DNA of 64,000 nt, taken from the NCBI GenBank assembly GCA_023150375.1, contig JAKLLA010000016.1:62001-126000 (forward strand), written 5' to 3'. Both the position numbers and the translations under genes were made by a program. The notes beneath the pieces were generated by a model. The model made no database searches and was not told where the DNA came from. It saw only the letters and a program-made list of their open reading frames with translations. This document shows, piece after piece, positions 1 through 64,000 of the stretch; positions within the stretch are counted from its first letter, which is position 1, and each line of letters starts with the position of its first letter. This DNA comes from Burkholderiaceae bacterium (GTDB lineage: Bacteria; Pseudomonadota; Gammaproteobacteria; Burkholderiales; Burkholderiaceae_C).

Positions 1-309
1 CACGTAGGACAGCCCGAAGGTCACCAGCAGCTCGGCCACATGGCCGAAGCGGTGCACCCGGCGCAGCACGGTGCGCTCGAACAGCGCCCCGCATAGCCCG
101 ACCAGCAGCGGCGCGGCCAGCAGGGCCCACCAGAAGCCCACCACCCCGGTGAGCGTGTAGGCCACATAGGCGCCCAGCATGTAGAAGCTGGCATGGGCGA
201 AGTTGAGCACGCCCATCATGCTGAAGATCAGCGTCAGGCCTGCGCTCAGCATGAACAGCAACAGCCCGGAGCTCAGGCCGTTGAGCAGGTTGATCAGGAC
301 TTGGTCCAC
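1..309 (-). CDS. Branched-chain amino-acid ABC transporter permease, LivH type (partial)
   Basis: Only the first 103 codons are inside the window; the 3' end lies beyond base 1. The protein begins MDQVLINLLNGLSSG and has alternating hydrophobic segments. The stretch TLIFSMMGVLNFAHASFYML is typical of LivH inner-membrane permeases of the HAAT family. The start is a GTG at 307-309; no in-frame ATG lies just upstream. It follows the binding-protein gene on the same strand, 137 bp downstream of its stop, so the two probably form one uptake operon. Substrate specificity (leucine, urea, amides or other) cannot be read from this fragment. Confidence 0.85.
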   Translation of the reverse strand, partial: MDQVLINLLNGLSSGLLLFMLSAGLTLIFSMMGVLNFAHASFYMLGAYVAYTLTGVVGFWWALLAAPLLVGLCGALFERTVLRRVHRFGHVAELLVTFGLSYV

Positions 310-354
310 GGTGGTGGGTGCGTTGTGGGGGGCGCATCGGCCCCCGGATGCGAA

Positions 355-386
355 GGGGCCCGCCGGAGGGGACTCCGGCGGGCCCC
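355..386 (-). terminator. Intercistronic hairpin between binding protein and permease genes
   Basis: A perfect 14-bp inverted repeat (355-368 with 373-386) encloses a 4-nt loop. No U-tract follows on either strand. Its position between a binding-protein gene and its permease gene suggests partial termination or mRNA 3'-end protection, which would keep the binding protein more abundant than the permease. That role is inferred from analogous transporter operons. Confidence 0.6.
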
Positions 387-446
387 GTGGGCAGCACTCG
401 GCCGCGCCCGGAGGGCGCCGGCGTCAGCCGGGACGCTTTGGCAGCG

Positions 447-1691
447 TCAGGCGGGACGCTTCATCTGGCAGGAGGTCGGCGTGCTCGACACGTAGGGTTC
501 GAAGACGCGGTCCTGCACCCAGGTGAAGCCGGTGTCCTCGACGTTGTACTGCTTCTTCGGGTCACTGATCTTCTTCCAGGTCGCCACGTACAGCGGCTGC
601 TGCAGCTGGTGGTCGGCCGCGCGCACCGTCACTTCGCCGCTGAAGCTCTTGATGCTCAAGCCCTCCATCGCGCGCGCCACCTTGACCGGATCGGTGCTCT
701 TGGCCTTGGCAATGCCGTTGGCCAGCACCGGCAGCACATGCAGCGTCGACAGCAGCGACAGATCCTCGTTGAACTTGGCCTTGTACTCGGTCAGCCACTT
801 GTTCAGCTCGGGGATATTGGAGTGCCCGATGTAGACGAACTTGACCTTGCCGTCCATGTTCGGGCCGATGGTGCGCGGCGTGCCGTTGGCGCCCCCGTAG
901 TAGGTGTAGAAGGTGGCGTCCAGACCGGAGTCCTTGGCCGCCTTGATGAGCAGCGCCAGGTCCGAGCCCCAGTTGCCGGTGACCACGCTGTCGGCGCCGG
1001 AGGCCTTGATCTTGGCGATGTAGGGCGCGAAGTCCTTGACCTGGCCGAGCGGGTGCAGGTCCTCGCCCACCACCTGCACGTCCGGGCGCTTGCGCGCCAG
1101 CGCGTCCTTGAAGTACTTGGCGACCTGGTGGCCGTGCGAGTAGTTCTGGTTGATCAGGTAGACCTTCTTGACGTTCTTCTCGTCCTTCATGTAGGAGGTG
1201 TAGGCCTCCATCTTCATGGACGTGTCGGCGTCGAAGCGGAAGTGCCAGAAGCTGCACTTGCTGTTGGTGAAGTCCGGGTCCACCGCGGCGTTGTTCAGGA
1301 AGACGATCTCCTTGCCGGGGTTGCGCTCGTTGTGCTTGTTGATCGCATCGATCAGCGCACCGGCCACCGACGAGCCGTTGCCCTGCGTGACGTAGCGGAT
1401 GTTCTGGTCGATGATGGCCTTCAGCGCGGTCAGGCTCTCCTGCGGCGAGAGCTTGTTGTCGAAGGGCACGATCTCGAACTTCACGCCCGCCGGGTTGCCC
1501 GCGTTGAGCTTGTCGGCCATGAACTGGAAGGTCTTCAGGCTGTTCTGGCCGATGTTGGCCAGCGGGCCCGACAGCGGGTCCATCCAGGCGATCTTCACCG
1601 TCTCGCCCTTCTGGGCCTGCGCCGACAGGGCCGCCAGCATCAGCGCCGCACCGGCGGCCGTCACGAGGGATCTGCGAACCATGTTCTTCAT
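447..1691 (-). CDS. ABC transporter substrate-binding protein, LivK-type (branched-chain amino acid or related)
   Basis: A 414-residue periplasmic binding protein. It starts MKNMVRRSLVTAAGAALMLAALSAQAQ, a Sec signal peptide ending in an AQA-type cleavage site. The mature part begins KIAWMDPLSGPLANIG, the usual first strand of type I periplasmic binding proteins of the LivJ/LivK family, and length fits the family. The start at 1691 is preceded by AGGAGA; the frame stays open further upstream but without a ribosome site. The gene pairs with the LivH permease downstream and has an acyl-CoA synthetase upstream. That arrangement is common in Burkholderiales, where the ligand may be an organic acid or amide rather than leucine. 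Confidence 0.88.
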   Translation of the reverse strand: MKNMVRRSLVTAAGAALMLAALSAQAQKGETVKIAWMDPLSGPLANIGQNSLKTFQFMADKLNAGNPAGVKFEIVPFDNKLSPQESLTALKAIIDQNIRYVTQGNGSSVAGALIDAINKHNERNPGKEIVFLNNAAVDPDFTNSKCSFWHFRFDADTSMKMEAYTSYMKDEKNVKKVYLINQNYSHGHQVAKYFKDALARKRPDVQVVGEDLHPLGQVKDFAPYIAKIKASGADSVVTGNWGSDLALLIKAAKDSGLDATFYTYYGGANGTPRTIGPNMDGKVKFVYIGHSNIPELNKWLTEYKAKFNEDLSLLSTLHVLPVLANGIAKAKSTDPVKVARAMEGLSIKSFSGEVTVRAADHQLQQPLYVATWKKISDPKKQYNVEDTGFTWVQDRVFEPYVSSTPTSCQMKRPA

Positions 1692-1871
1692 CGATGTCTC
1701 CTGAATCGGGTGGCTGCAACGAACGAACAGGACGGTAACGGAAGCCTGCAACACTGCCTTCAGGGACTACCCCACAGCCTTGTCGCAGGAGGGACAGGCC
1801 CTGCGGCGCGCGCATCGAAGCGCGGCCGCCCCGGGGCCGGAGCGGCCGGGCGAGCGGCCTCGCGAGAGGCT

Positions 1872-3518
<1,647 letters not shown>

Positions 3519-3730
3519 CTTTTCCGACTCCTTCGGTTCGTTTCTCGAAAGTGCCCGCCGCACGCCCGGGCGGCGAGAGGGACGCGGGGCACTATAGAAG
3601 CCGACCTGCCGGACCGGCCTAGCGGGTTACCCGGGCCAACTGTCGGCCAGATGACTGATGGCCGACAGATGCGCCGCGCATGACCCCGGCAGCACCCGGG
3701 TCGGGCCCGCTGCCTACACTGCCGATCACC

Positions 3731-4159
3731 ATGCCAGATCAACCCGATCCGTCCGACGCCCCCGACGCACCGGTTCACTACAGCGATGCGCAATGGCGCG
3801 CGCGCCTGAGCCCGCTGCAATACGCGGTGACCCGGCAGGCCGCCACCGAACGGCCCTTCACCGGCGCCTACTGGGACCACTGGGCCGAAGGCCGCTACCA
3901 CTGCGTGGGCTGCGGCAGCGCGCTGTTTCACTCCTCGACCAAGTTCGATGCCGGCTGCGGCTGGCCGAGCTGGTGGCAGGCCCTCGACGAGGGCCGCATC
4001 GAGCGGGTGCCCGACTTCAGCCACGGCATGCAGCGTGTCGAGGTGCGCTGCGCGCGCTGCGGCGCGCACCTGGGCCATGTCTTCGACGACGGGCCGGCTC
4101 CGACCGGCGAGCGCTACTGCATCAACTCGGCGGCGATCCAGTTCACGCCGCCCGCGTGA
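3731..4159 (+). CDS. msrB: Peptide-methionine (R)-S-oxide reductase
   Basis: A 142-residue cytoplasmic repair enzyme that reduces methionine-R-sulfoxide in proteins. The MsrB fold is plain: [20 protein letters not shown] near the start, zinc-binding CVGCG and CARCG pairs, [16 protein letters not shown], and the catalytic cysteine in RYCINS near the C-terminus. The frame opens 17 codons earlier, at 3680. I prefer 3731 because family members begin close to the conserved YSDAQW block, but neither start has a good ribosome site. It is followed by the yciB-bolA-ppiC group on the same strand. Confidence 0.9.
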
Positions 4160-4332
4160 CGGATCCCCACCCCTGGATGCGGGTGCCGGCAGTCCGTGGC
4201 CGTCCCGCCCGACGCCCGTGGCGGCGTGGCCCCGCATAATCCGCGCGCCCGCCGCTGCCGCCCCCGACACGGCGTACCTCCGACACCCCCGGCCCTGCGC
4301 CGGTGCGACCGCCCTGCCTGCCGTCTGCTGCG

Positions 4333-4956
4333 ATGAAGCTGCTGCTCGACTTCCTGCCGATCGTCCTGTTCTTCCTGACCTTCAACGCAGCCGAGAAGCG
4401 CGCCGAAGAGGCCGCCCGGCTGGCCTCCGACTGGTTCGGCTTCATGGTCTCCGGCGGCGTCGTCGGCCCCAAGGAAGCGCCGGTGCTGCTGGCCACGGTG
4501 GTGGTGATCGTGGCCACGATCGGCCAGGTGCTCTACCTCAAGGCGCGCCGGCAGAAGGTGGACACCATGCTCTGGGTCAGCCTGGGCCTGGTCACCGTGC
4601 TGGGTGGCGCGACGATCTGGTTCCACAGCGAGACCTTCATCAAGTGGAAGCCCACCGTGCTCTACTGGGTGATGTCGGCGGCCTTCCTGCTGACCCCGCT
4701 GCTGGCCGGCAAGAACCTGCTGCGGGTGCTGCTGGGCGAGCAGGTCGAGCTGCCCGAGTTCGCCTGGAAGCGGCTGAACTGGGCCTGGGTGCTGTTCTTC
4801 GCCTTCATGGGCGTGCTCAACCTCTGGGTGGCCTTCCGCTTCGACACCTCGACCTGGGTGAACTTCAAGCTCTTCGGCGGCATGGGGCTGATGTTCCTGT
4901 TCATGCTCGCGCAGGGCTTCTACCTGACCCGCCACCTGAAGTCGGAGGGCGAATGA
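4333..4956 (+). CDS. yciB: Inner-membrane septation protein A (YciB/IspZ family)
   Basis: A 207-residue, five- to six-segment inner-membrane protein. It begins MKLLLDFLPIVLFFLTF, the family signature, and contains PTVLYWVMSAAFLLTP and LNWAWVLFFAFMGVLNLWVAF. YciB proteins influence cell division and envelope elongation; the biochemical role is not established. The ATG at 4333 is chosen because it matches the conserved N-terminus, although the frame is open for ten more codons. The stop overlaps the bolA start (ATGA), so the two are translationally coupled. Confidence 0.92.
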   Translation: MKLLLDFLPIVLFFLTFNAAEKRAEEAARLASDWFGFMVSGGVVGPKEAPVLLATVVVIVATIGQVLYLKARRQKVDTMLWVSLGLVTVLGGATIWFHSETFIKWKPTVLYWVMSAAFLLTPLLAGKNLLRVLLGEQVELPEFAWKRLNWAWVLFFAFMGVLNLWVAFRFDTSTWVNFKLFGGMGLMFLFMLAQGFYLTRHLKSEGE

Positions 4957-5222
4957 ACGCACCGGCACGACCGACCGCGCCAGAGCTGGAAGCCCGGCTG
5001 CGCGAGGCCCTGGCGCCCATCGAGCTGCGCGTGATCGACGAGAGCGCCGCGCACGCCGGCCATGCCGGGGCCGCCGAAGGGCGCCACTTCCGGGTCGAGA
5101 TCCGCAGCGCAGCCTTCGCCGGGCTGTCGCGGCTGGCCCGCCACCGGCTTGTGTATGATGCCCTTTCGAGCCAAATTCGCCGGGGCATCCACGCCCTCGC
5201 GATCGTGGCCGAGGCGCCCTGA
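4953..5222 (+). CDS. bolA: BolA family protein
   Basis: An 89-residue BolA/IbaG protein. The class II KH-like fold is seen as ELRVIDESAAHAGHAGAAEGRHFRVEI, with the invariant histidine region, followed by RLARHRLVYDALSSQI and GIHALAI. BolA proteins bind monothiol glutaredoxins and iron-sulfur clusters and affect cell shape under stress. The start overlaps the yciB stop by four bases. Together with the parvulin gene downstream this forms the yciB-bolA-ppiC order common in Burkholderiales. Confidence 0.92.
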   Translation: MNAPARPTAPELEARLREALAPIELRVIDESAAHAGHAGAAEGRHFRVEIRSAAFAGLSRLARHRLVYDALSSQIRRGIHALAIVAEAP

Positions 5223-5361
5223 CGCGGCCCTCCGGGCGCACGCGTCGCGCGCCGCCTGCCGGCCGGGGCCCCCCGCTCCGACCGAATCTTCCCCGCACCG
5301 GGGCCGCTGCCGGCAGCGGCCTGCGGCGCCGGGTCCGACCCGCTGAAAGGTTTCCCCGTCC

Positions 5362-6168
5362 ATGAAGAAGCTCCCGATCGCCGTGTCTGCCCTCGTGCTC
5401 TCGGCCGCGCTGCTGCCGAGCCTGGCCGCTGCGCAGAACATCGCCATCGTCAACGGCAAGGCCGTGCCCAAGGCGCGCTTCGACTCGCTGATGGCGCAGA
5501 TTTCCCGCCAGGGCAATCAGCCCCGCACCCCGGAACTCGAGCGGCAGGTGAAGGACGAACTGGTGCTGCGCGAGATCTTCGTGCAGGAGGCCGAGCGCAA
5601 CGGCGTGCAGCGCAGCGAGGAGTACCGCCAGCAGATGGAGCTGGCCCGCCAGAGCCTGCTGATCCGCGAGCTCTTCGCCGCCTACCAGAAGAAGAACCCG
5701 ATCACCGACGAGCAGGTCAAGGCCGAATACGACAAGCTCAAGGGGCAGGCCGGCCAGAAGGAGTACCGCGCCCGCCACATCCTGGTCGAGAAGGAAGAGG
5801 ACGCCAAGGCGCTGATCGCCAAGCTCGAAGGCGGCGCCAAGTTCGAGGACCTGGCCAAGGCCTCGTCGAAGGACCCGGGCTCGGCGCCCAACGGCGGTGA
5901 CCTCGACTGGGCCGAACCCGGCAACTTCGTGCCCGAGTTCTCCAAGGCGATGACCAGCCTGGAGAAGGGCCAGTTCACCAAGGCCCCGGTGAAGAGCCAG
6001 TTCGGCTGGCACGTCATCCGCCTCGAGGACACGCGCGATGCGCAGTTCCCGCCGCTGGACGACGTCAAGCCCCAGCTGCGCCAGCGCCTCGAGCAGCAGC
6101 GCATGGCCAAGTACCAGGAAGACCTGAAGGCCAAGGCACGCACCGACTACAAGTTCGGCAACGAGTAA
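5362..6168 (+). CDS. Peptidyl-prolyl cis-trans isomerase, parvulin (PpiC/PrsA) family, periplasmic
   Basis: A 268-residue secreted foldase. Residues 1-24 (MKKLPIAVSALVLSAALLPSLAAAQ) form a Sec signal peptide. An N-terminal helical chaperone part is followed by a parvulin domain from about residue 133 with RARHILVEKEEDAKALI, FEDLAKASSKDPGSAPNGGDL and SQFGWHVIRLEDTR. It should isomerise prolyl bonds and help outer-membrane protein folding in the periplasm. A strong terminator follows directly. Confidence 0.92.
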   Translation: MKKLPIAVSALVLSAALLPSLAAAQNIAIVNGKAVPKARFDSLMAQISRQGNQPRTPELERQVKDELVLREIFVQEAERNGVQRSEEYRQQMELARQSLLIRELFAAYQKKNPITDEQVKAEYDKLKGQAGQKEYRARHILVEKEEDAKALIAKLEGGAKFEDLAKASSKDPGSAPNGGDLDWAEPGNFVPEFSKAMTSLEKGQFTKAPVKSQFGWHVIRLEDTRDAQFPPLDDVKPQLRQRLEQQRMAKYQEDLKAKARTDYKFGNE

Positions 6169-6205
6169 GGCCATCGGCGCGCGCGACATCGCGCCAGACA
6201 TCCAG

Positions 6206-6235
6206 AAGAACGGGCGCCCGAGGGCGCCCGTTCTT
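6206..6235 (+). terminator. Rho-independent terminator after the parvulin gene
   Basis: A perfect 14-bp inverted repeat (6206-6219 with 6222-6235), effectively a 13-bp stem with a tetraloop. The right arm ends in TTCTT. It lies 37 bp past the parvulin stop and also faces the 3' end of the minus-strand DUF1624 gene, so it may act in both directions. Confidence 0.8.
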
Positions 6236-6270
6236 CATGGTCGGGCCGGCATGTCGCGGCGGCCCGGGCG

Positions 6271-7080
6271 TCAGCCCCCTTGCCAGGCCATCCAGCCCAG
6301 GATCAGCCCCAGCAGCACCGGCTGATGGAGCATGTAGAAGCTCAGCGGCCAGCGACCCAGCGCGGCCAGCGGCCGCAGCGGGCGCGGCAGGGCCCCGGCC
6401 ACCCAGCCCGGTCGCTGCTGCTGCAGCACGCGCATGGTCAGGAAGCCCGCCAGCGCCACACCGAACCAGGGCAGCAGCGGCACGTAGTCCTCCGTGGGCG
6501 GCTTGTGCGTGGCCAGGCCGATCCAGCCGGTCCAGCGGCTGTCGAACAGCGGGTGCGCCACCCCCGCTGGCAGCAGCAGGCAGAGCACCGCCAGCGCCAG
6601 CAGCGGTCCGTTCCCCCCCCGGCCCAGCCCGCGCAGCAGCAGCGTCATCAGCGCCAGGGCATGCAGCACGCCGAAGCTGATCCAGCGCGGCCCGAACATC
6701 CACCAGGAGGCCGCCGACACCAGCAGCGCGCACCCCAGCACCTGGCCCCAGCGCCGCAGGAAGCGGGCTGGCGCCTGGCCCTGCTGCTGCGCCGCCGCCT
6801 GCCCCGCACCGGCACAGAACAGGAAGAGCGAGAGGATCAGCGTACGCTGCACCGTCCACAGCGGATCGGCGTAGAAGTTCTGTCGCGCGATCAGGCCGTG
6901 CAGGTTCAGGTCGAAGGCGGCGTGGAAGCCGGCCATCCACAGCATCGCGAAGCCGCGCAGTGCATCCAGCCGATCGAAGCGGCGGCCCGGCGCTGCCGCC
7001 GCAGCAGTTGCCGATGCCGGGGGGGACGCCGGCGGGGCCGGCGTCGATGCGGGGGAGGATTTGCGCGACAGGAGGGGCAT
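6271..7080 (-). CDS. DUF1624 / heparan-alpha-glucosaminide N-acetyltransferase-like membrane protein
   Basis: A 269-residue multi-spanning inner-membrane protein. After a Pro/Ala-rich N-terminal tail of about 35 residues it reads FDRLDALRGFAMLWMAGFHAAFDL. This is the 'R-x-D-x-x-R-G' opening of the acyltransferase-3/DUF1624 group, with a histidine in the first membrane segment. Further hydrophobic segments follow, and the C-terminus has PLSFYMLHQPVLLGLILGW, also typical. It may transfer an acyl group onto a sugar or lipid; the substrate is unknown. The ATG at 7080 is preceded by AGGAGGGG (on the coding strand, CCTCCCCT is seen in reverse). It is divergent from the thioesterase gene. Confidence 0.75.
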   Translation of the reverse strand: MPLLSRKSSPASTPAPPASPPASATAAAAAPGRRFDRLDALRGFAMLWMAGFHAAFDLNLHGLIARQNFYADPLWTVQRTLILSLFLFCAGAGQAAAQQQGQAPARFLRRWGQVLGCALLVSAASWWMFGPRWISFGVLHALALMTLLLRGLGRGGNGPLLALAVLCLLLPAGVAHPLFDSRWTGWIGLATHKPPTEDYVPLLPWFGVALAGFLTMRVLQQQRPGWVAGALPRPLRPLAALGRWPLSFYMLHQPVLLGLILGWMAWQGG

Positions 7081-7205
7081 CGCGCAAAGATACCCGAGCC
7101 GCCGCTGCGACCTGCCGGCGCGCCGCCCCGACACCCGAGCGACCGCGCCCTGTAACATCGCGACCCCAGATTCACCTCCGGCCGGCCCTGCGCCGGCCCG
7201 CCGCC

Positions 7206-7691
7206 ATGACCGCCCATCCCCCCCGCCGCAGTCCCGAGGAACAGGCCCGCCTGGATGCTGCCCTGACCGACCTGTTCGAGCGGCGCATCAGCTTCAACGA
7301 GGTGCTCGGCCTGCGCATCGACGCGATGGACCCGGCCGACTTCCGCATGCGCTTCGCGATGCGCCCCGAGCTGGTCGGCCACTACCTCTACGGCCGGCTG
7401 CACGGCGGCGTGATCTCCGCGGCGCTGGACGCCACCGGCGGCAATGCGGTGGTGCTGGCCCTGGCCGAGAAACACGCCCACGAGACGGCCGAGCAGGTGA
7501 TGCACCGCTTCGCCCGCATCGGCACCATCGACCTGCGCATCGACTACCTGCGCCCCGGCCTGGGCAGCCACTTCATCGCCAGCGCCGAAGTGCTGCGTCT
7601 GGGCGGGCGGGTTGCCACCGTGCAGATGCGCCTGACCAACGAGCAGGGCAGCCTGCTGGCCACCGGCACCGGCGCCTACATGGTCAGCTGA
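7206..7691 (+). CDS. Thioesterase family protein (hotdog fold, YiiD C-terminal/PaaI-like)
   Basis: A 161-residue hotdog-fold protein. The central motif YLYGRLHGGVISAALDATGGNA carries the HGG turn before the long hotdog helix. It is followed by GTIDLRIDYLRPGLGSHFIASAEVLRLGGRVA. Such proteins usually hydrolyse acyl-CoA thioesters in the cytoplasm. The ATG at 7206 lacks a strong ribosome site. The next gene downstream, the ATPase-like gene, is separated by about 150 bp. Confidence 0.8.
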   Translation: MTAHPPRRSPEEQARLDAALTDLFERRISFNEVLGLRIDAMDPADFRMRFAMRPELVGHYLYGRLHGGVISAALDATGGNAVVLALAEKHAHETAEQVMHRFARIGTIDLRIDYLRPGLGSHFIASAEVLRLGGRVATVQMRLTNEQGSLLATGTGAYMVS

Positions 7692-7847
7692 GCGAACCCG
7701 TCCGGCCGGGCCTGCCGAGCGACGGTGCGGCACACAGGCTGTGAAATACTGCACGGATGCAACCCGTCGGCACCGCCTCCCCTTCGTTTCCGGGATGGAC
7801 GCCCTTCATCGGGGGGCGGTCCGGCCCACGGCCGTGGGAGGGGCGCG

Positions 7848-9845
7848 ATGGCGTCGTTGCGGCCTAATCGGCGACAGGTCCCGCCCCGGGGCCTGCGGGG
7901 GGCCGGTCCTGTCGGCGCCACCCCGCTGTCGCTGCCCCGCCCGTCTCCGATGCCTGCTGCCTCCACCGAACGCCCCTCCGAGCCCCGTGCCGCGCCGCCG
8001 GAGCGAGGGCTGCCGGCACGCCCGCGGGAATCGGCCGAGGCGGTGCTGCGGCGGCTGCAGCAGCGCTTCGCCCGCGAAACCCGCCTGAGTGCCGACGCCC
8101 ACGCCCCGGTGCGCGACGCGGCCTTCCACCAGTGGCTCGGCCGCGCCAGCGGCATGCTGCCGGGCAAGCTCGAGTGGGTGCGGCCCGAGCTGGCCGACCT
8201 CGGCCTGCTGCCGCTGCAGGAGGGGCGCGAACGCCTGTGCATCGCCCTGCGCGGCGCCGAGCCGGTGGTCGGCCTGGTGCTGGCCGATCCCTTCGACCGC
8301 GACACCCGGCTCTGGCTGGAGGCCCGCGTGCGCGCTGCCGGCCGGCCGCCCACGCGCTGGTACGTGGCCCCGGCCCCCGACGTGCTGGCCTTCTACGACC
8401 GGCTGGAACAGTGGCAGGCCGCCGCGCTGCCGGCGAAGGATGCGGCCGCAGGTGAGCCGGCCGACGCACCGGCCGGGACCGCGACAGCCCTCCCCGCCGC
8501 GCTGCCCGACGCAGGCGCCGGCGCGCCGCGCGCCGCCGCAGCCGTGCCGGGCCGAGGCAGCCCGCGCGTGCGACCGGCCCATCCCGCCGCGTCCGGCGCC
8601 CGGGCGGGCGCCACGCTCCCTGCGGCCCCGGCAGCCGCGCCCGCACCTGCGCGAGAGGACGACGCCCCGGCGCGCCGCTTCGTGGAGCGCAGCCTGCAGC
8701 AGGCCCTGCAGGCCGGCGCCAGCGACGTCCACCTGTCCAGCACGCCGGAGGGCCTGCTGGTGCGCCAGCGCATCGACGGCGTGCTGCAATGGGCCGATCA
8801 GGCCGACGGCCGCGAATTCGCCGCCCAGGTGATGCGCCGCCTGAAGGTGCTGGCCGATCTCGACCCCGCCCTGAGCGGCCGGGTGCAGGACGGACGGCTG
8901 CGGCTGGTGCACGAGGAGCGCGAAGTGGAGGCCCGCCTGTCGCTGCTGCCCGGCCGCCATGGCGAGGACGCCGTGCTGCGCCGCCTGGACCGCCAGCCGC
9001 TGGCCGATCCGGGGGCGCTGAACGTGGCCGCGCTCGACTTCGACCCCATCCCTGCCGCGGCCATGCGGCGCCTGGCGCGCATCCCGCATGGCCTGCTGCT
9101 GGTGACCGGTCCGCGCGGCAGCGGCAGCAGCAGCACCCTGTACGGCCTGCTGGGCGAGTCGCCCCCGGGCGAGGACCGCCTGATCACGCTGGAGGATCCG
9201 GTCGAGGCCCCCCTGCCCCATGCGTTGCAGATCGCCATCGACGAGTCGGCCGGCCTGGGCTGGGCGCGCGCCCTGCGTGCCGCGCTGCGCCACGATCCGG
9301 ACCGGCTCATGCTCGGCGAGCTGCCCGATGCCGCCACCGCCCGACTGGCGGTGCAGGCGGCCCTGGGTGGCCAGCGCCTGTATGCCGCCCTGCACGCCAG
9401 CCAGGCCTTCGACGCCATCGGCCGGCTGATCACCCTGGGCGTGGATCCCTGGGACCTGGCCGCCGGGCTGAACGGTGTGGTCGCGCAACGCCTGCTGCGC
9501 CGCCTGTGCGAGCACTGCGCCGAGCCCTGCGAGCCCGACGCCGCACTGCTGGCCGCCAGCGGCCTGTCGCGAGCCGTGCTCGACGAAGGCTGGCAGTTCC
9601 GCCGCGCCGTGGGCTGCCCGCACTGCCGCGGCACCGGCTACCGGGGCCGTGTGCCGATCGCCCAGGTGCTGACCCTGGACCTGGAACTGCGCAGCCTGAT
9701 CGCGCGCCGCGCGCCGCCCTCGGCGCAGCGCGAGGCGGCCGAGCGCACCGGCCTGACCACGCTGCGCGAGGCCGCGCTCGAACGCGTCAGCCAGGGCCTC
9801 ACCCCACTGGAGGAAGCCAACCGTGTCACTTCGGTTCAGGAATGA
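7848..9845 (+). CDS. GspE/PilB-family type II/IV secretion ATPase homologue with degenerate Walker A
   Basis: A 665-residue protein with a GspE/PilB architecture: an N-terminal domain (about 40-180), an Ala/Pro-rich linker, and a C-terminal RecA-like domain from about 280. Recognisable motifs are SDVHLSSTPEGLLVRQRIDGVL, the Asp box TLEDPVEAPLP, the Walker B/His box region RHDPDRLMLGELPD and LHAS, VAQRLLRRLCEHC, and a CPHCRGTGYRGR zinc motif. The Walker A loop (residues 421-430) reads GPRGSGSSST, so serine 427 replaces the invariant P-loop lysine, and GEIRD is changed to GELPD. It may bind nucleotide poorly or act structurally. The start at 7848 has GGGAGGGG upstream; a second candidate is the ATG at 7950. 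Its 3' end overlaps the next gene by 23 bp. Confidence 0.8.
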   Translation: MASLRPNRRQVPPRGLRGAGPVGATPLSLPRPSPMPAASTERPSEPRAAPPERGLPARPRESAEAVLRRLQQRFARETRLSADAHAPVRDAAFHQWLGRASGMLPGKLEWVRPELADLGLLPLQEGRERLCIALRGAEPVVGLVLADPFDRDTRLWLEARVRAAGRPPTRWYVAPAPDVLAFYDRLEQWQAAALPAKDAAAGEPADAPAGTATALPAALPDAGAGAPRAAAAVPGRGSPRVRPAHPAASGARAGATLPAAPAAAPAPAREDDAPARRFVERSLQQALQAGASDVHLSSTPEGLLVRQRIDGVLQWADQADGREFAAQVMRRLKVLADLDPALSGRVQDGRLRLVHEEREVEARLSLLPGRHGEDAVLRRLDRQPLADPGALNVAALDFDPIPAAAMRRLARIPHGLLLVTGPRGSGSSSTLYGLLGESPPGEDRLITLEDPVEAPLPHALQIAIDESAGLGWARALRAALRHDPDRLMLGELPDAATARLAVQAALGGQRLYAALHASQAFDAIGRLITLGVDPWDLAAGLNGVVAQRLLRRLCEHCAEPCEPDAALLAASGLSRAVLDEGWQFRRAVGCPHCRGTGYRGRVPIAQVLTLDLELRSLIARRAPPSAQREAAERTGLTTLREAALERVSQGLTPLEEANRVTSVQE

Positions 9846-10875
9846 GCTGCGCATGGACCTGCGCCTGCGCAGCTGCCGGGTCGAACTCAGCGGCCGTGGC
9901 TGGCGCAGCAGCCCCCGTGCGGTGGCCGACGGCAGCGGTCAGGGCAGCGCTGCGCTCGGCTCGGCCCTGCAGGCGCTGCGGCTGACCGACATCGACGACC
10001 TGCCGACAGTGGCGCGCCTGACCGTCGCCGACGAATACGTCTACTACACCCTGCTGGAGGCCGATCTGACACCCGTGCAGGCCCGCGCCCAGGCCCGCGA
10101 GCGCCTGTGCGACACCCTGCAGCGCGGTGACCTGCGCGTGCAGGTGATGCCGCTGGGGCGGCCCTCCGGGCCCGGCCGGCGCTGGCTGGCCGCCGCCGTG
10201 GCCGAAAGCGACCTGCAGGCCTGGGAAGCCACGCTGCGCCAGGTCGGCGTCCGCCTGACCCACCTGCACACCGCGCTGATCGAGGATCTGCGCGGCCTGG
10301 CCGGCTCGATTCCCGAGGACGATGCCGTGATCGCCCTGCTGCGCGAGGAGGGCGTCTCGCTGGTGCGCCTGCGCGACGGCCTGCCGGTGGCACTGGCCTG
10401 GGAGCGCTACGACGACGACCTGCCGCAATCGCTCGAGGAGCGCCTGCGCGGCTTCGTGCGCGCGGCCGCGGCGGCGGCCGGAGTCGGCCACCAGTGCGTG
10501 ATCTACCTGCTGCCGGAAAGCCGCGCGCTGTGCCGCTACGTCTGGGACGGGCGGGACCTGCCCGGGCTCTTCCCCCGGCCGCTCGAAGGCATCGGGACAC
10601 GCTGGATGCGCCACCCGACCGGCTTCGAGCGTCCCGACCCGCGCATGGCGCCTCGCCCGACGAGGCTCCAGGCCGCCGATCCGGGCCGCAGCGCAACGAG
10701 CCTGGCGACCGCCACGGGCACGAACCCGGACCCGGCGCGCGTCCGGGACAGCGTGCCGGCCACGGACAGCGCAGCGGCGGCAGGCGCCCCGGTGGCCGGA
10801 CTGCCACTGCCCGAGGTCGTCGAATGGCACGGCGGCACGGCCTGGCCCCGCGTTTCCCAGGGCCCGCTGCCGTGA
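9823..10875 (+). CDS. PilM/GspL-like actin-fold pilus assembly protein (divergent)
   Basis: A 350-residue protein with no signal peptide. Its fold is suggested by context and by alternating beta-strand/helix blocks such as VYYTLLEADLTPVQARAQARERL, RRWLAAAVAESDLQAWEATLRQVGVRL and DDAVIALLREEGVSLVRL. The last block resembles the second ATPase half of PilM/GspL cytoplasmic domains. About 80 C-terminal residues are low complexity. The GTG at 9823 is preceded by GGAGGAA with ideal spacing and lies inside the ATPase gene, so the two are translationally coupled. Assignment rests mainly on gene order (ATPase, M-, N-, O-like). Confidence 0.55.
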   Translation: MSLRFRNELRMDLRLRSCRVELSGRGWRSSPRAVADGSGQGSAALGSALQALRLTDIDDLPTVARLTVADEYVYYTLLEADLTPVQARAQARERLCDTLQRGDLRVQVMPLGRPSGPGRRWLAAAVAESDLQAWEATLRQVGVRLTHLHTALIEDLRGLAGSIPEDDAVIALLREEGVSLVRLRDGLPVALAWERYDDDLPQSLEERLRGFVRAAAAAAGVGHQCVIYLLPESRALCRYVWDGRDLPGLFPRPLEGIGTRWMRHPTGFERPDPRMAPRPTRLQAADPGRSATSLATATGTNPDPARVRDSVPATDSAAAAGAPVAGLPLPEVVEWHGGTAWPRVSQGPLP

Positions 10876-11345
10876 AGCGTCTGCCCCGCCTGGACCTGCT
10901 CGACGACGACGCCGGACCGCCGCTGGCTGGCTGGACCCTGCTCGCGCTGGCGTTGCCGCTGCTCGGGCTGATGCTGGCCGACCGGATGCTCCCGGCCGAT
11001 CGATCCGACCCGGACCCGGCCCACCTGCTCGAGCGGGCACCACCGGCGGCCGCACCTGCGCCCTCCTGGGTCACGCTGTTCGACGTGGTCGAGGCGCACG
11101 ACCACGCCGCAGCGGGCGGGCTGCAGCTGCTGGCCGCGCAGAGCGTGAGCACGCCGCCCGGGCTGCGGCTGCAGGCACTGGCCACCGACCCGCAGGCCCT
11201 GCGCGAGGGGCTGCAGGCCCTCGAGCGCGACCCCCGTCTGACCGGAGTCGAACTGCTGCAGCAGGCCTGGCAGGAGGAGATCGACGGCCGGCCCGCGCAG
11301 CTGCGTGTCGAGATCCAGGCCCGCTGGCACGACGCGCGACGCTGA
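10872..11345 (+). CDS. PilN-like single-span inner-membrane protein
   Basis: A 157-residue protein with a short cytoplasmic N-terminus (MKRLPRLDLLDDDAGPPL), one membrane helix (WTLLALALPLLGLMLA), and a periplasmic domain with LRLQALATDPQALREGLQALERDPRLTGVELLQQAW. This is the ferredoxin-like pattern of PilN/GspM-type proteins. The start is a GTG overlapping the stop of the preceding gene (GTGA). PilN normally couples PilM to the periplasmic PilO. Function is inferred from topology and position. Confidence 0.5.
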   Translation: MKRLPRLDLLDDDAGPPLAGWTLLALALPLLGLMLADRMLPADRSDPDPAHLLERAPPAAAPAPSWVTLFDVVEAHDHAAAGGLQLLAAQSVSTPPGLRLQALATDPQALREGLQALERDPRLTGVELLQQAWQEEIDGRPAQLRVEIQARWHDARR

Positions 11346-11386
11346 CCCCGGCCGCGGCCGGTTGCGGATCGGGTACAAACCCGGCC

Positions 11387-11899
11387 GTGCCTGCCGAGAT
11401 TCCCGCCCCTGTGACCCTGCCTGCGCGCCTGCGCCAGGCCTGGCGGCGCCGTCTCGGCTGGCCCGGTACCTTCGGTCTGATCCTGCTGCTGCTGGCCGCC
11501 GCCCTGGCACTCTGGCCAGGCGCCGACGCCCCCGGCGAGCTGCCACCGACAGTGGCGACCGGGATGCAGGACCTGCCCGCGGCCGGTGCCAGCCAGCAGG
11601 CCCGCGACCTGGAAACCCTGCGTGCCCAGGCCACCCTGCAGGGCCTGCACTGGCTGGCCGGCACGGCGCGCCGTCCGACGGCCGAAGCCGAGGGCCCGGC
11701 CGACGGCCGCGTGCCTGCCACCCTGGAATGGCAGGTCGAGCTGCAGCTGGCGGGGGAGCGCGAGGCGCTGCGCAGCGGCATCACCGCGCTGCTGGCGAGC
11801 CTGCCGCATGCCCGCATCGACCAGGTCGACCTGCGGCGCGAAGAAGGCAGCGGGCGTTGGCAGGCTCAGGTGCAGATTACGCTGCGCTACCGGCGCTGA
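11387..11899 (+). CDS. PilO-like single-span inner-membrane protein
   Basis: A 170-residue protein with a basic N-terminus, one membrane helix (TFGLILLLLAAALALWP, about 28-44), and a periplasmic part ending LEWQVELQLAGEREALRSGITALLASLPHARIDQVDLRREE. That repeats the strand-helix-strand layout expected for PilO. Start codon is GTG at 11387; another GTG at 11411 is possible. It closes the four-gene cluster. No prepilin, secretin, platform (PilC/GspF) or prepilin peptidase gene lies beside it. Confidence 0.5.
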   Translation: MPAEIPAPVTLPARLRQAWRRRLGWPGTFGLILLLLAAALALWPGADAPGELPPTVATGMQDLPAAGASQQARDLETLRAQATLQGLHWLAGTARRPTAEAEGPADGRVPATLEWQVELQLAGEREALRSGITALLASLPHARIDQVDLRREEGSGRWQAQVQITLRYRR

Positions 11900-12504
11900 A
11901 CACGCGCACGGCCCGTGCACCGGGCGGCAGACCGACGCCAGCGCAGGTCCGTGAAGACACCAAAAAAAGAGCCCGGCCGAGGCCGGGCGAAGGCCCGAGT
12001 CACCACGAGGGCGACTCGGTGCGGGGGACTGCCGGATCGGCAGGAAACGCCGGTCCGAAGGGGCGGTGACAGCGACCCGTCCTGGTGCCGTGAAGGAGCA
12101 CCGACGAATCTGCAACATTCGTTACAGGATGTAGTATCCATGAATTACTTCACATTTCACTCGCTTCCAGCGCAGTTCATGGGCCGATTTCCCATGCAAC
12201 GAAAGAAATCCTGATCGGAGAACAGGCCGGAGAGCGGCCACACCAACGTCTTCTGTGGGCATTTGCGATGCATCGAAGCTCAACGCCATCGAAAGCATCG
12301 GAAATTCACCCATCCAGCGAACTTCAGGCAGCCCACGCGGCTGATCCTGCCGCAGCCGCCGATCCACTCGGTCGTTGTCGATTCGCGACAGTCCACCGGC
12401 GACGCACCAGGCGCCGAAGCCCGGGGCACGAGGGCTGACCCGGGTCAACATGGTCCGCCCGACCCGGCACTAGGCTGCAAACCTTTGCCCTCCGACCGTC
12501 TGCC
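11900..12504. other. Intergenic region with a cluster of hairpins (candidate minus-strand small RNA)
   Basis: About 600 bp without a supported protein gene and visibly less GC-rich between 12110 and 12350. Five perfect stems follow one another: 12104-12122 (ACGAAT/ATTCGT), 12084-12102 (GGTGC/GCACC), 12029-12043 (CTGCCG/CGGCAG), 11995-12019 (CCGAGTC/GACTCGG) and the terminator at 11971-11988. Read on the minus strand these form a compact structured transcript of roughly 150-200 nt. The part from 12125 to 12504 probably holds promoters for this RNA and for the downstream hydroxylase; I see no convincing -35/-10 pair. Confidence 0.45.
11961..11988 (-). terminator. Rho-independent terminator oriented to the minus strand
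   Basis: Stem GCCCGGCC/GGCCGGGC (11971-11978 with 11981-11988). On the minus strand it is followed by TCTTTTTTT (from A-rich 11962-11970). The U-tract exists only in the minus direction, yet no minus-strand protein gene lies upstream of it for more than 500 bp. That implies a non-coding minus-strand transcript. Confidence 0.75.
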
Positions 12505-13833
12505 ATGCCCGACTCCAGCGCCTCCCTGCCTTCGCCCGCGGACCAGCCCGGCGAGCTCCCCCAGGACGTCCTGATCGTCGGCGCTGGCCCGGCCGGGCTG
12601 GCCCTGGCCTGCGCGCTGGCCGATGCCGGTCTGCAGGTCACCGTGCTCGAGCAGCAGAGCAGCGAGCGGCTGGCCGAACCGGCCCCGGACGGCCGCGACA
12701 TCGCACTCACCCACCGCGCCCGCGACGTGATGCGTCGCCTGGGGCTCTGGCAGCGCCTGCCGGAGGCCGAGGTGGCGCCGATCCGCGCCGCGCATGTCAG
12801 CAACGCCAACTCGCCGCGCTTCCTGCGCTTCGACGCACAGGCGGCCGACTGCGAGGCGCTGGGCTTCCTGGTACCCAACCACCGGCTGCGCCGCGTGGCC
12901 TACGAAGGCGCCCTGGCGCGGGGCGCCGCGGTGCGGCTGCTGGCCGGCTGGCAGGTGCGCGAAGCCCGGGTGGACGGCGATGCCGCCACCGTCGTGGCCG
13001 CCCCGGCACAGGGCGACGGCCCGGCCCTGACGCTGCGCGCCCCGCTGCTGGTGGCCGCCGACAGCCGCTTCTCCATCACGCGGCGGCGCCTGGGCATCGG
13101 CGCGAACTCGCGCGACTTCGGCCGCACCGTCATCGTCGCCCGGCTGGCGCACGAGCGTGAGCACGACGGCACCGCGCACGAATGCTTCCGCCTGGGCAAC
13201 ACGCTGGCCATCCTGCCGATGAACGACCGCCAGGTCTCCGCCGTGGTGACGCTGCGCGCCAGCGAGGCCGATGCCTGGATGGCGCTGCCGCCGCAGGCAT
13301 TCGCCGACCGGGTGGCCGAGCAGTTCGGCCACCGCCTGGGGGCGATGCAGATGGTCGGCGAGCGCCATGCCTACCCGCTGGTGGCGGTGTATGCGCATCG
13401 TTTTGCCGCACCGCGGGTGGCGCTGATCGGCGACGCCGCGGTGGGCATGCACCCGGTCACCGCGCACGGCTACAACTTCGGCCTGTACGGCATCGAGGTG
13501 CTGGCCGACCTGCTCGACCAGGCGCGCCGCGCCGGCCGCGACCTGGGGGCGATGGCCACGCTGGCGCCCTTCGAACTCGAGCATCGCCGCGTGACGCTGC
13601 CGATCTACCTGGGCACGAACCTGGTGGTGGGGCTGTTCACCGACGACCGCCCGCCGGCCCGGCTGGTCCGCGATGCGGTGCTGGCGGCCTCCGACCACCT
13701 GCCGCCGCTGAAGGACGCGATCACCCGCCAGCTCACCGGCCGGCGCCCGGGCTGGATGCCCGACCTGCGCAAGCTGGTGGCGGCCCTGCCCCCCTTGCCG
13801 CCGCTGCCGGGCCGCCCGACGATGCCACGCTGA
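12505..13833 (+). CDS. ubiM: FAD-dependent aromatic hydroxylase of the UbiH/UbiF family, probably UbiM (ubiquinone biosynthesis)
   Basis: A 442-residue class A flavoprotein monooxygenase. It has the dinucleotide-binding DVLIVGAGPAGLALACALADAG (about 21-42), the DG motif region LLVAADSRFSITRRRLGI, and the second FAD motif VALIGDAAVGMHPVTAHGYNFGLYGIEVLADLL, which closely matches the COQ6/UbiH signature. Such enzymes add a hydroxyl group to the polyprenylated ubiquinone ring at the membrane surface. The DFGRTVIVARL block and gene length suit the UbiM subgroup. Telling it from UbiH/UbiF/UbiI needs a phylogeny. It converges with parC. Confidence 0.8.
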   Translation: MPDSSASLPSPADQPGELPQDVLIVGAGPAGLALACALADAGLQVTVLEQQSSERLAEPAPDGRDIALTHRARDVMRRLGLWQRLPEAEVAPIRAAHVSNANSPRFLRFDAQAADCEALGFLVPNHRLRRVAYEGALARGAAVRLLAGWQVREARVDGDAATVVAAPAQGDGPALTLRAPLLVAADSRFSITRRRLGIGANSRDFGRTVIVARLAHEREHDGTAHECFRLGNTLAILPMNDRQVSAVVTLRASEADAWMALPPQAFADRVAEQFGHRLGAMQMVGERHAYPLVAVYAHRFAAPRVALIGDAAVGMHPVTAHGYNFGLYGIEVLADLLDQARRAGRDLGAMATLAPFELEHRRVTLPIYLGTNLVVGLFTDDRPPARLVRDAVLAASDHLPPLKDAITRQLTGRRPGWMPDLRKLVAALPPLPPLPGRPTMPR

Positions 13834-13869
13834 GCCGGCCGGCAGGCGGCCGTGCCGCCGCGGCAGGTC

Positions 13870-16218
<2,349 letters not shown>

Positions 16219-16324
16219 CGGCACCGGCGCGGCGAACCCCTGGCCACGCCCTCTGGCGGTTTTTGCGAGGCGGCGGATGTTAGCCGAAGCCCCGCGCGGG
16301 GAGCGCGACCGAGGGGCCGCCCCT

Positions 16325-16855
16325 TCAGGCTGCCGACGGCAGCGAGGGGGCGCCGCCGCGCGCGGCCAGCAGCTGCTCGCGCAGGCTGAGGATCTCGCGC
16401 TCGGAGGCGCCCAGCGCCTGCGCCAGCTCGGCCCGGCTGGCCACCACCTGCTTGCGCAGCGCCTCGACCTCCTCGCGGTCGCCCTTGCCCTCCTCGACCA
16501 GCTTGCGCCGCGCCGCCTCGGCCTTGGCCAGGTCGTGGTTGACGCGTACCAGCATGGCGCTGAGGTCCTTGATCTGCCGGTCGCGCTCCTCCAGGCGGGC
16601 GCGCAGGCCGTCGGCATCGGCGGCACGTTCCTCCAGGGCCTGGTCGGCTTCCTGGCGGGCCAGCTCGAGGGCCGCGATGGCGGCCTCGTGCTCGGCGCTG
16701 ACGCTGTACATCTGCTCGGTGTGGCGGAACTCCGCCTCCTGCAGCGAACGCTCGGCCTGGCGCGCCCAGCGCCACAGACCGCCGGCCAGGCCGGCCAGCA
16801 CGCCCAGCGCGAAGGCCGCGAGCAGGTAGATCCAGAGTTGGGCAAGCAGGAACAC
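16325..16855 (-). CDS. Membrane-anchored coiled-coil protein of unknown function
   Basis: A 176-residue protein. Residues 5-27 ([23 protein letters not shown]) form one membrane helix. The rest is almost all charged coiled coil ([42 protein letters not shown]). I recognise no catalytic motif. Start is GTG at 16855 with GGGAGAG upstream. It lies 39 bp after the OmpA-like gene and 106 bp before parC. The trio may be co-transcribed and act on envelope or nucleoid organisation at division; this is only context. Confidence 0.7.
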
Positions 16856-16894
16856 GGGGACTCTCCCTGGAACGAGGATGGGCCGGGACGGTGA

Positions 16895-17683
16895 TCAATG
16901 CGCCTCGGCCTGCACGAAGCGCAGGTCGACGCGCCGGCTGGCGGCCAGCAGGCGGGCGTCGGCGGCGCGCCCGGGCGGCAGCACGTCGACCACGCCGAGC
17001 GCTTCGAGCTGCTCGACCGGCACGCCCTGCAGCAGCAGCTCGGCGGCCACCGCGTTGGCGCGGCGGCGTGCCAGGCGCTCGTTGGCGCCGGCCTCGCCGC
17101 GGTCATCGGCATGGCCTTCGACCACCAGGCGCCAGTGCGGGCAGCGTGCGGCCACGCTGGCCAGGCGGCGCAGCAACGCCTTCGACGCCGGTTCGAGCTG
17201 GCTGGAGGCGGCCCGGAAGGGAATGCTCTCGCCGCCCTGCGCGGCCTCGAAGGCGGCGGCACAGGCGCTGCCCAGCCCCGCGGCGCCGGCCGGTCCCGTC
17301 GAGCCCGCGCCGGTGGGCGGCAGTTCGGCCAGCAGATCGGCGCTGCGGTGGCGCGGGCGCACCCGCACCCGGTTGTCCAGGCCCAGGAAGACGCCGGGCA
17401 GACCCATGTAGGAGGACAGCAGCTCGCGCGCCTGCGCCTCCAGCGCGGCCCGGGCCGGCTCGTCGGGCGCCTCGCCCTGCAGCACGCCGACACTGTCGAC
17501 GATCTTCAGCCGTGCCCAGCCGAAGCCGGCCTGCGCCAGGGCCTCGCCGGCCTGCTGCTGGGCCGCCTCGCGCAGCCGGGCGGGCTCACCCGCGCCGCGC
17601 GTGCCGGCGTGGGCGCCCAGCAACAGCAGCGCGGCCACGCTCAGCAGCGTGCCCCAGGCGCCCACCTTGGCCAATGGCCCCAT
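16895..17683 (-). CDS. OmpA-family (peptidoglycan-associated) protein with BON-like N-terminal part
   Basis: A 262-residue envelope protein. An N-terminal hydrophobic segment ([17 protein letters not shown]) anchors or exports it. The C-terminal third is an OmpA domain with [27 protein letters not shown], then [27 protein letters not shown], the peptidoglycan-binding signature, and a final [12 protein letters not shown]. The middle region ([27 protein letters not shown]) resembles a BON-type fold. The ATG at 17683 has GGAGGAAGG and GGAG upstream. It lies between parE and parC, an arrangement repeated in several Burkholderiales by my recollection. Confidence 0.8.
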
Positions 17684-17793
17684 GCTCCGACCTTCCTCCA
17701 GCCACCCACCCGACACCCGCGCCCCTGCGGGGTCGACACCGGCACACAGCCCCCCGGCTGCGGCCCCCAGATGTAAAAGAATGTACTCAATCC

Positions 17794-17821
17794 CGCAGAT
17801 CTGTCGAGCCCACGATCTGCG
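17794..17821. promoter_or_regulatory. 28-bp inverted repeat upstream of the OmpA-like gene
   Basis: Perfect half-sites CGCAGATC (17794-17801) and GATCTGCG (17814-17821) are separated by 12 bp. They lie 111-138 bp upstream of the OmpA-like start, between it and the parE stop. The half-site spacing (20 bp centre to centre) fits binding by a dimeric regulator on one DNA face. It could also form a hairpin in the parE 3' region, but no U-tract follows. Confidence 0.45.
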
Positions 17822-17977
17822 AATTTGCATCTGGACGAGACCTGGGTCACGGGCGATGCGCCCCCTCCCCCGCAGCCTCAGGGGGTGGGCCCTGCAGGTG
17901 AAGGCCCCACCTGTGCGACATATCCCACGAAAGGCAGGAGCCCACCGCCGAGCGGACGACGGCCGGCCGGGCAGGGT

Positions 17978-19978
17978 TCAGACGTCCACTTCGACGCTGT
18001 CGCCGTGCAGCTCCATGAGCTCGCGGCGCGCCGCCGCCTCGCCCTTGCCCATGAGCTTGCCGATCGCCTCGGCGGTGGCCGCGAGGTCGAGCGCGCCGTA
18101 CTCCACGCGCAGCAGGCGGCGCGTGTCCGGATTGAGCGTGGTGTCCCAGAGCTGCTCGGCGCTCATCTCGCCCAGGCCCTTGAAGCGGCTGATGCTCCAG
18201 CTGCCCTCGCGCGCGCCTTCCTTGCGCAGCTTGTCGAGAATGGCCTGCAGCTCGCCCTCGTCGAGCGCATAGAGCTTCACGGCCGGCTTCCTGCCGCGCG
18301 CCGGCGCATCGACGCGAAACAGCGGCGGGCGGGCCACGTAGACATGCCCGGCCTCGACCAGACGGGGAAAGTGGCGGAAGAACAGCGTGAGCAGCAGCAC
18401 CTGGATGTGCGAGCCGTCCACGTCCGCGTCCGACAGGATGCAGATCTTGCCGTAGCGCAGCCCGCTCAGGTCCGCCGCGTCGCCCGCACCGTGCGGGTCC
18501 ACGCCGATGGCCACCGAGATGTCGTGGATCTCGGCGTTGGCGAACAGCCGGTCGCGCTCGACCTCCCAGGCGTTGAGCACCTTGCCGCGCAGCGGCAGCA
18601 CCGCCTGGGTCTCCTTGTCGCGGCCCATCTTGGCGCTGCCGCCGGCCGAATCGCCCTCGACCAGGAAGACCTCGTTGAGCGTCAGGTCGCGGCTCTCGCA
18701 GTCGGTCAGCTTGCCGGGCAGCACCGCCACGCCGGAGCCCTTCTTCTTCTCCACCTTCTGGCTGGCGCGCTGGCGGCTCTGTGCCTGGCGGATCACCAGC
18801 TCGGCGAGCCTGCGGCCGTACTCGACATGCTGGTTCAGCCACAGCTCCATCGCCGGGCGCACGTAGGCGGTGACCAGGCGCAGCGCGTCGCGGCTGTTCA
18901 GCCGCTCCTTGGTCTGGCCCTGGAACTGCGGATCGAGCACCTTGGCCGAGAGCACGAAGCTGGCACGCGAGAAGACGTCGTCGGGCATCAGCTTGACGCC
19001 CTTGGGCAGCAGCGCATGCAGCTCGATGAAGCCCTTCACCGCGGCGAACAGGCCGTCCTTCAGGCCCGCCTCGTGGGTGCCGCCGGCCACGGTGGGGATG
19101 AGGTTGACGTAGCTCTCGCGCAGCGGCGCGCCGTCCTCGGTGAAGGCCACGCACCAGCTGGCGCCCTCGCCCTCGGCGAAGTTCTCGGCCTCGCCGCTGC
19201 CGGCGTACTGCTCGCCCTCGAAGAGCGGGATGATCGGCTCGCCGTTCAGGCTCTGGCTCAGGTAGTCGCGCAGGCCGCCCTTGTAGGCCCAGGTCATCAC
19301 CTCGCCGGTCTTCTCGGTCTTGAGGGTCACGGTCACGCCGGGCATCAGCACCGCCTTGCTGCGCAGCAGGTGCACCAGCTCGTGGCGCGGCAGCTCCATG
19401 GCGTCGAAGTACTTCGCATCCGGCCAGACCCGCACCGCGGTGCCCTGGCGGCGGTCGCCCGCGGCGGCCGCGCGCACCTGCAGCGGCTCGATCACGTCGC
19501 CGCCGGCAAAGGCGATCGTGGCGGACTGCTTCTCGCGCCAGACCTGCACCTGCAGCCGGCTGGCCAGCGCGTTGGTCACGCTCACGCCCACGCCGTGCAG
19601 GCCGCCGGAGAAGCTGTAGGCACCGCCCGAGCCCTTGTCGAACTTGCCGCCGGCGTGCAGCCGGGTGAAGACGATCTCCACCACCGGCACCTGCTCCTGC
19701 GGATGCAGGCCGAAGGGAATGCCGCGGCCGTCGTCTTCCACGCCCACCGAGCCGTCGGCATGCAGCGTGACCTGGATGCGCCGGCAGAAGCCGGCCAGGG
19801 CCTCGTCGGCGGCGTTGTCGATCACCTCCTGCACGATGTGCAGCGGATGGTCGGTGCGGGTGTACATGCCCGGGCGCTGCTTGACCGGCTCGAGGCCCTT
19901 GAGCACGCGGATCGAGCCCTCGCCATAGACAGGGGCCGCGGAGGGGGAGGGATTCTGGGCAGGGGTCGGGCTGGACAT
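17978..19978 (-). CDS. parE: DNA topoisomerase IV subunit B
   Basis: A 666-residue GHKL ATPase subunit. Visible are VLKGLEPVKQRPGMYTRTD, the ATP-binding QEVIDNAADEALAG, DDGRGIPFGLH, GGLHGVGVSVTNAL, and the TOPRIM motifs FLVEGDSAGGSAK and LSDADVDGSHIQVLLLTL. The C-terminus is FKGLGEMSAEQLWDTT. Length and the QR..HE-type spacing fit ParE rather than GyrB, which carries a long insert. The start (ATG at 19978) follows the family but has no strong ribosome site. It partners the ParC encoded 1.8 kb downstream. Confidence 0.93.
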   Translation of the reverse strand: MSSPTPAQNPSPSAAPVYGEGSIRVLKGLEPVKQRPGMYTRTDHPLHIVQEVIDNAADEALAGFCRRIQVTLHADGSVGVEDDGRGIPFGLHPQEQVPVVEIVFTRLHAGGKFDKGSGGAYSFSGGLHGVGVSVTNALASRLQVQVWREKQSATIAFAGGDVIEPLQVRAAAAGDRRQGTAVRVWPDAKYFDAMELPRHELVHLLRSKAVLMPGVTVTLKTEKTGEVMTWAYKGGLRDYLSQSLNGEPIIPLFEGEQYAGSGEAENFAEGEGASWCVAFTEDGAPLRESYVNLIPTVAGGTHEAGLKDGLFAAVKGFIELHALLPKGVKLMPDDVFSRASFVLSAKVLDPQFQGQTKERLNSRDALRLVTAYVRPAMELWLNQHVEYGRRLAELVIRQAQSRQRASQKVEKKKGSGVAVLPGKLTDCESRDLTLNEVFLVEGDSAGGSAKMGRDKETQAVLPLRGKVLNAWEVERDRLFANAEIHDISVAIGVDPHGAGDAADLSGLRYGKICILSDADVDGSHIQVLLLTLFFRHFPRLVEAGHVYVARPPLFRVDAPARGRKPAVKLYALDEGELQAILDKLRKEGAREGSWSISRFKGLGEMSAEQLWDTTLNPDTRRLLRVEYGALDLAATAEAIGKLMGKGEAAARRELMELHGDSVEVDV

Positions 19979-20123
19979 GGCGGCGGATTCTAGGAGGGGT
20001 GCCCGGCAGCACCCGCATCGGGTCGGGAGGCCAGGTCGGCCCGGCGCCGGCGCCCTCCTGTCGCAACGGCACCACAACCACGGGCGAGCCACCCGCTCGC
20101 GGGATGGACCGCACCGGCGCGGC

Positions 20124-20147
20124 TGTGACGTGTCACCGAAGGTCACA
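20124..20147. promoter_or_regulatory. Inverted repeat TGTGAC-N12-GTCACA upstream of the outer-membrane protein gene
   Basis: A perfect 6-bp inverted repeat with a 12-bp spacer, also containing an inner palindrome GTGACGTGTCAC (20125-20136). It lies about 95-117 bp upstream of the ATG at 20241. The half-sites resemble CRP/FNR-type sequence but the spacing is too wide for CRP (which uses N6), so the binding protein is unknown. Confidence 0.35.
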
Positions 20148-20240
20148 CATCGCTGGCCGGCTGAAACGAGCCGGTCCGGACCAGGTGCTAGCCTGCGCGG
20201 CGTCTCCGGCCTGTTCCGGTTTGCCCGCAAGGACGCTCCC

Positions 20241-20981
20241 ATGACCCTGTCCCGCTTCCATCGCCTCGGCCTGACGGCCGCCGCCGCCCTGATCGCCGCC
20301 ACCTCGGCCCAGGCCGCCGACCTCGACAACCTGCAGGCCCTCAGCCAGGCCGAGTTCCGCGCCCTCAGCGAGGACCTGGGCTCCGCGCTGTCCTACAAGG
20401 GCCTGGTGCCGGCCGAGTCGCTGGGCATCGTCGGCTTCGACATCGGCGTGGCCGCCACCGGCACGACGCTGAAGAACCGCGCCATCCTGGCCAAGGCCGC
20501 CGACGGCTCGAGCGTGCCGAAGACCCTGCCGGTCACCACGGTGCGCGCGGTCAAGGGCCTGCCCTTCGACCTGGACATCGGCGTGGCCGTGGGCACCGTG
20601 CCGGGCACCGACCTGCGCGTGGCCGGCGGAGAGCTGCGCTGGGCGATCCTGCCCGGCAGCACGCTGATGCCGGCGCTGGCCCTGCGCGCGGCGGTCAGCT
20701 CGATCAGCGGCGTGGACCAGCTGAAGCTGCGCACCACGAGTCTGGACCTGTCGATCTCCAAGGGTTTCCTGATGTTCACGCCCTATGCCGGCGTGGGCGT
20801 GGTGCAGGTCAGCGCCGAGCTGAAGGACGCCGCCGCCCTGGCCACCGAGCGCGAGCGCTTCAAGCAGGACAAGGTCTTCGCCGGCGTGAACCTGAACCTG
20901 GGTCTGATGAACATCGCCGTCGAAGGCGACAAGACCGGCGACGCCTCCAGCTACGGGCTCAAGCTCGGCCTGCGCTTCTGA
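20241..20981 (+). CDS. Predicted outer-membrane beta-barrel protein of unknown function
   Basis: A 246-residue exported protein. The signal peptide is MTLSRFHRLGLTAAAALIAATSAQAA (cleavage after AQA). The mature part has alternating amphipathic strands (PFDLDIGVAVGTVPGTDLRVAGGELRWAILPGSTLMPALALRAAVS) and ends ...YGLKLGLRF. The terminal phenylalanine is typical of BAM-inserted barrels. The KAKA-rich plug-like start LGIVGFDIGVAATGT suggests a FadL/OmpW-like small barrel, but I cannot name the family. AAGGA stands eight bases before the start. Confidence 0.65.
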   Translation: MTLSRFHRLGLTAAAALIAATSAQAADLDNLQALSQAEFRALSEDLGSALSYKGLVPAESLGIVGFDIGVAATGTTLKNRAILAKAADGSSVPKTLPVTTVRAVKGLPFDLDIGVAVGTVPGTDLRVAGGELRWAILPGSTLMPALALRAAVSSISGVDQLKLRTTSLDLSISKGFLMFTPYAGVGVVQVSAELKDAAALATERERFKQDKVFAGVNLNLGLMNIAVEGDKTGDASSYGLKLGLRF

Positions 20982-21050
20982 TCCGGCGCGGGCGCCGCGA
21001 TCGCGCGGACGGGCCCGCTCCTTTCGACGCCCCGACGCCCCTGGCGTACT

Positions 21051-21077
21051 CGACGGGCCGGCCCTGCCGGCCCGTCG
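21051..21077 (+). terminator. Hairpin after the outer-membrane protein gene
   Basis: A perfect 12-bp stem (21051-21062 with 21066-21077) with a CCT loop, about 70 bp past the stop at 20981. Only a short GCGTTT follows, so the U-tract is weak; termination is likely but not certain. Confidence 0.55.
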
Positions 21078-21131
21078 GCGTTTGCGGGGCACCCGGGCCA
21101 CCGGCCCGGGCATGCACTACAGTGGCGCCCC

Positions 21132-22388
21132 ATGTCGGTTACCTCCTCCTCCCCGGCCAGCGGCACCGCCAGTGACACGGCGGGCAGCCTCTCGCTGCGC
21201 CAGGTGCTGCTGTGCAGCGCCCTGATCGTCACCGTGTCGATGGGCATCCGCCACGGTTTCGGGCTGTGGCTGCAGCCGGTCACGATGGAGCGGGGCTGGA
21301 CGCGCGAGACCTTCGCCTTCGCGATGGCGCTGCAGAACCTCGCCTGGGGCCTGGCCGGCCCGCTGGCGGGCATGCTGGCCGACCGCTGGGGCGCGGCCCG
21401 CGTGCTGCAGGCCGGCGGCGCCGCCTATGCCGCCGGACTGGTCTGGATGGCCACGGCCACCAGCGGCAGCAGCTTCGCCGCCAGCGCGGGCCTGCTGATC
21501 GGCATCGCCCAGGCCGGCTGCACCTACGCGGTGGTGTACGGCGTGATCGGGCGCAACAGCCCGCCCGAGCGGCGCTCCTGGGCGATGGGCGTGGCCGCGG
21601 CGGCCGGCTCCTTCGGCCAGTTCCTGATGGTGCCGGTGGAGAACTGGCTGATCGCCCAGCTGGGCTGGCAGCAGGCGCTGTTCGTGCTGGCCGGCTTCGC
21701 CCTGACCATCCTGCCGCTGGCGCTGGGCCTGCGCGAGCGCCCCGGCAGCAGCGCTGCGGCCGGCGGCCCGGCGCAGAGCATCGGCGCGGCGCTGCGCGAG
21801 GCCTTCGGCTACCGCAGCTTCCAGTTGTTGATGGCGGGCTACTTCGTCTGCGGCTTCCAGGTGGTCTTCATCGGCGTGCACATGCCCAGCTACCTGAAGG
21901 ACCACGGCCTCGCACCCGAAGTGGCCACCGCCGCGCTGGCGCTGATCGGCCTGTTCAACGTCTTCGGCACCTACGCGGCCGGCACGCTGGGCCAGCGCTA
22001 TGCCAAGCGGCACCTGCTGGCAGCCATCTACCTGCTGCGCTCGGTGGCCATCGTGACCTTCCTGGCCCTGCCGCTGACGCCGCTGTCGGTGTACGTCTTC
22101 TCCGCGGTGATGGGGCTGCTCTGGCTGTCCACCGTGCCGCCGACCAACGCGGTGGTGGCGCAGATCTTCGGCGTGCGCTACCTGTCGATGCTGGGCGGCT
22201 TCGTCTTCCTCAGCCACCAGATCGGCTCCTTCCTGGGCGTCTGGCTGGGCGGGCTGCTGTACGACCGCAGCGGCAGCTACGATGTGGTGTGGTGGATCGC
22301 CATCGCGCTGGGCGTGTTCGCCGCGCTGGTGAACCTGCCGGTGCGCGAGGGCGCGATCGCCCGAGCGGCCCTGGCGCCGACGACCTGA
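21132..22388 (+). CDS. MFS transporter (12 membrane segments, oxalate/monocarboxylate-like subgroup)
   Basis: A 418-residue major facilitator. It has 12 predicted segments and the motif-A loop AGMLADRWGAARV after segment 2, with a weaker second copy AGTLGQRYAKRHL after segment 8. The opening SALIVTVSMGIRHGFGLWLQPVTMERGWTRETFAFAMALQNLAWGLAGPLAG is characteristic of the OFA/MCT-like proteobacterial permeases whose substrates are small organic acids. No substrate can be assigned. It is followed at once by a tiny membrane protein and a methyltransferase gene. Confidence 0.85.
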   Translation: MSVTSSSPASGTASDTAGSLSLRQVLLCSALIVTVSMGIRHGFGLWLQPVTMERGWTRETFAFAMALQNLAWGLAGPLAGMLADRWGAARVLQAGGAAYAAGLVWMATATSGSSFAASAGLLIGIAQAGCTYAVVYGVIGRNSPPERRSWAMGVAAAAGSFGQFLMVPVENWLIAQLGWQQALFVLAGFALTILPLALGLRERPGSSAAAGGPAQSIGAALREAFGYRSFQLLMAGYFVCGFQVVFIGVHMPSYLKDHGLAPEVATAALALIGLFNVFGTYAAGTLGQRYAKRHLLAAIYLLRSVAIVTFLALPLTPLSVYVFSAVMGLLWLSTVPPTNAVVAQIFGVRYLSMLGGFVFLSHQIGSFLGVWLGGLLYDRSGSYDVVWWIAIALGVFAALVNLPVREGAIARAALAPTT

Positions 22389-22412
22389 ACCGCCTCGCCC
22401 GGGGAACTGCCG

Positions 22413-22556
22413 ATGCCCGCCTCGCGCACGCCACGCACGCTGCTTCGCTGGCTCGGCTGGCTGGGGGTCGTGCTGGCGCTGGCGGGCGTGTTCCTGTCCT
22501 ACCTGTCGCCCGAACTGGCGGTGGACCTCGGCAACCGCGTCTGGAGCTGCTTCTGA
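22413..22556 (+). CDS. Small membrane protein (47 aa)
   Basis: A short gene: MPASRTPRTLLRW, then one hydrophobic helix LGWLGVVLALAGVFLSYL, and a conserved-looking tail SPELAVDLGNRVWSCF. It starts at an ATG 24 bp after the MFS stop. Its TGA (22554-22556) overlaps the likely CTG start of the methyltransferase. The tail after the helix and tight packing between two genes make it a real small protein rather than chance, but no function is known. Confidence 0.6.
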   Translation: MPASRTPRTLLRWLGWLGVVLALAGVFLSYLSPELAVDLGNRVWSCF

Positions 22557-23155
22557 ACCCCACCCCGGCCCCTTCGGACTGGCTGCTGCGCTTCGCCCAC
22601 CTGCTGGCACCGCAGGCCCAGGTGCTCGACCTGGCCTGCGGGCGCGGGCGGCATGTGCGCTGGCTGGCCGCTCAGGGCTGCCGGGTCACCGCGGTGGACC
22701 GAGATGCCCTGGCCGTCGAGCCGCTGCGCGGCCTGGCCGAGGTGATCGTCGCGGATCTGGAGGACGGCCCCTGGCCGCTGGAAGGCCGCCGATTCGACGC
22801 CGTGCTGGTGACGAACTACCTCTGGCGACCCCGCCTGGCCGCGCTGCTGGCCTGCGTGCGCCCGGGCGGACTGCTGCTGTACGAGACCTTCGGCGACGAA
22901 CAGGGCCGCGTCGGCCGCCCGGCCCGGGCGGACTTCCTGCTGCGCCCCGGCGAACTGCCGGCGCTGCTGGCGCCACCCGACTGGCGCGTGATCGCCTACG
23001 AGGAAGGCTGGCTGGCCGAACCGCTGCGGCACGTGCAGCGCATCGCCGCACGGGCCGGCCCGCAGGCACCCGCTGCGCCCCTGCAGCCCGGTCTGCAGGG
23101 GCTGCCCCACCCGGATCGGGCGGCTGCGCCCGGAGACGCACGGGGCCACAGTTAG
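22553..23155 (+). CDS. Class I SAM-dependent methyltransferase (likely CTG start)
   Basis: A Rossmann-fold methyltransferase of about 200 residues. Motif I is VLDLACGRGRHVRWLA, motif II VTAVDRDALAVE, motif III ADLEDGPWPL, and motif IV FDAVLVTNYLWRPRLAALLACVRPGGLLLYETF. No ATG, GTG or TTG occurs in frame before motif I after the preceding gene. The best start is CTG at 22553, with GGAG six bases upstream and overlapping the small-protein stop as CTGA. The frame ends in TAG at 23153. The substrate is unknown; a GTG immediately before motif I would be too late. Confidence 0.75.
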   Translation: MNPTPAPSDWLLRFAHLLAPQAQVLDLACGRGRHVRWLAAQGCRVTAVDRDALAVEPLRGLAEVIVADLEDGPWPLEGRRFDAVLVTNYLWRPRLAALLACVRPGGLLLYETFGDEQGRVGRPARADFLLRPGELPALLAPPDWRVIAYEEGWLAEPLRHVQRIAARAGPQAPAAPLQPGLQGLPHPDRAAAPGDARGHS

Positions 23156-23182
23156 AATTCTGCGATTCCGAGGACCCAGCCC

Positions 23183-24064
23183 ATGAACCCCATTGTTGGC
23201 AGCATCGTCGCGCTCGTGACGCCGATGAACGAGGACGGCAGCGTCGATTTTCCGGCCCTGCGCCGTCTGATCGACTGGCACATCGCCGAAGGCACCGCCT
23301 GCATCGGCGTGGTCGGCACCACCGGCGAGTCGCCCACCGTGTCGGTGGAAGAGCACTGCGAGATCATCCGCGTGGCCGTCGAGCAGACCGCCGGGCGCGT
23401 GCCGGTGATGGCCGGCGCCGGTGCGAACTCCACCCGCGAGGCCATCGAGCTGTCGCGCTTCGCCCAGAAGGTCGGCGCCGACTGCACCCTGAGCGTCGTG
23501 CCCTACTACAACAAGCCCTCGCAGGAAGGGATGTACCAGCACTTCAAGGCCATCGCCGAGGCGGTGGACATCCCGATGATGCTGTACAACGTGCCCGGCC
23601 GCACGGTCGCGGACATGCTGCCCGAGACCGCGCTGCGCCTGGCCCGGGTGCCCGGCGTGATGGGCATCAAGGAGGCCACCGGCAACATCGAGCGCGCCGC
23701 CTGGCTGGTCAAGCACGCGCCGGCCGGCTTCTCTGTCTACTCGGGTGACGACGGCACCGCCATCGCGCTGATGCTGCTGGGCGGCCAGGGCAACGTGAGC
23801 GTCACGGCCAACATCGCCCCCCGGGCGATGGCCGAACTCTGCCGCGCTGCCGTGGCCGGCGACGCGAAGACCGCGCGCGAGATCCATTTCAAGCTGGCCT
23901 CGCTGAACAAGCTGCTCTTCGCCGAGCCCAACCCGGTGCCGGTCAAGTGGGCCATGCAGCGCCTGGGCCTGTGCGGCGGTGCGCTGCGCCTGCCGATGGT
24001 GCCGATGTCCGAATCGCTGGTGCCGGCCCTCGAAGCGGCGATGACCGAGGCGGGACTGCTCTGA
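23183..24064 (+). CDS. dapA: 4-hydroxy-tetrahydrodipicolinate synthase
   Basis: A 293-residue TIM-barrel aldolase. It condenses pyruvate with aspartate semialdehyde in the lysine/diaminopimelate pathway. Visible are [13 protein letters not shown], the catalytic Tyr135 in MLYNVPGRT, the Schiff-base Lys163 in GIKEATG, and [30 protein letters not shown] precedes the ATG. It is followed by bamC, the same dapA-bamC (nlpB) order known from Escherichia coli, linking cell-wall precursor and outer-membrane assembly genes. Confidence 0.96.
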
Positions 24065-24212
24065 TCCGCCGCGCGGGCTGCGGCACCTCGGACGCCGTGT
24101 CCTGCGCCCGTCACCGCACCCCGCCGGCTCCTCGCCTGCCCGACCGACTGCCCCCTTCCCCCGCTGCGGCGACCTCCGTCGCCCGATGCCGAGACCCGGA
24201 GTCCTGAACAAC

Positions 24213-25415
24213 GTGACGCGTCGTCTTCCCGCCCCCGGCCGCATCCCGCAGGCCTGTGCCCTCGCCTGCCGCTGGACCGCCCTGGCCCTCGCGGGCAGCA
24301 GCCTCGTGGCCTGCACGACCGTGACCGACGGCCTGGCCTCCTCCAAGGTCGACTACCGCAGCGCCGCCGCCGTCAAGGCGCCGACGCTGGACGTGCCGCC
24401 CGACCTCACCCAGCTGGCCAACGACCCGCGCTACGCGCCGCCGGCCGGCGCGCCGGTGAGCGCCAGCGCGCTGCAGCAGGCCGGCTCCTCCGGGATCGGC
24501 ATTGCGGCGCCTTCGGCGACGAACGTGGCCCCGCTGTCCAGCCGCGACCTTCGCATCGAGCGCCACGGCGAAACGCGCTGGCTGGTCAGCCCGCAGACGC
24601 CCGAGCAGCTCTGGCCGCTGCTGCGTGAGTTCTGGCAGGCCAACGGCTTCGTGCTGCAACTCGACCAGCCCGAGATCGGCGTGATGGAGACCGACTGGGC
24701 CGAGAACCGCGCCAGGCTGCCGCAGGACTTCGTGCGCCGCACGGTGGGCCGGGTGTTCGACAACGCCTTCGACAGCGGCGAGCGCGATCGCTACCGCACC
24801 CGCGTCGAGCGCCGCCCCGAGGGCGGCAGCGAGGTGTACATCAGCCACCGCGGCATCGCCGAGGAACTGGTCGGCGACCTGAAGGACCAGGTCCGCTGGA
24901 GCCCGCGGCCCAGCGAGCCCGGCCTCGAGGCGGAGATGCTGGCGCGGCTGATGCTGCGCCTGAGCCCGCAGGACGAGACCCGCCCGAGCGCACAGGCCAC
25001 GGCGCAGGCGGTGCGCAGCGTCACGCAAGCCCCGGCGCCTGCCGCGCGCGCCCGGGTCCTGGACGGCCGCCCGGCGGCCACGCTGCAGATCGACGACGGC
25101 TTCGAGCGCACCTGGCGCCGGGTCGGGCAGGCGCTGGACCGCGGCGGCTTCACGCTGGAAGACCGCGATCGCGCCCAGGGCCTGTACTTCGTGCGCTATG
25201 TCGACCCGAAGCTGGCCGGCAAGGAGGACCCGAACTTCCTGCAGCGCATGTTCGGCGCGCGCAAGGAAGATCTGGCCGGCAGCCGCTACCGCCTGAAGAT
25301 CAGCGCGCAGGGCAGCGCCAGCAGTCTGCTGGAGGTGCTCGACGCCGACGGCCAGCCGCGCGCCGACGAAGGCGCCCGCTCGATCACCCAACTGCTGCTG
25401 CCGCAACTGCGCTGA
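24213..25415 (+). CDS. bamC: Outer membrane protein assembly factor BamC
   Basis: A 400-residue lipoprotein of the BAM complex. It has the lipobox LVAC (Cys34 from the GTG start). Next comes the unstructured DYRSAAAVKAPTLDVPPDLTQL segment that binds BamD, then two helix-grip domains (ERHGETRWLVSPQTPEQLWPLLREFWQANGF and GFERTWRRVGQALDRGGFTLEDRDRAQGLYFVRY). The GTG at 24213 is preferred because GGAG lies 11 bases upstream and it gives a normal-length signal. An ATG at 24186 would lengthen the signal to 42 residues. A strong terminator follows. Confidence 0.9.
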   Translation: MTRRLPAPGRIPQACALACRWTALALAGSSLVACTTVTDGLASSKVDYRSAAAVKAPTLDVPPDLTQLANDPRYAPPAGAPVSASALQQAGSSGIGIAAPSATNVAPLSSRDLRIERHGETRWLVSPQTPEQLWPLLREFWQANGFVLQLDQPEIGVMETDWAENRARLPQDFVRRTVGRVFDNAFDSGERDRYRTRVERRPEGGSEVYISHRGIAEELVGDLKDQVRWSPRPSEPGLEAEMLARLMLRLSPQDETRPSAQATAQAVRSVTQAPAPAARARVLDGRPAATLQIDDGFERTWRRVGQALDRGGFTLEDRDRAQGLYFVRYVDPKLAGKEDPNFLQRMFGARKEDLAGSRYRLKISAQGSASSLLEVLDADGQPRADEGARSITQLLLPQLR

Positions 25416-25440
25416 CGGCGATCGCCCCCGATCGACGCCC

Positions 25441-25474
25441 GGGCCGGACCGCTGCCAGCGCTCCGGCCCTTTTT
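25441..25474 (+). terminator. Rho-independent terminator of bamC
   Basis: GGGCCGGA (25441-25448) pairs with TCCGGCCC (25462-25469). An inner CGCT/AGCG stem extends the hairpin, followed by TTTTT (25470-25474). It is 25 bp past the bamC stop. Confidence 0.85.
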
Positions 25475-25514
25475 CTTGCCTTCGACCCGCCCGGACGACG
25501 ACGTCAGGACGAAA

Positions 25515-25538
25515 AAAAGCCGCCTCGCGGCGGCTTTT
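25515..25538. terminator. Bidirectional terminator between bamC and the Ala-rich lipoprotein gene
   Basis: A ten-bp stem AAAAGCCGCC/GGCGGCTTTT with a TCGC loop. A/T tracts on both sides allow termination on both strands. It ends the minus-strand lipoprotein transcript and backs up the bamC terminator. Confidence 0.85.
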
Positions 25539-25556
25539 CTTGCTCGGACCGAAAAA

Positions 25557-25793
25557 TCAGTTCGAAGCGGCAGAAGCGGCGGCGTCCACAGCAGCGGAAG
25601 CGGCACCGGCCACGGCGGAAGCGGCGTCCACGGCAGCGGAAGCGGCGCCAGCCACAGCGGAAGCAGCGTCAGCCACCGGAGCGGCGACGGCCGAAGCGGC
25701 GGCGTCCACGGCGGGAGCAGCTTCTTCCTTCTTGCCGCAGGCGGCCAGGGCCACGGCAGCGATCAGCGAAACCATCAGGAGCGACTTGTTCAT
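25557..25793 (-). CDS. Small alanine-rich lipoprotein
   Basis: A 78-residue protein. MNKSLLMVSLIAAVALAAC is a lipoprotein signal with Cys19 after LAA. KKEEAAP follows the cysteine. The rest is an imperfect repeat of Ala/Ser/Val (AASAVAGAASAAVDAASAVAGAASAAVDAA), which would form a long Ala-rich helix, loosely like Lpp but without its heptad Leu pattern. The start has GAGG eight bases upstream. The internal repeat is also visible in DNA as recurring gcggaagcggc units. Its role is unknown; a structural envelope part is a guess. Confidence 0.75.
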   Translation of the reverse strand: MNKSLLMVSLIAAVALAACGKKEEAAPAVDAAASAVAAPVADAASAVAGAASAAVDAASAVAGAASAAVDAAASAASN

Positions 25794-25822
25794 GCTTATA
25801 ACCTCAGGCAAAGAGTCAACCA

Positions 25823-25834
25823 ATTACCGGTAAT
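25823..25834. promoter_or_regulatory. 12-bp palindrome upstream of the Ala-rich lipoprotein gene
   Basis: ATTACCGGTAAT is a perfect palindrome 30-41 bp upstream of the lipoprotein start. It may be an operator overlapping the promoter; the bound regulator is unknown. Confidence 0.35.
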
Positions 25835-25958
25835 GGAGGGCCTCTGCAAACGCCGTCGAGGACATCGCCGACACGCCGAACAGCCCGTGCAAGGATATGG
25901 AACGCTCGAGCAATCCCACAACCAGCCCATGATTGTACATACTTACCCGAATGTCTGC

Positions 25959-26465
25959 CTAGAGTCCGAGTGCATGCGCGGGCCAACCTGGTGCAGCACG
26001 CTCGTGCAGGGCACGCAGTTCGTGCAGCAGCGCCTGCTGTTCGGCCGGCTGCATCAGCCAGCGCGCCTGCCAGGGCGACAGCAGCTCCAGGCCGGAATGA
26101 CCGGGCGCCAGGGCGCAGGCGCGCAGCGCACCGGCCGACTCGGCCGCGACGACGCGCAGGTCCACCCGATGCGACCAGGTGCGGCGCCAGGCCACCCAGC
26201 GCGGGTGCAGGCGCTGCAGCGCTGCGTCGTCGGCCAGCAGCAGGATCAGGCGGCGCTGCGGCGCCGCCCAGCGTTGCAGCAGCGCCACCCAGGCCGCCTC
26301 GCCGATCGGCCACTGCGCCAGGTCGGCGTCGCAGAGCCAGAGCTCGCGCCAACCCTCGTCGGCCGCGCGCTGCATCCACTCGCGCAGCGCGGCCTGCACC
26401 GCGGCACGACCTTCCACCGGGGATGCGGGGGATGCCACCTGGCCGGGGCCGCCGACGTCAACCAT
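25959..26465 (-). CDS. Conserved hypothetical protein downstream of roxA
   Basis: A 168-residue soluble protein. It shows no signal peptide or catalytic motif I can name. Its body reads like one compact alpha/beta domain (REWMQRAADEGWRELWLCDADLAQWPIGEAAWVALLQRWAAPQRRLILLLADDAALQRLHPRWVAWRRTWSHRVDLRVV), with strand LWLCDAD and strand LILLLADDA, reminiscent of phospholipase-D-like helper folds. The ATG at 26465 overlaps the roxA stop by 8 bp, so it is co-translated with the oxygenase. Confidence 0.65.
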   Translation of the reverse strand: MVDVGGPGQVASPASPVEGRAAVQAALREWMQRAADEGWRELWLCDADLAQWPIGEAAWVALLQRWAAPQRRLILLLADDAALQRLHPRWVAWRRTWSHRVDLRVVAAESAGALRACALAPGHSGLELLSPWQARWLMQPAEQQALLHELRALHERAAPGWPAHALGL

Positions 26466-27675
26466 CGCCGTCCTCCCGCCAGGGCTGCAGCCAGCCGTCC
26501 TCGACCCACTGCGACAGCTGCTCGCGCAGCGCCGCACTGGCGCGGGCCACCGCACGCGCATCGAGTTCCCGGGCGTCGGCCAGGCGCTGCAGGGCCGCCG
26601 CATCGCGACCGCCGGCGCGCCAGGACTCGCCGTTCAGGAACACATGCCGGTCGTCGTAGAGCATGCAGGAGCGCGCATCGAGGCGCACGCCGCAGCCCTC
26701 GGGCAGCGGCTCGCCGAGGTCGAAGTGCACCAGCGCCTTCGGCTCGGAGAGGTACTCGCCCAGCGCGCGCTGCAGCGCGCCGGGTTCGGCCAGGGCCCGC
26801 TGCAGCGCCGCCTGGGCGAAGTCCTGCAGACCGGCGGGAATGCGTCCCGGCGTGGCGGTGACCGCCTGGCCCGGATCGCGGTAGACCACCGGCCGCGGGG
26901 TGTCGTCGCGCGGGTCGTCCACCGCGTCGGCCAGGCGCAGCAGGGTCTCGCGCGCCAGCTCGCTGCGCAGCGGCGAGCGAAAGCCCACCGAGCAGGTCAT
27001 GCACTCGCCGTCCACGGCGTCGCCGTCGTGCGCCCAGCCCGGCGGCAGGTAGAGCAGATCGCCCGGCTCGGTGATCCATTCCTGCTCGTGGCGGAAGTCC
27101 TCGATGATCTTCACCGGCAGGTCGGGCTTCAGGCGGGCATCGGGCATGCGGCCGATGCGCCAGCGCCGCCGACCCGCCACCTGGATCAGGAAGACGTCGT
27201 AGGAGTCGAAATGCGGCCCCACGCCGCCGCCCTGCGCAGCCCAGGAGATCATCAGATCGTCCAGGCGGGCCTGCGGCACGAAGCGGAACCGCCGCAGCAT
27301 CTCGGCCGCCGCCGGCACGTGCAGGTCCAGGCCCTGCACCAGCACGGTCCAGCCGCCCTGCTTCAGCGGCGGCAGGCTGCGCCGCGGCAGCGGGCCCCGG
27401 CGCAGCTGCCAGTCCTCCCCCTCGGCGGCGGCACGGCGCTGCACCAGGCGGGATTCGACATCGTCGCGCTCGGCCAGCGCGAACAGCTCGCTGCGGCCGA
27501 TCGGCGGCTTCACGCCCGGCCAGGCCTGGCGCACCAGCAGCGGGCGGCGGTGCCAGTGGCGCCGCATGAAGGCGGCGGGACTCAGGCCGCCCAGCAGCGC
27601 ACAGGGCGCGTCGAGCGGGGGAACGGCGGCATCGGCGCTGCGCAGCGGCGCGGGGGGGTTCTTCTTCGTCGGCAT
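26458..27675 (-). CDS. roxA: Cupin/JmjC 2-oxoglutarate oxygenase, RoxA (YcfD) family ribosomal protein hydroxylase
   Basis: A 405-residue Fe(II)/2-oxoglutarate oxygenase. The N-terminal region LGGLSPAAFMRRHWHRRPLLVRQA and the JmjC core GGGVGPHFDSYDVFLIQVAGRRRWRIG carry the HxD iron ligands. The distal histidine is in YLPPGWAHDGDAVDGECMTCSVGFR. YcfD/RoxA hydroxylates an arginine of ribosomal protein L16. The C-terminal winged-helix part (PRALVHFD..., SCMLYDDRHVFLNGE) fits full-length members. The start at 27675 (MPTKKNPP) is chosen over an upstream ATG at 27699 because the latter adds only basic residues. Confidence 0.85.
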   Translation of the reverse strand: MPTKKNPPAPLRSADAAVPPLDAPCALLGGLSPAAFMRRHWHRRPLLVRQAWPGVKPPIGRSELFALAERDDVESRLVQRRAAAEGEDWQLRRGPLPRRSLPPLKQGGWTVLVQGLDLHVPAAAEMLRRFRFVPQARLDDLMISWAAQGGGVGPHFDSYDVFLIQVAGRRRWRIGRMPDARLKPDLPVKIIEDFRHEQEWITEPGDLLYLPPGWAHDGDAVDGECMTCSVGFRSPLRSELARETLLRLADAVDDPRDDTPRPVVYRDPGQAVTATPGRIPAGLQDFAQAALQRALAEPGALQRALGEYLSEPKALVHFDLGEPLPEGCGVRLDARSCMLYDDRHVFLNGESWRAGGRDAAALQRLADARELDARAVARASAALREQLSQWVEDGWLQPWREDGDG

Positions 27676-27784
27676 GCGGCGATGGTAACGAGCGCGCACG
27701 CCGTCATGCGATGATCACCGTCATGCATCGGGCGCCTGCAGCCGTCGCGCCGCGACGGGCCGGCGTCCCGCAGTTCTTCCCTCC

Positions 27785-28306
27785 ATGCAGATCCAATCCC
27801 CCTGCGTCGTCAGCCTGGTCTGGCGCCTCGAAGACGCCCACGGCCAGCTGATCGACGAACTGGCCGAACCGATGGAGTTCCTCGTCGGCGGTGACGACCT
27901 GCTCGTCAAGGTCGAGGAGAGCCTGATCGGCCAGCAGGCCGGCCACCAGTGCACCCTGCACCTCGAGCCCGAGCATGCCTTCGGCGACTACCACGCCGAG
28001 CTGGTGTTCTTCGAGGAACGCGGCATCTTTCCCGACGAGGTCACCCCCGGCATGCAGTTCGAGGGCCCGCCCGAGGGCAGCCGCACCCCCGACATGCCCG
28101 CCGAGGTGATCTACACCGTCACCGAGGTCTACGACAGCCACGTGGTGCTGGACGGCAACCACCCGCTGGCCGGGGTGGCGCTGGTGCTGCAGCTCGAGGT
28201 GCGCGGCGTGCGCGAGGCCAGCGAGGCCGAGATCGAAGCGCGCAGCGTCGGCGATGCCGACCTGAGCGTGCTGGCCGCGCCGCCCGCGGGCAGCGTGATT
28301 CACTGA
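27785..28306 (+). CDS. slyD: FKBP-type peptidyl-prolyl cis-trans isomerase, SlyD family
   Basis: A 173-residue cytoplasmic foldase. The FKBP part begins CVVSLVWRLEDAHGQLIDEL and continues FLVGGDDLLVKVEESLIGQQAGH. The SlyD insert-in-flap domain has LEPEHAFGDYHAELVFFEER and DSHVVLDGNHPLAGVALVLQLEV. The C-terminus lacks the histidine-rich metal-binding tail of Escherichia coli SlyD, as is common outside enterobacteria. It is divergent from roxA. Confidence 0.88.
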   Translation: MQIQSPCVVSLVWRLEDAHGQLIDELAEPMEFLVGGDDLLVKVEESLIGQQAGHQCTLHLEPEHAFGDYHAELVFFEERGIFPDEVTPGMQFEGPPEGSRTPDMPAEVIYTVTEVYDSHVVLDGNHPLAGVALVLQLEVRGVREASEAEIEARSVGDADLSVLAAPPAGSVIH

Positions 28307-28314
28307 ACCCGACA

Positions 28315-28330
28315 CGGCCCTGCCGGGCCG
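28315..28330. terminator. Small hairpin between convergent slyD and dut
   Basis: CGGCCC/GGGCCG with a TGCC loop in a 46-bp gap between two converging genes. No U-tract, so only a weak candidate terminator for either strand. Confidence 0.4.
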
Positions 28331-28352
28331 GCTGCGCCTGGCGCGGCCTTCC

Positions 28353-28820
28353 CTAGCCGCGGCCCGTCGAGCCGAAACCGCCTTCGCCGCGCTCGCTGCG
28401 GGCAAAATCTTCCACCACGCGGAAGGCCGCCTGCAGCACCGGCACGATCACCAGCTGGGCGATGCGCTCGAGCGGCTGCACGGTGAAGGGCTCGCTGCTG
28501 CGGTTCCAGCAGCTCACCATCAGCGGGCCCTGGTAGTCGCTGTCGATCAGGCCGACCAGGTTGCCCAGCACGATGCCGTGGCGGTGGCCCAGGCCGGAGC
28601 GCGGCAGGATCAGCGCCGCCACGCCCGCATCGCCCAGGTGCAGCGCCAGGCCGGTGGGCAGCAGCGCGGTCTCGCCGGGCGCCAGCGTCAGCGGCGCATC
28701 CAGGCAGGCGCGCAGGTCCAGCCCGGCCGAACCGGGGGTCGCGTAGGCCGGCAGCTGGCCGTTCAGGCGGGCGTCGAGGATCTTCACGTCCACCGGCACC
28801 GTCGCCACGCCCGCCGTCAT
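28353..28820 (-). CDS. dut: Deoxyuridine 5'-triphosphate nucleotidohydrolase (dUTPase)
   Basis: A 155-residue trimeric dUTPase. It converts dUTP to dUMP, preventing uracil in DNA. All five motifs are present: [53 protein letters not shown], and the glycine-rich C-terminal [12 protein letters not shown]. The start overlaps the coaBC stop by four bases (ATGA), a frequent dfp-dut coupling. Confidence 0.95.
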
Positions 28821-30109
28821 GCCGCCTCCTGCGCCATGCGGCGGGCGATCTCCTGCACCAGCTCGCGCGCCAGCGCCAGCTTGTCGGCCGCCTGGCCGTC
28901 GGCAGGCAGCGCGCGGGTGCTGTGCGCGTCCACCAGCAGCAGTGCGTTGTCGTCGCGGCCGAAGGTGGCCGGCCCCAGGTTGCCGACGATCAGCGGCAGG
29001 CGCTTGCGGTGCAGCTTCTCGCGCGCATGGGCCTCCAGCTTCTCGCTCTCGGCGGCGAAGCCGACGCAGTAGGGCCGCTGCGGCAGCGCCGCCACTGCGG
29101 CCAGGATGTCGGGGTTCTCGGCCAGCTCGAAGGTCGGCGCGACCTTCTTGCCGTCCTTCTTGATCTTCTGCGCCGACAGCGAGGCCGGACGCCAGTCGGC
29201 CACCGCCGCGGTGGCGACGAACAGGTCCTGCGCCGCGGCGATCGGCAGCACCGCCTCGTGCATCTGCGTGGCCGAGCGCACATCGATGCGCCGCACCCCG
29301 CGCGGCGTGGCCAGGTGCACCGGGCCGGCCACCAGCGTCACCTCGGCACCGGCCTCGCGCGCGGCACGGGCGATCGCGAAGCCCATCTTGCCGCTGGACA
29401 GGTTGGTGATGCCGCGCACCGGGTCGATGGCCTCGAAGGTCGGGCCGGCGGTGATCAGCACGCGCCGGCCGGCCAGCGGCTTGGGCGCGAGTGCGGCGAC
29501 CAGCTCCTCGAGGAGCGCGGCGGCCTCGAGCATGCGCCCGTCGCCGATCTCGCCGCAGGCCTGGGCGCCGCTGTCCACGCCCAGCACCAGGGCGCCATCG
29601 GCGGACACCTGGGCCAGGTTGCGCTGCGTGGCCGGGTGGGCCCACATCTCGCGGTTCATCGCCGGGGCCAGCAGCAGCGGCACCGGCCGCTCGCCCACGC
29701 CCCAGGGGCGCGCCAGGCAGACCAGGCTGAGCAGGTCCTCGGCGCGGCCCTGCGCCAGCCGGGCGATGAAGTCGGCACTGGCCGGCGCCACCAGCACCGC
29801 GTCGGCGCCGCGCGTCAGGTTGATGTGCGGCATGCCGTTGGGCTCGCGGGCGTCCCAGATGTCGGTGGCCACCGGGTGGCCCGACAGGGCCTGCATCGTG
29901 TCCAGGGTGATGAAGCGCTGCGCGCCCGCGGTCATCACCACATGCACGTCGGCCCCGGCCTGGGTCAGCAGGCGCAGCAGTTCGGCGCTCTTGTAGCAGG
30001 CGATGCCGCCGGACAGGCCGAGCACGATGCGCCGGCCGGCCAGGTCGAGGCGTTCCCTGCGGGATCCCGCACAGGATGCGCCACTCGATGCGTGGGTTGG
30101 TTCGCTCAT
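28817..30109 (-). CDS. coaBC: Bifunctional phosphopantothenoylcysteine decarboxylase/phosphopantothenate--cysteine ligase
   Basis: A 430-residue fusion for coenzyme A synthesis. The N-terminal flavoprotein domain (CoaC) starts [26 protein letters not shown] and has the [20 protein letters not shown] and PAMNREMW motifs. The C-terminal CoaB domain has [48 protein letters not shown], and the AAVADWRP and KIKK sites. The chosen ATG at 30109 gives about 30 residues before the fold. The next gene, a TonB receptor, is divergent. Confidence 0.95.
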
Positions 30110-30150
30110 GGGCCGCGAGTCTATCCGCCGCCCCGGACAATGCCGCCACG

Positions 30151-32451
30151 ATGACGTCGACCCGCCCACCTCGCACCGCAGCCAGCGCTGCCCGCGCCCT
30201 GGCCGCCGCCCTCGGCATCGCCGCGAGTGCCGCGCAGGCCCAGCCAGCCACCCCGACGCCGATGCCGGCACCGACGCCGGCACCGGCGGCCGCCGCGGCG
30301 TCGGCCGCGACCCTCGAGCGCGTCGAGATCGCTGCCGACCGCCCCAGTGACACCGAGGCGCGCCGCCGCGCCAGTGCGGCCCGGATCGTCGTCGGCCGCG
30401 ACGAGATCGAGCGCCAGGGCGACAGCAGCGTCGCCGACATCCTCAAGCGGCTGCCCGGCGTGACCCTGGGCGGGCGGCCCGGGCGCGGCGGCGAGGTCCG
30501 CATGCGCGGCCTGGGCAGCGGCTACACGCAGATCCTCATCAACGGCGAGCGCGCACCGGCGGGCTTCTCGCTGGACCAGCTCTCGCCCGACCTGATCGAG
30601 CGCATCGAGCTGCTGCGCGCGCCCACCGCGGAAACCGGCGCCCGGGCCGTGGCCGGCACGATCGACATCATCCTGCGCGAGGATGTGAAGAAGCGCCTGA
30701 ACACCGTCAAGGTCGCGCTGGGCCACCAGGACGGCGGCCTGCAGCCCGGGCTGTCCTGGAGCCGTGCCGAGCAGATCGAGCCCTTCGGCTACAGCCTGAG
30801 CGCCAACCTGTCGGGCGGGCGCCGCGACAGCCGCTCGCAGACCCACACCCGGCGCCTCTTCACCCCGGCCGGCAGCGAGGCGACGGCGCTGCAGGTCGAC
30901 CAGCAGGCCCTGAGCCGCAGCCAGGAGTCGCGCCAGCACGGCAGCCTGGGCGGGCGGCTGCAGTGGCGCCTGGGTCCGGGCGAGCAGCTGGCGCTGCAGC
31001 CCTTCGCCATGGTCAGCAGCGCCGACACCGGCAGCCTGACCGAGCGCAGCGCGGCACCGGACACCCTCCTGGCCGCGCAGCCCTACAGCCGCAGCGACAG
31101 CGAGGCCACCTTCGCCCTCGGCCGCCTGAACGGCCAGTGGCAGAGCCGCTGGGGCGGCGGCCTGCGCTCGGAACTGCGCGGCGGCGTCAGCCAGTCGCGC
31201 TGGGAAGGCGACACGCGCCAGCTCGACGGCCCGAGCGCCGACACCGCCCAGGCCAGCCGCAGCCACAGCCGCGTGGACGACCGCTGGTGGACACTGGGCG
31301 CCAAGCTGAACCGCAGCCTGGCCGGCGGCCATGCGCTGGCCGCAGGCCTCGAGGCCGAGCTCGGCCGGCGCGACCAGCGCAGCGACGAAGAGGGCAGCGG
31401 CGCCGCCGACAGCCTGGCCGACACCCTGAACGCGCGCACCGAGCGGACCGCTCTGTGGCTGCAGGACGAGTGGGACCTGGACGCCCACTGGTCCCTGCAC
31501 GGCGGCCTGCGCTGGGAGCAGATCGCCACGCACAGCGACTGGGACCTCGGCACGGTGCGGCACCGCAGCCGGGTCACCAGCCCGCTGCTGCACGCCGTCT
31601 GGCGGCCGGTGGAGGGCGGGCGCGACCAGCTGCGTGCCAGCCTGACGCGCAGCTGGCGCGCCCCCAGCCTGCAGAACCTGGTGGCGCGGCGCAGCATCTC
31701 GCGCAGCACGCCCACCGACCAGACCAACGAGGCCACCCGCCCGGACCGCATCGGCAACCCGGCGCTGCGGCCCGAGCTGGCCACCGGCCTGGACCTGGCC
31801 TACGAGCGCTACCTGGCCGACGGCGGCCTGCTGTCGATCGGCCTGTTCCACCGCCGCATCGCCGACCTGATCCGCCCGGTGACCACGTTGCAGACCGTGG
31901 ACTGGGCCAGCGCGCCGCGCTGGGTGTCGCAGCCGCGCAACCTCGGCAACGCGCGCAGCAGCGGCGTCGAGCTGGAGGCCAAGTACGCGCTGAAAGCCCT
32001 GCTGGGCGCCGATGCGCCGAGGGTGGACCTGCGCCACAACCTGGCGCTGTTCCGCTCCCGCGTGGACGGCATTCCCGGCCCCGACAACCGCCTCGACCAG
32101 CAGCCGGACTGGACCGCCAACCTCGGTGCCGACTGGCGCCTGCGCGGCTGGCCGCTGACGCTGGGCGCCAGCCTGAACCTCACGCCGCGCACCACGGTGC
32201 TGCAGACCTCCAGCGAGACCGGCAGCCAGGCATCGCGCCAGGACGCCCGGCGCGTGCTCGACGCCTACGCGCTGTGGACCTTCGTCCCGGGGGCGAAGCT
32301 GCGCCTGTCGGCCGCCAACCTGCTGGCGCGCGACTTCGACACGGAAAGCAGCGTGCTCGGCCTCGACGCCAGCGGCCGCACGCTCACCACCTCGGACAGC
32401 CGCGAGCGCAGCACGACGCACTGGCGCCTGGAACTCGAGGTCCGGCTCTGA
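30151..32451 (+). CDS. TonB-dependent outer-membrane receptor
   Basis: A 766-residue receptor. The signal region ends ...ASAAQAQ and is followed by a Pro/Ala linker. A TonB-box-like [10 protein letters not shown] is followed by the plug domain ([81 protein letters not shown]). The 22-strand barrel follows with many aromatic-ended strands. The substrate, a ferric siderophore, cobalamin or oligosaccharide, cannot be read from sequence. No transport or regulatory genes of a known system lie next to it. It is far from, and lacks the operator of, the glucan locus. Confidence 0.85.
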
Positions 32452-32484
32452 GCCCCTGTGGACGAGCCCCCGGGCCCGGGCGGC

Positions 32485-34023
32485 TCACTCCTGCACCGGC
32501 TGGGGCCGCAGGCAGACCACCTGGCGCAGCTTGCCGGAGCGGGGCTCGGTCAGCGGCGCCTCCTCGCTGACCCAGACCTGCGCCTGCGGCAGGCCCTGGC
32601 CGCGCAGGTAGTCCTGCAGCGCACGGCGCGCGGCCGCGCGCACGCCGGCCGGCTCGGCGCAGCGCGACAGGTCCAGGCGCAGCTCGATGCCGTCGGGCGT
32701 GGTCTGGCGCAGCTGGAAGCGGTGCACGTCCGCACCGTCCTCCACCGCGGTGGTCAGCGCCATCGGAGCCAGGTGCACCTGCCCGCCGTGGCCGTCGTCC
32801 AGGCAGAGCGTGTCGTCGTGCCGCCCCTCCACCACGAAGGAGGGCCGCGCATTGCCGCAGGCGCAGCGGTCGGGGAAGAAGGTGACGCTGTCGCCCAGGT
32901 CGTAGCGGATCAGCGGCTGGATGCGGTTGGCCAGGTTGGTCAGCAGCACCGAGTGCGAGGCCTCGCCCGGCGGCACCGGCGCGCCGGCTCGGTCGATCGG
33001 CTCGAGGATCACCCAGTCGTCGTTCAGGTGCAGCCGGCCGTGCGCGCACTCGAAGGCGATGCTCAGGCACTCGGAGGCGCCGTAGTCGTTGACCACCGGT
33101 GCGCCGAAGGCCGCCTCGATCCACTGCCGGCTCGACGCCGCCAGCCGCTCGCCGCCGGACCACAGCGCCAGCGGCGCCAGCGCCAGCCGGCCCTCGCGCT
33201 GCCAGCGCGCCAGCTCGGTGAGCAGGCTGGGGTAGCTGGCCACGAAGGCCGGCTGCCAGTCGTTCAGCGCCTGGCGCAGCCGATCGGCCGGCCAGGTGAC
33301 CGGAAAGGCCCGCGCCGTGCCTTCCAGCCAGGGCTGGCGGCGGCACTCGCGGCGCCAGAAGGCGATGCTGGCGTAGGGCCCGTCCAGCGCGGCGATCAGC
33401 GCGCTGCGCGGGCGCAGCCCCCAGGGTCCGAGGGCGCCGCTGGCCGCCTGGGCCCACCAGCGCTGTCCCGCGCAGCGCCGGTCCATGCGCGCGGCCAGCA
33501 GCCGGGCGTAGCAGTCCAGCGCGGCGACGTCGTGCAGGTACAGGGCCGGCTCGCCGCTGGTGCCCGAGCTGCTCCACACGGCCCAGCGGCCGTCCAGCTC
33601 CTGCCCGATGTTCGCCGGGTCGGCCGCGAAGGCGCGCACCCGCGCCAGCGTCACCGCCGGGTCGGTGTGCCAGGCGTCGAAGTTCGCCATCATCAGCCGC
33701 TTGTCCACCGTGGGCAGCGCGGTCCAGGGCGTCGCCGGGTCCAGGCAGGCGGCGTGGTGCTGGCGGTAGAAGGGCGAGTGCCGCTGCGCATGCCGCAGCA
33801 ACTCGCCGGCGCGGCGCTGCGCCATGGTGGCGGCGAAGTCGTCGCTCAGCCCCAGGCTGCCGGGGCGGTCCGGATCGTCGCCGGCCGCTGCGCGCGGCAG
33901 CGCAGCGTCCAGCGCATCGGACCAGGCGCCCATCCAGCTGTCCAGCCAGCCCCAGGCGCTGTCGCCAGCCGCCGCGGGCCGTCCGGCGCCGCCACGCCGC
34001 GGGTGGTCATGGTCGTAGGCCAT
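32485..34023 (-). CDS. Adenylate-forming enzyme related to phenylacetate-CoA ligase / CapK family
   Basis: A 512-residue AMP-binding enzyme. It reads SPFYRQHHAACLDPATPWTALPTVDKRLMMANFDAW and VWSSSGTSGEPALYLHD (a P-loop variant), then WSGGERLAASSRQWIEAAFGAPVVNDYGASE and IRYDLGDSVTFFPDRCACGNARPSFVVEGRHDD. This matches the phenylacetate-CoA ligase/CapK/F390-synthetase group. Those enzymes activate aryl or alkyl acids, but no pathway genes flank this one. AGAGGAG stands eight bases before the ATG at 34023. It may belong to an unlinked lipid, pigment or polysaccharide pathway. Confidence 0.75.
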   Translation of the reverse strand: MAYDHDHPRRGGAGRPAAAGDSAWGWLDSWMGAWSDALDAALPRAAAGDDPDRPGSLGLSDDFAATMAQRRAGELLRHAQRHSPFYRQHHAACLDPATPWTALPTVDKRLMMANFDAWHTDPAVTLARVRAFAADPANIGQELDGRWAVWSSSGTSGEPALYLHDVAALDCYARLLAARMDRRCAGQRWWAQAASGALGPWGLRPRSALIAALDGPYASIAFWRRECRRQPWLEGTARAFPVTWPADRLRQALNDWQPAFVASYPSLLTELARWQREGRLALAPLALWSGGERLAASSRQWIEAAFGAPVVNDYGASECLSIAFECAHGRLHLNDDWVILEPIDRAGAPVPPGEASHSVLLTNLANRIQPLIRYDLGDSVTFFPDRCACGNARPSFVVEGRHDDTLCLDDGHGGQVHLAPMALTTAVEDGADVHRFQLRQTTPDGIELRLDLSRCAEPAGVRAAARRALQDYLRGQGLPQAQVWVSEEAPLTEPRSGKLRQVVCLRPQPVQE

Positions 34024-34170
34024 GTCGTCTCCTCTGTGTGCATCCGGTGCCCGGCGAGCGGGCACTCGAACGTCACTATCCCGCAGTCGCGGTCGTGGCA
34101 CCAGAGGTCGACGGCGCCCGGCGCGCCGCCCTCTTGCGTCGCATCAAGGCCGGGCCGTCCAGCGCAGGGG

Positions 34171-34864
<694 letters not shown>

Positions 34865-34872
<8 letters not shown>

Positions 34873-36133
34873 AGCGCAGCGCCTCCGCCGGGTTGACGCG
34901 GCTGGCGCGCCAGCTCGGGTAGAGCGTGGCCAGGAAGGCCAGCAGCAGCGAGATCAGCCCGATCGGCACGATGTCGTCGGCCTGCGGGTCGCTGGGCATG
35001 TGGCTGATCACGTAGATGCTGCTGGGCAGGAAGCTGGTGTTCAACAGCCGCTCGAGGGCCGGCACGATGACGTCGATGTTCAGCGCCACGCCCAGCCCCA
35101 GCGCCAGCCCGCCGAGCGTGCCGATCACGCCCGAGGCGGCGCCCTGCACCATGAACACCGCCATCACCGAGCGCGGGCTGGCGCCGATGGTGCGCAGAAT
35201 GGCGATGTCGGCCTGCTTGTCGGTCACCGTCATCACCAGCGTGGAAACCAGGTTGAAGGCCGCCACCGCGACGATCAGCGTCAGGATGATGCCCATCATG
35301 CGCTTCTCGATCTGCACCGCGTCGTACCAGGCGGCGTTGGTGCGGGTCCAGTCGCGCACCAGCACGCCCGGGCCGAGCCGCTCGGCCAGCTGGTGGCCCA
35401 CCTCGCGTGCGGCCTGCTGGTCGGCCAGGCGCAGCTGCACCCCCACCGGCCCGCCGGTGCGGAACAGCCGCGCCGCATCCTCCAGGTGCATCAGCGCCAA
35501 GCCGCTGTCGTACTCGTAGTGCCCGGCGCTGAAGGTGCCCACCACGGTCACCTGCTTGAGCCGCGGCACCACCCCGGCCGGCGTGGTCTGCCCGCTGGGC
35601 GTGACCAGGGTGATCGTGTCGCCGGCCTCCACCCCCAGGCTGCGCGCCAGCTGCGACCCCAGCACGACGCCCCAGCTGCCCGGCGTCAGCCGCGCCAGCA
35701 CGCCGTTCTCGAGCTGCGCGGCCAGCGGCGTCACGCGGGCCTCCTCGGCCGGCTCGATGCCGCGCAGCATCACGCCGCGCATGTCCTCGCCGCGGGCGAT
35801 CAGCGCCTGCGCGGCGACGAAGGGCGCCGCCGCGCGCACCTGCGGATGCTCGCGCGCCTGCGCGGCCAGCACGCGCCAGTCGGGCAGGGCCTGCCCGCCG
35901 GACTCGAACAGCTCGATATGCGCGATCACGCTCAGCATGCGGTCGCGCACCTCCTTCTGGAAGCCGTTCATCACGCTGAGCACGATGATCAGCGCCGCCA
36001 CGCCCAGCGCGATGCCCAGCATCGACACCCCGGAGATGAAGGAGATGAAGCCGTTGCGCCGCCCCGCGCGGCCGGCACGGGTGTAGCGCCAGCCGAGGCG
36101 GACCTCGTACGGCAGCTCGTAAGGCCAGTTCAT
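34865..36133 (-). CDS. lolC: Lipoprotein-releasing ABC transporter permease (LolC/LolE family)
   Basis: A 422-residue protein with four membrane helices and a large periplasmic domain. It begins [16 protein letters not shown]...[41 protein letters not shown], the classic LolC/E N-terminus. It ends with a FtsX-type domain [48 protein letters not shown]. Many Betaproteobacteria have one LolC-like permease acting as homodimer (LolF-like), which fits here because no lolE is present. The ATG at 36133 is used; MPAM three codons earlier is possible. Confidence 0.9.
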
Positions 36134-36192
36134 GGCGGGCATGCTACCCGAGCCGGATAATCGCCCCGCCCGCCCGAACCCCGCTGCCGCCC

Positions 36193-37152
36193 TTGCCTGC
36201 CACCCTGCCCCCCGCCCCGCGCCACCTGCTGCTGCCCCACGCCAGCGCCATGGGCGAGCCCGCCGCCGCCGCACTGCGCACGCTGCGCCTGCCGAACCTG
36301 GAAGCCCTGCTCGCCCGCCTGGCGCCGGCCGGGCGCGACGAGGGCGACGAATACAGCCGCACCCCGCCGCACGAACGCCGCCTGGCGCAGCTCTACGGCT
36401 GGCAGGGTGAAGACGGCCGCTGGCCCTTTGCCGCCTGGCAGGCCGCCGGCGACGGACTGCCCGGCAGCGACCAGGGCGCCTGGGCCCTGCTCACCCCGGT
36501 GCACTGGCATGTCGGCAGCGACCAGATCAGCCTGCTCGACCCCGCCCTGCTGAACCTGGGCGAGGCCGAATCCCGCGCCCTGCTGGAGATCGTGCGCCCC
36601 TCCTTCGAGGAGGTGGGCTGGCGCCTGCACTGGGGCGCCCCGCTGCGCTGGTACGCACAGCACGCCGGCTTCGACGGCATGGAAGCCGCCTCGCTGGACC
36701 GTGCCATCGGCCGCAACCTGGACCTGTGGATGAGCGACCACCCGGGGGCCCGCACCGTGCGCCGCCTGCAGGTGGAGGCACAGATGCTCTGGCACGGCCA
36801 CGCGGTCAACGACGCGCGCGAGGCGCGCCGCGAGCTGCCCGTCAACTCCTTCTGGCTGAGCGGCTGCGGTGCCGCCCAGCCCGCCCGGCCGAGCGCCGGC
36901 CTGCAGGTCGACGAACGCCTGCGCGCCCCGCTGCTGGCCGGCGACTGGGCCGCCTGGGTGGCCGCCTGGGCCGCGCTGGATGCCGGCCCGCTCGCCGAGC
37001 TGCTCGCCGCGGCCGACCGCGGCGAGGCCCTGCAGCTCACCCTCTGCGGCGAGCGCCACGCCCAGACCTGGCAGACCGCCCCGCGCGGCCTGCTGCAGCG
37101 CTGGTTCGGCCCGCGGCGCCGCGACGCCCTGGCCGTGCTGGCCGATCTCTGA
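36193..37152 (+). CDS. Conserved hypothetical protein encoded upstream of recJ
   Basis: A 319-residue cytoplasmic protein. It begins HLLLPHASAMGEPAAAALRTLRLPNLEALLARL and continues DEYSRTPPHERRLAQLYGW, LLTPVHWHVGSDQISLLDP and LPVNSFWLSGCGAA. The pattern matches a Burkholderiales family often labelled phosphoglycerate-mutase-like, because of weak likeness to the cofactor-independent fold. I do not see its metal ligands, so no activity is assigned. Start is a TTG at 36193; an ATG at 36250 would cut into the conserved first strand. It precedes recJ by about 50 bp, as in relatives. Confidence 0.7.
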   Translation: MPATLPPAPRHLLLPHASAMGEPAAAALRTLRLPNLEALLARLAPAGRDEGDEYSRTPPHERRLAQLYGWQGEDGRWPFAAWQAAGDGLPGSDQGAWALLTPVHWHVGSDQISLLDPALLNLGEAESRALLEIVRPSFEEVGWRLHWGAPLRWYAQHAGFDGMEAASLDRAIGRNLDLWMSDHPGARTVRRLQVEAQMLWHGHAVNDAREARRELPVNSFWLSGCGAAQPARPSAGLQVDERLRAPLLAGDWAAWVAAWAALDAGPLAELLAAADRGEALQLTLCGERHAQTWQTAPRGLLQRWFGPRRRDALAVLADL

Positions 37153-37204
37153 GCGACCTCCGACCCCGTCCTCCCGCCCCCACACCGCCCCCGCCCCACC
37201 CCGC

Positions 37205-38941
<1,737 letters not shown>

Positions 38942-38968
38942 GGGATGGCATAGGGGGTGGGGCCCTGA

Positions 38969-39169
38969 CGCGCATCGTCGAGCACTCCGGACAGCCCGAC
39001 ACCGCGCTGCTCTCCTGGGCCGACTATCAGCGCCCGGCGGCCGAGCGCGATTCCGGGCAACGCCAGGCGGACTTCAACCGCCATGGTGCCGGTTGGCTGG
39101 CCGACCCGAACGCCCACTTCGGGACCCCTGGCCTCTGGAATGACGGCCTGCAGGTCTGGCAGGCCGCAC
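38969..39169 (+). pseudogene. Possible Phd/YefM-type antitoxin remnant
   Basis: In one frame the sequence reads TRIVEHSGQPDTALLSWADYQRPAAERDSGQRQADFNRHGA in part, with ALLSWADYQ resembling the conserved VLLS..DY block of Phd/YefM antitoxins. The N-terminal half of the domain is missing and no start codon precedes it. It could instead be chance coding potential in GC-rich DNA. Confidence 0.25.
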
Positions 39170-39278
39170 CGCGCAAGGCCCGCCTGTCGAAGCGGCCCAT
39201 GGCGTCGCTCGCCCATTGCGGGGCGGAGTTGCGCGGCGCGCCGGCTGAGCCAAGCAGGGCTGGGCTGGAAGCCTCTGT

Positions 39279-39353
39279 GCCCGCGACCTCGGCGGGGGAG
39301 GTCAGACCCGAGAGCTTCAGGGCTTCGCGGATCAGGGCGCCGTCCGTGTCGAT
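39279..39353 (-). pseudogene. Possible VapB-type antitoxin remnant
   Basis: A 25-codon minus-strand stretch reads IDTDGALIREALKLSGLTSPAEVAG, close to the DDALIREALKLTG pattern that opens VapB antitoxins. It has no in-frame start codon and no VapC gene follows. Treated as a relic; the similarity is short. Confidence 0.3.
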
Positions 39354-39543
39354 GCAATGGACCCTGGGAAGGACCTGCGTGTGCCGCGGTCCTGACGTGG
39401 CCGGCACAGCCGCCATCTTGTCGGTTGGCGGTGGCCGCACGCAACGGCCCACCCACCAGACGCTGCGTCCCTGCCGTCGCTCCGCCGGTGCGGGCGGTGT
39501 AACGTCACCCCTGTCTTGCAGCTTTTCTCCCAAGGAGCAAACG

Positions 39544-39897
39544 ATGGGCTGGTTCTCGAAAAAGGACGACGACTTCTTCCTCGCCACCGTGCAGCCCGAC
39601 GGGCAGGCGGCCAAGGTGGAGCGCTACCTCGGCCTGGTCAACGGCGAGGCGATCATCGGCGCGAACATCTTCCGCGACCTGTTCTCGTCGGTGCGCGACG
39701 TGGTGGGCGGGCGCGCGGGGGGCTACGAGCGGGCGCTGGCCGGGGCGCGCAAGGCGGCGCTGGCGGACATGGTGGAGGCCGCCCGGGAGATGGGCGCGGA
39801 CGGCATCGTCGGCGTGCACTTCGACTACGCGGTGCTGGGCGAGACCAACGGGATGATGCTGGTGTCGGCCAGCGGCACGGCGGTCAAGATGGGCTGA
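39544..39897 (+). CDS. YbjQ/UPF0145 family protein
   Basis: A 117-residue protein. It reads KVERYLGLVNGEAIIGANIFRDLFSSVRDVVGGRAGGYERALAGARKAALADMVEAAREMGADGIVGVHFDYAVLG. This is the heavy-metal-binding-like YbjQ fold, which forms pentamers; no biochemical activity is established. AAGGAG lies five bases before the ATG. It stands alone, pointing away from the gene-poor stretch. Confidence 0.88.
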   Translation: MGWFSKKDDDFFLATVQPDGQAAKVERYLGLVNGEAIIGANIFRDLFSSVRDVVGGRAGGYERALAGARKAALADMVEAAREMGADGIVGVHFDYAVLGETNGMMLVSASGTAVKMG

Positions 39898-39960
39898 GGC
39901 CGCCGGGCCGGCGACCGGGCTGCGGCGTGGTCGCCCCGGCGGCAGCCTGGGGCCTGTGGC

Positions 39961-40518
39961 TCAGTCGCGGCCGTCCCGCGTGGCGGCGCGGCGGTGCTGC
40001 CAGAGCTGGATCAGCGCCCAGACGATCAGCGCGGCGCCGAGCAGGCGGGTGGCGCCGCCCAGGGCGAGGTCCCAGCGCAGCAGGCCCCAGCGGCCGAGGA
40101 TCTCGGTCCAGTCGTGGTCGCCGCCGCCCACCAGCGGCAGGGCCTGGGCGCGGGCGTCGCGCATGTAGCGGCCGACATTCATCAGGCTCTCGCCCAGCCA
40201 GCCCAGCGCGAAGACCCAGCCGGCGCTGTGCCCGCGGCGGCGGAAGTGCCAGGCGAAGGCGGCCGGAAAGGCCAGCTGGAACCCGGTGCCGCCGTAGACC
40301 ATCAGCCGGGCGGAGAACAGGCCGACCAGCGGGTGGCCGGCCTCGTGCAGGGCCAGGTTGGCGCTGTCGAGCAGGGGCACCCAGGCCTCGTCGCCCAGGA
40401 GCTGCATGGCGAGCACCCAGGCGAAGAACAGGGTCAGCAGCCAAGCCGCAGCGCGGGAGGCGGCCTGCCAGTCGGGCGCCTCCGCTGCGTCGCCGTCGAA
40501 TTCACGCCGGATGCGCAT
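39961..40518 (-). CDS. Multi-pass membrane protein with HEAGH motif (M50-like)
   Basis: A 185-residue protein with four or five hydrophobic segments. The motif H58-E-A-G-H62 in LALHEAGHPLVGLFSARLMVYGGTGFQLAFPAAFAWHF resembles the zinc site of site-2 protease-like metalloproteins, but the distal NPDG motif of true M50 enzymes is missing. It may be an inactive or minimal member, or simply coordinate metal. The start overlaps the preceding methyltransferase stop by 17 bp, so both are coexpressed. Confidence 0.65.
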   Translation of the reverse strand: MRIRREFDGDAAEAPDWQAASRAAAWLLTLFFAWVLAMQLLGDEAWVPLLDSANLALHEAGHPLVGLFSARLMVYGGTGFQLAFPAAFAWHFRRRGHSAGWVFALGWLGESLMNVGRYMRDARAQALPLVGGGDHDWTEILGRWGLLRWDLALGGATRLLGAALIVWALIQLWQHRRAATRDGRD

Positions 40519-41506
40519 GGGGCTCGGGGCGGCGGGCCACCACCCGCAGCATCTGGCCCCGCCCGCAGCGGTCGGCCAGCACCGTCAGAGCCTGCACGGC
40601 GCGCAGCGGCCAGCGCGCGAGCCGGCCGGCGACCCCGCCGACCCGGTCGCGGCGCAGCGCTTTCCAGGTGTTGCGGGTGACGTCGGCGACGCTGTCGGTG
40701 CAGACCCGCTCGATCTCGAAGCCGGCCTCGCGCAGCGCGCGCAGCAGGGGTTCGCGGGTGAAGTGGTGCAGGTGGGCAGGCACCTGCAGCCCGTCCCAGT
40801 GCGCACCGGCCAGCGCCGCTTCCCAGGACCCGAAGTTCGGCACCGTCAGGTAGAACCAACCGCCGGGCACGAGCAGGTCGTGGATCTGCCGCAGTGTCTG
40901 CGGCGGCGAGGGCACATGCTCGAGCACCTGGTTGAGGATGACGAGCCTGAAGTGCTCGCGCGGCAGGCCGGCGTCCTCGAGCAGGCAGGCGCGGATGTCG
41001 GCCCGGGTGTGCAGGCGGGCCTGTTCGGCCGCGGCCACCGTAGGCTCGACGCCGTACAGCGCGGTCACGCCATAGTGCTGCAGCTCGAGCAGGCGCTGGC
41101 CGTTGCCGCAGCCGATGTCCAGCACCGGCCCGGCGCCCGGAAAGGGCAGCGGCATGAAGCGGGTGCGCAGCGGCCAGAGCAGCAGCCGCAGCAGGGCCTT
41201 CTGCAGGCCCGAGCGTGCACCGGGGTAGCCCCAGAAGGCCTGCAGCACGCCGTCCTGCAGGCGCCCGGCCAGGCCACGGCGCGGCGTGGGCGGTTGGGTG
41301 GTGTAGTAGTCGCCGCCCTCGTAGACCTGGCGCAGCTCCTGCGCGGTGGGCATGGGGTCGAGCCGCACCAGCGCGCAGCCGCCACAGGCCCAGAGGCGGC
41401 GCGTCGTGCCCAGCGTCAGGGCGGGTCGGCCTGTGGCACTGCCGCAGAGCCGGCAGGCGCGGGGTCGGTGGTGAGCGCGGAGGCAGCCGTCATGGTGGGG
41501 ATCCAG
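40502..41506 (-). CDS. Class I SAM-dependent methyltransferase with N-terminal zinc ribbon; 5' end disrupted
   Basis: A methyltransferase of about 330 residues with VLDIGCGNGQRLLELQHYGVTALYGVEPT, LVILNQVLEHVPSPPQTLRQIHDLLVPGGWFYLTVPN and HHFTREPLLRALREAGFEIE. In the same frame, upstream of the first ATG (41353), lie CRLCG and CGGC, the zinc ribbon that normally heads this family (CxxCG...CxxCALVRLDP). No standard start codon precedes it close by: only CTG (41506) or a distant TTG. An ATG at 41493 lies in another frame, where a one-base shift near 41450 would join it to the ribbon. I show the CTG start but a frameshift is as likely. Confidence 0.65.
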   Translation of the reverse strand: MDPHHDGCLRAHHRPRACRLCGSATGRPALTLGTTRRLWACGGCALVRLDPMPTAQELRQVYEGGDYYTTQPPTPRRGLAGRLQDGVLQAFWGYPGARSGLQKALLRLLLWPLRTRFMPLPFPGAGPVLDIGCGNGQRLLELQHYGVTALYGVEPTVAAAEQARLHTRADIRACLLEDAGLPREHFRLVILNQVLEHVPSPPQTLRQIHDLLVPGGWFYLTVPNFGSWEAALAGAHWDGLQVPAHLHHFTREPLLRALREAGFEIERVCTDSVADVTRNTWKALRRDRVGGVAGRLARWPLRAVQALTVLADRCGRGQMLRVVARRPEPHAHPA

Positions 41507-41624
41507 GGGTTCGGTCCGGCCATGGAGGCGACACGCGGACGAAAGTTTCCCCCGACAGACCCTCGGAACGCGGGCGGTGTGCGCGAAACGGCTGCGCAAC
41601 GCCGGGGCGGGCCCCCGCCCTGCC

Positions 41625-41915
41625 TCAGCGGATCTCGCGCTGCAACTGCGCCGCCGCGGCGTACAGCCCGCCGGCGTTGTGGACGTTCTGGTAGCCCAGG
41701 CGGCGCAGCAGGTCGCAGGCCATGGCCGAGCGCCCCCCGCTGGCGCAGTAGAGCTGGATGGGCGTGGCCGGATCCGGTGCCAGGCCGCGGATGCGCATCG
41801 CCAGCTCGGCCAGCGGCACATGCACGGCCCCGACCAGGGCGATGGTGGCGAATTCCTGCGCGCTGCGCACGTCGATCAGCAGCGGCTGCGGTGAGGCGGG
41901 CGTCGGTGCGGACAT
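41625..41915 (-). CDS. Rhodanese-like domain protein (single domain)
   Basis: A 96-residue single-domain rhodanese. LLIDVRSAQEFATIALVGAVHVPLAEL is followed by the active-site loop YCASGGRSAMACDLLRRLGY with Cys57. It is like GlpE/PspE sulfurtransferases. No signal peptide is seen, so it is cytoplasmic. A tRNA-Lys gene lies about 75 bp upstream on the same strand. Confidence 0.9.
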   Translation of the reverse strand: MSAPTPASPQPLLIDVRSAQEFATIALVGAVHVPLAELAMRIRGLAPDPATPIQLYCASGGRSAMACDLLRRLGYQNVHNAGGLYAAAAQLQREIR

Positions 41916-41990
41916 GGAAGGGTCGCTTTCCAGGCAGGCAACAAAAAAGGACTGTGCCTGCGCAGAGTCCTCGAATTGCGGAACGAAATT

Positions 41991-42066
41991 TGGTGGGCCC
42001 TGTAGGATTCGAACCTACGACCAACGGATTAAGAGTCCGCTGCTCTACCAACTGAGCTAAGAGCCC
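41991..42066 (-). tRNA. tRNA-Lys (CTT)
   Basis: A 76-nt gene on the minus strand. It has a 7-bp acceptor (GGGCTCT/AGGGCCC region), D-arm AGCTCAGTTGGTAGAGCA, anticodon loop CTCTTAA with anticodon CTT, T-arm GGTTCGAATCC, and encoded CCA. It is identical to the copy at 42150-42225. Confidence 0.96.
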
Positions 42067-42149
42067 TGAAAACCGTGAACCCGAATCGACGGTCACCGAC
42101 ACTGCCGGATAAATCTGCTGCTTCGGGTCGACGATGTTCGTCGAAATCT

Positions 42150-42225
42150 TGGTGGGCCCTGTAGGATTCGAACCTACGACCAACGGATTAAGAGTCCGCT
42201 GCTCTACCAACTGAGCTAAGAGCCC
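42150..42225 (-). tRNA. tRNA-Lys (CTT), second identical copy
   Basis: Base-for-base copy of the gene at 41991-42066, including CCA, 83 bp upstream on the same strand. It probably shares one transcript with its neighbours. Confidence 0.96.
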
Positions 42226-42253
42226 CCGAAAGCCCGCGACTATATCAGAAGTT

Positions 42254-42329
42254 TGGTGGGTTGTGCAGGATTCGAACCTGCGACCAACGGATTAAAAGTC
42301 CGCTGCTCTACCGGCTGAGCTAACAACCC
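42254..42329 (-). tRNA. tRNA-Lys (TTT)
   Basis: A 76-nt lysine tRNA with anticodon TTT (loop CTTTTAA), acceptor GGGTTGT, T-arm GGTTCGAATCC and encoded CCA. It is first of three lysine tRNA genes in transcription order, 28 bp from the next. Confidence 0.96.
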
Positions 42330-42364
42330 GACGCAACGCCTTCTGACATTCGCGAAGCGCGCGA

Positions 42365-43276
42365 TTATGGCACGCCGGCGGCGGCTTCGAAAGCCCCCGG
42401 TATCCGGGACGCCCCCTTGGCGTTGCGCTCGCGCAGCAGCTGCAGCGCCACCGAGGCAGCGGTCATGCCGAAGGTGGCCGTGACCATCACGCTCGAGCCG
42501 TAGCCGCTGCAGTTGAGGCTGCCGTCGACCTCGCAGCCGCCCTCGGGGCGCTGCAGCGACTCGCGGGAGAAGACGCAGGTCAGGCCGAGCGGGGGCTCGC
42601 GCCGGTCGGAACGCCCGGGGCGGGCGGGCCGCCCGGACGCGGCCGGCTGGGCGTCGCGGCGGTCGCGGCGCAGCTGCTGGCGCAGGCGGGCCAGCATGGG
42701 GTCGTGCGTCACCTCGGCGAGATCGGCTACTTCCACCGCCTGGGGCAGGGTCTTCCCACCGGCCGCGCCGGCGACGATCAGCGGCGTGCCCGTCGCCAGC
42801 GCCCAGCGCGCCAGCGCGAGCTTGGCGCGGCCCTGGTCGCAGGCGTCGACGACGGCGTCGACCGGCACGGGCAGCAGACCCGGCCAGTTCTCCGGGGTGA
42901 CGAAGTCGTCGACGCAGTGCATCCGGCAGCCAGGGTGGATGTCCGACAGGCGCTGCGCCAGGGCCTCGACCTTGGCTGCGCCCAGGGTGCTGCCCAGGGC
43001 CTGGATCTGGCGGTTGATGTTCGATTCGGCCACATGGTCGAGGTCGATCAGCACCAGTTCGGCCACGCCGCAGCGCGCCAGTGCCTCGGCCGCCCAGGAG
43101 CCGACGCCGCCCAGCCCGACGACGGCCAGCCGGGCTGCACGCACCCGGCCGTAGCCGGTCTCGCCCCAGAGGCGGCGCAGTCCACCGAAGCGTCGCTCGC
43201 TGTCGGGCGCCGACAGGTCGAGGGTCGCGGGGCCGCCTGCGGGCAGGCGGGCCGTGTCGCCGACGGGGCCGCTCAC
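42365..43276 (-). CDS. tcdA: tRNA threonylcarbamoyladenosine dehydratase (ThiF/E1 family)
   Basis: A 303-residue E1-like enzyme. It starts LDLSAPDSERRFGGLRRLWGETGYGRVRAARLAVVGLGGVGSWAAEALARCGV, with the ATP-binding GxGGVGS loop. It continues LVLIDLDHVAESNINRQIQALGSTLG and VVDACDQGRAKLALA. TcdA cyclises t6A37 of tRNAs, fitting its place directly upstream of lysine tRNAs, which carry t6A. The GTG start overlaps the cpoB stop (GTGA). Confidence 0.9.
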   Translation of the reverse strand: MSGPVGDTARLPAGGPATLDLSAPDSERRFGGLRRLWGETGYGRVRAARLAVVGLGGVGSWAAEALARCGVAELVLIDLDHVAESNINRQIQALGSTLGAAKVEALAQRLSDIHPGCRMHCVDDFVTPENWPGLLPVPVDAVVDACDQGRAKLALARWALATGTPLIVAGAAGGKTLPQAVEVADLAEVTHDPMLARLRQQLRRDRRDAQPAASGRPARPGRSDRREPPLGLTCVFSRESLQRPEGGCEVDGSLNCSGYGSSVMVTATFGMTAASVALQLLRERNAKGASRIPGAFEAAAGVP

Positions 43277-44124
43277 TTGATCTGCGCCAGCCGCTCCTTG
43301 CCGGCCACGGCGGCATCGGAGTTGGGGTAGCCCTTGACCAGCTCCTCGAGCGTGCGGCGCGCCGCCTTGGGGTCCTTGAGCTCGACCTGGCAGTTCGCCA
43401 GCGCCAGCAGGGCCTCGGGTGCGCGCGGGTGCTCGGGGCTGGCGCCGACCAGCGCGCGGAAGGTGGCGGCGGCGGACTTCACATCGCCCTTGCCGTACTG
43501 GGCGTTGCCCAGCCAGTACTGCACGTGGCCACCGTAGGCGCTGGCGGGAAAGCGCTGCTGGAACAGCTGCAGCGCATCGGCGGCACGGCCGAACTCGCCC
43601 TTGCGCAGGGTGGTGATGGCCTCGTCGTAGGCGCGCTTCTCGGCCGGGTCGACCGTGACCTCGCGGCCGTCCAGGCTGACCTTCTGCGGCTCGAGCCGGC
43701 GCAGCCGCTCGTCCAGGGCGGCCAGCGTGTCCTTCTGGCGCCGCTGCAGCTCGGCGACCTCGCGGGCGATGTCGCGCGAGGCATGGGTGCCCTGCTCCTC
43801 CTGGCCGCGCAGCCTGGCCAGCTCGGCCCGCAGGGTCTCGAGCTGGTTGTTCAGGTCCAGCAGGCTGCGCCGCATCACGTCGAGCTGCTCGCGCTGTTCG
43901 GCCAGCTGGGCCTGGCGCTCGGCCTGCAGGCGCTGGTTCTCCTGCTGGTTTTGCTCGACCTGACGGCGCAGGTCGAGGATGGCCTGGCGGGCCTCCTTGT
44001 CGCTGAACAGCGCATGGGCCGAGGGGCTCAGGCCGGCCAGCAGGGCTGCGATGGCCAGAGCCAGCGCGGCGCTGCCCGGCGCCGGGCGAAGGGGGGAGGA
44101 AGAGGTGCGGTGCATCGGAATCAT
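43273..44124 (-). CDS. cpoB: Cell division coordinator CpoB (YbgF), periplasmic TPR protein
   Basis: A 283-residue periplasmic protein. A signal peptide ends in AHA. A long coiled coil follows (RQVEQNQQENQRLQAERQAQLAEQREQLDVMRR), then three TPR motifs in the C-terminus (AYDEAITTLRKGEFGRAADALQLFQQRFPASAY, QYWLGNAQYGKGDVKSAAATFRALV, ALLALANCQVELKDPKAARRTLEELV). CpoB links Tol-Pal with PBP1B during division. The ATG overlaps the pal stop (ATGA), with AAGGA upstream. Confidence 0.9.
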   Translation of the reverse strand: MIPMHRTSSSPLRPAPGSAALALAIAALLAGLSPSAHALFSDKEARQAILDLRRQVEQNQQENQRLQAERQAQLAEQREQLDVMRRSLLDLNNQLETLRAELARLRGQEEQGTHASRDIAREVAELQRRQKDTLAALDERLRRLEPQKVSLDGREVTVDPAEKRAYDEAITTLRKGEFGRAADALQLFQQRFPASAYGGHVQYWLGNAQYGKGDVKSAAATFRALVGASPEHPRAPEALLALANCQVELKDPKAARRTLEELVKGYPNSDAAVAGKERLAQIK

Positions 44125-44783
44125 CGACGGTCCTTCAGTTCGGCACGGCGGTTGCGCGCCCAGGCAGCCTCGTCGGTGCCGGCGGCGGCGGGGCGCTCCT
44201 CGCCGTAGCTCACGGCTTCCACCTGAGACTCCTGCACGCCCAGAAGTTGCAGCGCGCGCACCACGGCATCGGCGCGCTTCTGGCCCAGGGCCAGGTTGTA
44301 CTCGCGGCCGCCCCGATCGTCGGTGTGGCCTTCGACCAGGATGCGGCGCTCGCGCGAAGCGGCCAGGTAGCCGGCCCCGAACTCGATCACCGGGCGGTAC
44401 TCGTCCTTGACCACGAAACTGTCGAAGTCGAAATAGACGACGCGCCGCTCGGGCGGTTGCGCATCCAGGCTGCCCGCGGCAGCCTCGCCGGACGGGCTGG
44501 CCAGGTCGACGCTGGCGACCTGGCTTTCCGACAGCGACCCTGCGCCGGCAGCGCCGCCGCCCACCCCACTGGCCGAAGCGCCCGGCGCCGTGGCACCTGC
44601 GGCGGCGCTGCCACGTCCGGCCATGCGATCCTCCACCGGAGCCGGCGCATCCAGCCGGACCGTGCTGCAGCCGGCCGCCAGGGCCAGCGCCAGCAGGCCC
44701 AGCAGGGCCCCGCGGCCGGTTCGGCGCCGGAGGACGGCCGCGGCATTCGGCCCGCGACGAGGGTGCAGGTGGGAGGGAATCAT
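44121..44783 (-). CDS. pal: Peptidoglycan-associated lipoprotein Pal
   Basis: A 220-residue lipoprotein. Lipobox LAAGC (Cys39) is followed by a long Ala/Gly/Ser-rich linker (about 40-105), longer than usual, then the OmpA domain VYFDFDSFVVKDEYRPVIEFGAGYL, ILVEGHTDDRGGREYNLALGQKRADAVVRAL and YGEERPAAAG. It anchors the outer membrane to peptidoglycan through TolB and TolA. Confidence 0.94.
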   Translation of the reverse strand: MIPSHLHPRRGPNAAAVLRRRTGRGALLGLLALALAAGCSTVRLDAPAPVEDRMAGRGSAAAGATAPGASASGVGGGAAGAGSLSESQVASVDLASPSGEAAAGSLDAQPPERRVVYFDFDSFVVKDEYRPVIEFGAGYLAASRERRILVEGHTDDRGGREYNLALGQKRADAVVRALQLLGVQESQVEAVSYGEERPAAAGTDEAAWARNRRAELKDRR

Positions 44784-44861
44784 CTGCTGCTCCTGCGGCC
44801 GTCGCCTGCCCGCGCTGCGCGGCCGCTGTCTGGTGGGATTCGGTCCGGGACGATGGCGAGG

Positions 44862-46154
44862 TCAGCGCCCGTAGGGACCCCAGACCGGCTCGCGCACATC
44901 GGCCTGCGGCGCGTTCAGCCGCGCCTTGATGGCGCCGTCCAGGGTGGTGGTCATCAGCACGTCGCGCCCGCCCGCCCGGCTGGCGTAGATCAGCAGGCGG
45001 CCGTTGGGCGAAAAGCAGGGGCTCTCGTCGTCGTTCGTGTCGGTCAGCGTGCGCAGCGTGCCGCTGCCCAGGTCCATCAGCGCCAGGCGGAAACTGTTGC
45101 CGCCGAGCCGGGTCACGTAGGCCATGTGGCGGCCGTCCGGGCTGATGGCGGGGCTGATGTTGTAGCCGCCGGAGAAGGTCACCCGCTCGGCCGCACCGCC
45201 GGCGGCCGGCATGCGGTAGATCTGCGGGCTGCCGCCACGGTCGCTGACGAAGTAGAGCGTGCGCCCGTCCGGAGCGAAGCAGGCCTCGGTGTCGATCGCG
45301 CCGCTGCTGGTCAGGCGCTGCAGGTTCTCGCCGTTGCGCCCCAGGCTGTAGAGCTGCGACACGCCGTCGCGCGTGAGCGTCACCACCAGCCGGCTGCCGT
45401 CGGGCGACCAGGCCGGCGCGCTGTTGGAGCCCTTGTAACCCGCCAGCACCCGGCGCCGGCCACTGGCCAGGTCCTGCACGTAGACCATGGCCTTGCGCGC
45501 CTCGAAGGACACGTAGGCCAGGCTCTTGCCGTCGGGCGACCAGGCCGGCGAGATGATCGGCTCGGGCCCGGCCACCGCCACCTGGGCGCCCTCGCCATCC
45601 GCATCGGCCACCCACAGGGTGTGCCGGCCGGCGGTCTTGGAGACGTAGGCGATGCGGGTGGAGAACACCCCGCGGTCGCCGGTGAGCTTCTGGTAGATCT
45701 CGTCGGCGATGCGGTGCGCGGCCAGGCGCAGATCCTCCTTGGGCACCGCGACGGCCTGAGCGGCCAGCTCGCTGCCCTTGACCACGTCCCAGAGCCGGTA
45801 GCGCACGTCGAAGCGGCCGTCGGCCAGTCGCGCGATCGAGCCGGCGGCCAGCGCGTCGATGCCCTTGCCGCGCCAGTCGGCAAACGCCGGGCGGGCCGTT
45901 TCGTCCAAGGCGGGCTGTTCACCCTCGGCCATGCGGAACAGGCCGCTGCGCTCCAGATCGGCACGCACGATGGCCGAGATCGGCTGGGGAGCACGCTCCT
46001 CGTCGCGCAGGCGCAGCACGGCGATGGGCAGCTGGGTGGCCCCGACCCCGGAGATCTCGACCCGGAACTGGGCCGAGGCCGCGCGCGGCCCCATCAGCAG
46101 CGCCGCACCCGACGCGGCAGACAGACGCACGAGTGCTCGGCGGGTGGTCATCAC
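44862..46154 (-). CDS. tolB: Tol-Pal system beta-propeller protein TolB
   Basis: A 430-residue periplasmic protein. A signal peptide ends in ASAQ. The N-terminal domain (RVEISGVGATQLPIAVLRL...) is followed by a six-bladed propeller with repeats of SPAWSPDGKSLAYVSF, SAPAWSPDGSRL, DTEACFAPDGRTLYFVSDRGGSPQIYR, SPAISPDGRHMAYV and SPCFSPNGRLLIYAS. The start is taken at GTG 46154, nine bases after GAGGA; an ATG at 46163 is too close to that site. tolQRA are not upstream here, so they lie elsewhere. Confidence 0.93.
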   Translation of the reverse strand: MMTTRRALVRLSAASGAALLMGPRAASAQFRVEISGVGATQLPIAVLRLRDEERAPQPISAIVRADLERSGLFRMAEGEQPALDETARPAFADWRGKGIDALAAGSIARLADGRFDVRYRLWDVVKGSELAAQAVAVPKEDLRLAAHRIADEIYQKLTGDRGVFSTRIAYVSKTAGRHTLWVADADGEGAQVAVAGPEPIISPAWSPDGKSLAYVSFEARKAMVYVQDLASGRRRVLAGYKGSNSAPAWSPDGSRLVVTLTRDGVSQLYSLGRNGENLQRLTSSGAIDTEACFAPDGRTLYFVSDRGGSPQIYRMPAAGGAAERVTFSGGYNISPAISPDGRHMAYVTRLGGNSFRLALMDLGSGTLRTLTDTNDDESPCFSPNGRLLIYASRAGGRDVLMTTTLDGAIKARLNAPQADVREPVWGPYGR

Positions 46155-46314
46155 GTTGGGCATTCCTCGAATCTTCACAGCGGGCGCAATATAGCCCAGC
46201 CGCGCGCGCCCCCGGTGACGGGCGGTTCTGCCATGGCACACTGCCCGGCGCTGCCGATGCACGCCCGGCCCCCGGCGCGGGCACGCCACCCGACCGACCC
46301 GAGGAGACCCGCCG

Positions 46315-46899
46315 ATGACCGCCCCGATCAGCCGCTACCCCGTGCCCGAGATCGCCGACCTGCCCGAGGACCTGCGCACGCGCATCCTGGAGGTGCAGGC
46401 CAAGTCCGGCTTCGTGCCCAACGTCTTCCTGGCGCTGGCGCACCGGCCCGACGAGTGTCGCGCCTTCTTCGCCTACCACGACGCGCTGATGCTGCGACCC
46501 TCCGGCCTGAGCAAGGGCGAGAAGGAGATGATCGTCGTGGCCACCTCCGGCGCGAACCGCTGCCTGTACTGCGTGGTGGCGCACGGCGCCATCCTGCGCA
46601 TCTACGAGAAGGCCCCGCTGCTGGCCGACCAGGTGGCGGTGAACCACCACAAGGCCGACCTCTCGCCGCGCCAGAAGGCCATGCTCGACTTCGCGTTGAA
46701 GGTCTGCCTGCAGTCCGCCGAAGTGGGGGACGCCGACTTCGAGACCCTGCGCGGCCACGGCTTCTCCGACGAGGACATCTGGGACATCGGCGCCATCACC
46801 GCCTTCTTCGGACTGTCCAACCGCATGGCCAACCTGATCTCGATGCGGCCGAACGACGAGTTCTTCCTGATGGGGCGGCTGCCGCGGCAGAAGGGCTGA
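46315..46899 (+). CDS. Peroxidase-related AhpD-family enzyme (carboxymuconolactone decarboxylase fold)
   Basis: A 194-residue protein. The AhpD-type active site CLYCVVAHG (Cys-x-x-Cys and the histidine) lies in SGANRCLYCVVAHGAILR, and the C-terminal half has FSDEDIWDIGAITAFFGLSNRMANLI. This matches the uncharacterised peroxidase-related enzyme family (about 190 residues). It would act on peroxides in the cytoplasm with the cysteine pair. GAGGAG lies upstream of the ATG. Confidence 0.85.
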   Translation: MTAPISRYPVPEIADLPEDLRTRILEVQAKSGFVPNVFLALAHRPDECRAFFAYHDALMLRPSGLSKGEKEMIVVATSGANRCLYCVVAHGAILRIYEKAPLLADQVAVNHHKADLSPRQKAMLDFALKVCLQSAEVGDADFETLRGHGFSDEDIWDIGAITAFFGLSNRMANLISMRPNDEFFLMGRLPRQKG

Positions 46900-47034
46900 G
46901 GGGCCGGACGGGCCCCGGCCGGGGGCATCCGGCAGCGGGCGGCGCTCCCGGAGGGATCCGCCCGTGACGCCGGAGAGCGGTCGCCATATCATTGCGTGCT
47001 CATATATGGATTCCAGATCCCCGAGGAGACGCCG

Positions 47035-48072
47035 ATGACCCCGCCCCCCACCGCCCATTGCGCGCCGGCCACCCGCCGGGTGCTGCTGCGCCGCGCCGCC
47101 GCCCTCGGCCTGGGCGCGACGCTGCTGGCGCCGCCGCTGCGCAGTTTCGCCGAGGCCGCCGACGACTTCATCCGCGGCCCGGCCGTGCCCGACCAGCCGC
47201 TCGAACGGCTGAGCCCGCGGGTGGCGATGGTCTACGCCAAGGACGGCTTTCCGACGCCGGAGAACCGCGGGATGATGGCCAACGTGGTGTTCGTGATCAC
47301 GTCGGCCGGTGTGGTGGTGCTCGACAGCGGCGCATCGGTGCAGATCGGCGAGATGGCCATCCGCCGGCTGCGCACGCTCACCGACCGGCCGGTGGTGGCG
47401 GTGGTGAACTCGCACTATCACGGTGACCACTTCCTCGGCAACGATGCCTTCGTGCAGGCCTTCGGCGCCGGCCTGCCCATTCATGCCCATCCGATCACGC
47501 GCGAGAAGATCCAGGGCACCGCCGGCAGCATGTGGCGCTCGATGATCGAGCAGTGGACCCACGGCGCCTCGGCCGGCACCCGCGTGGTGCCGCCCAACCG
47601 GGAGCTGAACCACGGCAGCGTGCTGCGTTTCGGTGACACCACGCTGAAGTTCCATCACTTCGGCCGCACCCACACCGAGGCGGACCTCTGCGTCGAGGTG
47701 GTGGAGGACCGCGTCGTCTACGTCGCCGACCTGGCGATGAACGGGCGCATCGCCAACATGGACGACGGCAGCTATGTGGGCACGCTGAAGGCCTTCGACC
47801 TGCTCGAGCGCGACGTGCCCGGCGCGCTCTGGGTGCCCGGCCACGGCAAGGCCAGCCGCAGCCTGCTGGCCGAGCAGCGCGACTTCTTCTCCGGCATCTA
47901 CCGCAACTGCGAGGCGGCGGTGAAGGCCGGCGAGGACGAGGCCCAGGCCCGCCGCCGCGTGCTGGCCGACCCCCGCGTGGCCAGCCAGGCCAGCCGCACC
48001 CAGGGCTGGGACAGCAACATCGGCAAGTACATCAGCCTGGCGTATCTGGAGGCGGAGAAGGAAGCCTTCTGA
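47035..48072 (+). CDS. Exported metallo-beta-lactamase-fold hydrolase
   Basis: A 345-residue zinc hydrolase. The N-terminus TRRVLLRRAAALGLGATLLAPPLRSFAEA looks like a Tat signal peptide. The metal motif is NSHYHGDHFLGN (HxHxDH), with GRTHTEADLCV and VPGHGK giving further ligands. It resembles the quinoprotein relay-system zinc metallohydrolases and other exported MBL proteins; no PQQ enzyme gene lies beside it. The ATG at 47035 has GAGGAG seven bases upstream. Confidence 0.82.
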   Translation: MTPPPTAHCAPATRRVLLRRAAALGLGATLLAPPLRSFAEAADDFIRGPAVPDQPLERLSPRVAMVYAKDGFPTPENRGMMANVVFVITSAGVVVLDSGASVQIGEMAIRRLRTLTDRPVVAVVNSHYHGDHFLGNDAFVQAFGAGLPIHAHPITREKIQGTAGSMWRSMIEQWTHGASAGTRVVPPNRELNHGSVLRFGDTTLKFHHFGRTHTEADLCVEVVEDRVVYVADLAMNGRIANMDDGSYVGTLKAFDLLERDVPGALWVPGHGKASRSLLAEQRDFFSGIYRNCEAAVKAGEDEAQARRRVLADPRVASQASRTQGWDSNIGKYISLAYLEAEKEAF

Positions 48073-48164
48073 TCCCCGCCCGCCGGGCCGGGGGCGGGTG
48101 AGGTCCCGGCGGTGCTGCGCCGCAGGCGGGGCATGCCGGCTCGGTTCGGCTTGGGCGGCCCGGG

Positions 48165-48197
48165 CCCGGATCGCGCCCGGATCGCGCCCGGATCGCG
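48165..48197. repeat. Three perfect tandem copies of an 11-bp unit (CCCGGATCGCG)
   Basis: Copies at 48165-48175, 48176-48186 and 48187-48197, 48 bp upstream of the LacI-family start. The 11-bp period equals one helical turn, so a protein could bind each copy on the same DNA face. It could equally be a slippage-prone leader repeat. Confidence 0.6.
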
Positions 48198-48244
48198 CGC
48201 GTCCCCGAGTCGATACACTGGCGGCCAGCCGCACACGCACCGTC

Positions 48245-49303
48245 ATGGCCTCCGACCCGACCTCCCTCCGTTCGCGCGCCACGCGCCGCAGCGCGGCCGG
48301 CCCCGTGACACTGGACCAGGTGGCGCAGGCCGCCGGGGTGTCGCCCAGCACGGTGTCGCGCATCCTGAACGGCACCGCCTCGGTCTCCGACGACAAGCGC
48401 CAGGCGGTCGAACAGGCCATCGCCCAGCTGGGCTTCGTGCCCAACCCGGTGGCGCGCGGACTGGCCGGCGGGCGCACGCTGAGCGTGGGCGTGGTCACCC
48501 AGGCCATCGACAGTCCCTTCTACGGGGTGGCGCTGCGCGGCATCGAGGACGCGCTCGACCAGGCCGGCTACAGCCCGCTGTTCGTCAGCGGCCACTGGAA
48601 CGCGGTGGAGGAGGCCCGCTGCATCGAGATGCTGCGCGCACGGCGGGTGGACGGCCTGATCGTGCTCGACGGCCGCCTGGCCGACGGTGCCCTGCGCGCC
48701 TGTGCCCGCAGCCTGCCGCTGGTGGTCACCGGCCGGAAGCTGAAGGCGGCGAACCTGTTCTCGCTGCAGTTCGACAATTTCGAGGGCGCCCGCCTGGCCA
48801 CGGCCCACCTGCTCGAACAGGGCCACCAGCGCATCGCCTTCATCGCCGGCGATACCGCCCACCCCGATGCGCTGGAGCGCGAGCGCGGCTACCGCGCCGC
48901 GCTGGAGGCCGCGGGCCTGGACTTCGATGCGGCCCTGGTGTCGCCGGGCCTGTTCCACGAGGAGGGCGGGCTGGCCGCGACGGAGCGCCTGCTGGAATCG
49001 CGCCAGCGTTTCACCGCCCTCTTTGCCGCCAACGACCAGATGGCCGTCGGCGCCCGTCTGGCGCTGCACCGCCACGGCCTGCGCGTGCCGCAGGACGTGT
49101 CGATCGTCGGTTTCGACGACCTGCTGGCCTCGCGCCACAGCCTGCCGCCGCTGACCACCATCCACCAGCCGGCCTACGAGATGGGCCAGCTCGCCGCCCA
49201 GGCGATGCTGCAGATGCTCGCGGGCGAACGCCCGACGGTGCAGATGCCGCCGCCGCGCCTGGTGCTGCGCGAATCGACCCAGGCGCCCGCCCCACGCGGC
49301 TGA
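48245..49303 (+). CDS. LacI-family transcriptional regulator of the beta-glucan locus
   Basis: A 352-residue regulator. The helix-turn-helix is VTLDQVAQAAGVSPSTVSRILNGTASVSDDKR (about residues 21-52), followed by the hinge QLGFVPNPVARGLAGGRT. The periplasmic-binding-protein-like effector domain runs VGVVTQAIDSPFYGVALRGIEDAL... to FAANDQMAVGARLALHRHGLRVPQDVSIVGFDDL. It lies directly upstream of the GH16-GH17-GH17-symporter operon. A LacI-type palindrome (TGAAAGCGCTTTCA) recurs in front of every transcription unit of the locus, so this protein is very likely the regulator that reads it. Its effector, a glucan oligosaccharide or glucose phosphate, is unknown. Confidence 0.9.
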   Translation: MASDPTSLRSRATRRSAAGPVTLDQVAQAAGVSPSTVSRILNGTASVSDDKRQAVEQAIAQLGFVPNPVARGLAGGRTLSVGVVTQAIDSPFYGVALRGIEDALDQAGYSPLFVSGHWNAVEEARCIEMLRARRVDGLIVLDGRLADGALRACARSLPLVVTGRKLKAANLFSLQFDNFEGARLATAHLLEQGHQRIAFIAGDTAHPDALERERGYRAALEAAGLDFDAALVSPGLFHEEGGLAATERLLESRQRFTALFAANDQMAVGARLALHRHGLRVPQDVSIVGFDDLLASRHSLPPLTTIHQPAYEMGQLAAQAMLQMLAGERPTVQMPPPRLVLRESTQAPAPRG

Positions 49304-49400
49304 GGGACGCACGGCCTGCACACTGCCCGGCCACGGCCGCGCGAGCGGCCGACCCACGGGTTTCCCCTGACCAGTGCACACAACCCCGCCGGAGAGAATG

Positions 49401-49414
49401 TGAAAGCGCTTTCA
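49401..49414. promoter_or_regulatory. LacI-type operator 1, upstream of the GH16 operon
   Basis: TGAAAGCGCTTTCA, a perfect 14-bp palindrome with the central CG typical of LacI-family operators. It lies 46-59 bp before the GH16 start. Confidence 0.85.
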
Positions 49415-49459
49415 AGGCCTGCCGGGCCTGCATCGAAGCGTGCCCAGGAGACCCTTTCC

Positions 49460-50431
49460 ATGCTCCAGCGAACGACTGGTCACAGCACCGCCGACCGCCC
49501 TGCCCGCCCCTCCCGAGCGCCCGGCCGCAGACCGACCTGGGAGCTGGTCTGGTCCGACGAGTTCGACGGCGACGCGGTGGACCGCAGCAAGTGGGACTTC
49601 GACCTCGGCAACGGCTTCTTCGACTACCGGGTGCACCAGTGGGTGCCCGGCTGGGGCAACGAGGAGCTGCAGTACTACACCGCCGAGCCCGAGAACGTGC
49701 AGGTGCGCGACAGCTGCGTCTTCATCCGCGCCGTGAAGGCGCCGCTGCACGGCTGCGGCTACACCTCGGCACGGCTGAAGACCAAGGCGCGCGACGGCAG
49801 GGTGCTCTTCTCCAAGCTGTACGGCCGCATCGAGATCCGCGCCCGCGTGCCCTGGGGCAAGGGCCTGTGGCCGGCGCTGTGGATGCTGCCGGTGGACGAC
49901 CGCTACGGCGGCTGGGCGGCCAGCGGCGAGATCGACCTGATGGAGATCGTCGGCGAGCGGCCGCAGGAGGTGCTCAACAGCCTGCACTTCGGCTCCAGCT
50001 TCCCGCGCCGCTCGCTCATCACCACCACCCATGCCCTGCCCGGTGGCAGCCGGGTGTGTGACTGGCACACCTATGCGGTGGAGTGGGAGCCGGGCGAAAT
50101 CCGCTTCTTCGTCGACGACACCCAGACCTGCACCTACCGCCACTGGTGGAGTTGCAGCCGCATCGAAGACGGCCAGGGTGTGGAGGCCACCGGAGCGGCG
50201 GATCTGAACCCCTGGCCGGCCCCCTTCGACCAGCCCTTCTACCTGCTGATGAACGTGGCTGTGGGGGGCAACTTCCCCGGCCTGCCGAACGCGGCGACGC
50301 AGTTTCCGGCCGAGCTGGTGGTGGACTACGTGCGGGTGTACGACAAGGTCGGCGGCTACGGCAAGGCCAAACGGCGCGGGCCGGGCGTGATGCCCTGGCA
50401 GCCCGGCCATGTGGCCGAGCGGCGGCTGTGA
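49460..50431 (+). CDS. GH16-family beta-glucanase (laminarinase type), no signal peptide
   Basis: A 323-residue glycoside hydrolase. It reads WELVWSDEFDGDAVDRSKWDFDLGNGF and W..NEELQYYT, with the catalytic block E157-I-D159-L-M-E162 (nucleophile and acid/base). It then continues HFGSSFP, DWHTYAVEWEPGEIRFFVDD and FDQPFYLLMNVAVGGNFPG. The fold and motif fit endo-1,3(4)-beta-glucanases. The N-terminus (MLQRTTGHSTADRPARPSRAPGR) has no hydrophobic signal, so it appears cytoplasmic. The ATG at 49460 is preceded by AGGAG. First gene of the plus-strand operon. Confidence 0.88.
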   Translation: MLQRTTGHSTADRPARPSRAPGRRPTWELVWSDEFDGDAVDRSKWDFDLGNGFFDYRVHQWVPGWGNEELQYYTAEPENVQVRDSCVFIRAVKAPLHGCGYTSARLKTKARDGRVLFSKLYGRIEIRARVPWGKGLWPALWMLPVDDRYGGWAASGEIDLMEIVGERPQEVLNSLHFGSSFPRRSLITTTHALPGGSRVCDWHTYAVEWEPGEIRFFVDDTQTCTYRHWWSCSRIEDGQGVEATGAADLNPWPAPFDQPFYLLMNVAVGGNFPGLPNAATQFPAELVVDYVRVYDKVGGYGKAKRRGPGVMPWQPGHVAERRL

Positions 50432-50468
50432 ATCGCCCCAACGCCCAGCCCCGCAGGAATACGCCCTC

Positions 50469-51551
50469 ATGAGCCGCCCTGTCCACCCTGTACACCCTGC
50501 CCGCCCCGGCTGGCCCGCGCTCACCGACCCGCCCCGGTGGACCGGTGCCGAGGTCACCGAACCGGGCCGACCGACCGCAGCGGACCTGTCCGAGCCCCTG
50601 CCCGCCAGGGTGCCGCACCCCACCGGCGACACGCTGCCGGATCGCTCCGGCGCAGGGGTTGCGCAGGCCGCAGGCGCCCATGCCGCTGCATCCCCCACAG
50701 CAGCCGCGCCGGCCGGCCTGCCGCCCTCCCCGCTCGCCGAAGCCTTCCGCGCCACGCTGCGCCGCGGCATCCACGGCCTGTGCTTCAGCCCCTACCTCGA
50801 AGGCCAGCAGCCCGGCGACGCCATCGACGAGGCCCAGATCCGCGCCCGGCTGCGCATCGTGCGCCCGTACGCCCGCTGGATCCGCAGCTTCTCGTGCACC
50901 GACGGCCACGAACACACCCCCCGCATCGCCCACGAACTGGGCTTCAAGACCCTGGTCGGCGCCTGGCTGGGCACCGACGCGGCGATCAATGCGCGCGAGA
51001 TCGAGGGCCTGATCGCCGTGGCCCGGGCCGGCCATGCCGACCTGGTCGCGGTGGGCAACGAAGTGCTGCTGCGTGAGGACATGGGCGAGGACGCGCTGCT
51101 GGACTGCCTCCAGCAGGTCAAGGCCGCCCTGCCGGGTGTGCCGGTGGGCTACGTGGACGCGTACTACCTGTTCGAACGGCACCCGCGCATCACTGCCGCC
51201 TGCGACGTGGTGATGACCAACTGCTATCCCTTCTGGGAAGGCTGCCCGCGCCATGAGGCCCTGCCCTACATGCAGAGCATGCTGGCACGCACCCGCGCGG
51301 CCGCACCGGGCAAACGCATCGTGATCAGCGAAACCGGCTGGCCCGACCGGGGCAGCGCCTTCCACGGCGCCGTGCCCGGTCGCGAAGCGGCGATGCAGTA
51401 CTTCGTCGACACCGCGGCCTGGGCCGACGCCGAAGGCCTCGAGTGGTTCCACTTCGCCGCCTTCGACGAGGCCTGGAAGGTGGGCGCCGAGGGTGATGTC
51501 GGCGCCTTCTGGGGCCTGTGGGACCAGGACGGCCAGCTCAAGTTCGGCTGA
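50469..51551 (+). CDS. GH17-like beta-1,3-glucan hydrolase, cytosolic
   Basis: A 360-residue protein. About 95 residues are a Pro/Ala-rich tail without signal. The TIM-barrel part starts LRRGIHGLCFSPYLEGQQPGDAID. The acid/base E198 is in DLVAVGNEVLLRED and the nucleophile E288 in IVISETGWPD, the two GH17 signatures. It ends FHFAAFDEAWKVGAEGDVGAFWGLW. Bacterial GH17 enzymes act on short beta-1,3-glucans. It follows GH16 by 37 bp and precedes the second GH17 by 9 bp. Confidence 0.85.
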   Translation: MSRPVHPVHPARPGWPALTDPPRWTGAEVTEPGRPTAADLSEPLPARVPHPTGDTLPDRSGAGVAQAAGAHAAASPTAAAPAGLPPSPLAEAFRATLRRGIHGLCFSPYLEGQQPGDAIDEAQIRARLRIVRPYARWIRSFSCTDGHEHTPRIAHELGFKTLVGAWLGTDAAINAREIEGLIAVARAGHADLVAVGNEVLLREDMGEDALLDCLQQVKAALPGVPVGYVDAYYLFERHPRITAACDVVMTNCYPFWEGCPRHEALPYMQSMLARTRAAAPGKRIVISETGWPDRGSAFHGAVPGREAAMQYFVDTAAWADAEGLEWFHFAAFDEAWKVGAEGDVGAFWGLWDQDGQLKFG

Positions 51552-51560
51552 CGAGGCACC

Positions 51561-52535
51561 ATGACACTGCAGCTGCCCTCCGGCAACGCCATCTGCTACT
51601 CCGGCTACCGCGACGGCCAGAGCCCCGACCTGCGCCGCTACCCCAGCCTCGCGCAGATCCGCGAGGACCTGCAACTGCTCGCGCCGCACTGGCCGCTGCT
51701 GCGCCTGTACGACTGCAGCCCGCATGCCGAGCGGGTGCTGCAGGTGATCCGCGAAGACCGCCTGCCCCTGCGTGTGCTGCTGGGCGCCTACCTGGGCGCC
51801 GAGGCCAGCAACCCGGGCTGCCCCTGGGGGGGCCTGCATGACGACACCCAGCTGGCCGCCAACACCCGCGAGAACGCCTCGGAGCTGCAGCGGCTGATCG
51901 CGCTGGCCCGTGCCCACGAGGACATCGTCTTCGCAGTGGCGGTGGGCAACGAATGCACCGTCGACTGGACCGACCACCTGGTGCCGGTGCCGCATATGGT
52001 CGAGTACCTCCGCCGGGTCCGGATGGCCGTGGCCCAGCCGGTGACCTTCTGCGAGAACTACGTGCCCTGGCAGGACAAGCTGCGCCCGCTGGTCGACGAA
52101 GTCGACTTCATCTCGCTGCACAGCTACCCGGTGTGGGAGTACCAGCCCATCGAGCGGGCGCTGGCCTACACGCAGGCCAATGTCGACAGCGTCGCGCGGC
52201 TCTACCCCGGCAAACCGGTGGTGATCACCGAGGCCGGCTGGTGCACCGCCAGCAACGGCCGCGGCATGCACGCCGCCGATGCCAACCCGGAACTGCAGGC
52301 CCGCTATGTGCGCGAGCTGATGGACTGGAGCCGCGCAACCGGTCGGCTGTGCTTCGTCTTCGAGGCCTTCGACGAGCCCTGGAAGGGTTCGCCCGATCCG
52401 CTGGAGCCGGAGAAGCACTGGGGCCTGTACGGCGTCGACCGGCAGCCCAAGCCGGTGGTGCAGGCGCTCTTCCCGACCCGCGCCGACGCCGCAGCGACGC
52501 CCGAATCCCCGCCCCCGATGGAGCCCCCGGCATGA
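51561..52535 (+). CDS. Second GH17-like beta-1,3-glucan hydrolase, cytosolic
   Basis: A 324-residue TIM-barrel hydrolase without signal peptide. The acid/base E131 is in FAVAVGNECTVDW and the nucleophile E224 in PVVITEAGWCTASNG. It has ISLHSYPVWEYQP and FEAFDEPWKGSPDPLEPEKHWGLYGVDRQPK, a C-terminal block shared by the third GH17 of the locus. It resembles, but is distinct from, the preceding GH17, so the two may prefer different chain lengths. Its stop overlaps the symporter start (ATGA). Confidence 0.85.
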   Translation: MTLQLPSGNAICYSGYRDGQSPDLRRYPSLAQIREDLQLLAPHWPLLRLYDCSPHAERVLQVIREDRLPLRVLLGAYLGAEASNPGCPWGGLHDDTQLAANTRENASELQRLIALARAHEDIVFAVAVGNECTVDWTDHLVPVPHMVEYLRRVRMAVAQPVTFCENYVPWQDKLRPLVDEVDFISLHSYPVWEYQPIERALAYTQANVDSVARLYPGKPVVITEAGWCTASNGRGMHAADANPELQARYVRELMDWSRATGRLCFVFEAFDEPWKGSPDPLEPEKHWGLYGVDRQPKPVVQALFPTRADAAATPESPPPMEPPA

Positions 52536-53989
52536 CCTCCCCCGCCCGCCGCGCCGCCCCTGCCACCCCGGCGGGCCACAAGGTGCCGTTTCGCCACAAG
52601 GTGGCCTTCGGGCTGGGCATGCTGGCCAACCAGATGTTCCCGGCCGCACTCGGCATCTTCATGGTGGTGCTGGTGCAGGACATGGGCTTCCCGGGCTGGA
52701 TGTGGGGCGTGCTGTTCTTCCTGCCGCGGGTGTTCGACTCGCTCACCGACCCGATCATGGGTTTCATCTCCGACAACACGCGCTCGAAGTGGGGCCGGCG
52801 GCGGCAGTACGTCTTCGTCGGAGCGATCGTGATGGGCATTGCCTTCGTCGCGATGTGGCAGCTCTACCGCGAGGACGGCATCCCCTACAACTTCGCCTAC
52901 TTCCTGGCCTGGTCGATCGTGTTCTACACCGGGCTGACGCTGTTCAGCATTCCCTACGTGGCCATGGGCTACGAGATGAGCGACGACTTCCACGAGCGCA
53001 CCAGCATCATGGCCGTGGCGCAGTGGATCGGCCAGTGGGCCTGGGTGATCGCGCCCTGGTTCTGGGTGGTGATGTACGACCCGGGCTGGTTCGAGAACGC
53101 CGACACCGCCACCCGTACCCTGTCGGTCTGGGTCGGTGTGGCCTGCATGCTGCTGGCGATGGTGCCGGCGATCTTCCTGCCCAGCCGCTCCACCCTGCAC
53201 GACGAGCAGCTGCTGCCGCTGACCTGGCGCCACCTGGGTGCGGGCATGAAGGAGATCCTGAACGGCTTCCAGGAAGCCTTCGGCTCGCGGCCCTTCCGCA
53301 AGCTCTGCTACGCCACCTTCCTGATCTTCAACGCCTTCAACACGGTGGCGGCGTTTTCCTTCTTCATCGTGGTCTACCACCTGTTCGCCGGCAACGCGGC
53401 GGCAGCAGGCATCTGGCCGACGCTGTTCGGCAGCGTCGGCGCGCTGATCACCACCTTCGCGGTCATCCCCACGGTGGCCTGGATGTCCAAGAAGATGGGC
53501 AAGCGCAACGCCTTCATGCTCTCGCAGGGCGTCTCCATCGTCGGCTACATCCTGCTGTGGTTCCTGATGGTGCCCGGCCAGCCCTGGCTGTTCATGCTGG
53601 CGCTGCCCTTCTTCTCCTTCGGCATCGGCGGGCTGTTCACGCTGATGATGTCGATGACCGCCGACGTCTGCGACCTCGACGAACTGGCCACCGGCAAGCG
53701 GCGCGAGGGCATCTTCGGCGCCATCTACTGGTGGATGGTCAAGTTCGGCTTCGCCATCGCCGGGCTGCTCAGCGGCGCCATCATGTCCTTCGTCGGCTTC
53801 GCGCCGGGTGCGGCCACCCAGGCCGCCGGCGCGGTGGACGGGCTGCGCCTGTTCTACTCCGGCGTGCCCATCTGCGGCACGCTGCTGGCGCTGTGGATCA
53901 TGCGCGACTACGACCTGGACGAACAGCGCGCCAACGAGGTGCGCGCCGAGCTGGAGCGGCGCCATCAGGCGGCGGGGACAGCCGCTTGA
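52532..53989 (+). CDS. GPH-family (MelB-like) sugar:cation symporter
   Basis: A 485-residue inner-membrane transporter with 12 segments. It reads KVAFGLGMLANQMFPAALGIFMVVLVQDMG, then FFLPRVFDSLTDPIMGFISDNTRSKWGRRRQYV, the MelB/GPH cation and sugar signature, and SMTADVCDLDELATGKRREGIFGAIYWWMVKFGFAIAGLL. These residues are the hallmarks of glycoside-pentoside-hexuronide symporters. It should import glucan oligosaccharides or glucose. It is the last gene of the plus operon and converges with the phosphorylase gene. Confidence 0.9.
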   Translation: MTSPARRAAPATPAGHKVPFRHKVAFGLGMLANQMFPAALGIFMVVLVQDMGFPGWMWGVLFFLPRVFDSLTDPIMGFISDNTRSKWGRRRQYVFVGAIVMGIAFVAMWQLYREDGIPYNFAYFLAWSIVFYTGLTLFSIPYVAMGYEMSDDFHERTSIMAVAQWIGQWAWVIAPWFWVVMYDPGWFENADTATRTLSVWVGVACMLLAMVPAIFLPSRSTLHDEQLLPLTWRHLGAGMKEILNGFQEAFGSRPFRKLCYATFLIFNAFNTVAAFSFFIVVYHLFAGNAAAAGIWPTLFGSVGALITTFAVIPTVAWMSKKMGKRNAFMLSQGVSIVGYILLWFLMVPGQPWLFMLALPFFSFGIGGLFTLMMSMTADVCDLDELATGKRREGIFGAIYWWMVKFGFAIAGLLSGAIMSFVGFAPGAATQAAGAVDGLRLFYSGVPICGTLLALWIMRDYDLDEQRANEVRAELERRHQAAGTAA

Positions 53990-53999
53990 GTGGGTGCGG

Positions 54000-54021
54000 T
54001 GGCCGGCGCGCTTGCCGGCCA
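54000..54021. terminator. Hairpin between convergent symporter and phosphorylase genes
   Basis: An 8-bp stem TGGCCGGC/GCCGGCCA with a 6-nt loop in a 57-bp gap between stop codons. It has no U-tract but is well placed to end both operons. Confidence 0.5.
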
Positions 54022-54046
54022 GCGTCATGGCCGGCTGCCCAGTCCG

Positions 54047-57000
54047 TCAGTCGGAGGCGATGGACATCCAGGCTTCGACCGCCGTCACACCCTGCGGATC
54101 GAAAGCCAGCGTCGGCGCCTCGTGCCACGCCCCATCCCGCAGCACACGCAGCGCGGTGCGCGTACCGAGGCGGATGCGCCAGGGCACCTGGCGGAAGGTG
54201 AAGGCCAGCGCGCCACCGGCCGGCACTTCGGCCGCGTCGGTCAGCACCGGACAGAAGTGGATCCGTCCACCGGCCAGCCGCAGCCCCAGCTCGCCCCAGC
54301 GGGTGAGGATCTCCTCCTTCACCTGGCCGGTCATGCCCGGCTGCTGGGCGCCGCCCTCGCCCGGCGTGTGGCTGTACGGATCGGCCGGGAAGGCGCCGTA
54401 CTCGGCCGCGGTCTTGCGGTAGCCCAGCCCGTCGCGCACCCGCCGGTAGTAGGCGATCAGCGCGGGCAGCTCGGGTGCGCCGGCATCGTGTGCGGCGAAC
54501 ACCTGCTCCTGCACCGCCAGCAGCAGCTTGGCCACCATGTGCCAGTAGATGCAGCCCAGGCCTTCGTAGCCGAACATCGTGCCGGAGCGGCCGGTGAAGG
54601 CGGCGTGGTCCAGCACGCGCTCGTAGGCCTGGGCCAGCACGGCCAGCTCCGGCCCCAGATCGGCCCCCGCCGCCTCCAGATCGCCTCGGTTGCTCAGGCC
54701 GGGGGCAAAGCGCACCGTGCCGTCCGACTCCTGCTGCAGCAGGTCCTCGCGGCCTTCGGCCAGCAGGCGCTGCACCACCGGCAGCGCCAGCGCCTCGGCA
54801 TCGAGCCGGTTGCGCTGCAGGAAACCGGGCAGCGCCCGGTCCGGGTACAGCATGAAGCTGCGCCGCCGGGGGCAGTACAGGGGGCTGGCGAACAGGGCAT
54901 CCAGCAGCGCGACCGCCTCGGCGGGCGAGAGCAGCCCGCTGGACAGCATCGCGACCTGGCCCTCGAGCATGGGGTACAGCGGGCTCACCTCGGCGCGGCC
55001 GGGAGTGGCCAGGTCGACCAGGTTGTAGGCGTGGTACAGACCGTCGTCGCGGCGGCTGGCGCGCAGCGTGGCCTCGACCAGCGGCAGCAGGTCCTGGGCC
55101 AGACCGGTCAGCAGGCCGGCTGGGGCCATCGCCGCCTCTCGACCGGCAGCGCCGCGGTAGGCGGCGGCGCGCCAGGGGTCGAGCAGCTCGCCCGCGGCGT
55201 CGAGGAAGCGGCGCCGCCCTTCGGCATCCTGGATCACCGCGAGGGGCGTGGCGCGCAGCAGCGCCTGCAGCCCGGTAAGCGCCTGCAGCGTGGCCGCCGA
55301 CAGCGCGAACGGTGCATCGGCCCCCGGCAGTGCGGCGACGAAGGCCAGGAAGCGCCGCAGGTGCGCCAGCGTCACCACCGACAGGCCGTTGCCCACCAGG
55401 GCGTTGTTGGCGTCGTTCCACTCCGGCCGCTGGGTGTGCAGCCACAGGCCGCCGCCGGGCAGCAGGCTGCCGGCCTTGGCCAGCACGATGGTGGCGAGCT
55501 TCTCGCCCAGCGTGGCCAGCACCGGCAGGCCGTCGTCGCCGCAGACCCGCAGGCCGTCGGCGCCGATCGCCCGGGCCCGGGCATGGGCGCGGTGGTGGGC
55601 GTCGTGGTCGAAGTGAATCGTGGCCTTCGGCGACGCGGTCTGCTCGGCATGGGGCTTCAGCCGGTACGGCACGTCGGCAAAGCTGAACAGCGCCCGGTCC
55701 CAGAGCGCGGCCAGCCGGCCGGGTCGGTGCGCCTCGGTCGCCTCCAGCAGCTTCAGCAGGTAGACCACCTGGTGGTCACCCCAGTAGCCGATGAAGCTCC
55801 AGGGGTCGTCGGGCTCCACCACCTCCCAGTCGATGCCGTCGCGGCCGATGCGGTAGGGGTTGTAGCCATCGGGCGTCATCGCGCCCAGGAAGACCGTGAC
55901 CATGCCGTCCAGGTAGGCCGGCTCGCTGGCGGCCAGCGCCTCCCAGTTCTGGAAGATGTCGCGCCAGTTGCCCTGGTAGTCCACCGTGCGCCGGCCCTGT
56001 GCATCGCGCACCCGGATCGAGAAGCGGTTCCAGGGCCGGCTCGGGTCGCCGTGCCGGCGGCTGAAGGTCAGCGGCAGGTACTCGCGCAGCAGGCGCTCGG
56101 CCTGCGTGCCGAGCGCGTCGCGTCCCCGGGCGATCGCCTCCTCGCGGGCAATGCGCGCAGGCCAGTCGGCCGCCAGCCCGGCCAGCGCCTCGCCCAGCGC
56201 ACGGTGGCGCTGGCGCGCGAAGGCGAGCAGGTCGTCGCGGTCCAGCCCGTCGCCGTCGACGAACACCCCGCCGCGCATGATGTTGAACAGCACATTGGCC
56301 TGGTGGTGGGCTGCGGCCATCGGGTCGCCGGAGGTCTGCAGGCCGTCGGCGCGCGCCAGCAGCTCGGCCAGGCCGGCCTCGTTGCGCGTGCGGGCCTCGG
56401 CGATCTGCGCCGGCGTGCCGTCACCGGCGGCCAGGCGCCGCGCCAGTTCGGCGGCCTGCACCTGGCTGTACGGCGCGTCGATCACCAGGTGCCAGTCGCA
56501 ACCCGACGCGTTCACTTCGGTGTCGAACTGCACCAGGAAGGCGCCGCGCCGGCCCCGGGTCAGCGGCTCGCCCGCCACCCGGCCGCTGCGGCAGAACTCG
56601 CGCACCTGGTGGTCCGACAGCAGGGTGCGGGTGCCCTCGGGCAGGCCGGCGTGCCAGGCCACCAGCGCCTGGAAGGATTCCTTGGGCTCGGCCCGGTCCC
56701 AGATCTGCGCATAGAGCGTGAACAGGCCCAGCCGGCCGCCGGCGGCGGCCTCGTTCCACTTGTAGGCGTCGGTGAGGCTGCTCATCGTGGCCGACAGGCG
56801 GGTGCCCACGTTCGGCGGCAGCAGGTTCAGCACGCCGTCGAGCACCTGCACCGCCACCGGCTCGCCCGGCGCCCACAGGCGCGCGCTGCGCACCAGGCCC
56901 AGGCCGGCGGCGGTGAACCACTCATGCTGGAACACCAGCCGTCCGCTCGGGTGGGTCTCGCGGAAACGGATGCGCGAGCCACACAGCGTCTTCCACACCG

Positions 57001-57313
57001 AGCGCTGCGGCGCCGGGCCGTCGCCACCCTGCGGCGCGAACGGCTGCCACAACTCCCAGCCCCGCCCCAGGTCGGCGCGGATCCAGCTGCGCGGGCCGGT
57101 GTGCGCCCCGCGCAGGTGGATCTTGTCCACCGTCTCGTAGGGCAGGAAGGCGCCCTCCTCGTCGCGCCGGCCGGCGGCCAGCGAGCCGGCCGAGGACACG
57201 AAGGCCCACAGGTCGCTGTCGCCGGCCAGCGCCATGAAGAACGGCGCCTGGGCGTCGTGGCCGTCGATGCGGTACCAGGTCTGGCCGTCGTCGTGCACGA
57301 ACGCGCCGTGCAT
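54047..57313 (-). CDS. Large GH94/GH149/GH161-clan enzyme, probable beta-1,3-glucan phosphorylase
   Basis: A 1088-residue cytosolic protein without signal peptide. It shows the clan layout: an N-terminal beta-sandwich (GQTWYRIDGHDAQAPFFMALAGDSDLWAFVSS...), a helical linker (NIMRGGVFVD), an (alpha/alpha)6 barrel and a C-terminal beta-sheet domain. D634 in PEWNDANNALVGNG matches the catalytic aspartate of GH94-clan phosphorylases. Blocks YNPYRIGRDGIDWEV, LYPMLEGQVAMLSSGLLS and FGYEGLGCIYWHM are conserved-looking. Length (about 1100) suits GH149 or GH161 beta-1,3-glucan phosphorylases, which cut with phosphate to give glucose 1-phosphate. The start at 57313 has GAGG upstream and lies 10 bp after the GH17 gene. 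Confidence 0.75.
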   Translation of the reverse strand: MHGAFVHDDGQTWYRIDGHDAQAPFFMALAGDSDLWAFVSSAGSLAAGRRDEEGAFLPYETVDKIHLRGAHTGPRSWIRADLGRGWELWQPFAPQGGDGPAPQRSVWKTLCGSRIRFRETHPSGRLVFQHEWFTAAGLGLVRSARLWAPGEPVAVQVLDGVLNLLPPNVGTRLSATMSSLTDAYKWNEAAAGGRLGLFTLYAQIWDRAEPKESFQALVAWHAGLPEGTRTLLSDHQVREFCRSGRVAGEPLTRGRRGAFLVQFDTEVNASGCDWHLVIDAPYSQVQAAELARRLAAGDGTPAQIAEARTRNEAGLAELLARADGLQTSGDPMAAAHHQANVLFNIMRGGVFVDGDGLDRDDLLAFARQRHRALGEALAGLAADWPARIAREEAIARGRDALGTQAERLLREYLPLTFSRRHGDPSRPWNRFSIRVRDAQGRRTVDYQGNWRDIFQNWEALAASEPAYLDGMVTVFLGAMTPDGYNPYRIGRDGIDWEVVEPDDPWSFIGYWGDHQVVYLLKLLEATEAHRPGRLAALWDRALFSFADVPYRLKPHAEQTASPKATIHFDHDAHHRAHARARAIGADGLRVCGDDGLPVLATLGEKLATIVLAKAGSLLPGGGLWLHTQRPEWNDANNALVGNGLSVVTLAHLRRFLAFVAALPGADAPFALSAATLQALTGLQALLRATPLAVIQDAEGRRRFLDAAGELLDPWRAAAYRGAAGREAAMAPAGLLTGLAQDLLPLVEATLRASRRDDGLYHAYNLVDLATPGRAEVSPLYPMLEGQVAMLSSGLLSPAEAVALLDALFASPLYCPRRRSFMLYPDRALPGFLQRNRLDAEALALPVVQRLLAEGREDLLQQESDGTVRFAPGLSNRGDLEAAGADLGPELAVLAQAYERVLDHAAFTGRSGTMFGYEGLGCIYWHMVAKLLLAVQEQVFAAHDAGAPELPALIAYYRRVRDGLGYRKTAAEYGAFPADPYSHTPGEGGAQQPGMTGQVKEEILTRWGELGLRLAGGRIHFCPVLTDAAEVPAGGALAFTFRQVPWRIRLGTRTALRVLRDGAWHEAPTLAFDPQGVTAVEAWMSIASD

Positions 57314-57323
57314 CGCGTGCGCC

Positions 57324-59129
57324 TCAGCGGCTCCAGTGGATGCCATCGACATGGACGGTGGGCAGGGCGGTGCCCCTGGCCTTGCCGGTGAAGGAGAAGC
57401 GGTCGGCGATGATGAACGGCAGCCGCACCGCGCGCAGATCGAGCTGGGGATTGGCCTGGACGAAGGCGCTCAGCGGGATGCTCACCTGGCACCAGGCATC
57501 GCTGTTGCAGTAGCCGTACTGCCCCGGCGAGATCTGCAGGTAGGCCTCGGCGCCGGCGCGGTTCTCGGTGTCGGTGGCGATGCCGATCTCGATCTTGCCC
57601 GGGTAGCCGTTGGTGCGGATCCAGGCATTCAGCGTGCCGCCGGCAAAGCCCGACAGGTTCAGCGTGGCGCCGCCGCCGTTGTGGCGCAGCAGGCCCCAGT
57701 AGCCGTCGGCCGCCGGAATCGGCGTGATGCGCAGGCTCTCGGGCCCCTCGCCGGGCGGGAAGGTGGCCGCATCGGGCGGGTAGTCGGCGGTCACGCCGCC
57801 CGCGCCGTTGCCGAAGGCGTCCCAGCGGGCGTCGGCGTAGCGTGCCTCGCCGGCCGTGACGGCATCGGCGTACAGGGTGAAGCGGTCGGCCGCGATGGCC
57901 TCGTTCACGGTCAGCGGCACGAAGTACACCGCATCCTCGATGCGCACCGAGGCGGTGGCCGGCTCGCCGGTGCCGGCGCCGAGCCAGAGCGACTCGGGGT
58001 ACAGGTCCTTCACCACGAAGCGCGCCTTGCGATCGACGGTGAAGAAGCCCCACTTGTCGTCGGCCTGCTTCCAGGGCTCGTCGAAGGCGACGAAGTGCAC
58101 CACGCCCTTGGGCCCGGTGCCCGAAGCCACCCAGGCGTTCAGCGCGTCGACATAGAGCTTCTGGTTGGCCGGATGCGAGATGAAGGCCCGCCCGCCTGTG
58201 TCCACCGCCTGCCAGCCGGTCTCGCCGATGATGATCGGCATGTCGCGGTAGCCCACCGCGTCCATCTTGGCGCGCACGTCGGCGTAGTTCTGCCGGGCCC
58301 GCTGCAGCGCCGCGTCCATCATCGCCGCAGCGCGCTGTTCGGCCGGCACCGAGGCGAAGCGCCACTCGTACAGGTCATAGAGCGTGTCCAGGCCGGGGTA
58401 GACGTGCATGGCCACGAAGTCGATCGCGCCGAGCACCTCGGTGGGATCCTGCTCGTAGAAGGTGGGCGAGTCGACCTTCGGCCCGACGAAGAAGGCCCAG
58501 TTGTCGTCGGTGGTCACCGGCTGGGTGATCGCCGCGCGCACCGTCTTCAGATAGGGCAGCATGCCCACGGTGGCGATGCGGTGGCCCGACCAGCTGACCA
58601 TGGCCTCGTTGCCCACGCTCACCGCGACGACGATGTCGCGGAACTCGTTGGCCAGCGCGATGCCGCGCGCCACCTCGGCGTTGTTGCCCGCCGCATCGGC
58701 GCCGCTGATCCAGATGCCCTGCATCACCTTCAGCGGCAGGCCGTGGTCGCGGATCACCTGCAGCGTCTGGCGCGAGACCTTGTCGTCGGCCGCGTAGAGG
58801 CGGATCAGCCGGAAGCCGCCGGCCACCAGCAGGTCCAGGTCCTGCTTGATCATCGCCGGGGTGATGACCTCGCTGGCGCGTTCGGCATCGTTGCGGGCGG
58901 TGCGGTAGGGGCCGTAGGCAATCGCCCTGGAAGTGGCCAGCTCGGCGGGCAGCGCACGCAGGCCGCCGGCCTGGGGCTTGGAAACCTCGCCGCCGCCACC
59001 GCAGGCGGCCAGGCCCAGCGTGAGCAGCAGGGCCAGCAGCGGCAGCAGCAGCCCGATCAGCCGCGCGCCCGGGCCGCCGTGGCCCGACATGCCGGCAGCC
59101 TGGGTCGCAAGGGCAGGGTGTCGATTCAT
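57324..59129 (-). CDS. GH17 lipoprotein with C-terminal carbohydrate-binding-like domain
   Basis: A 601-residue lipoprotein with Cys43 in LGLAAC, then GGGGEVSKP. The GH17 barrel (about 75-400) has E175 in VAVSVGNEAMVSW as acid/base and E303 in IIIGETGWQ as nucleophile. It shares FVAFDEPWKQADDKWGFF with the cytosolic GH17s. The remaining about 200 residues form a beta-sandwich of the kind seen in carbohydrate-binding modules (LTVNEAIAADRFTLYADAV ... VQANPQLDLRAVRLPFIIADRFSF). It is likely periplasmic or surface-anchored. GAGGG precedes the start; 10-bp gaps on both sides show a tight operon. Confidence 0.83.
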   Translation of the reverse strand: MNRHPALATQAAGMSGHGGPGARLIGLLLPLLALLLTLGLAACGGGGEVSKPQAGGLRALPAELATSRAIAYGPYRTARNDAERASEVITPAMIKQDLDLLVAGGFRLIRLYAADDKVSRQTLQVIRDHGLPLKVMQGIWISGADAAGNNAEVARGIALANEFRDIVVAVSVGNEAMVSWSGHRIATVGMLPYLKTVRAAITQPVTTDDNWAFFVGPKVDSPTFYEQDPTEVLGAIDFVAMHVYPGLDTLYDLYEWRFASVPAEQRAAAMMDAALQRARQNYADVRAKMDAVGYRDMPIIIGETGWQAVDTGGRAFISHPANQKLYVDALNAWVASGTGPKGVVHFVAFDEPWKQADDKWGFFTVDRKARFVVKDLYPESLWLGAGTGEPATASVRIEDAVYFVPLTVNEAIAADRFTLYADAVTAGEARYADARWDAFGNGAGGVTADYPPDAATFPPGEGPESLRITPIPAADGYWGLLRHNGGGATLNLSGFAGGTLNAWIRTNGYPGKIEIGIATDTENRAGAEAYLQISPGQYGYCNSDAWCQVSIPLSAFVQANPQLDLRAVRLPFIIADRFSFTGKARGTALPTVHVDGIHWSR

Positions 59130-59139
59130 CGCAGATCCC

Positions 59140-60519
59140 TCAGAAGACATAGACCGCGCCGGCACCGACCCAGTTGCCGTTCTTGGCGGCACGGGAATCG
59201 ACGTTCGTGAACGAGCTGTTGCCCGGCATCGACATCGGCGACAGCCCGCGCTGGCGGTAGTTCACCGTGCCGGCCAGGCCGTAGGTCTTCAGGCCGTTGC
59301 GGAAGTCGTACTCCAGGCCCAGGGTGTTGATCAGCGCGTGGTTGCTCTGACCGCGCTCGCTCGGGTTCTTCGTCTTGGCCTGGCCGAGGAAGAGCATGCC
59401 GGTGTGCGCGGTCCAGTTGCCCATGCGGTAGCGCAGGCCCAGCGTGCCGTCCAGCGAGCGGGCCGCATAGCCCGGGCTGTCGATGTCGCAGCGCGAGGGC
59501 ACGGCCTCCTTGCAGAACCAGTCGACGTTGAAGGGGTTGTTCCACTGCGCCAGCGCGCTGCGGTCCTCGGCCGGCGGCACGGTCATGCGGGCATAGGCGC
59601 CGCTCCAGCGGTTGTGGCGCAGGCCGCCCAGCAGCTCCCAGCTCGGGTCGAACTGCCAGCGCGCCATCAGCATCGCGATGCTCTGCCCGGAGCCGCCCAG
59701 CTTGGCGTCGTCGCGCGGGAAGGGGGTCAGCCCGGTGAAGGGGCCCTGCCCCCAGGCCGAGGGCGTGCCGTTGCGGCTGTCCTGGTAGATCATGTCGACG
59801 ATCAGGCCTTCGCGGTAGAACTGTGCGTAAAGCTCGACGAAGCGCGGCTTGTTCTTCTTCCAGCCCGAGGCCCCCCGGTCGTAGGTGACCTCCAGCACCA
59901 GGTCGCCGACCGACACATCCAGCGGTCGCGAGGTATAGCGCAGCGCATGGCCGAGCAGGCCGTAGCCCGCCCCGCTGGAGGCCCAGGGCGAGGCCAGCCC
60001 GATGTCGCTGCCGAAGGGGTAGTCGGCCAGGCTCCAGCTGCGGCTGAGCATCGCGCCCACCGCCAGCCGGCCGTAGTCCTCGTGGCTGACGTACAGCGCC
60101 TTGTCCCACCAGAAGCCGGGAATGTCCTCCTCGCCGTCGCGCCAGCGCTTGCTGAGCAGGCCGCCCACCTTGAACCCTTCGGGCAGGTCGAACTTGACGC
60201 CCAGGTAGGGCTGCAGCAGCGTCACGACCTCGCTGCGGGTCTGCAGGCGCGCGCCGGGGATCAGCGCATCGGCCCAGATCTTCTGCTTGTCCTCGCCCGG
60301 GTTGACCGCGCAGTCCGGACACTGGTTGTTGCCGCGGGTGAACTCGACCTTCGCGAAGCCGGTGAGCGAGAACGGCCCGAAGTCGATCGCCTGGGCCGAC
60401 GCGGCCAGGCTGCTCAGCAGCACGGCCGCCACGGGCCGCCATGAAGGGCCGGCGCGGCGCCGCGCCGGCGTGTTCGGCGCCCGGGCGGGCGACGCAGGAG
60501 CCTGGGGTGGGAGGTGCAT
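59140..60519 (-). CDS. Outer-membrane porin of the beta-glucan locus
   Basis: A 459-residue outer-membrane barrel. The signal region is WRPVAAVLLSSLAASAQA. The mature part starts IDFGPFSLTGFAKVEFTRGNNQCPDCAVNPGEDKQKIWAD, with a disulfide-capable CPDC, and runs as many amphipathic strands. It ends VGAGAVYVF with terminal Phe. Strands such as RFVELYAQFYREGLIVDMIYQ and WTAHTGMLFLGQAKT support a porin. It is first in the minus operon, right behind operator 2, so it probably brings oligosaccharides into the periplasm in place of a SusC/D pair. The exact porin family is not certain. Confidence 0.78.
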   Translation of the reverse strand: MHLPPQAPASPARAPNTPARRRAGPSWRPVAAVLLSSLAASAQAIDFGPFSLTGFAKVEFTRGNNQCPDCAVNPGEDKQKIWADALIPGARLQTRSEVVTLLQPYLGVKFDLPEGFKVGGLLSKRWRDGEEDIPGFWWDKALYVSHEDYGRLAVGAMLSRSWSLADYPFGSDIGLASPWASSGAGYGLLGHALRYTSRPLDVSVGDLVLEVTYDRGASGWKKNKPRFVELYAQFYREGLIVDMIYQDSRNGTPSAWGQGPFTGLTPFPRDDAKLGGSGQSIAMLMARWQFDPSWELLGGLRHNRWSGAYARMTVPPAEDRSALAQWNNPFNVDWFCKEAVPSRCDIDSPGYAARSLDGTLGLRYRMGNWTAHTGMLFLGQAKTKNPSERGQSNHALINTLGLEYDFRNGLKTYGLAGTVNYRQRGLSPMSMPGNSSFTNVDSRAAKNGNWVGAGAVYVF

Positions 60520-60554
60520 GATGGATGGGTCGAGGCGGGCTCGGCGATCATGTT

Positions 60555-60568
60555 TGAAAGCGCTTTCA
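60555..60568. promoter_or_regulatory. LacI-type operator 2, upstream of the porin operon
   Basis: TGAAAGCGCTTTCA, identical to operator 1. It is 36-49 bp before the porin start, in the divergent gap between porin and GH81. Confidence 0.85.
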
Positions 60569-60714
60569 CAGAATAGTGGCCTGCACCGCCGCGGTCAACG
60601 GCCAGCCCCCCGTGTTTTCCCGCGCCCGGCCCGGCCGCAGCGTCCGGCGCCTGTGCGCCGGCCGAGTCGGGTCCGGATCCGCCCCGGACGAGGGTTTCCC
60701 CGGGGACGAAATTA

Positions 60715-60728
60715 TGAAAGCGCTTTCA
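60715..60728. promoter_or_regulatory. LacI-type operator 3, upstream of the GH81 gene
   Basis: TGAAAGCGCTTTCA, identical to operators 1 and 2. It is 67-80 bp before the GH81 start. Operators 2 and 3 are 160 bp apart centre to centre, close enough for DNA looping by a tetrameric LacI-type protein. Confidence 0.85.
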
Positions 60729-60794
60729 GAATCCTTCCTGCCGATTGCCGACAGGCCCAGGGCGCCCCGGGGCGCCTGCCGTGAGGACGCCGCG

Positions 60795-63125
60795 ATGAAC
60801 CTCTCTTCCCTGCTGCGCCGGCCCCTGTGGGCCGGCCTGTTCGCCCTGCTGCCGCTGGGCGCGGCGCTGACCGGTCCGGCCACGGCGCAACCCCTGGCCG
60901 TCGGGGCCGGCCAGGTGCACCTGGCGCCCCGGGGCAAGGACCGGCCGCCGCCGCGTGCGCCGTGGCGAACCGAGGCCATGTCGAAGCAGGCGGTGCCGAC
61001 CAGCCAGTGGTACTCGACGCTGGTCTTCAACCCGAAGCCCGACCCGATCTACGCCCAGCCGCTGGCCTTCCGGACCACCGCCGCGGGCCTGGAGATGTCG
61101 CTGCCGCGCAAGCGGGTGGTGCCCACCGAGCGGCAGGACGTCGAGATCCACTACCCGCACGAGGCGGCGCTGATCTTGCGCCCCGAGGCCTTCGAGCCGG
61201 AGCCGGCGAAGCTGGCACGGGTGTCCGACTGGGCCATCGACATCGGCCTGGCCCGCGGAGCCGACCAGCTCCTGGCCACGGTGGCGCATGGCAGCCCCTA
61301 CGCCTACTTCCGCCTGAGCCGCGGCGATGTGCGCATCGACCTGACCGAGGCCGGCGAGCGTGCGAGCGCGAGCACCGACCCGCGCACGCTGCTGCTGCGC
61401 GTGAAGGGCCAGACCTTCGCGGTCTTCGGCCCCACCGGCGTGCGCTGGGAGCAGGCCTCGGCCACGCGGTGGATCGGCCGGCTGCCGGCCGGCGCGGGCT
61501 ATTTCTCCGCCACCGCCCTGCCCGACGACCGGCCCGAGACCCTGGCCCTGCTGGCCCGCCATGCCTACGCCTTCGTCCAGGACACGCAGGTGGAAGGCCG
61601 CTACGACCCGGCCACCAGCATGGTGCAGACCACCTTCACCGCGACGGTGCAGGTCATGGAAGGCCCCGACCACGGCCCGCTGCTCGGCCTGTACCCGCAC
61701 CACTGGCACGACAACGCCTCGGTGGCCGGCCGGCTGGGCCCGGCGTACGACACCGTGCGCGGTCCGCTGCACCTGCTGGCCGCCGCCAGCTTCCAGACGA
61801 CCCGGCCCTACCACGGCTTCGTGCCGCACTGGCCGCGCCTGAGCGAAGGGCCGCGGCTGGAGGAGCTCAACGACCACCTCGAGCGCGACCTGCGCCGCCG
61901 CCGCGAGCTGATCCCGGCGCGCGAGAACGCCGACAACTGGCGCGTCTCGGCCTACTGGCAGGGCAAGGGCCTGACCCGCGTGACCCAGCTCGCCGCCATT
62001 GCCGAGCAGCAGGGCAACCTGGCCGCGCGCGACCAGCTGCTGGCCATCGCCCGCGAGCGCATGGAATGGTGGTTCGGCGGCCGGGCCGCCCGCAGCTACC
62101 TGCACTGGGACCAGGCGCTCGGCGCGGTGGTGGCCTACCCGGACGAGTTCTTCCATGTCGAGCAGCTCAACGACTTCCACTTCTGGTTCGGCTACTGGAT
62201 CCGCGCGGCCGCCGAGATCGCCCTGCGTGACCCGGCCTGGGCCGCCCCGGAGCGCTGGGGCGGCATGGTGGACCTGCTGGTGGCCAACATTGCCAGCACC
62301 GACCGCAGCCGCACGAAGTTCCCGCGGCTGCGCAACTTCGATCCCTACGAGGGCCACTCCTGGGCAGTGGGCATCGGCGGCGCGGGCGAGTACGGCGCGC
62401 TGGGCAACAACCAGGAGTCGTCCAGCGAGGCGCTCAACGCCTGGGCCGGCCTGATCCTCTGGGGCGAGGCCACCGGCAACCCCGCTGTCCGCGACCTGGG
62501 GGTCTACCTGCTCACCACCGAGATCGATGCCATCGAGCACTACTGGTTCGACCTGCACCGCAAGGTGTTCGCGCCGGAGTACAAGAACGTCGAGACCAGC
62601 ATGGTCTTCGGCGGCAAGTACGCGCACAACACCTGGTGGACCGACGAGCCGCGCCAGATCCATGGCATCAACCTGCTGCCGATCGCCTCCTTCTCCACCT
62701 ACCTGGCCCGCGACCCGGCCTTCATCCGGCGCAACCTGGCGGCCATGGACGAGGAAAGCGCGGCCTACCGCAAGCGCGGCAGGCTGCCGCCCAACCCGCC
62801 GCCGGCCGACATCTGGCAGGACATCTTCGCCAAGTACCTGGCGCTGGCCGACCCGGCGGCAGCGCTGGCGAGCTGGAACCCCAACGGCAGCATCGAGGCC
62901 GGCGACACCCGCACCCACACGCTGCACTGGATGCTCAGCCTGCAGGCCCTGGGCACCCCCGACCTGACGGTGCGCGCCGACACGCCGCTGTACGCCGTCT
63001 TCAGGCGCCCCGACGGACAGCGCAGCTACCTGGCCTACAACGCCGGCAAGGCGCCCCTGAAGGTGACCTTCAGCGACGGCCGGGTACTCGAGGTGGCACC
63101 GGGCACGCTGGGCCAGCTGCGTTGA
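60795..63125 (+). CDS. GH81 endo-beta-1,3-glucanase, secreted
   Basis: A 776-residue exported enzyme. The signal peptide is MNLSSLLRRPLWAGLFALLPLGAALTGPATAQ. The N-terminal beta-sandwich begins PTSQWYSTLVFNPKPDPIYAQPLAFRTTAAGLEMS. The (alpha/alpha)6 catalytic part has LNDFHFWFGYWIRAAAEIALRD with D460, and HSWAVGIGGAGEYGALGNNQESSSEALNAWAGL with E541 and E545, the GH81 signature. It should cut beta-1,3-glucan such as laminarin endo-wise outside or in the periplasm. AGGA lies before the ATG. It is transcribed divergently from the porin operon. Confidence 0.92.
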   Translation: MNLSSLLRRPLWAGLFALLPLGAALTGPATAQPLAVGAGQVHLAPRGKDRPPPRAPWRTEAMSKQAVPTSQWYSTLVFNPKPDPIYAQPLAFRTTAAGLEMSLPRKRVVPTERQDVEIHYPHEAALILRPEAFEPEPAKLARVSDWAIDIGLARGADQLLATVAHGSPYAYFRLSRGDVRIDLTEAGERASASTDPRTLLLRVKGQTFAVFGPTGVRWEQASATRWIGRLPAGAGYFSATALPDDRPETLALLARHAYAFVQDTQVEGRYDPATSMVQTTFTATVQVMEGPDHGPLLGLYPHHWHDNASVAGRLGPAYDTVRGPLHLLAAASFQTTRPYHGFVPHWPRLSEGPRLEELNDHLERDLRRRRELIPARENADNWRVSAYWQGKGLTRVTQLAAIAEQQGNLAARDQLLAIARERMEWWFGGRAARSYLHWDQALGAVVAYPDEFFHVEQLNDFHFWFGYWIRAAAEIALRDPAWAAPERWGGMVDLLVANIASTDRSRTKFPRLRNFDPYEGHSWAVGIGGAGEYGALGNNQESSSEALNAWAGLILWGEATGNPAVRDLGVYLLTTEIDAIEHYWFDLHRKVFAPEYKNVETSMVFGGKYAHNTWWTDEPRQIHGINLLPIASFSTYLARDPAFIRRNLAAMDEESAAYRKRGRLPPNPPPADIWQDIFAKYLALADPAAALASWNPNGSIEAGDTRTHTLHWMLSLQALGTPDLTVRADTPLYAVFRRPDGQRSYLAYNAGKAPLKVTFSDGRVLEVAPGTLGQLR

Positions 63126-63240
63126 GCACCCGTGAACGAGCCGGCTGCGACCGGCGGCGCCTGACCGCGTTCACGCGGGCCTCAGGGTAAGCCACGATCG
63201 AGCGGCCTTGCGCCCCCCACCGACAGGCACTAAGCTTCTT

Positions 63241-63254
63241 TGAAACCGCTTTCA
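63241..63254. promoter_or_regulatory. LacI-type operator 4 (one mismatch), upstream of the Ig-repeat lipoprotein
   Basis: TGAAACCGCTTTCA differs from the other operators at one position in the left half-site. It is 73-86 bp before the lipoprotein start and extends the regulon beyond the window edge. Confidence 0.75.
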
Positions 63255-63326
63255 TAGCGCTCTGCGACAGCCTGCCCCGGCAGACGGCCGCCCTTCGCCG
63301 CCCTTCTTCACCCAGGACGTCCCACC

Positions 63327-64000
63327 ATGACCGCTTCCCCGCTCCGTCCGCCCCTCAGCGCCCTGGCGCTCGCGGCGACCCTGATCCTCTCGGCCTGCGG
63401 GGGCGGTGACGCCTCGCCGCCGGCCGAAACCACGCCGCCCACGATGAACATCGCCAGCAGCGTGATCAGCGGTGCGGCAGCAGGCGACGTGACCTTCACG
63501 ATCACCTTCAGCGAGGACGTCGGGCGCAGCTTCACGGCCGACGACGTGGCGGTCAGCAACGGCAGCAAGGGCGCCTTCACGCGCGTGAGCAGCACGCAGT
63601 ACACCCTGGTGGTCACGCCGGCGCCCAACAGCACCGGCAGCATCGGCCTGACCGTGGCGGCCGGCAGCTACGAGGACCCGGCCGGCAACCGCGGCGGCGC
63701 CGCCTCGGCCAGCCAGGCCTTCGACACCCTGCCCCCGGTGGCCACGCTGACCAGCAGCGCCGCCGGCAGCACGGCCAGCGGCGACGTGACCCTGACCTTC
63801 AGCTTCAGCAAGGACGTCGGCAGCAGTTTCGATGCCGACGATGTCGCGGTCACCGGCGGCAGCAAGGGCACCTTCACCCGCGTCGACGGCAGCCGCGCCA
63901 CGCTGGTGGTCAGGCCGGATGCCGACTCGGCCGGCAACCTGGAGATCAGCGTCGCCGCGGGGGCCTTCGCCGACGGCGCCGGGCGCAGCAACACCGCGGC
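63327..64000 (+). CDS. Lipoprotein with bacterial Ig-like repeats (partial, 3' end outside window)
   Basis: The first 224 codons are present. Cys24 lies in LILSAC, then GGGDASPP. Two tandem Ig-like modules of about 90 residues follow: PPTMNIASSVISGAAAGDVTFTITFSEDVGRSFTADDVAVSNGSKGAFT and PPVATLTSSAAGSTASGDVTLTFSFSKDVGSSFDADDVAVTGGSKGTF. AGGA precedes the ATG. Such repeats usually space a catalytic or binding domain from the cell surface. With an operator of the glucan regulon upstream, a glucanase or glucan-binding domain further on is likely but not visible. Confidence 0.85.
   Translation, partial: MTASPLRPPLSALALAATLILSACGGGDASPPAETTPPTMNIASSVISGAAAGDVTFTITFSEDVGRSFTADDVAVSNGSKGAFTRVSSTQYTLVVTPAPNSTGSIGLTVAAGSYEDPAGNRGGAASASQAFDTLPPVATLTSSAAGSTASGDVTLTFSFSKDVGSSFDADDVAVTGGSKGTFTRVDGSRATLVVRPDADSAGNLEISVAAGAFADGAGRSNTA

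Follow-up and report, generated by a model that had tools for sequence, protein, structure and literature searches.

The window, a stretch of 64,000 nucleotides analysed as a whole, carries from position 48245 to its end a gene set that we interpret as a regulon for beta-1,3-glucan utilisation, repressed by LacI and made up of four transcription units (probability roughly 0.83). Judged from sequence, the locus very likely cuts beta-1,3-glucans (laminarin, curdlan) outside the cell, imports the pieces via a porin-like protein and splits them inside by a phosphorylase. Algae, fungi and plants supply laminarin and related beta-1,3-glucans as a main flow of carbon.

Gene content and organization of the locus

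Pfam and NCBIfam scans of the 64-kb window recovered, apart from the porin, every locus gene that the initial annotation had named from sequence alone: the regulator, GH16, three GH17, GH81, the GPH symporter and a large phosphorylase-like enzyme, the last now refined to GH149. The two tight operons it had described also hold. Intergenic gaps in the GH16-GH17-GH17-symporter operon are 37, 9 and -4 bp; the porin-GH17-GH149 operon has a gap of 10 bp followed by an overlap of 29 bp. The absence of SusC/D was correctly stated, none being found among the ten locus proteins. The fourth transcription unit, a lipoprotein unit truncated by the window end, was missing from that account. All calls of signal peptides and lipoboxes were made by eye. 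The features are as follows (operators were located by pattern search).

48245..49303, + strand: LacI-family regulator, probable locus repressor (PF00356 E 3.4e-17, PF13377 E 6e-43)
49401..49414: operator 1, TGAAAGCGCTTTCA, 5' of the GH16 operon
49460..50431, + strand: GH16, laminarinase-like (PF00722 E 6.8e-16; 3iln laminarinase E 3e-50)
50469..51551, + strand: GH17a (PF00332 E 1.7e-10)
51561..52535, + strand: GH17b (PF00332 E 1.3e-5, below cut-off; motifs GNE and TEAGW)
52532..53989, + strand: GPH symporter (MFS_2), start overlapping the GH17b stop (PF13347 E 1.3e-67)
54047..57352, - strand: GH149, predicted beta-1,3-glucan phosphorylase, signal peptide not seen (NF058639 1135 bits; 6hq6 746 bits)
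57324..59129, - strand: GH17c lipoprotein, lipobox LAAC, C-terminal module (PF00332 E 3.6e-6, below cut-off)
59140..60519, - strand: porin-like outer-membrane protein, undescribed family (signal-like N-terminus; C-terminal aromatic-X-Phe)
60555..60568: operator 2, 5' of the porin operon
60570..60598, - strand: sigma70-type promoter of the porin operon, TTGACC-17-TATTCT, 1 bp from operator 2
60715..60728: operator 3, 5' of GH81
60795..63125, + strand: GH81 endo-beta-1,3-glucanase, signal peptide (PF17652 E 6.5e-43; 6fop 575 bits)
63208..63236, + strand: sigma70-type promoter of the lipoprotein gene, TTGCGC-17-TAAGCT
63241..63254: operator 4, TGAAACCGCTTTCA, 5' of the lipoprotein gene
63327..64000, + strand: start of the lipoprotein gene, lipobox SACG, Big_12 domains (PF19078 E 1.8e-24)

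GH16 has the EIDLME motif, and its nearest PDB chains are laminarinases. No signal peptide was seen in GH16, for which the N-termini of five sequences were read, or in GH17a and GH17b, and all three enzymes are probably cytosolic. Two of the three GH17 (GH17b and GH17c) fall just below the Pfam cut-off (25.4 and 27.3 versus 28.2 bits); both GH17 motifs are present in GH17b, and GNE and GETGW can be read in the GH17c translation. The C-terminal module of GH17c weakly matches the CBM-type chains 1wmx/2c24 (E 0.003). The second Pfam model for GH81, PF03639, matched neither the window GH81 nor the controls.

The lipoprotein gene runs 1.2 kb beyond the window (L001:1328-3220). Its product has a lipobox, Ig domains (PF19078 E 3e-23 for the whole protein) and two tandem C-terminal modules, and is possibly a surface glycan-binding protein with a SusE/F-like role. 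Modules of the matching lipoprotein in relatives (L021, L100, L101) match 8qx6 (E 4e-13), titled 'Novel laminarin-binding CBM X584' in the PDB, as well as a laminarinase 16A chain, 1gui (E 6e-4). This resemblance is confined to the relatives' copies; the two modules of the window lipoprotein matched nothing in PDB or Pfam, two PDB hits (E 0.09 and 0.5) being taken as chance. They are weakly linked to the relatives' C-terminal module (hhalign probability 85.5%) and recur weakly in two of the 298 other genomes of the family (E 6.5e-8 and 9e-4). A P22 chain match to the relatives' modules (E 1e-7) consisted of many tiny repeats and was dropped as spurious.

Operators and promoters

The operator TGAAANCGCTTTCA occurs four times in the 4.63-Mb genome, always at the locus and once per transcription unit, against a chance expectation of ~0.008 from window base composition; a reversed-pattern control gave 0 sites. 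Among 12 further family genomes it was found in 5/5 chosen locus holders and 0/7 others, while the reversed pattern matched once, in a non-holder (G018). As in a LacI-controlled sugar regulon, a palindromic operator stands at every unit and is linked to the regulator gene, an orthologue of which occupies the same position in L101, L102, L163 and L106. One repressor probably controls the whole gene set.

At the porin and lipoprotein promoters the operator lies directly 3' of the -10 box. For 29 hand-assigned operators from 9 loci, an ad hoc score of the sigma70 boxes directly 5' of the operator averaged 6.23 versus 4.12 (sd 0.15) in shuffles (0/500). Low scores were given by the window GH16 promoter (4.2) and the L022 porin promoter (3.8). 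A sigma70 signal was lacking at GH81 promoters, where 82 of 1000 shuffles scored equally well. The stretch between GH81 and the lipoprotein gene yielded no operator in L154 or L158. By eye, GGGTAAAC ends 11-14 bp 5' of the operator in five of seven GH81 promoters and is absent from that of the window.

The porin-like protein and its linkage to GH81

A signal peptide combined with a C-terminal aromatic-X-Phe marks outer-membrane beta-barrels. The aromatic-X-Phe ending is present in 7/7 aligned orthologues of the porin-like protein, which also have signal-like N-termini, and from these marks we infer a beta-barrel. The protein matched nothing in Pfam, NCBIfam, PHROGs or PDB sequences, and its AlphaFold2 model, built from 3 sequences, had a mean pLDDT of 37.9. 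Searching PDB sequences with a porin profile of 7 rows returned only ribosomal-protein matches (E from 0.095), which we took as chance.

The initial annotation had proposed a search for the same gene set in other Burkholderiales. Among 299 family genomes, the porin was strong in 18, of which 5 had contributed rows to its profile, and GH81 was present in 20; in 18/18 porin genomes GH81 lay within 3 kb of the porin. Fisher's test gave p 6e-27 for this co-occurrence, a value that overstates the association because the genomes are related, and G279, with a weak porin match (E 2e-6), was counted as absent. The two genes were divergent in 14 of 17 loci read, with two operators between them or at the edges. 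GH149 lay within the locus in 4/18 of these genomes.

GH149, other terminal enzymes and the symporter

The large enzyme is, by predicted activity, a GH149 beta-1,3-glucan phosphorylase. It gives a near full-length match to the family model (NF058639 1135 bits over residues 12-1043, 15 bits below the equivalog cut-off of 1150) and scores 746 bits against solved Pro_7066 (6hq6). Twelve of the 18 porin genomes had no GH149-model match at all; GH149 is not an invariant locus part. The terminal enzyme differs among relatives, being GH149, GH161 or GH1. In L106, a GH161 (688 bits to 9h8v/9qqk) occupies the position that GH149 has in L022. In the family, four matches to the GH149 model are partial and look GH161-like. 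Of these, L106 alone was compared with 9qqk/9h8v; L104, L105 and L107, the other three, showed none of the remaining locus genes at E 1e-10. G101 carries a high-scoring GH149, 45% identical to that of the window, on a different contig from its porin.

In the genome studied here, no GH1 or GH30 was found, and the motif of its single GH3 is one that we take to be NagZ-like. GH149 may be the sole terminal enzyme in this genome. Such a role fits because GH149 is described as accepting chains down to DP 2, whereas GH161 requires DP 3 (PMC6484121).

The symporter scored 189 bits against TIGR00792 (cut-off 231) and clustered with Bacteroidota laminarin transporters in our tree. Its identity was 63-75% in 15 loci (14 Bacteroidota and L087), only 41-49% in four further Bacteroidota loci and 39-41% to L035, L043 and L077 (Colwelliaceae, Glaciecola). 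Six relatives of the locus have a symporter-GH17 fusion, as in Formosa. GH149 of the same 15 loci was 37-40% identical and formed a separate clade in a tree of 44 rows hand-picked from 85; the model test flagged 33 of the 44 for uneven letter make-up. By these trees, GH149 has a history different from that of the symporter.

Proposed route

The route suggested initially, from porin to GH17, symporter and cytosol, largely stands, with corrections: GH81, having a signal peptide, belongs at its start together with the overlooked lipoprotein, and no signal peptide is apparent in GH16 or in two of the GH17. Polymer would be bound and cut by secreted GH81 and outer-membrane lipoproteins, and oligosaccharides would diffuse through the porin-like protein. 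The GH17c lipoprotein would trim them before they cross the inner membrane via the GPH symporter. In the cytosol, GH16 and two GH17 would shorten the chains and GH149 would release glucose 1-phosphate, leaving glucose as the end product. The repressor would act on TGAAANCGCTTTCA, and binding of a beta-1,3-gluco-oligosaccharide would release it.

Comparison with known systems

Type II GH149 clusters of Alteromonadales, as outlined by Kuhaudomlarp 2018 (PMC5827456), resemble this locus in combining GH149 with GH16, cytosolic GH17 and an MFS transporter of Pfam 13347. They differ in their TonB receptor gate, which is absent from the ten locus proteins and replaced by the porin-like protein, in an extracellular GH16, whereas ours has no signal peptide, and in the regulators named, a histidine kinase and response regulator instead of LacI; the cluster descriptions name no GH81 or porin, both of which are found here (PMC5827456). 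Type I clusters share GH149 and a LacI- or AraC-type regulator with this locus, but use an ABC transporter and are reported to lack an extracellular laminarinase and outer-membrane transporter (PMC5827456). Formosa-type Bacteroidota laminarin loci have GH149, GH16, GH17 and MFS in common with it, with a SusC/D gate in place of the porin-like protein (PMC6246565). Laminarin clusters of North Sea Gammaproteobacteria, described with GH16, GH17, occasional GH81 and no SusCD, are similar except that they carry TonB-dependent transporters instead of a porin (PMC8371827). SusCD-less proteobacterial laminarin clusters with TonB or ABC transporters are already known (PMC5827456, PMC8371827). The earlier suggestion that the complete set may be undescribed narrows to the porin type, for which listings and abstract openings of the open-licence literature yielded no paper. 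A Xanthomonas paper (PMC10714752) was irrelevant, its text as indexed concerning no GH17, GH81, GH149 or laminarin.

Discussion

Beta-1,3-glucan was the substrate proposed initially. It is supported by the enzyme families, which include a curated beta-1,3-glucan phosphorylase family, by the locus-unique operator, by the 18/18 porin-GH81 linkage and by the laminarin-binding-type modules of the relatives' lipoprotein. GH16 and GH17 are broad families, and in relatives there is also a GH30 for which the best match in NCBIfam, below cut-off, is an endo-beta-1,6-glucanase, so that mixed-linkage beta-1,3/1,4-glucan or yeast-type beta-1,3/1,6-glucan might be the target. This is improbable: GH81 and GH149 indicate beta-1,3 chains, the GH30 search of this genome was negative, and the nearest solved relatives of GH16 are laminarinases. 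Some bacterial GH17 domains are transglycosylases. With GH149 running in reverse, a reaction described as possible (PMC5827456), the locus could make or remodel the cell's own beta-1,3 or cyclic glucan. We rate such biosynthesis as very improbable, because the locus proteins include no glycosyltransferase; secreted GH81, a sugar symporter and LacI suit uptake.

A more serious alternative concerns the gate. The porin-like protein might be a mere general pore, the real entry of glucan pieces being by way of a TonB receptor encoded at another place in the genome. In L020, GH149 adjoins a TonB receptor carrying the same operator; in L103 its neighbour is a weaker match to such a receptor. L152 combines porin and receptor. 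However, all four operators of the present genome lie at the locus, no TonB receptor is among the genes behind them, and the porin is tied to GH81 wherever it occurs strongly. We consider this alternative unlikely and favour entry through the porin-like protein. We suggest tentatively, at somewhat less than even odds, that polysaccharide utilisation loci come in a third kind, next to those of SusCD and TonB type. Its porin would be dedicated to the substrate and belong to a new family, so far known from a single bacterial family; together with surface lipoproteins bearing laminarin-binding modules and secreted GH81, it would form an energy-free beta-1,3-glucan gate. Linked to this gate would be a symporter(-GH17) that Bacteroidota also have and terminal enzymes that can replace one another (GH149, GH161 or GH1), the whole being controlled through one local LacI operator.

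In the systems described (PMC5827456, PMC6246565, PMC8371827), Gram-negative routes whose outer-membrane gate is named depend on SusCD or TonB receptors. The Formosa-type symporter-GH17 fusion is now shown outside Bacteroidota. The loci form a natural series that varies in the presence of GH149, GH161 and GH1 and makes the chain-length logic of phosphorolysis testable, and porin, GH81 and operator form a marker set for finding users. If true, the porin route would assign a role to a family of outer-membrane proteins that lacks annotation and show how Burkholderiales may join in beta-1,3-glucan use.

Gene content of the locus

Family scans of the window (G000:C10:62001-126000; genome 4.63 Mb, 43 contigs) confirmed the LacI, GH16, three GH17, GPH symporter and GH81 genes of the initial annotation, which had proposed a LacI-controlled β-1,3-glucan locus, at the coordinates it had assigned. 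Its "large phosphorylase-like enzyme" is GH149, with matches to NF058639 (1135 bits; cut-off 1150) and to the solved Pro_7066 enzyme 6hq6 (746 bits). The closest matches of GH16 were laminarinases, and that of GH81 was 6fop. The porin-like protein had no family match in these scans. Neither GH1 nor GH30 was found in the window's genome; the one GH3 found there carries a NagZ-like KHFPGHG motif. The sequence was followed 2.9 kb past the window to the contig end (L001).

Main features of the locus in the window
54047-57352: GH149
57324-59129: lipoprotein GH17 (GH17c)
59140-60519: porin-like protein
60795-63125: GH81
from 63327: lipoprotein gene
Before GH16, porin and GH81: putative operators, palindrome TGAAAGCGCTTTCA
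Before the lipoprotein gene: putative operator, TGAAACCGCTTTCA

Operators and promoters

The pattern TGAAANCGCTTTCA occurs at four sites in the whole genome, all at these four operator positions; the base composition of the window predicts ~0.008 sites, and the reversed pattern had no occurrence in the genome. Among 12 further family genomes, the motif was present in all five that had been chosen for carrying a GH149 or GH161 locus. It was absent from the seven others, one of which gave the sole match of the reversed control.

Sigma70 boxes were scored directly upstream of 29 operators in 9 loci, with genes assigned by hand and score weights of our own. The score was 6.23, versus 4.12 (sd 0.15) in shuffles, of which 0/500 were as high. 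By group, none of 1000 shuffles reached the porin (7), GH1/GH16 (4) or lipoprotein (6) promoters, and 82/1000 reached the GH81 promoters (7). Scores were low for the GH16 promoter of the window (4.2) and the porin promoter of L022 (3.8). Upstream of GH81 in fetched loci L100, L102, L106, L021 and L022, GGGTAAAC ends 11-14 bp before the operator; it occupies the region of the GH81 promoters where the sigma70 signal was not found, and the window has GGGTTTCC there.

Linkage of porin and GH81

tblastn of the ten locus proteins against the fetched loci revealed the same locus in other genomes of the family and in MAGs L021 (uncultured beta proteobacterium) and L022 (Burkholderiales bacterium), and part of it in L020. 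The placement of the host in Burkholderiales is drawn from these nearest named loci. The porin profile had 7 rows, of which 5 (the window's own included) came from the 299-genome family sample; it matched 19 of the 299 genomes, 18 strongly, and GH81 matched 20. In all 18 strong porin genomes GH81 lay on the same contig, ≤3 kb from the porin, and two genomes (G037, G096) had GH81 without porin. The co-occurrence (Fisher p 6e-27) indicates association and not a number of independent events, because the genomes are related. In a class sample of 369 genomes, 3 of them from this family, the porin was found in one, the window's own.

Neighborhoods were read in 17 of the 18 genomes with a slightly relaxed operator motif (G158 by coordinates alone). 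In 14/17 loci porin and GH81 were divergent and two operators lay between the genes or at their edges; the two genes were not divergent in L160, L161 and L165. A tryptophan-halogenase-like gene beside a TonB-receptor-like gene adjoins GH149 or the porin locus in L020:4897-9650, L103:2087-6709 and L152:2877-7266, and the same operator precedes the receptor-like gene in L020 (one letter off), L103 and L152.

The lipoprotein slot

The product of the gene starting at 63327 is a lipoprotein of 630 residues that contains Ig (Big_12) domains and a tandem pair of modules. An Ig-domain gene adjoins GH81 in the window, L100, L101/L166, L102, L152, L153, L154, L156, L157 and L158; the corresponding gene of L021 has modules and no Ig match, and L106 has a secreted GH16 in this slot instead. 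An operator precedes the slot gene in 8/10 Ig-type loci and in L021; none was found with the slightly relaxed motif in L154 and L158. Lipoboxes were seen in the proteins inspected for one (window, L100, L101, L102, L021, L022, L106).

The lipoproteins of L021, L100 and L101 carry repeated modules with matches to 8qx6 (E 4e-13) and to 1gui, from laminarinase 16A (E 6e-4). Foldseek of the predicted L021 module model (pLDDT 78.8) placed CBM11 first (E 5e-7), with CBM29 chains among the next matches and 8qx6, "Novel laminarin-binding CBM X584", at rank 10 (TM 0.71). The two window modules (L001:2048-3217) differ from these; they are 71% identical to each other and aromatic-rich, and no PDB or Pfam relative was found for them. 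One hhalign pair linked them weakly (85.5%, E 6e-6) to a C-terminal module common to 9 proteins of such loci, the other pairings giving 0.1-0.7%. The window modules may represent a new carbohydrate-binding module.

Terminal enzymes

GH149 lies inside the locus in 4/18 porin genomes (G000, G011, G053, G133) and in L021 and L022. It is on a different contig from the porin in G101; G166 has a GH161-like match, and the GH149 model had no match in the other 12. The GH161 of L106 (= G166) matched 9h8v/9qqk with 688 bits and lies between symporter-GH17 and GH30 (L106:8489-11761), the position of GH149 in L022; it is a phosphorylase of this type in a Gram-negative genome. L156 and L157 have neither phosphorylase and keep GH30 and GH17, plus GH1 in L157. 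In relatives GH1 stands behind operator 1, and the best named match of the GH30 they also carry is an endo-β-1,6-glucanase (under its cut-off). According to PMC6484121, GH149 requires chains of at least DP 2 and GH161 chains of at least DP 3, so that GH161 leaves laminaribiose for a β-glucosidase. GH161 with GH1 in L106, and GH149 without GH1 in the window, are as this rule would require; it allows, and does not need, the combination of GH149 and GH1 in L101, L102, L021 and G011.

Apparent mosaic origin

Of the 12 loci of this bacterial group that have a symporter, 9 have symporters that form one clade (100/100). It is nested in a 23-row clade (96/95), in which the remaining 14 rows come from Bacteroidota (L087 lacks such a label); the tree was midpoint-rooted, and branching order within the 23 rows was not resolved. 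Outside lie other Bacteroidota, the archaeal-labelled MAG L045, Colwelliaceae and Glaciecola. L021, L154 and L165 have a distant symporter. In a tree of 44 hand-picked rows of 85, GH149 of this group forms a clade of 8 beside two spirochaete MAG sequences, apart from Bacteroidota and other Gammaproteobacteria. Because the two tree positions differ, symporter and phosphorylase seem to have arrived by different paths. The spirochaete sequences (L023, L024) lie closest to the Burkholderiales clade, at 50-57%, which suggests transfer or misbinning.

GPH symporter and GH17 share one open frame in L106, L022, L156, L157, L163 and L102, a Formosa-type fusion here outside Bacteroidota. GH17 is fused to the distant symporter in L021 and L154, and no fusion occurs in the window, L101 and L158. 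The fusion was apparently formed more than once.

Known systems and proposed pathway

Close described relatives of the locus are the Alteromonadales GH149 clusters (PMC5827456), which are TonB-type, and Gammaproteobacteria laminarin clusters without SusCD (PMC8371827); Woeseiaceae laminarin clusters with GH149, seven with a SusC gene, are also reported (PMC12175321). In the open-licence literature, searched mostly at title level, we found no published account of the porin gate, porin-GH81 tie, lipoprotein slot or operator. Beyond the observed gene content, operators, linkage and trees, we infer substrate, direction and locations as follows. Most likely, GH81 and the lipoproteins would act outside the cell, products would cross the outer membrane via the porin-like protein, and the lipoprotein GH17c would work in or on the envelope; the symporter step would follow, and then GH16, GH17 and GH149 would act in the cytosol.
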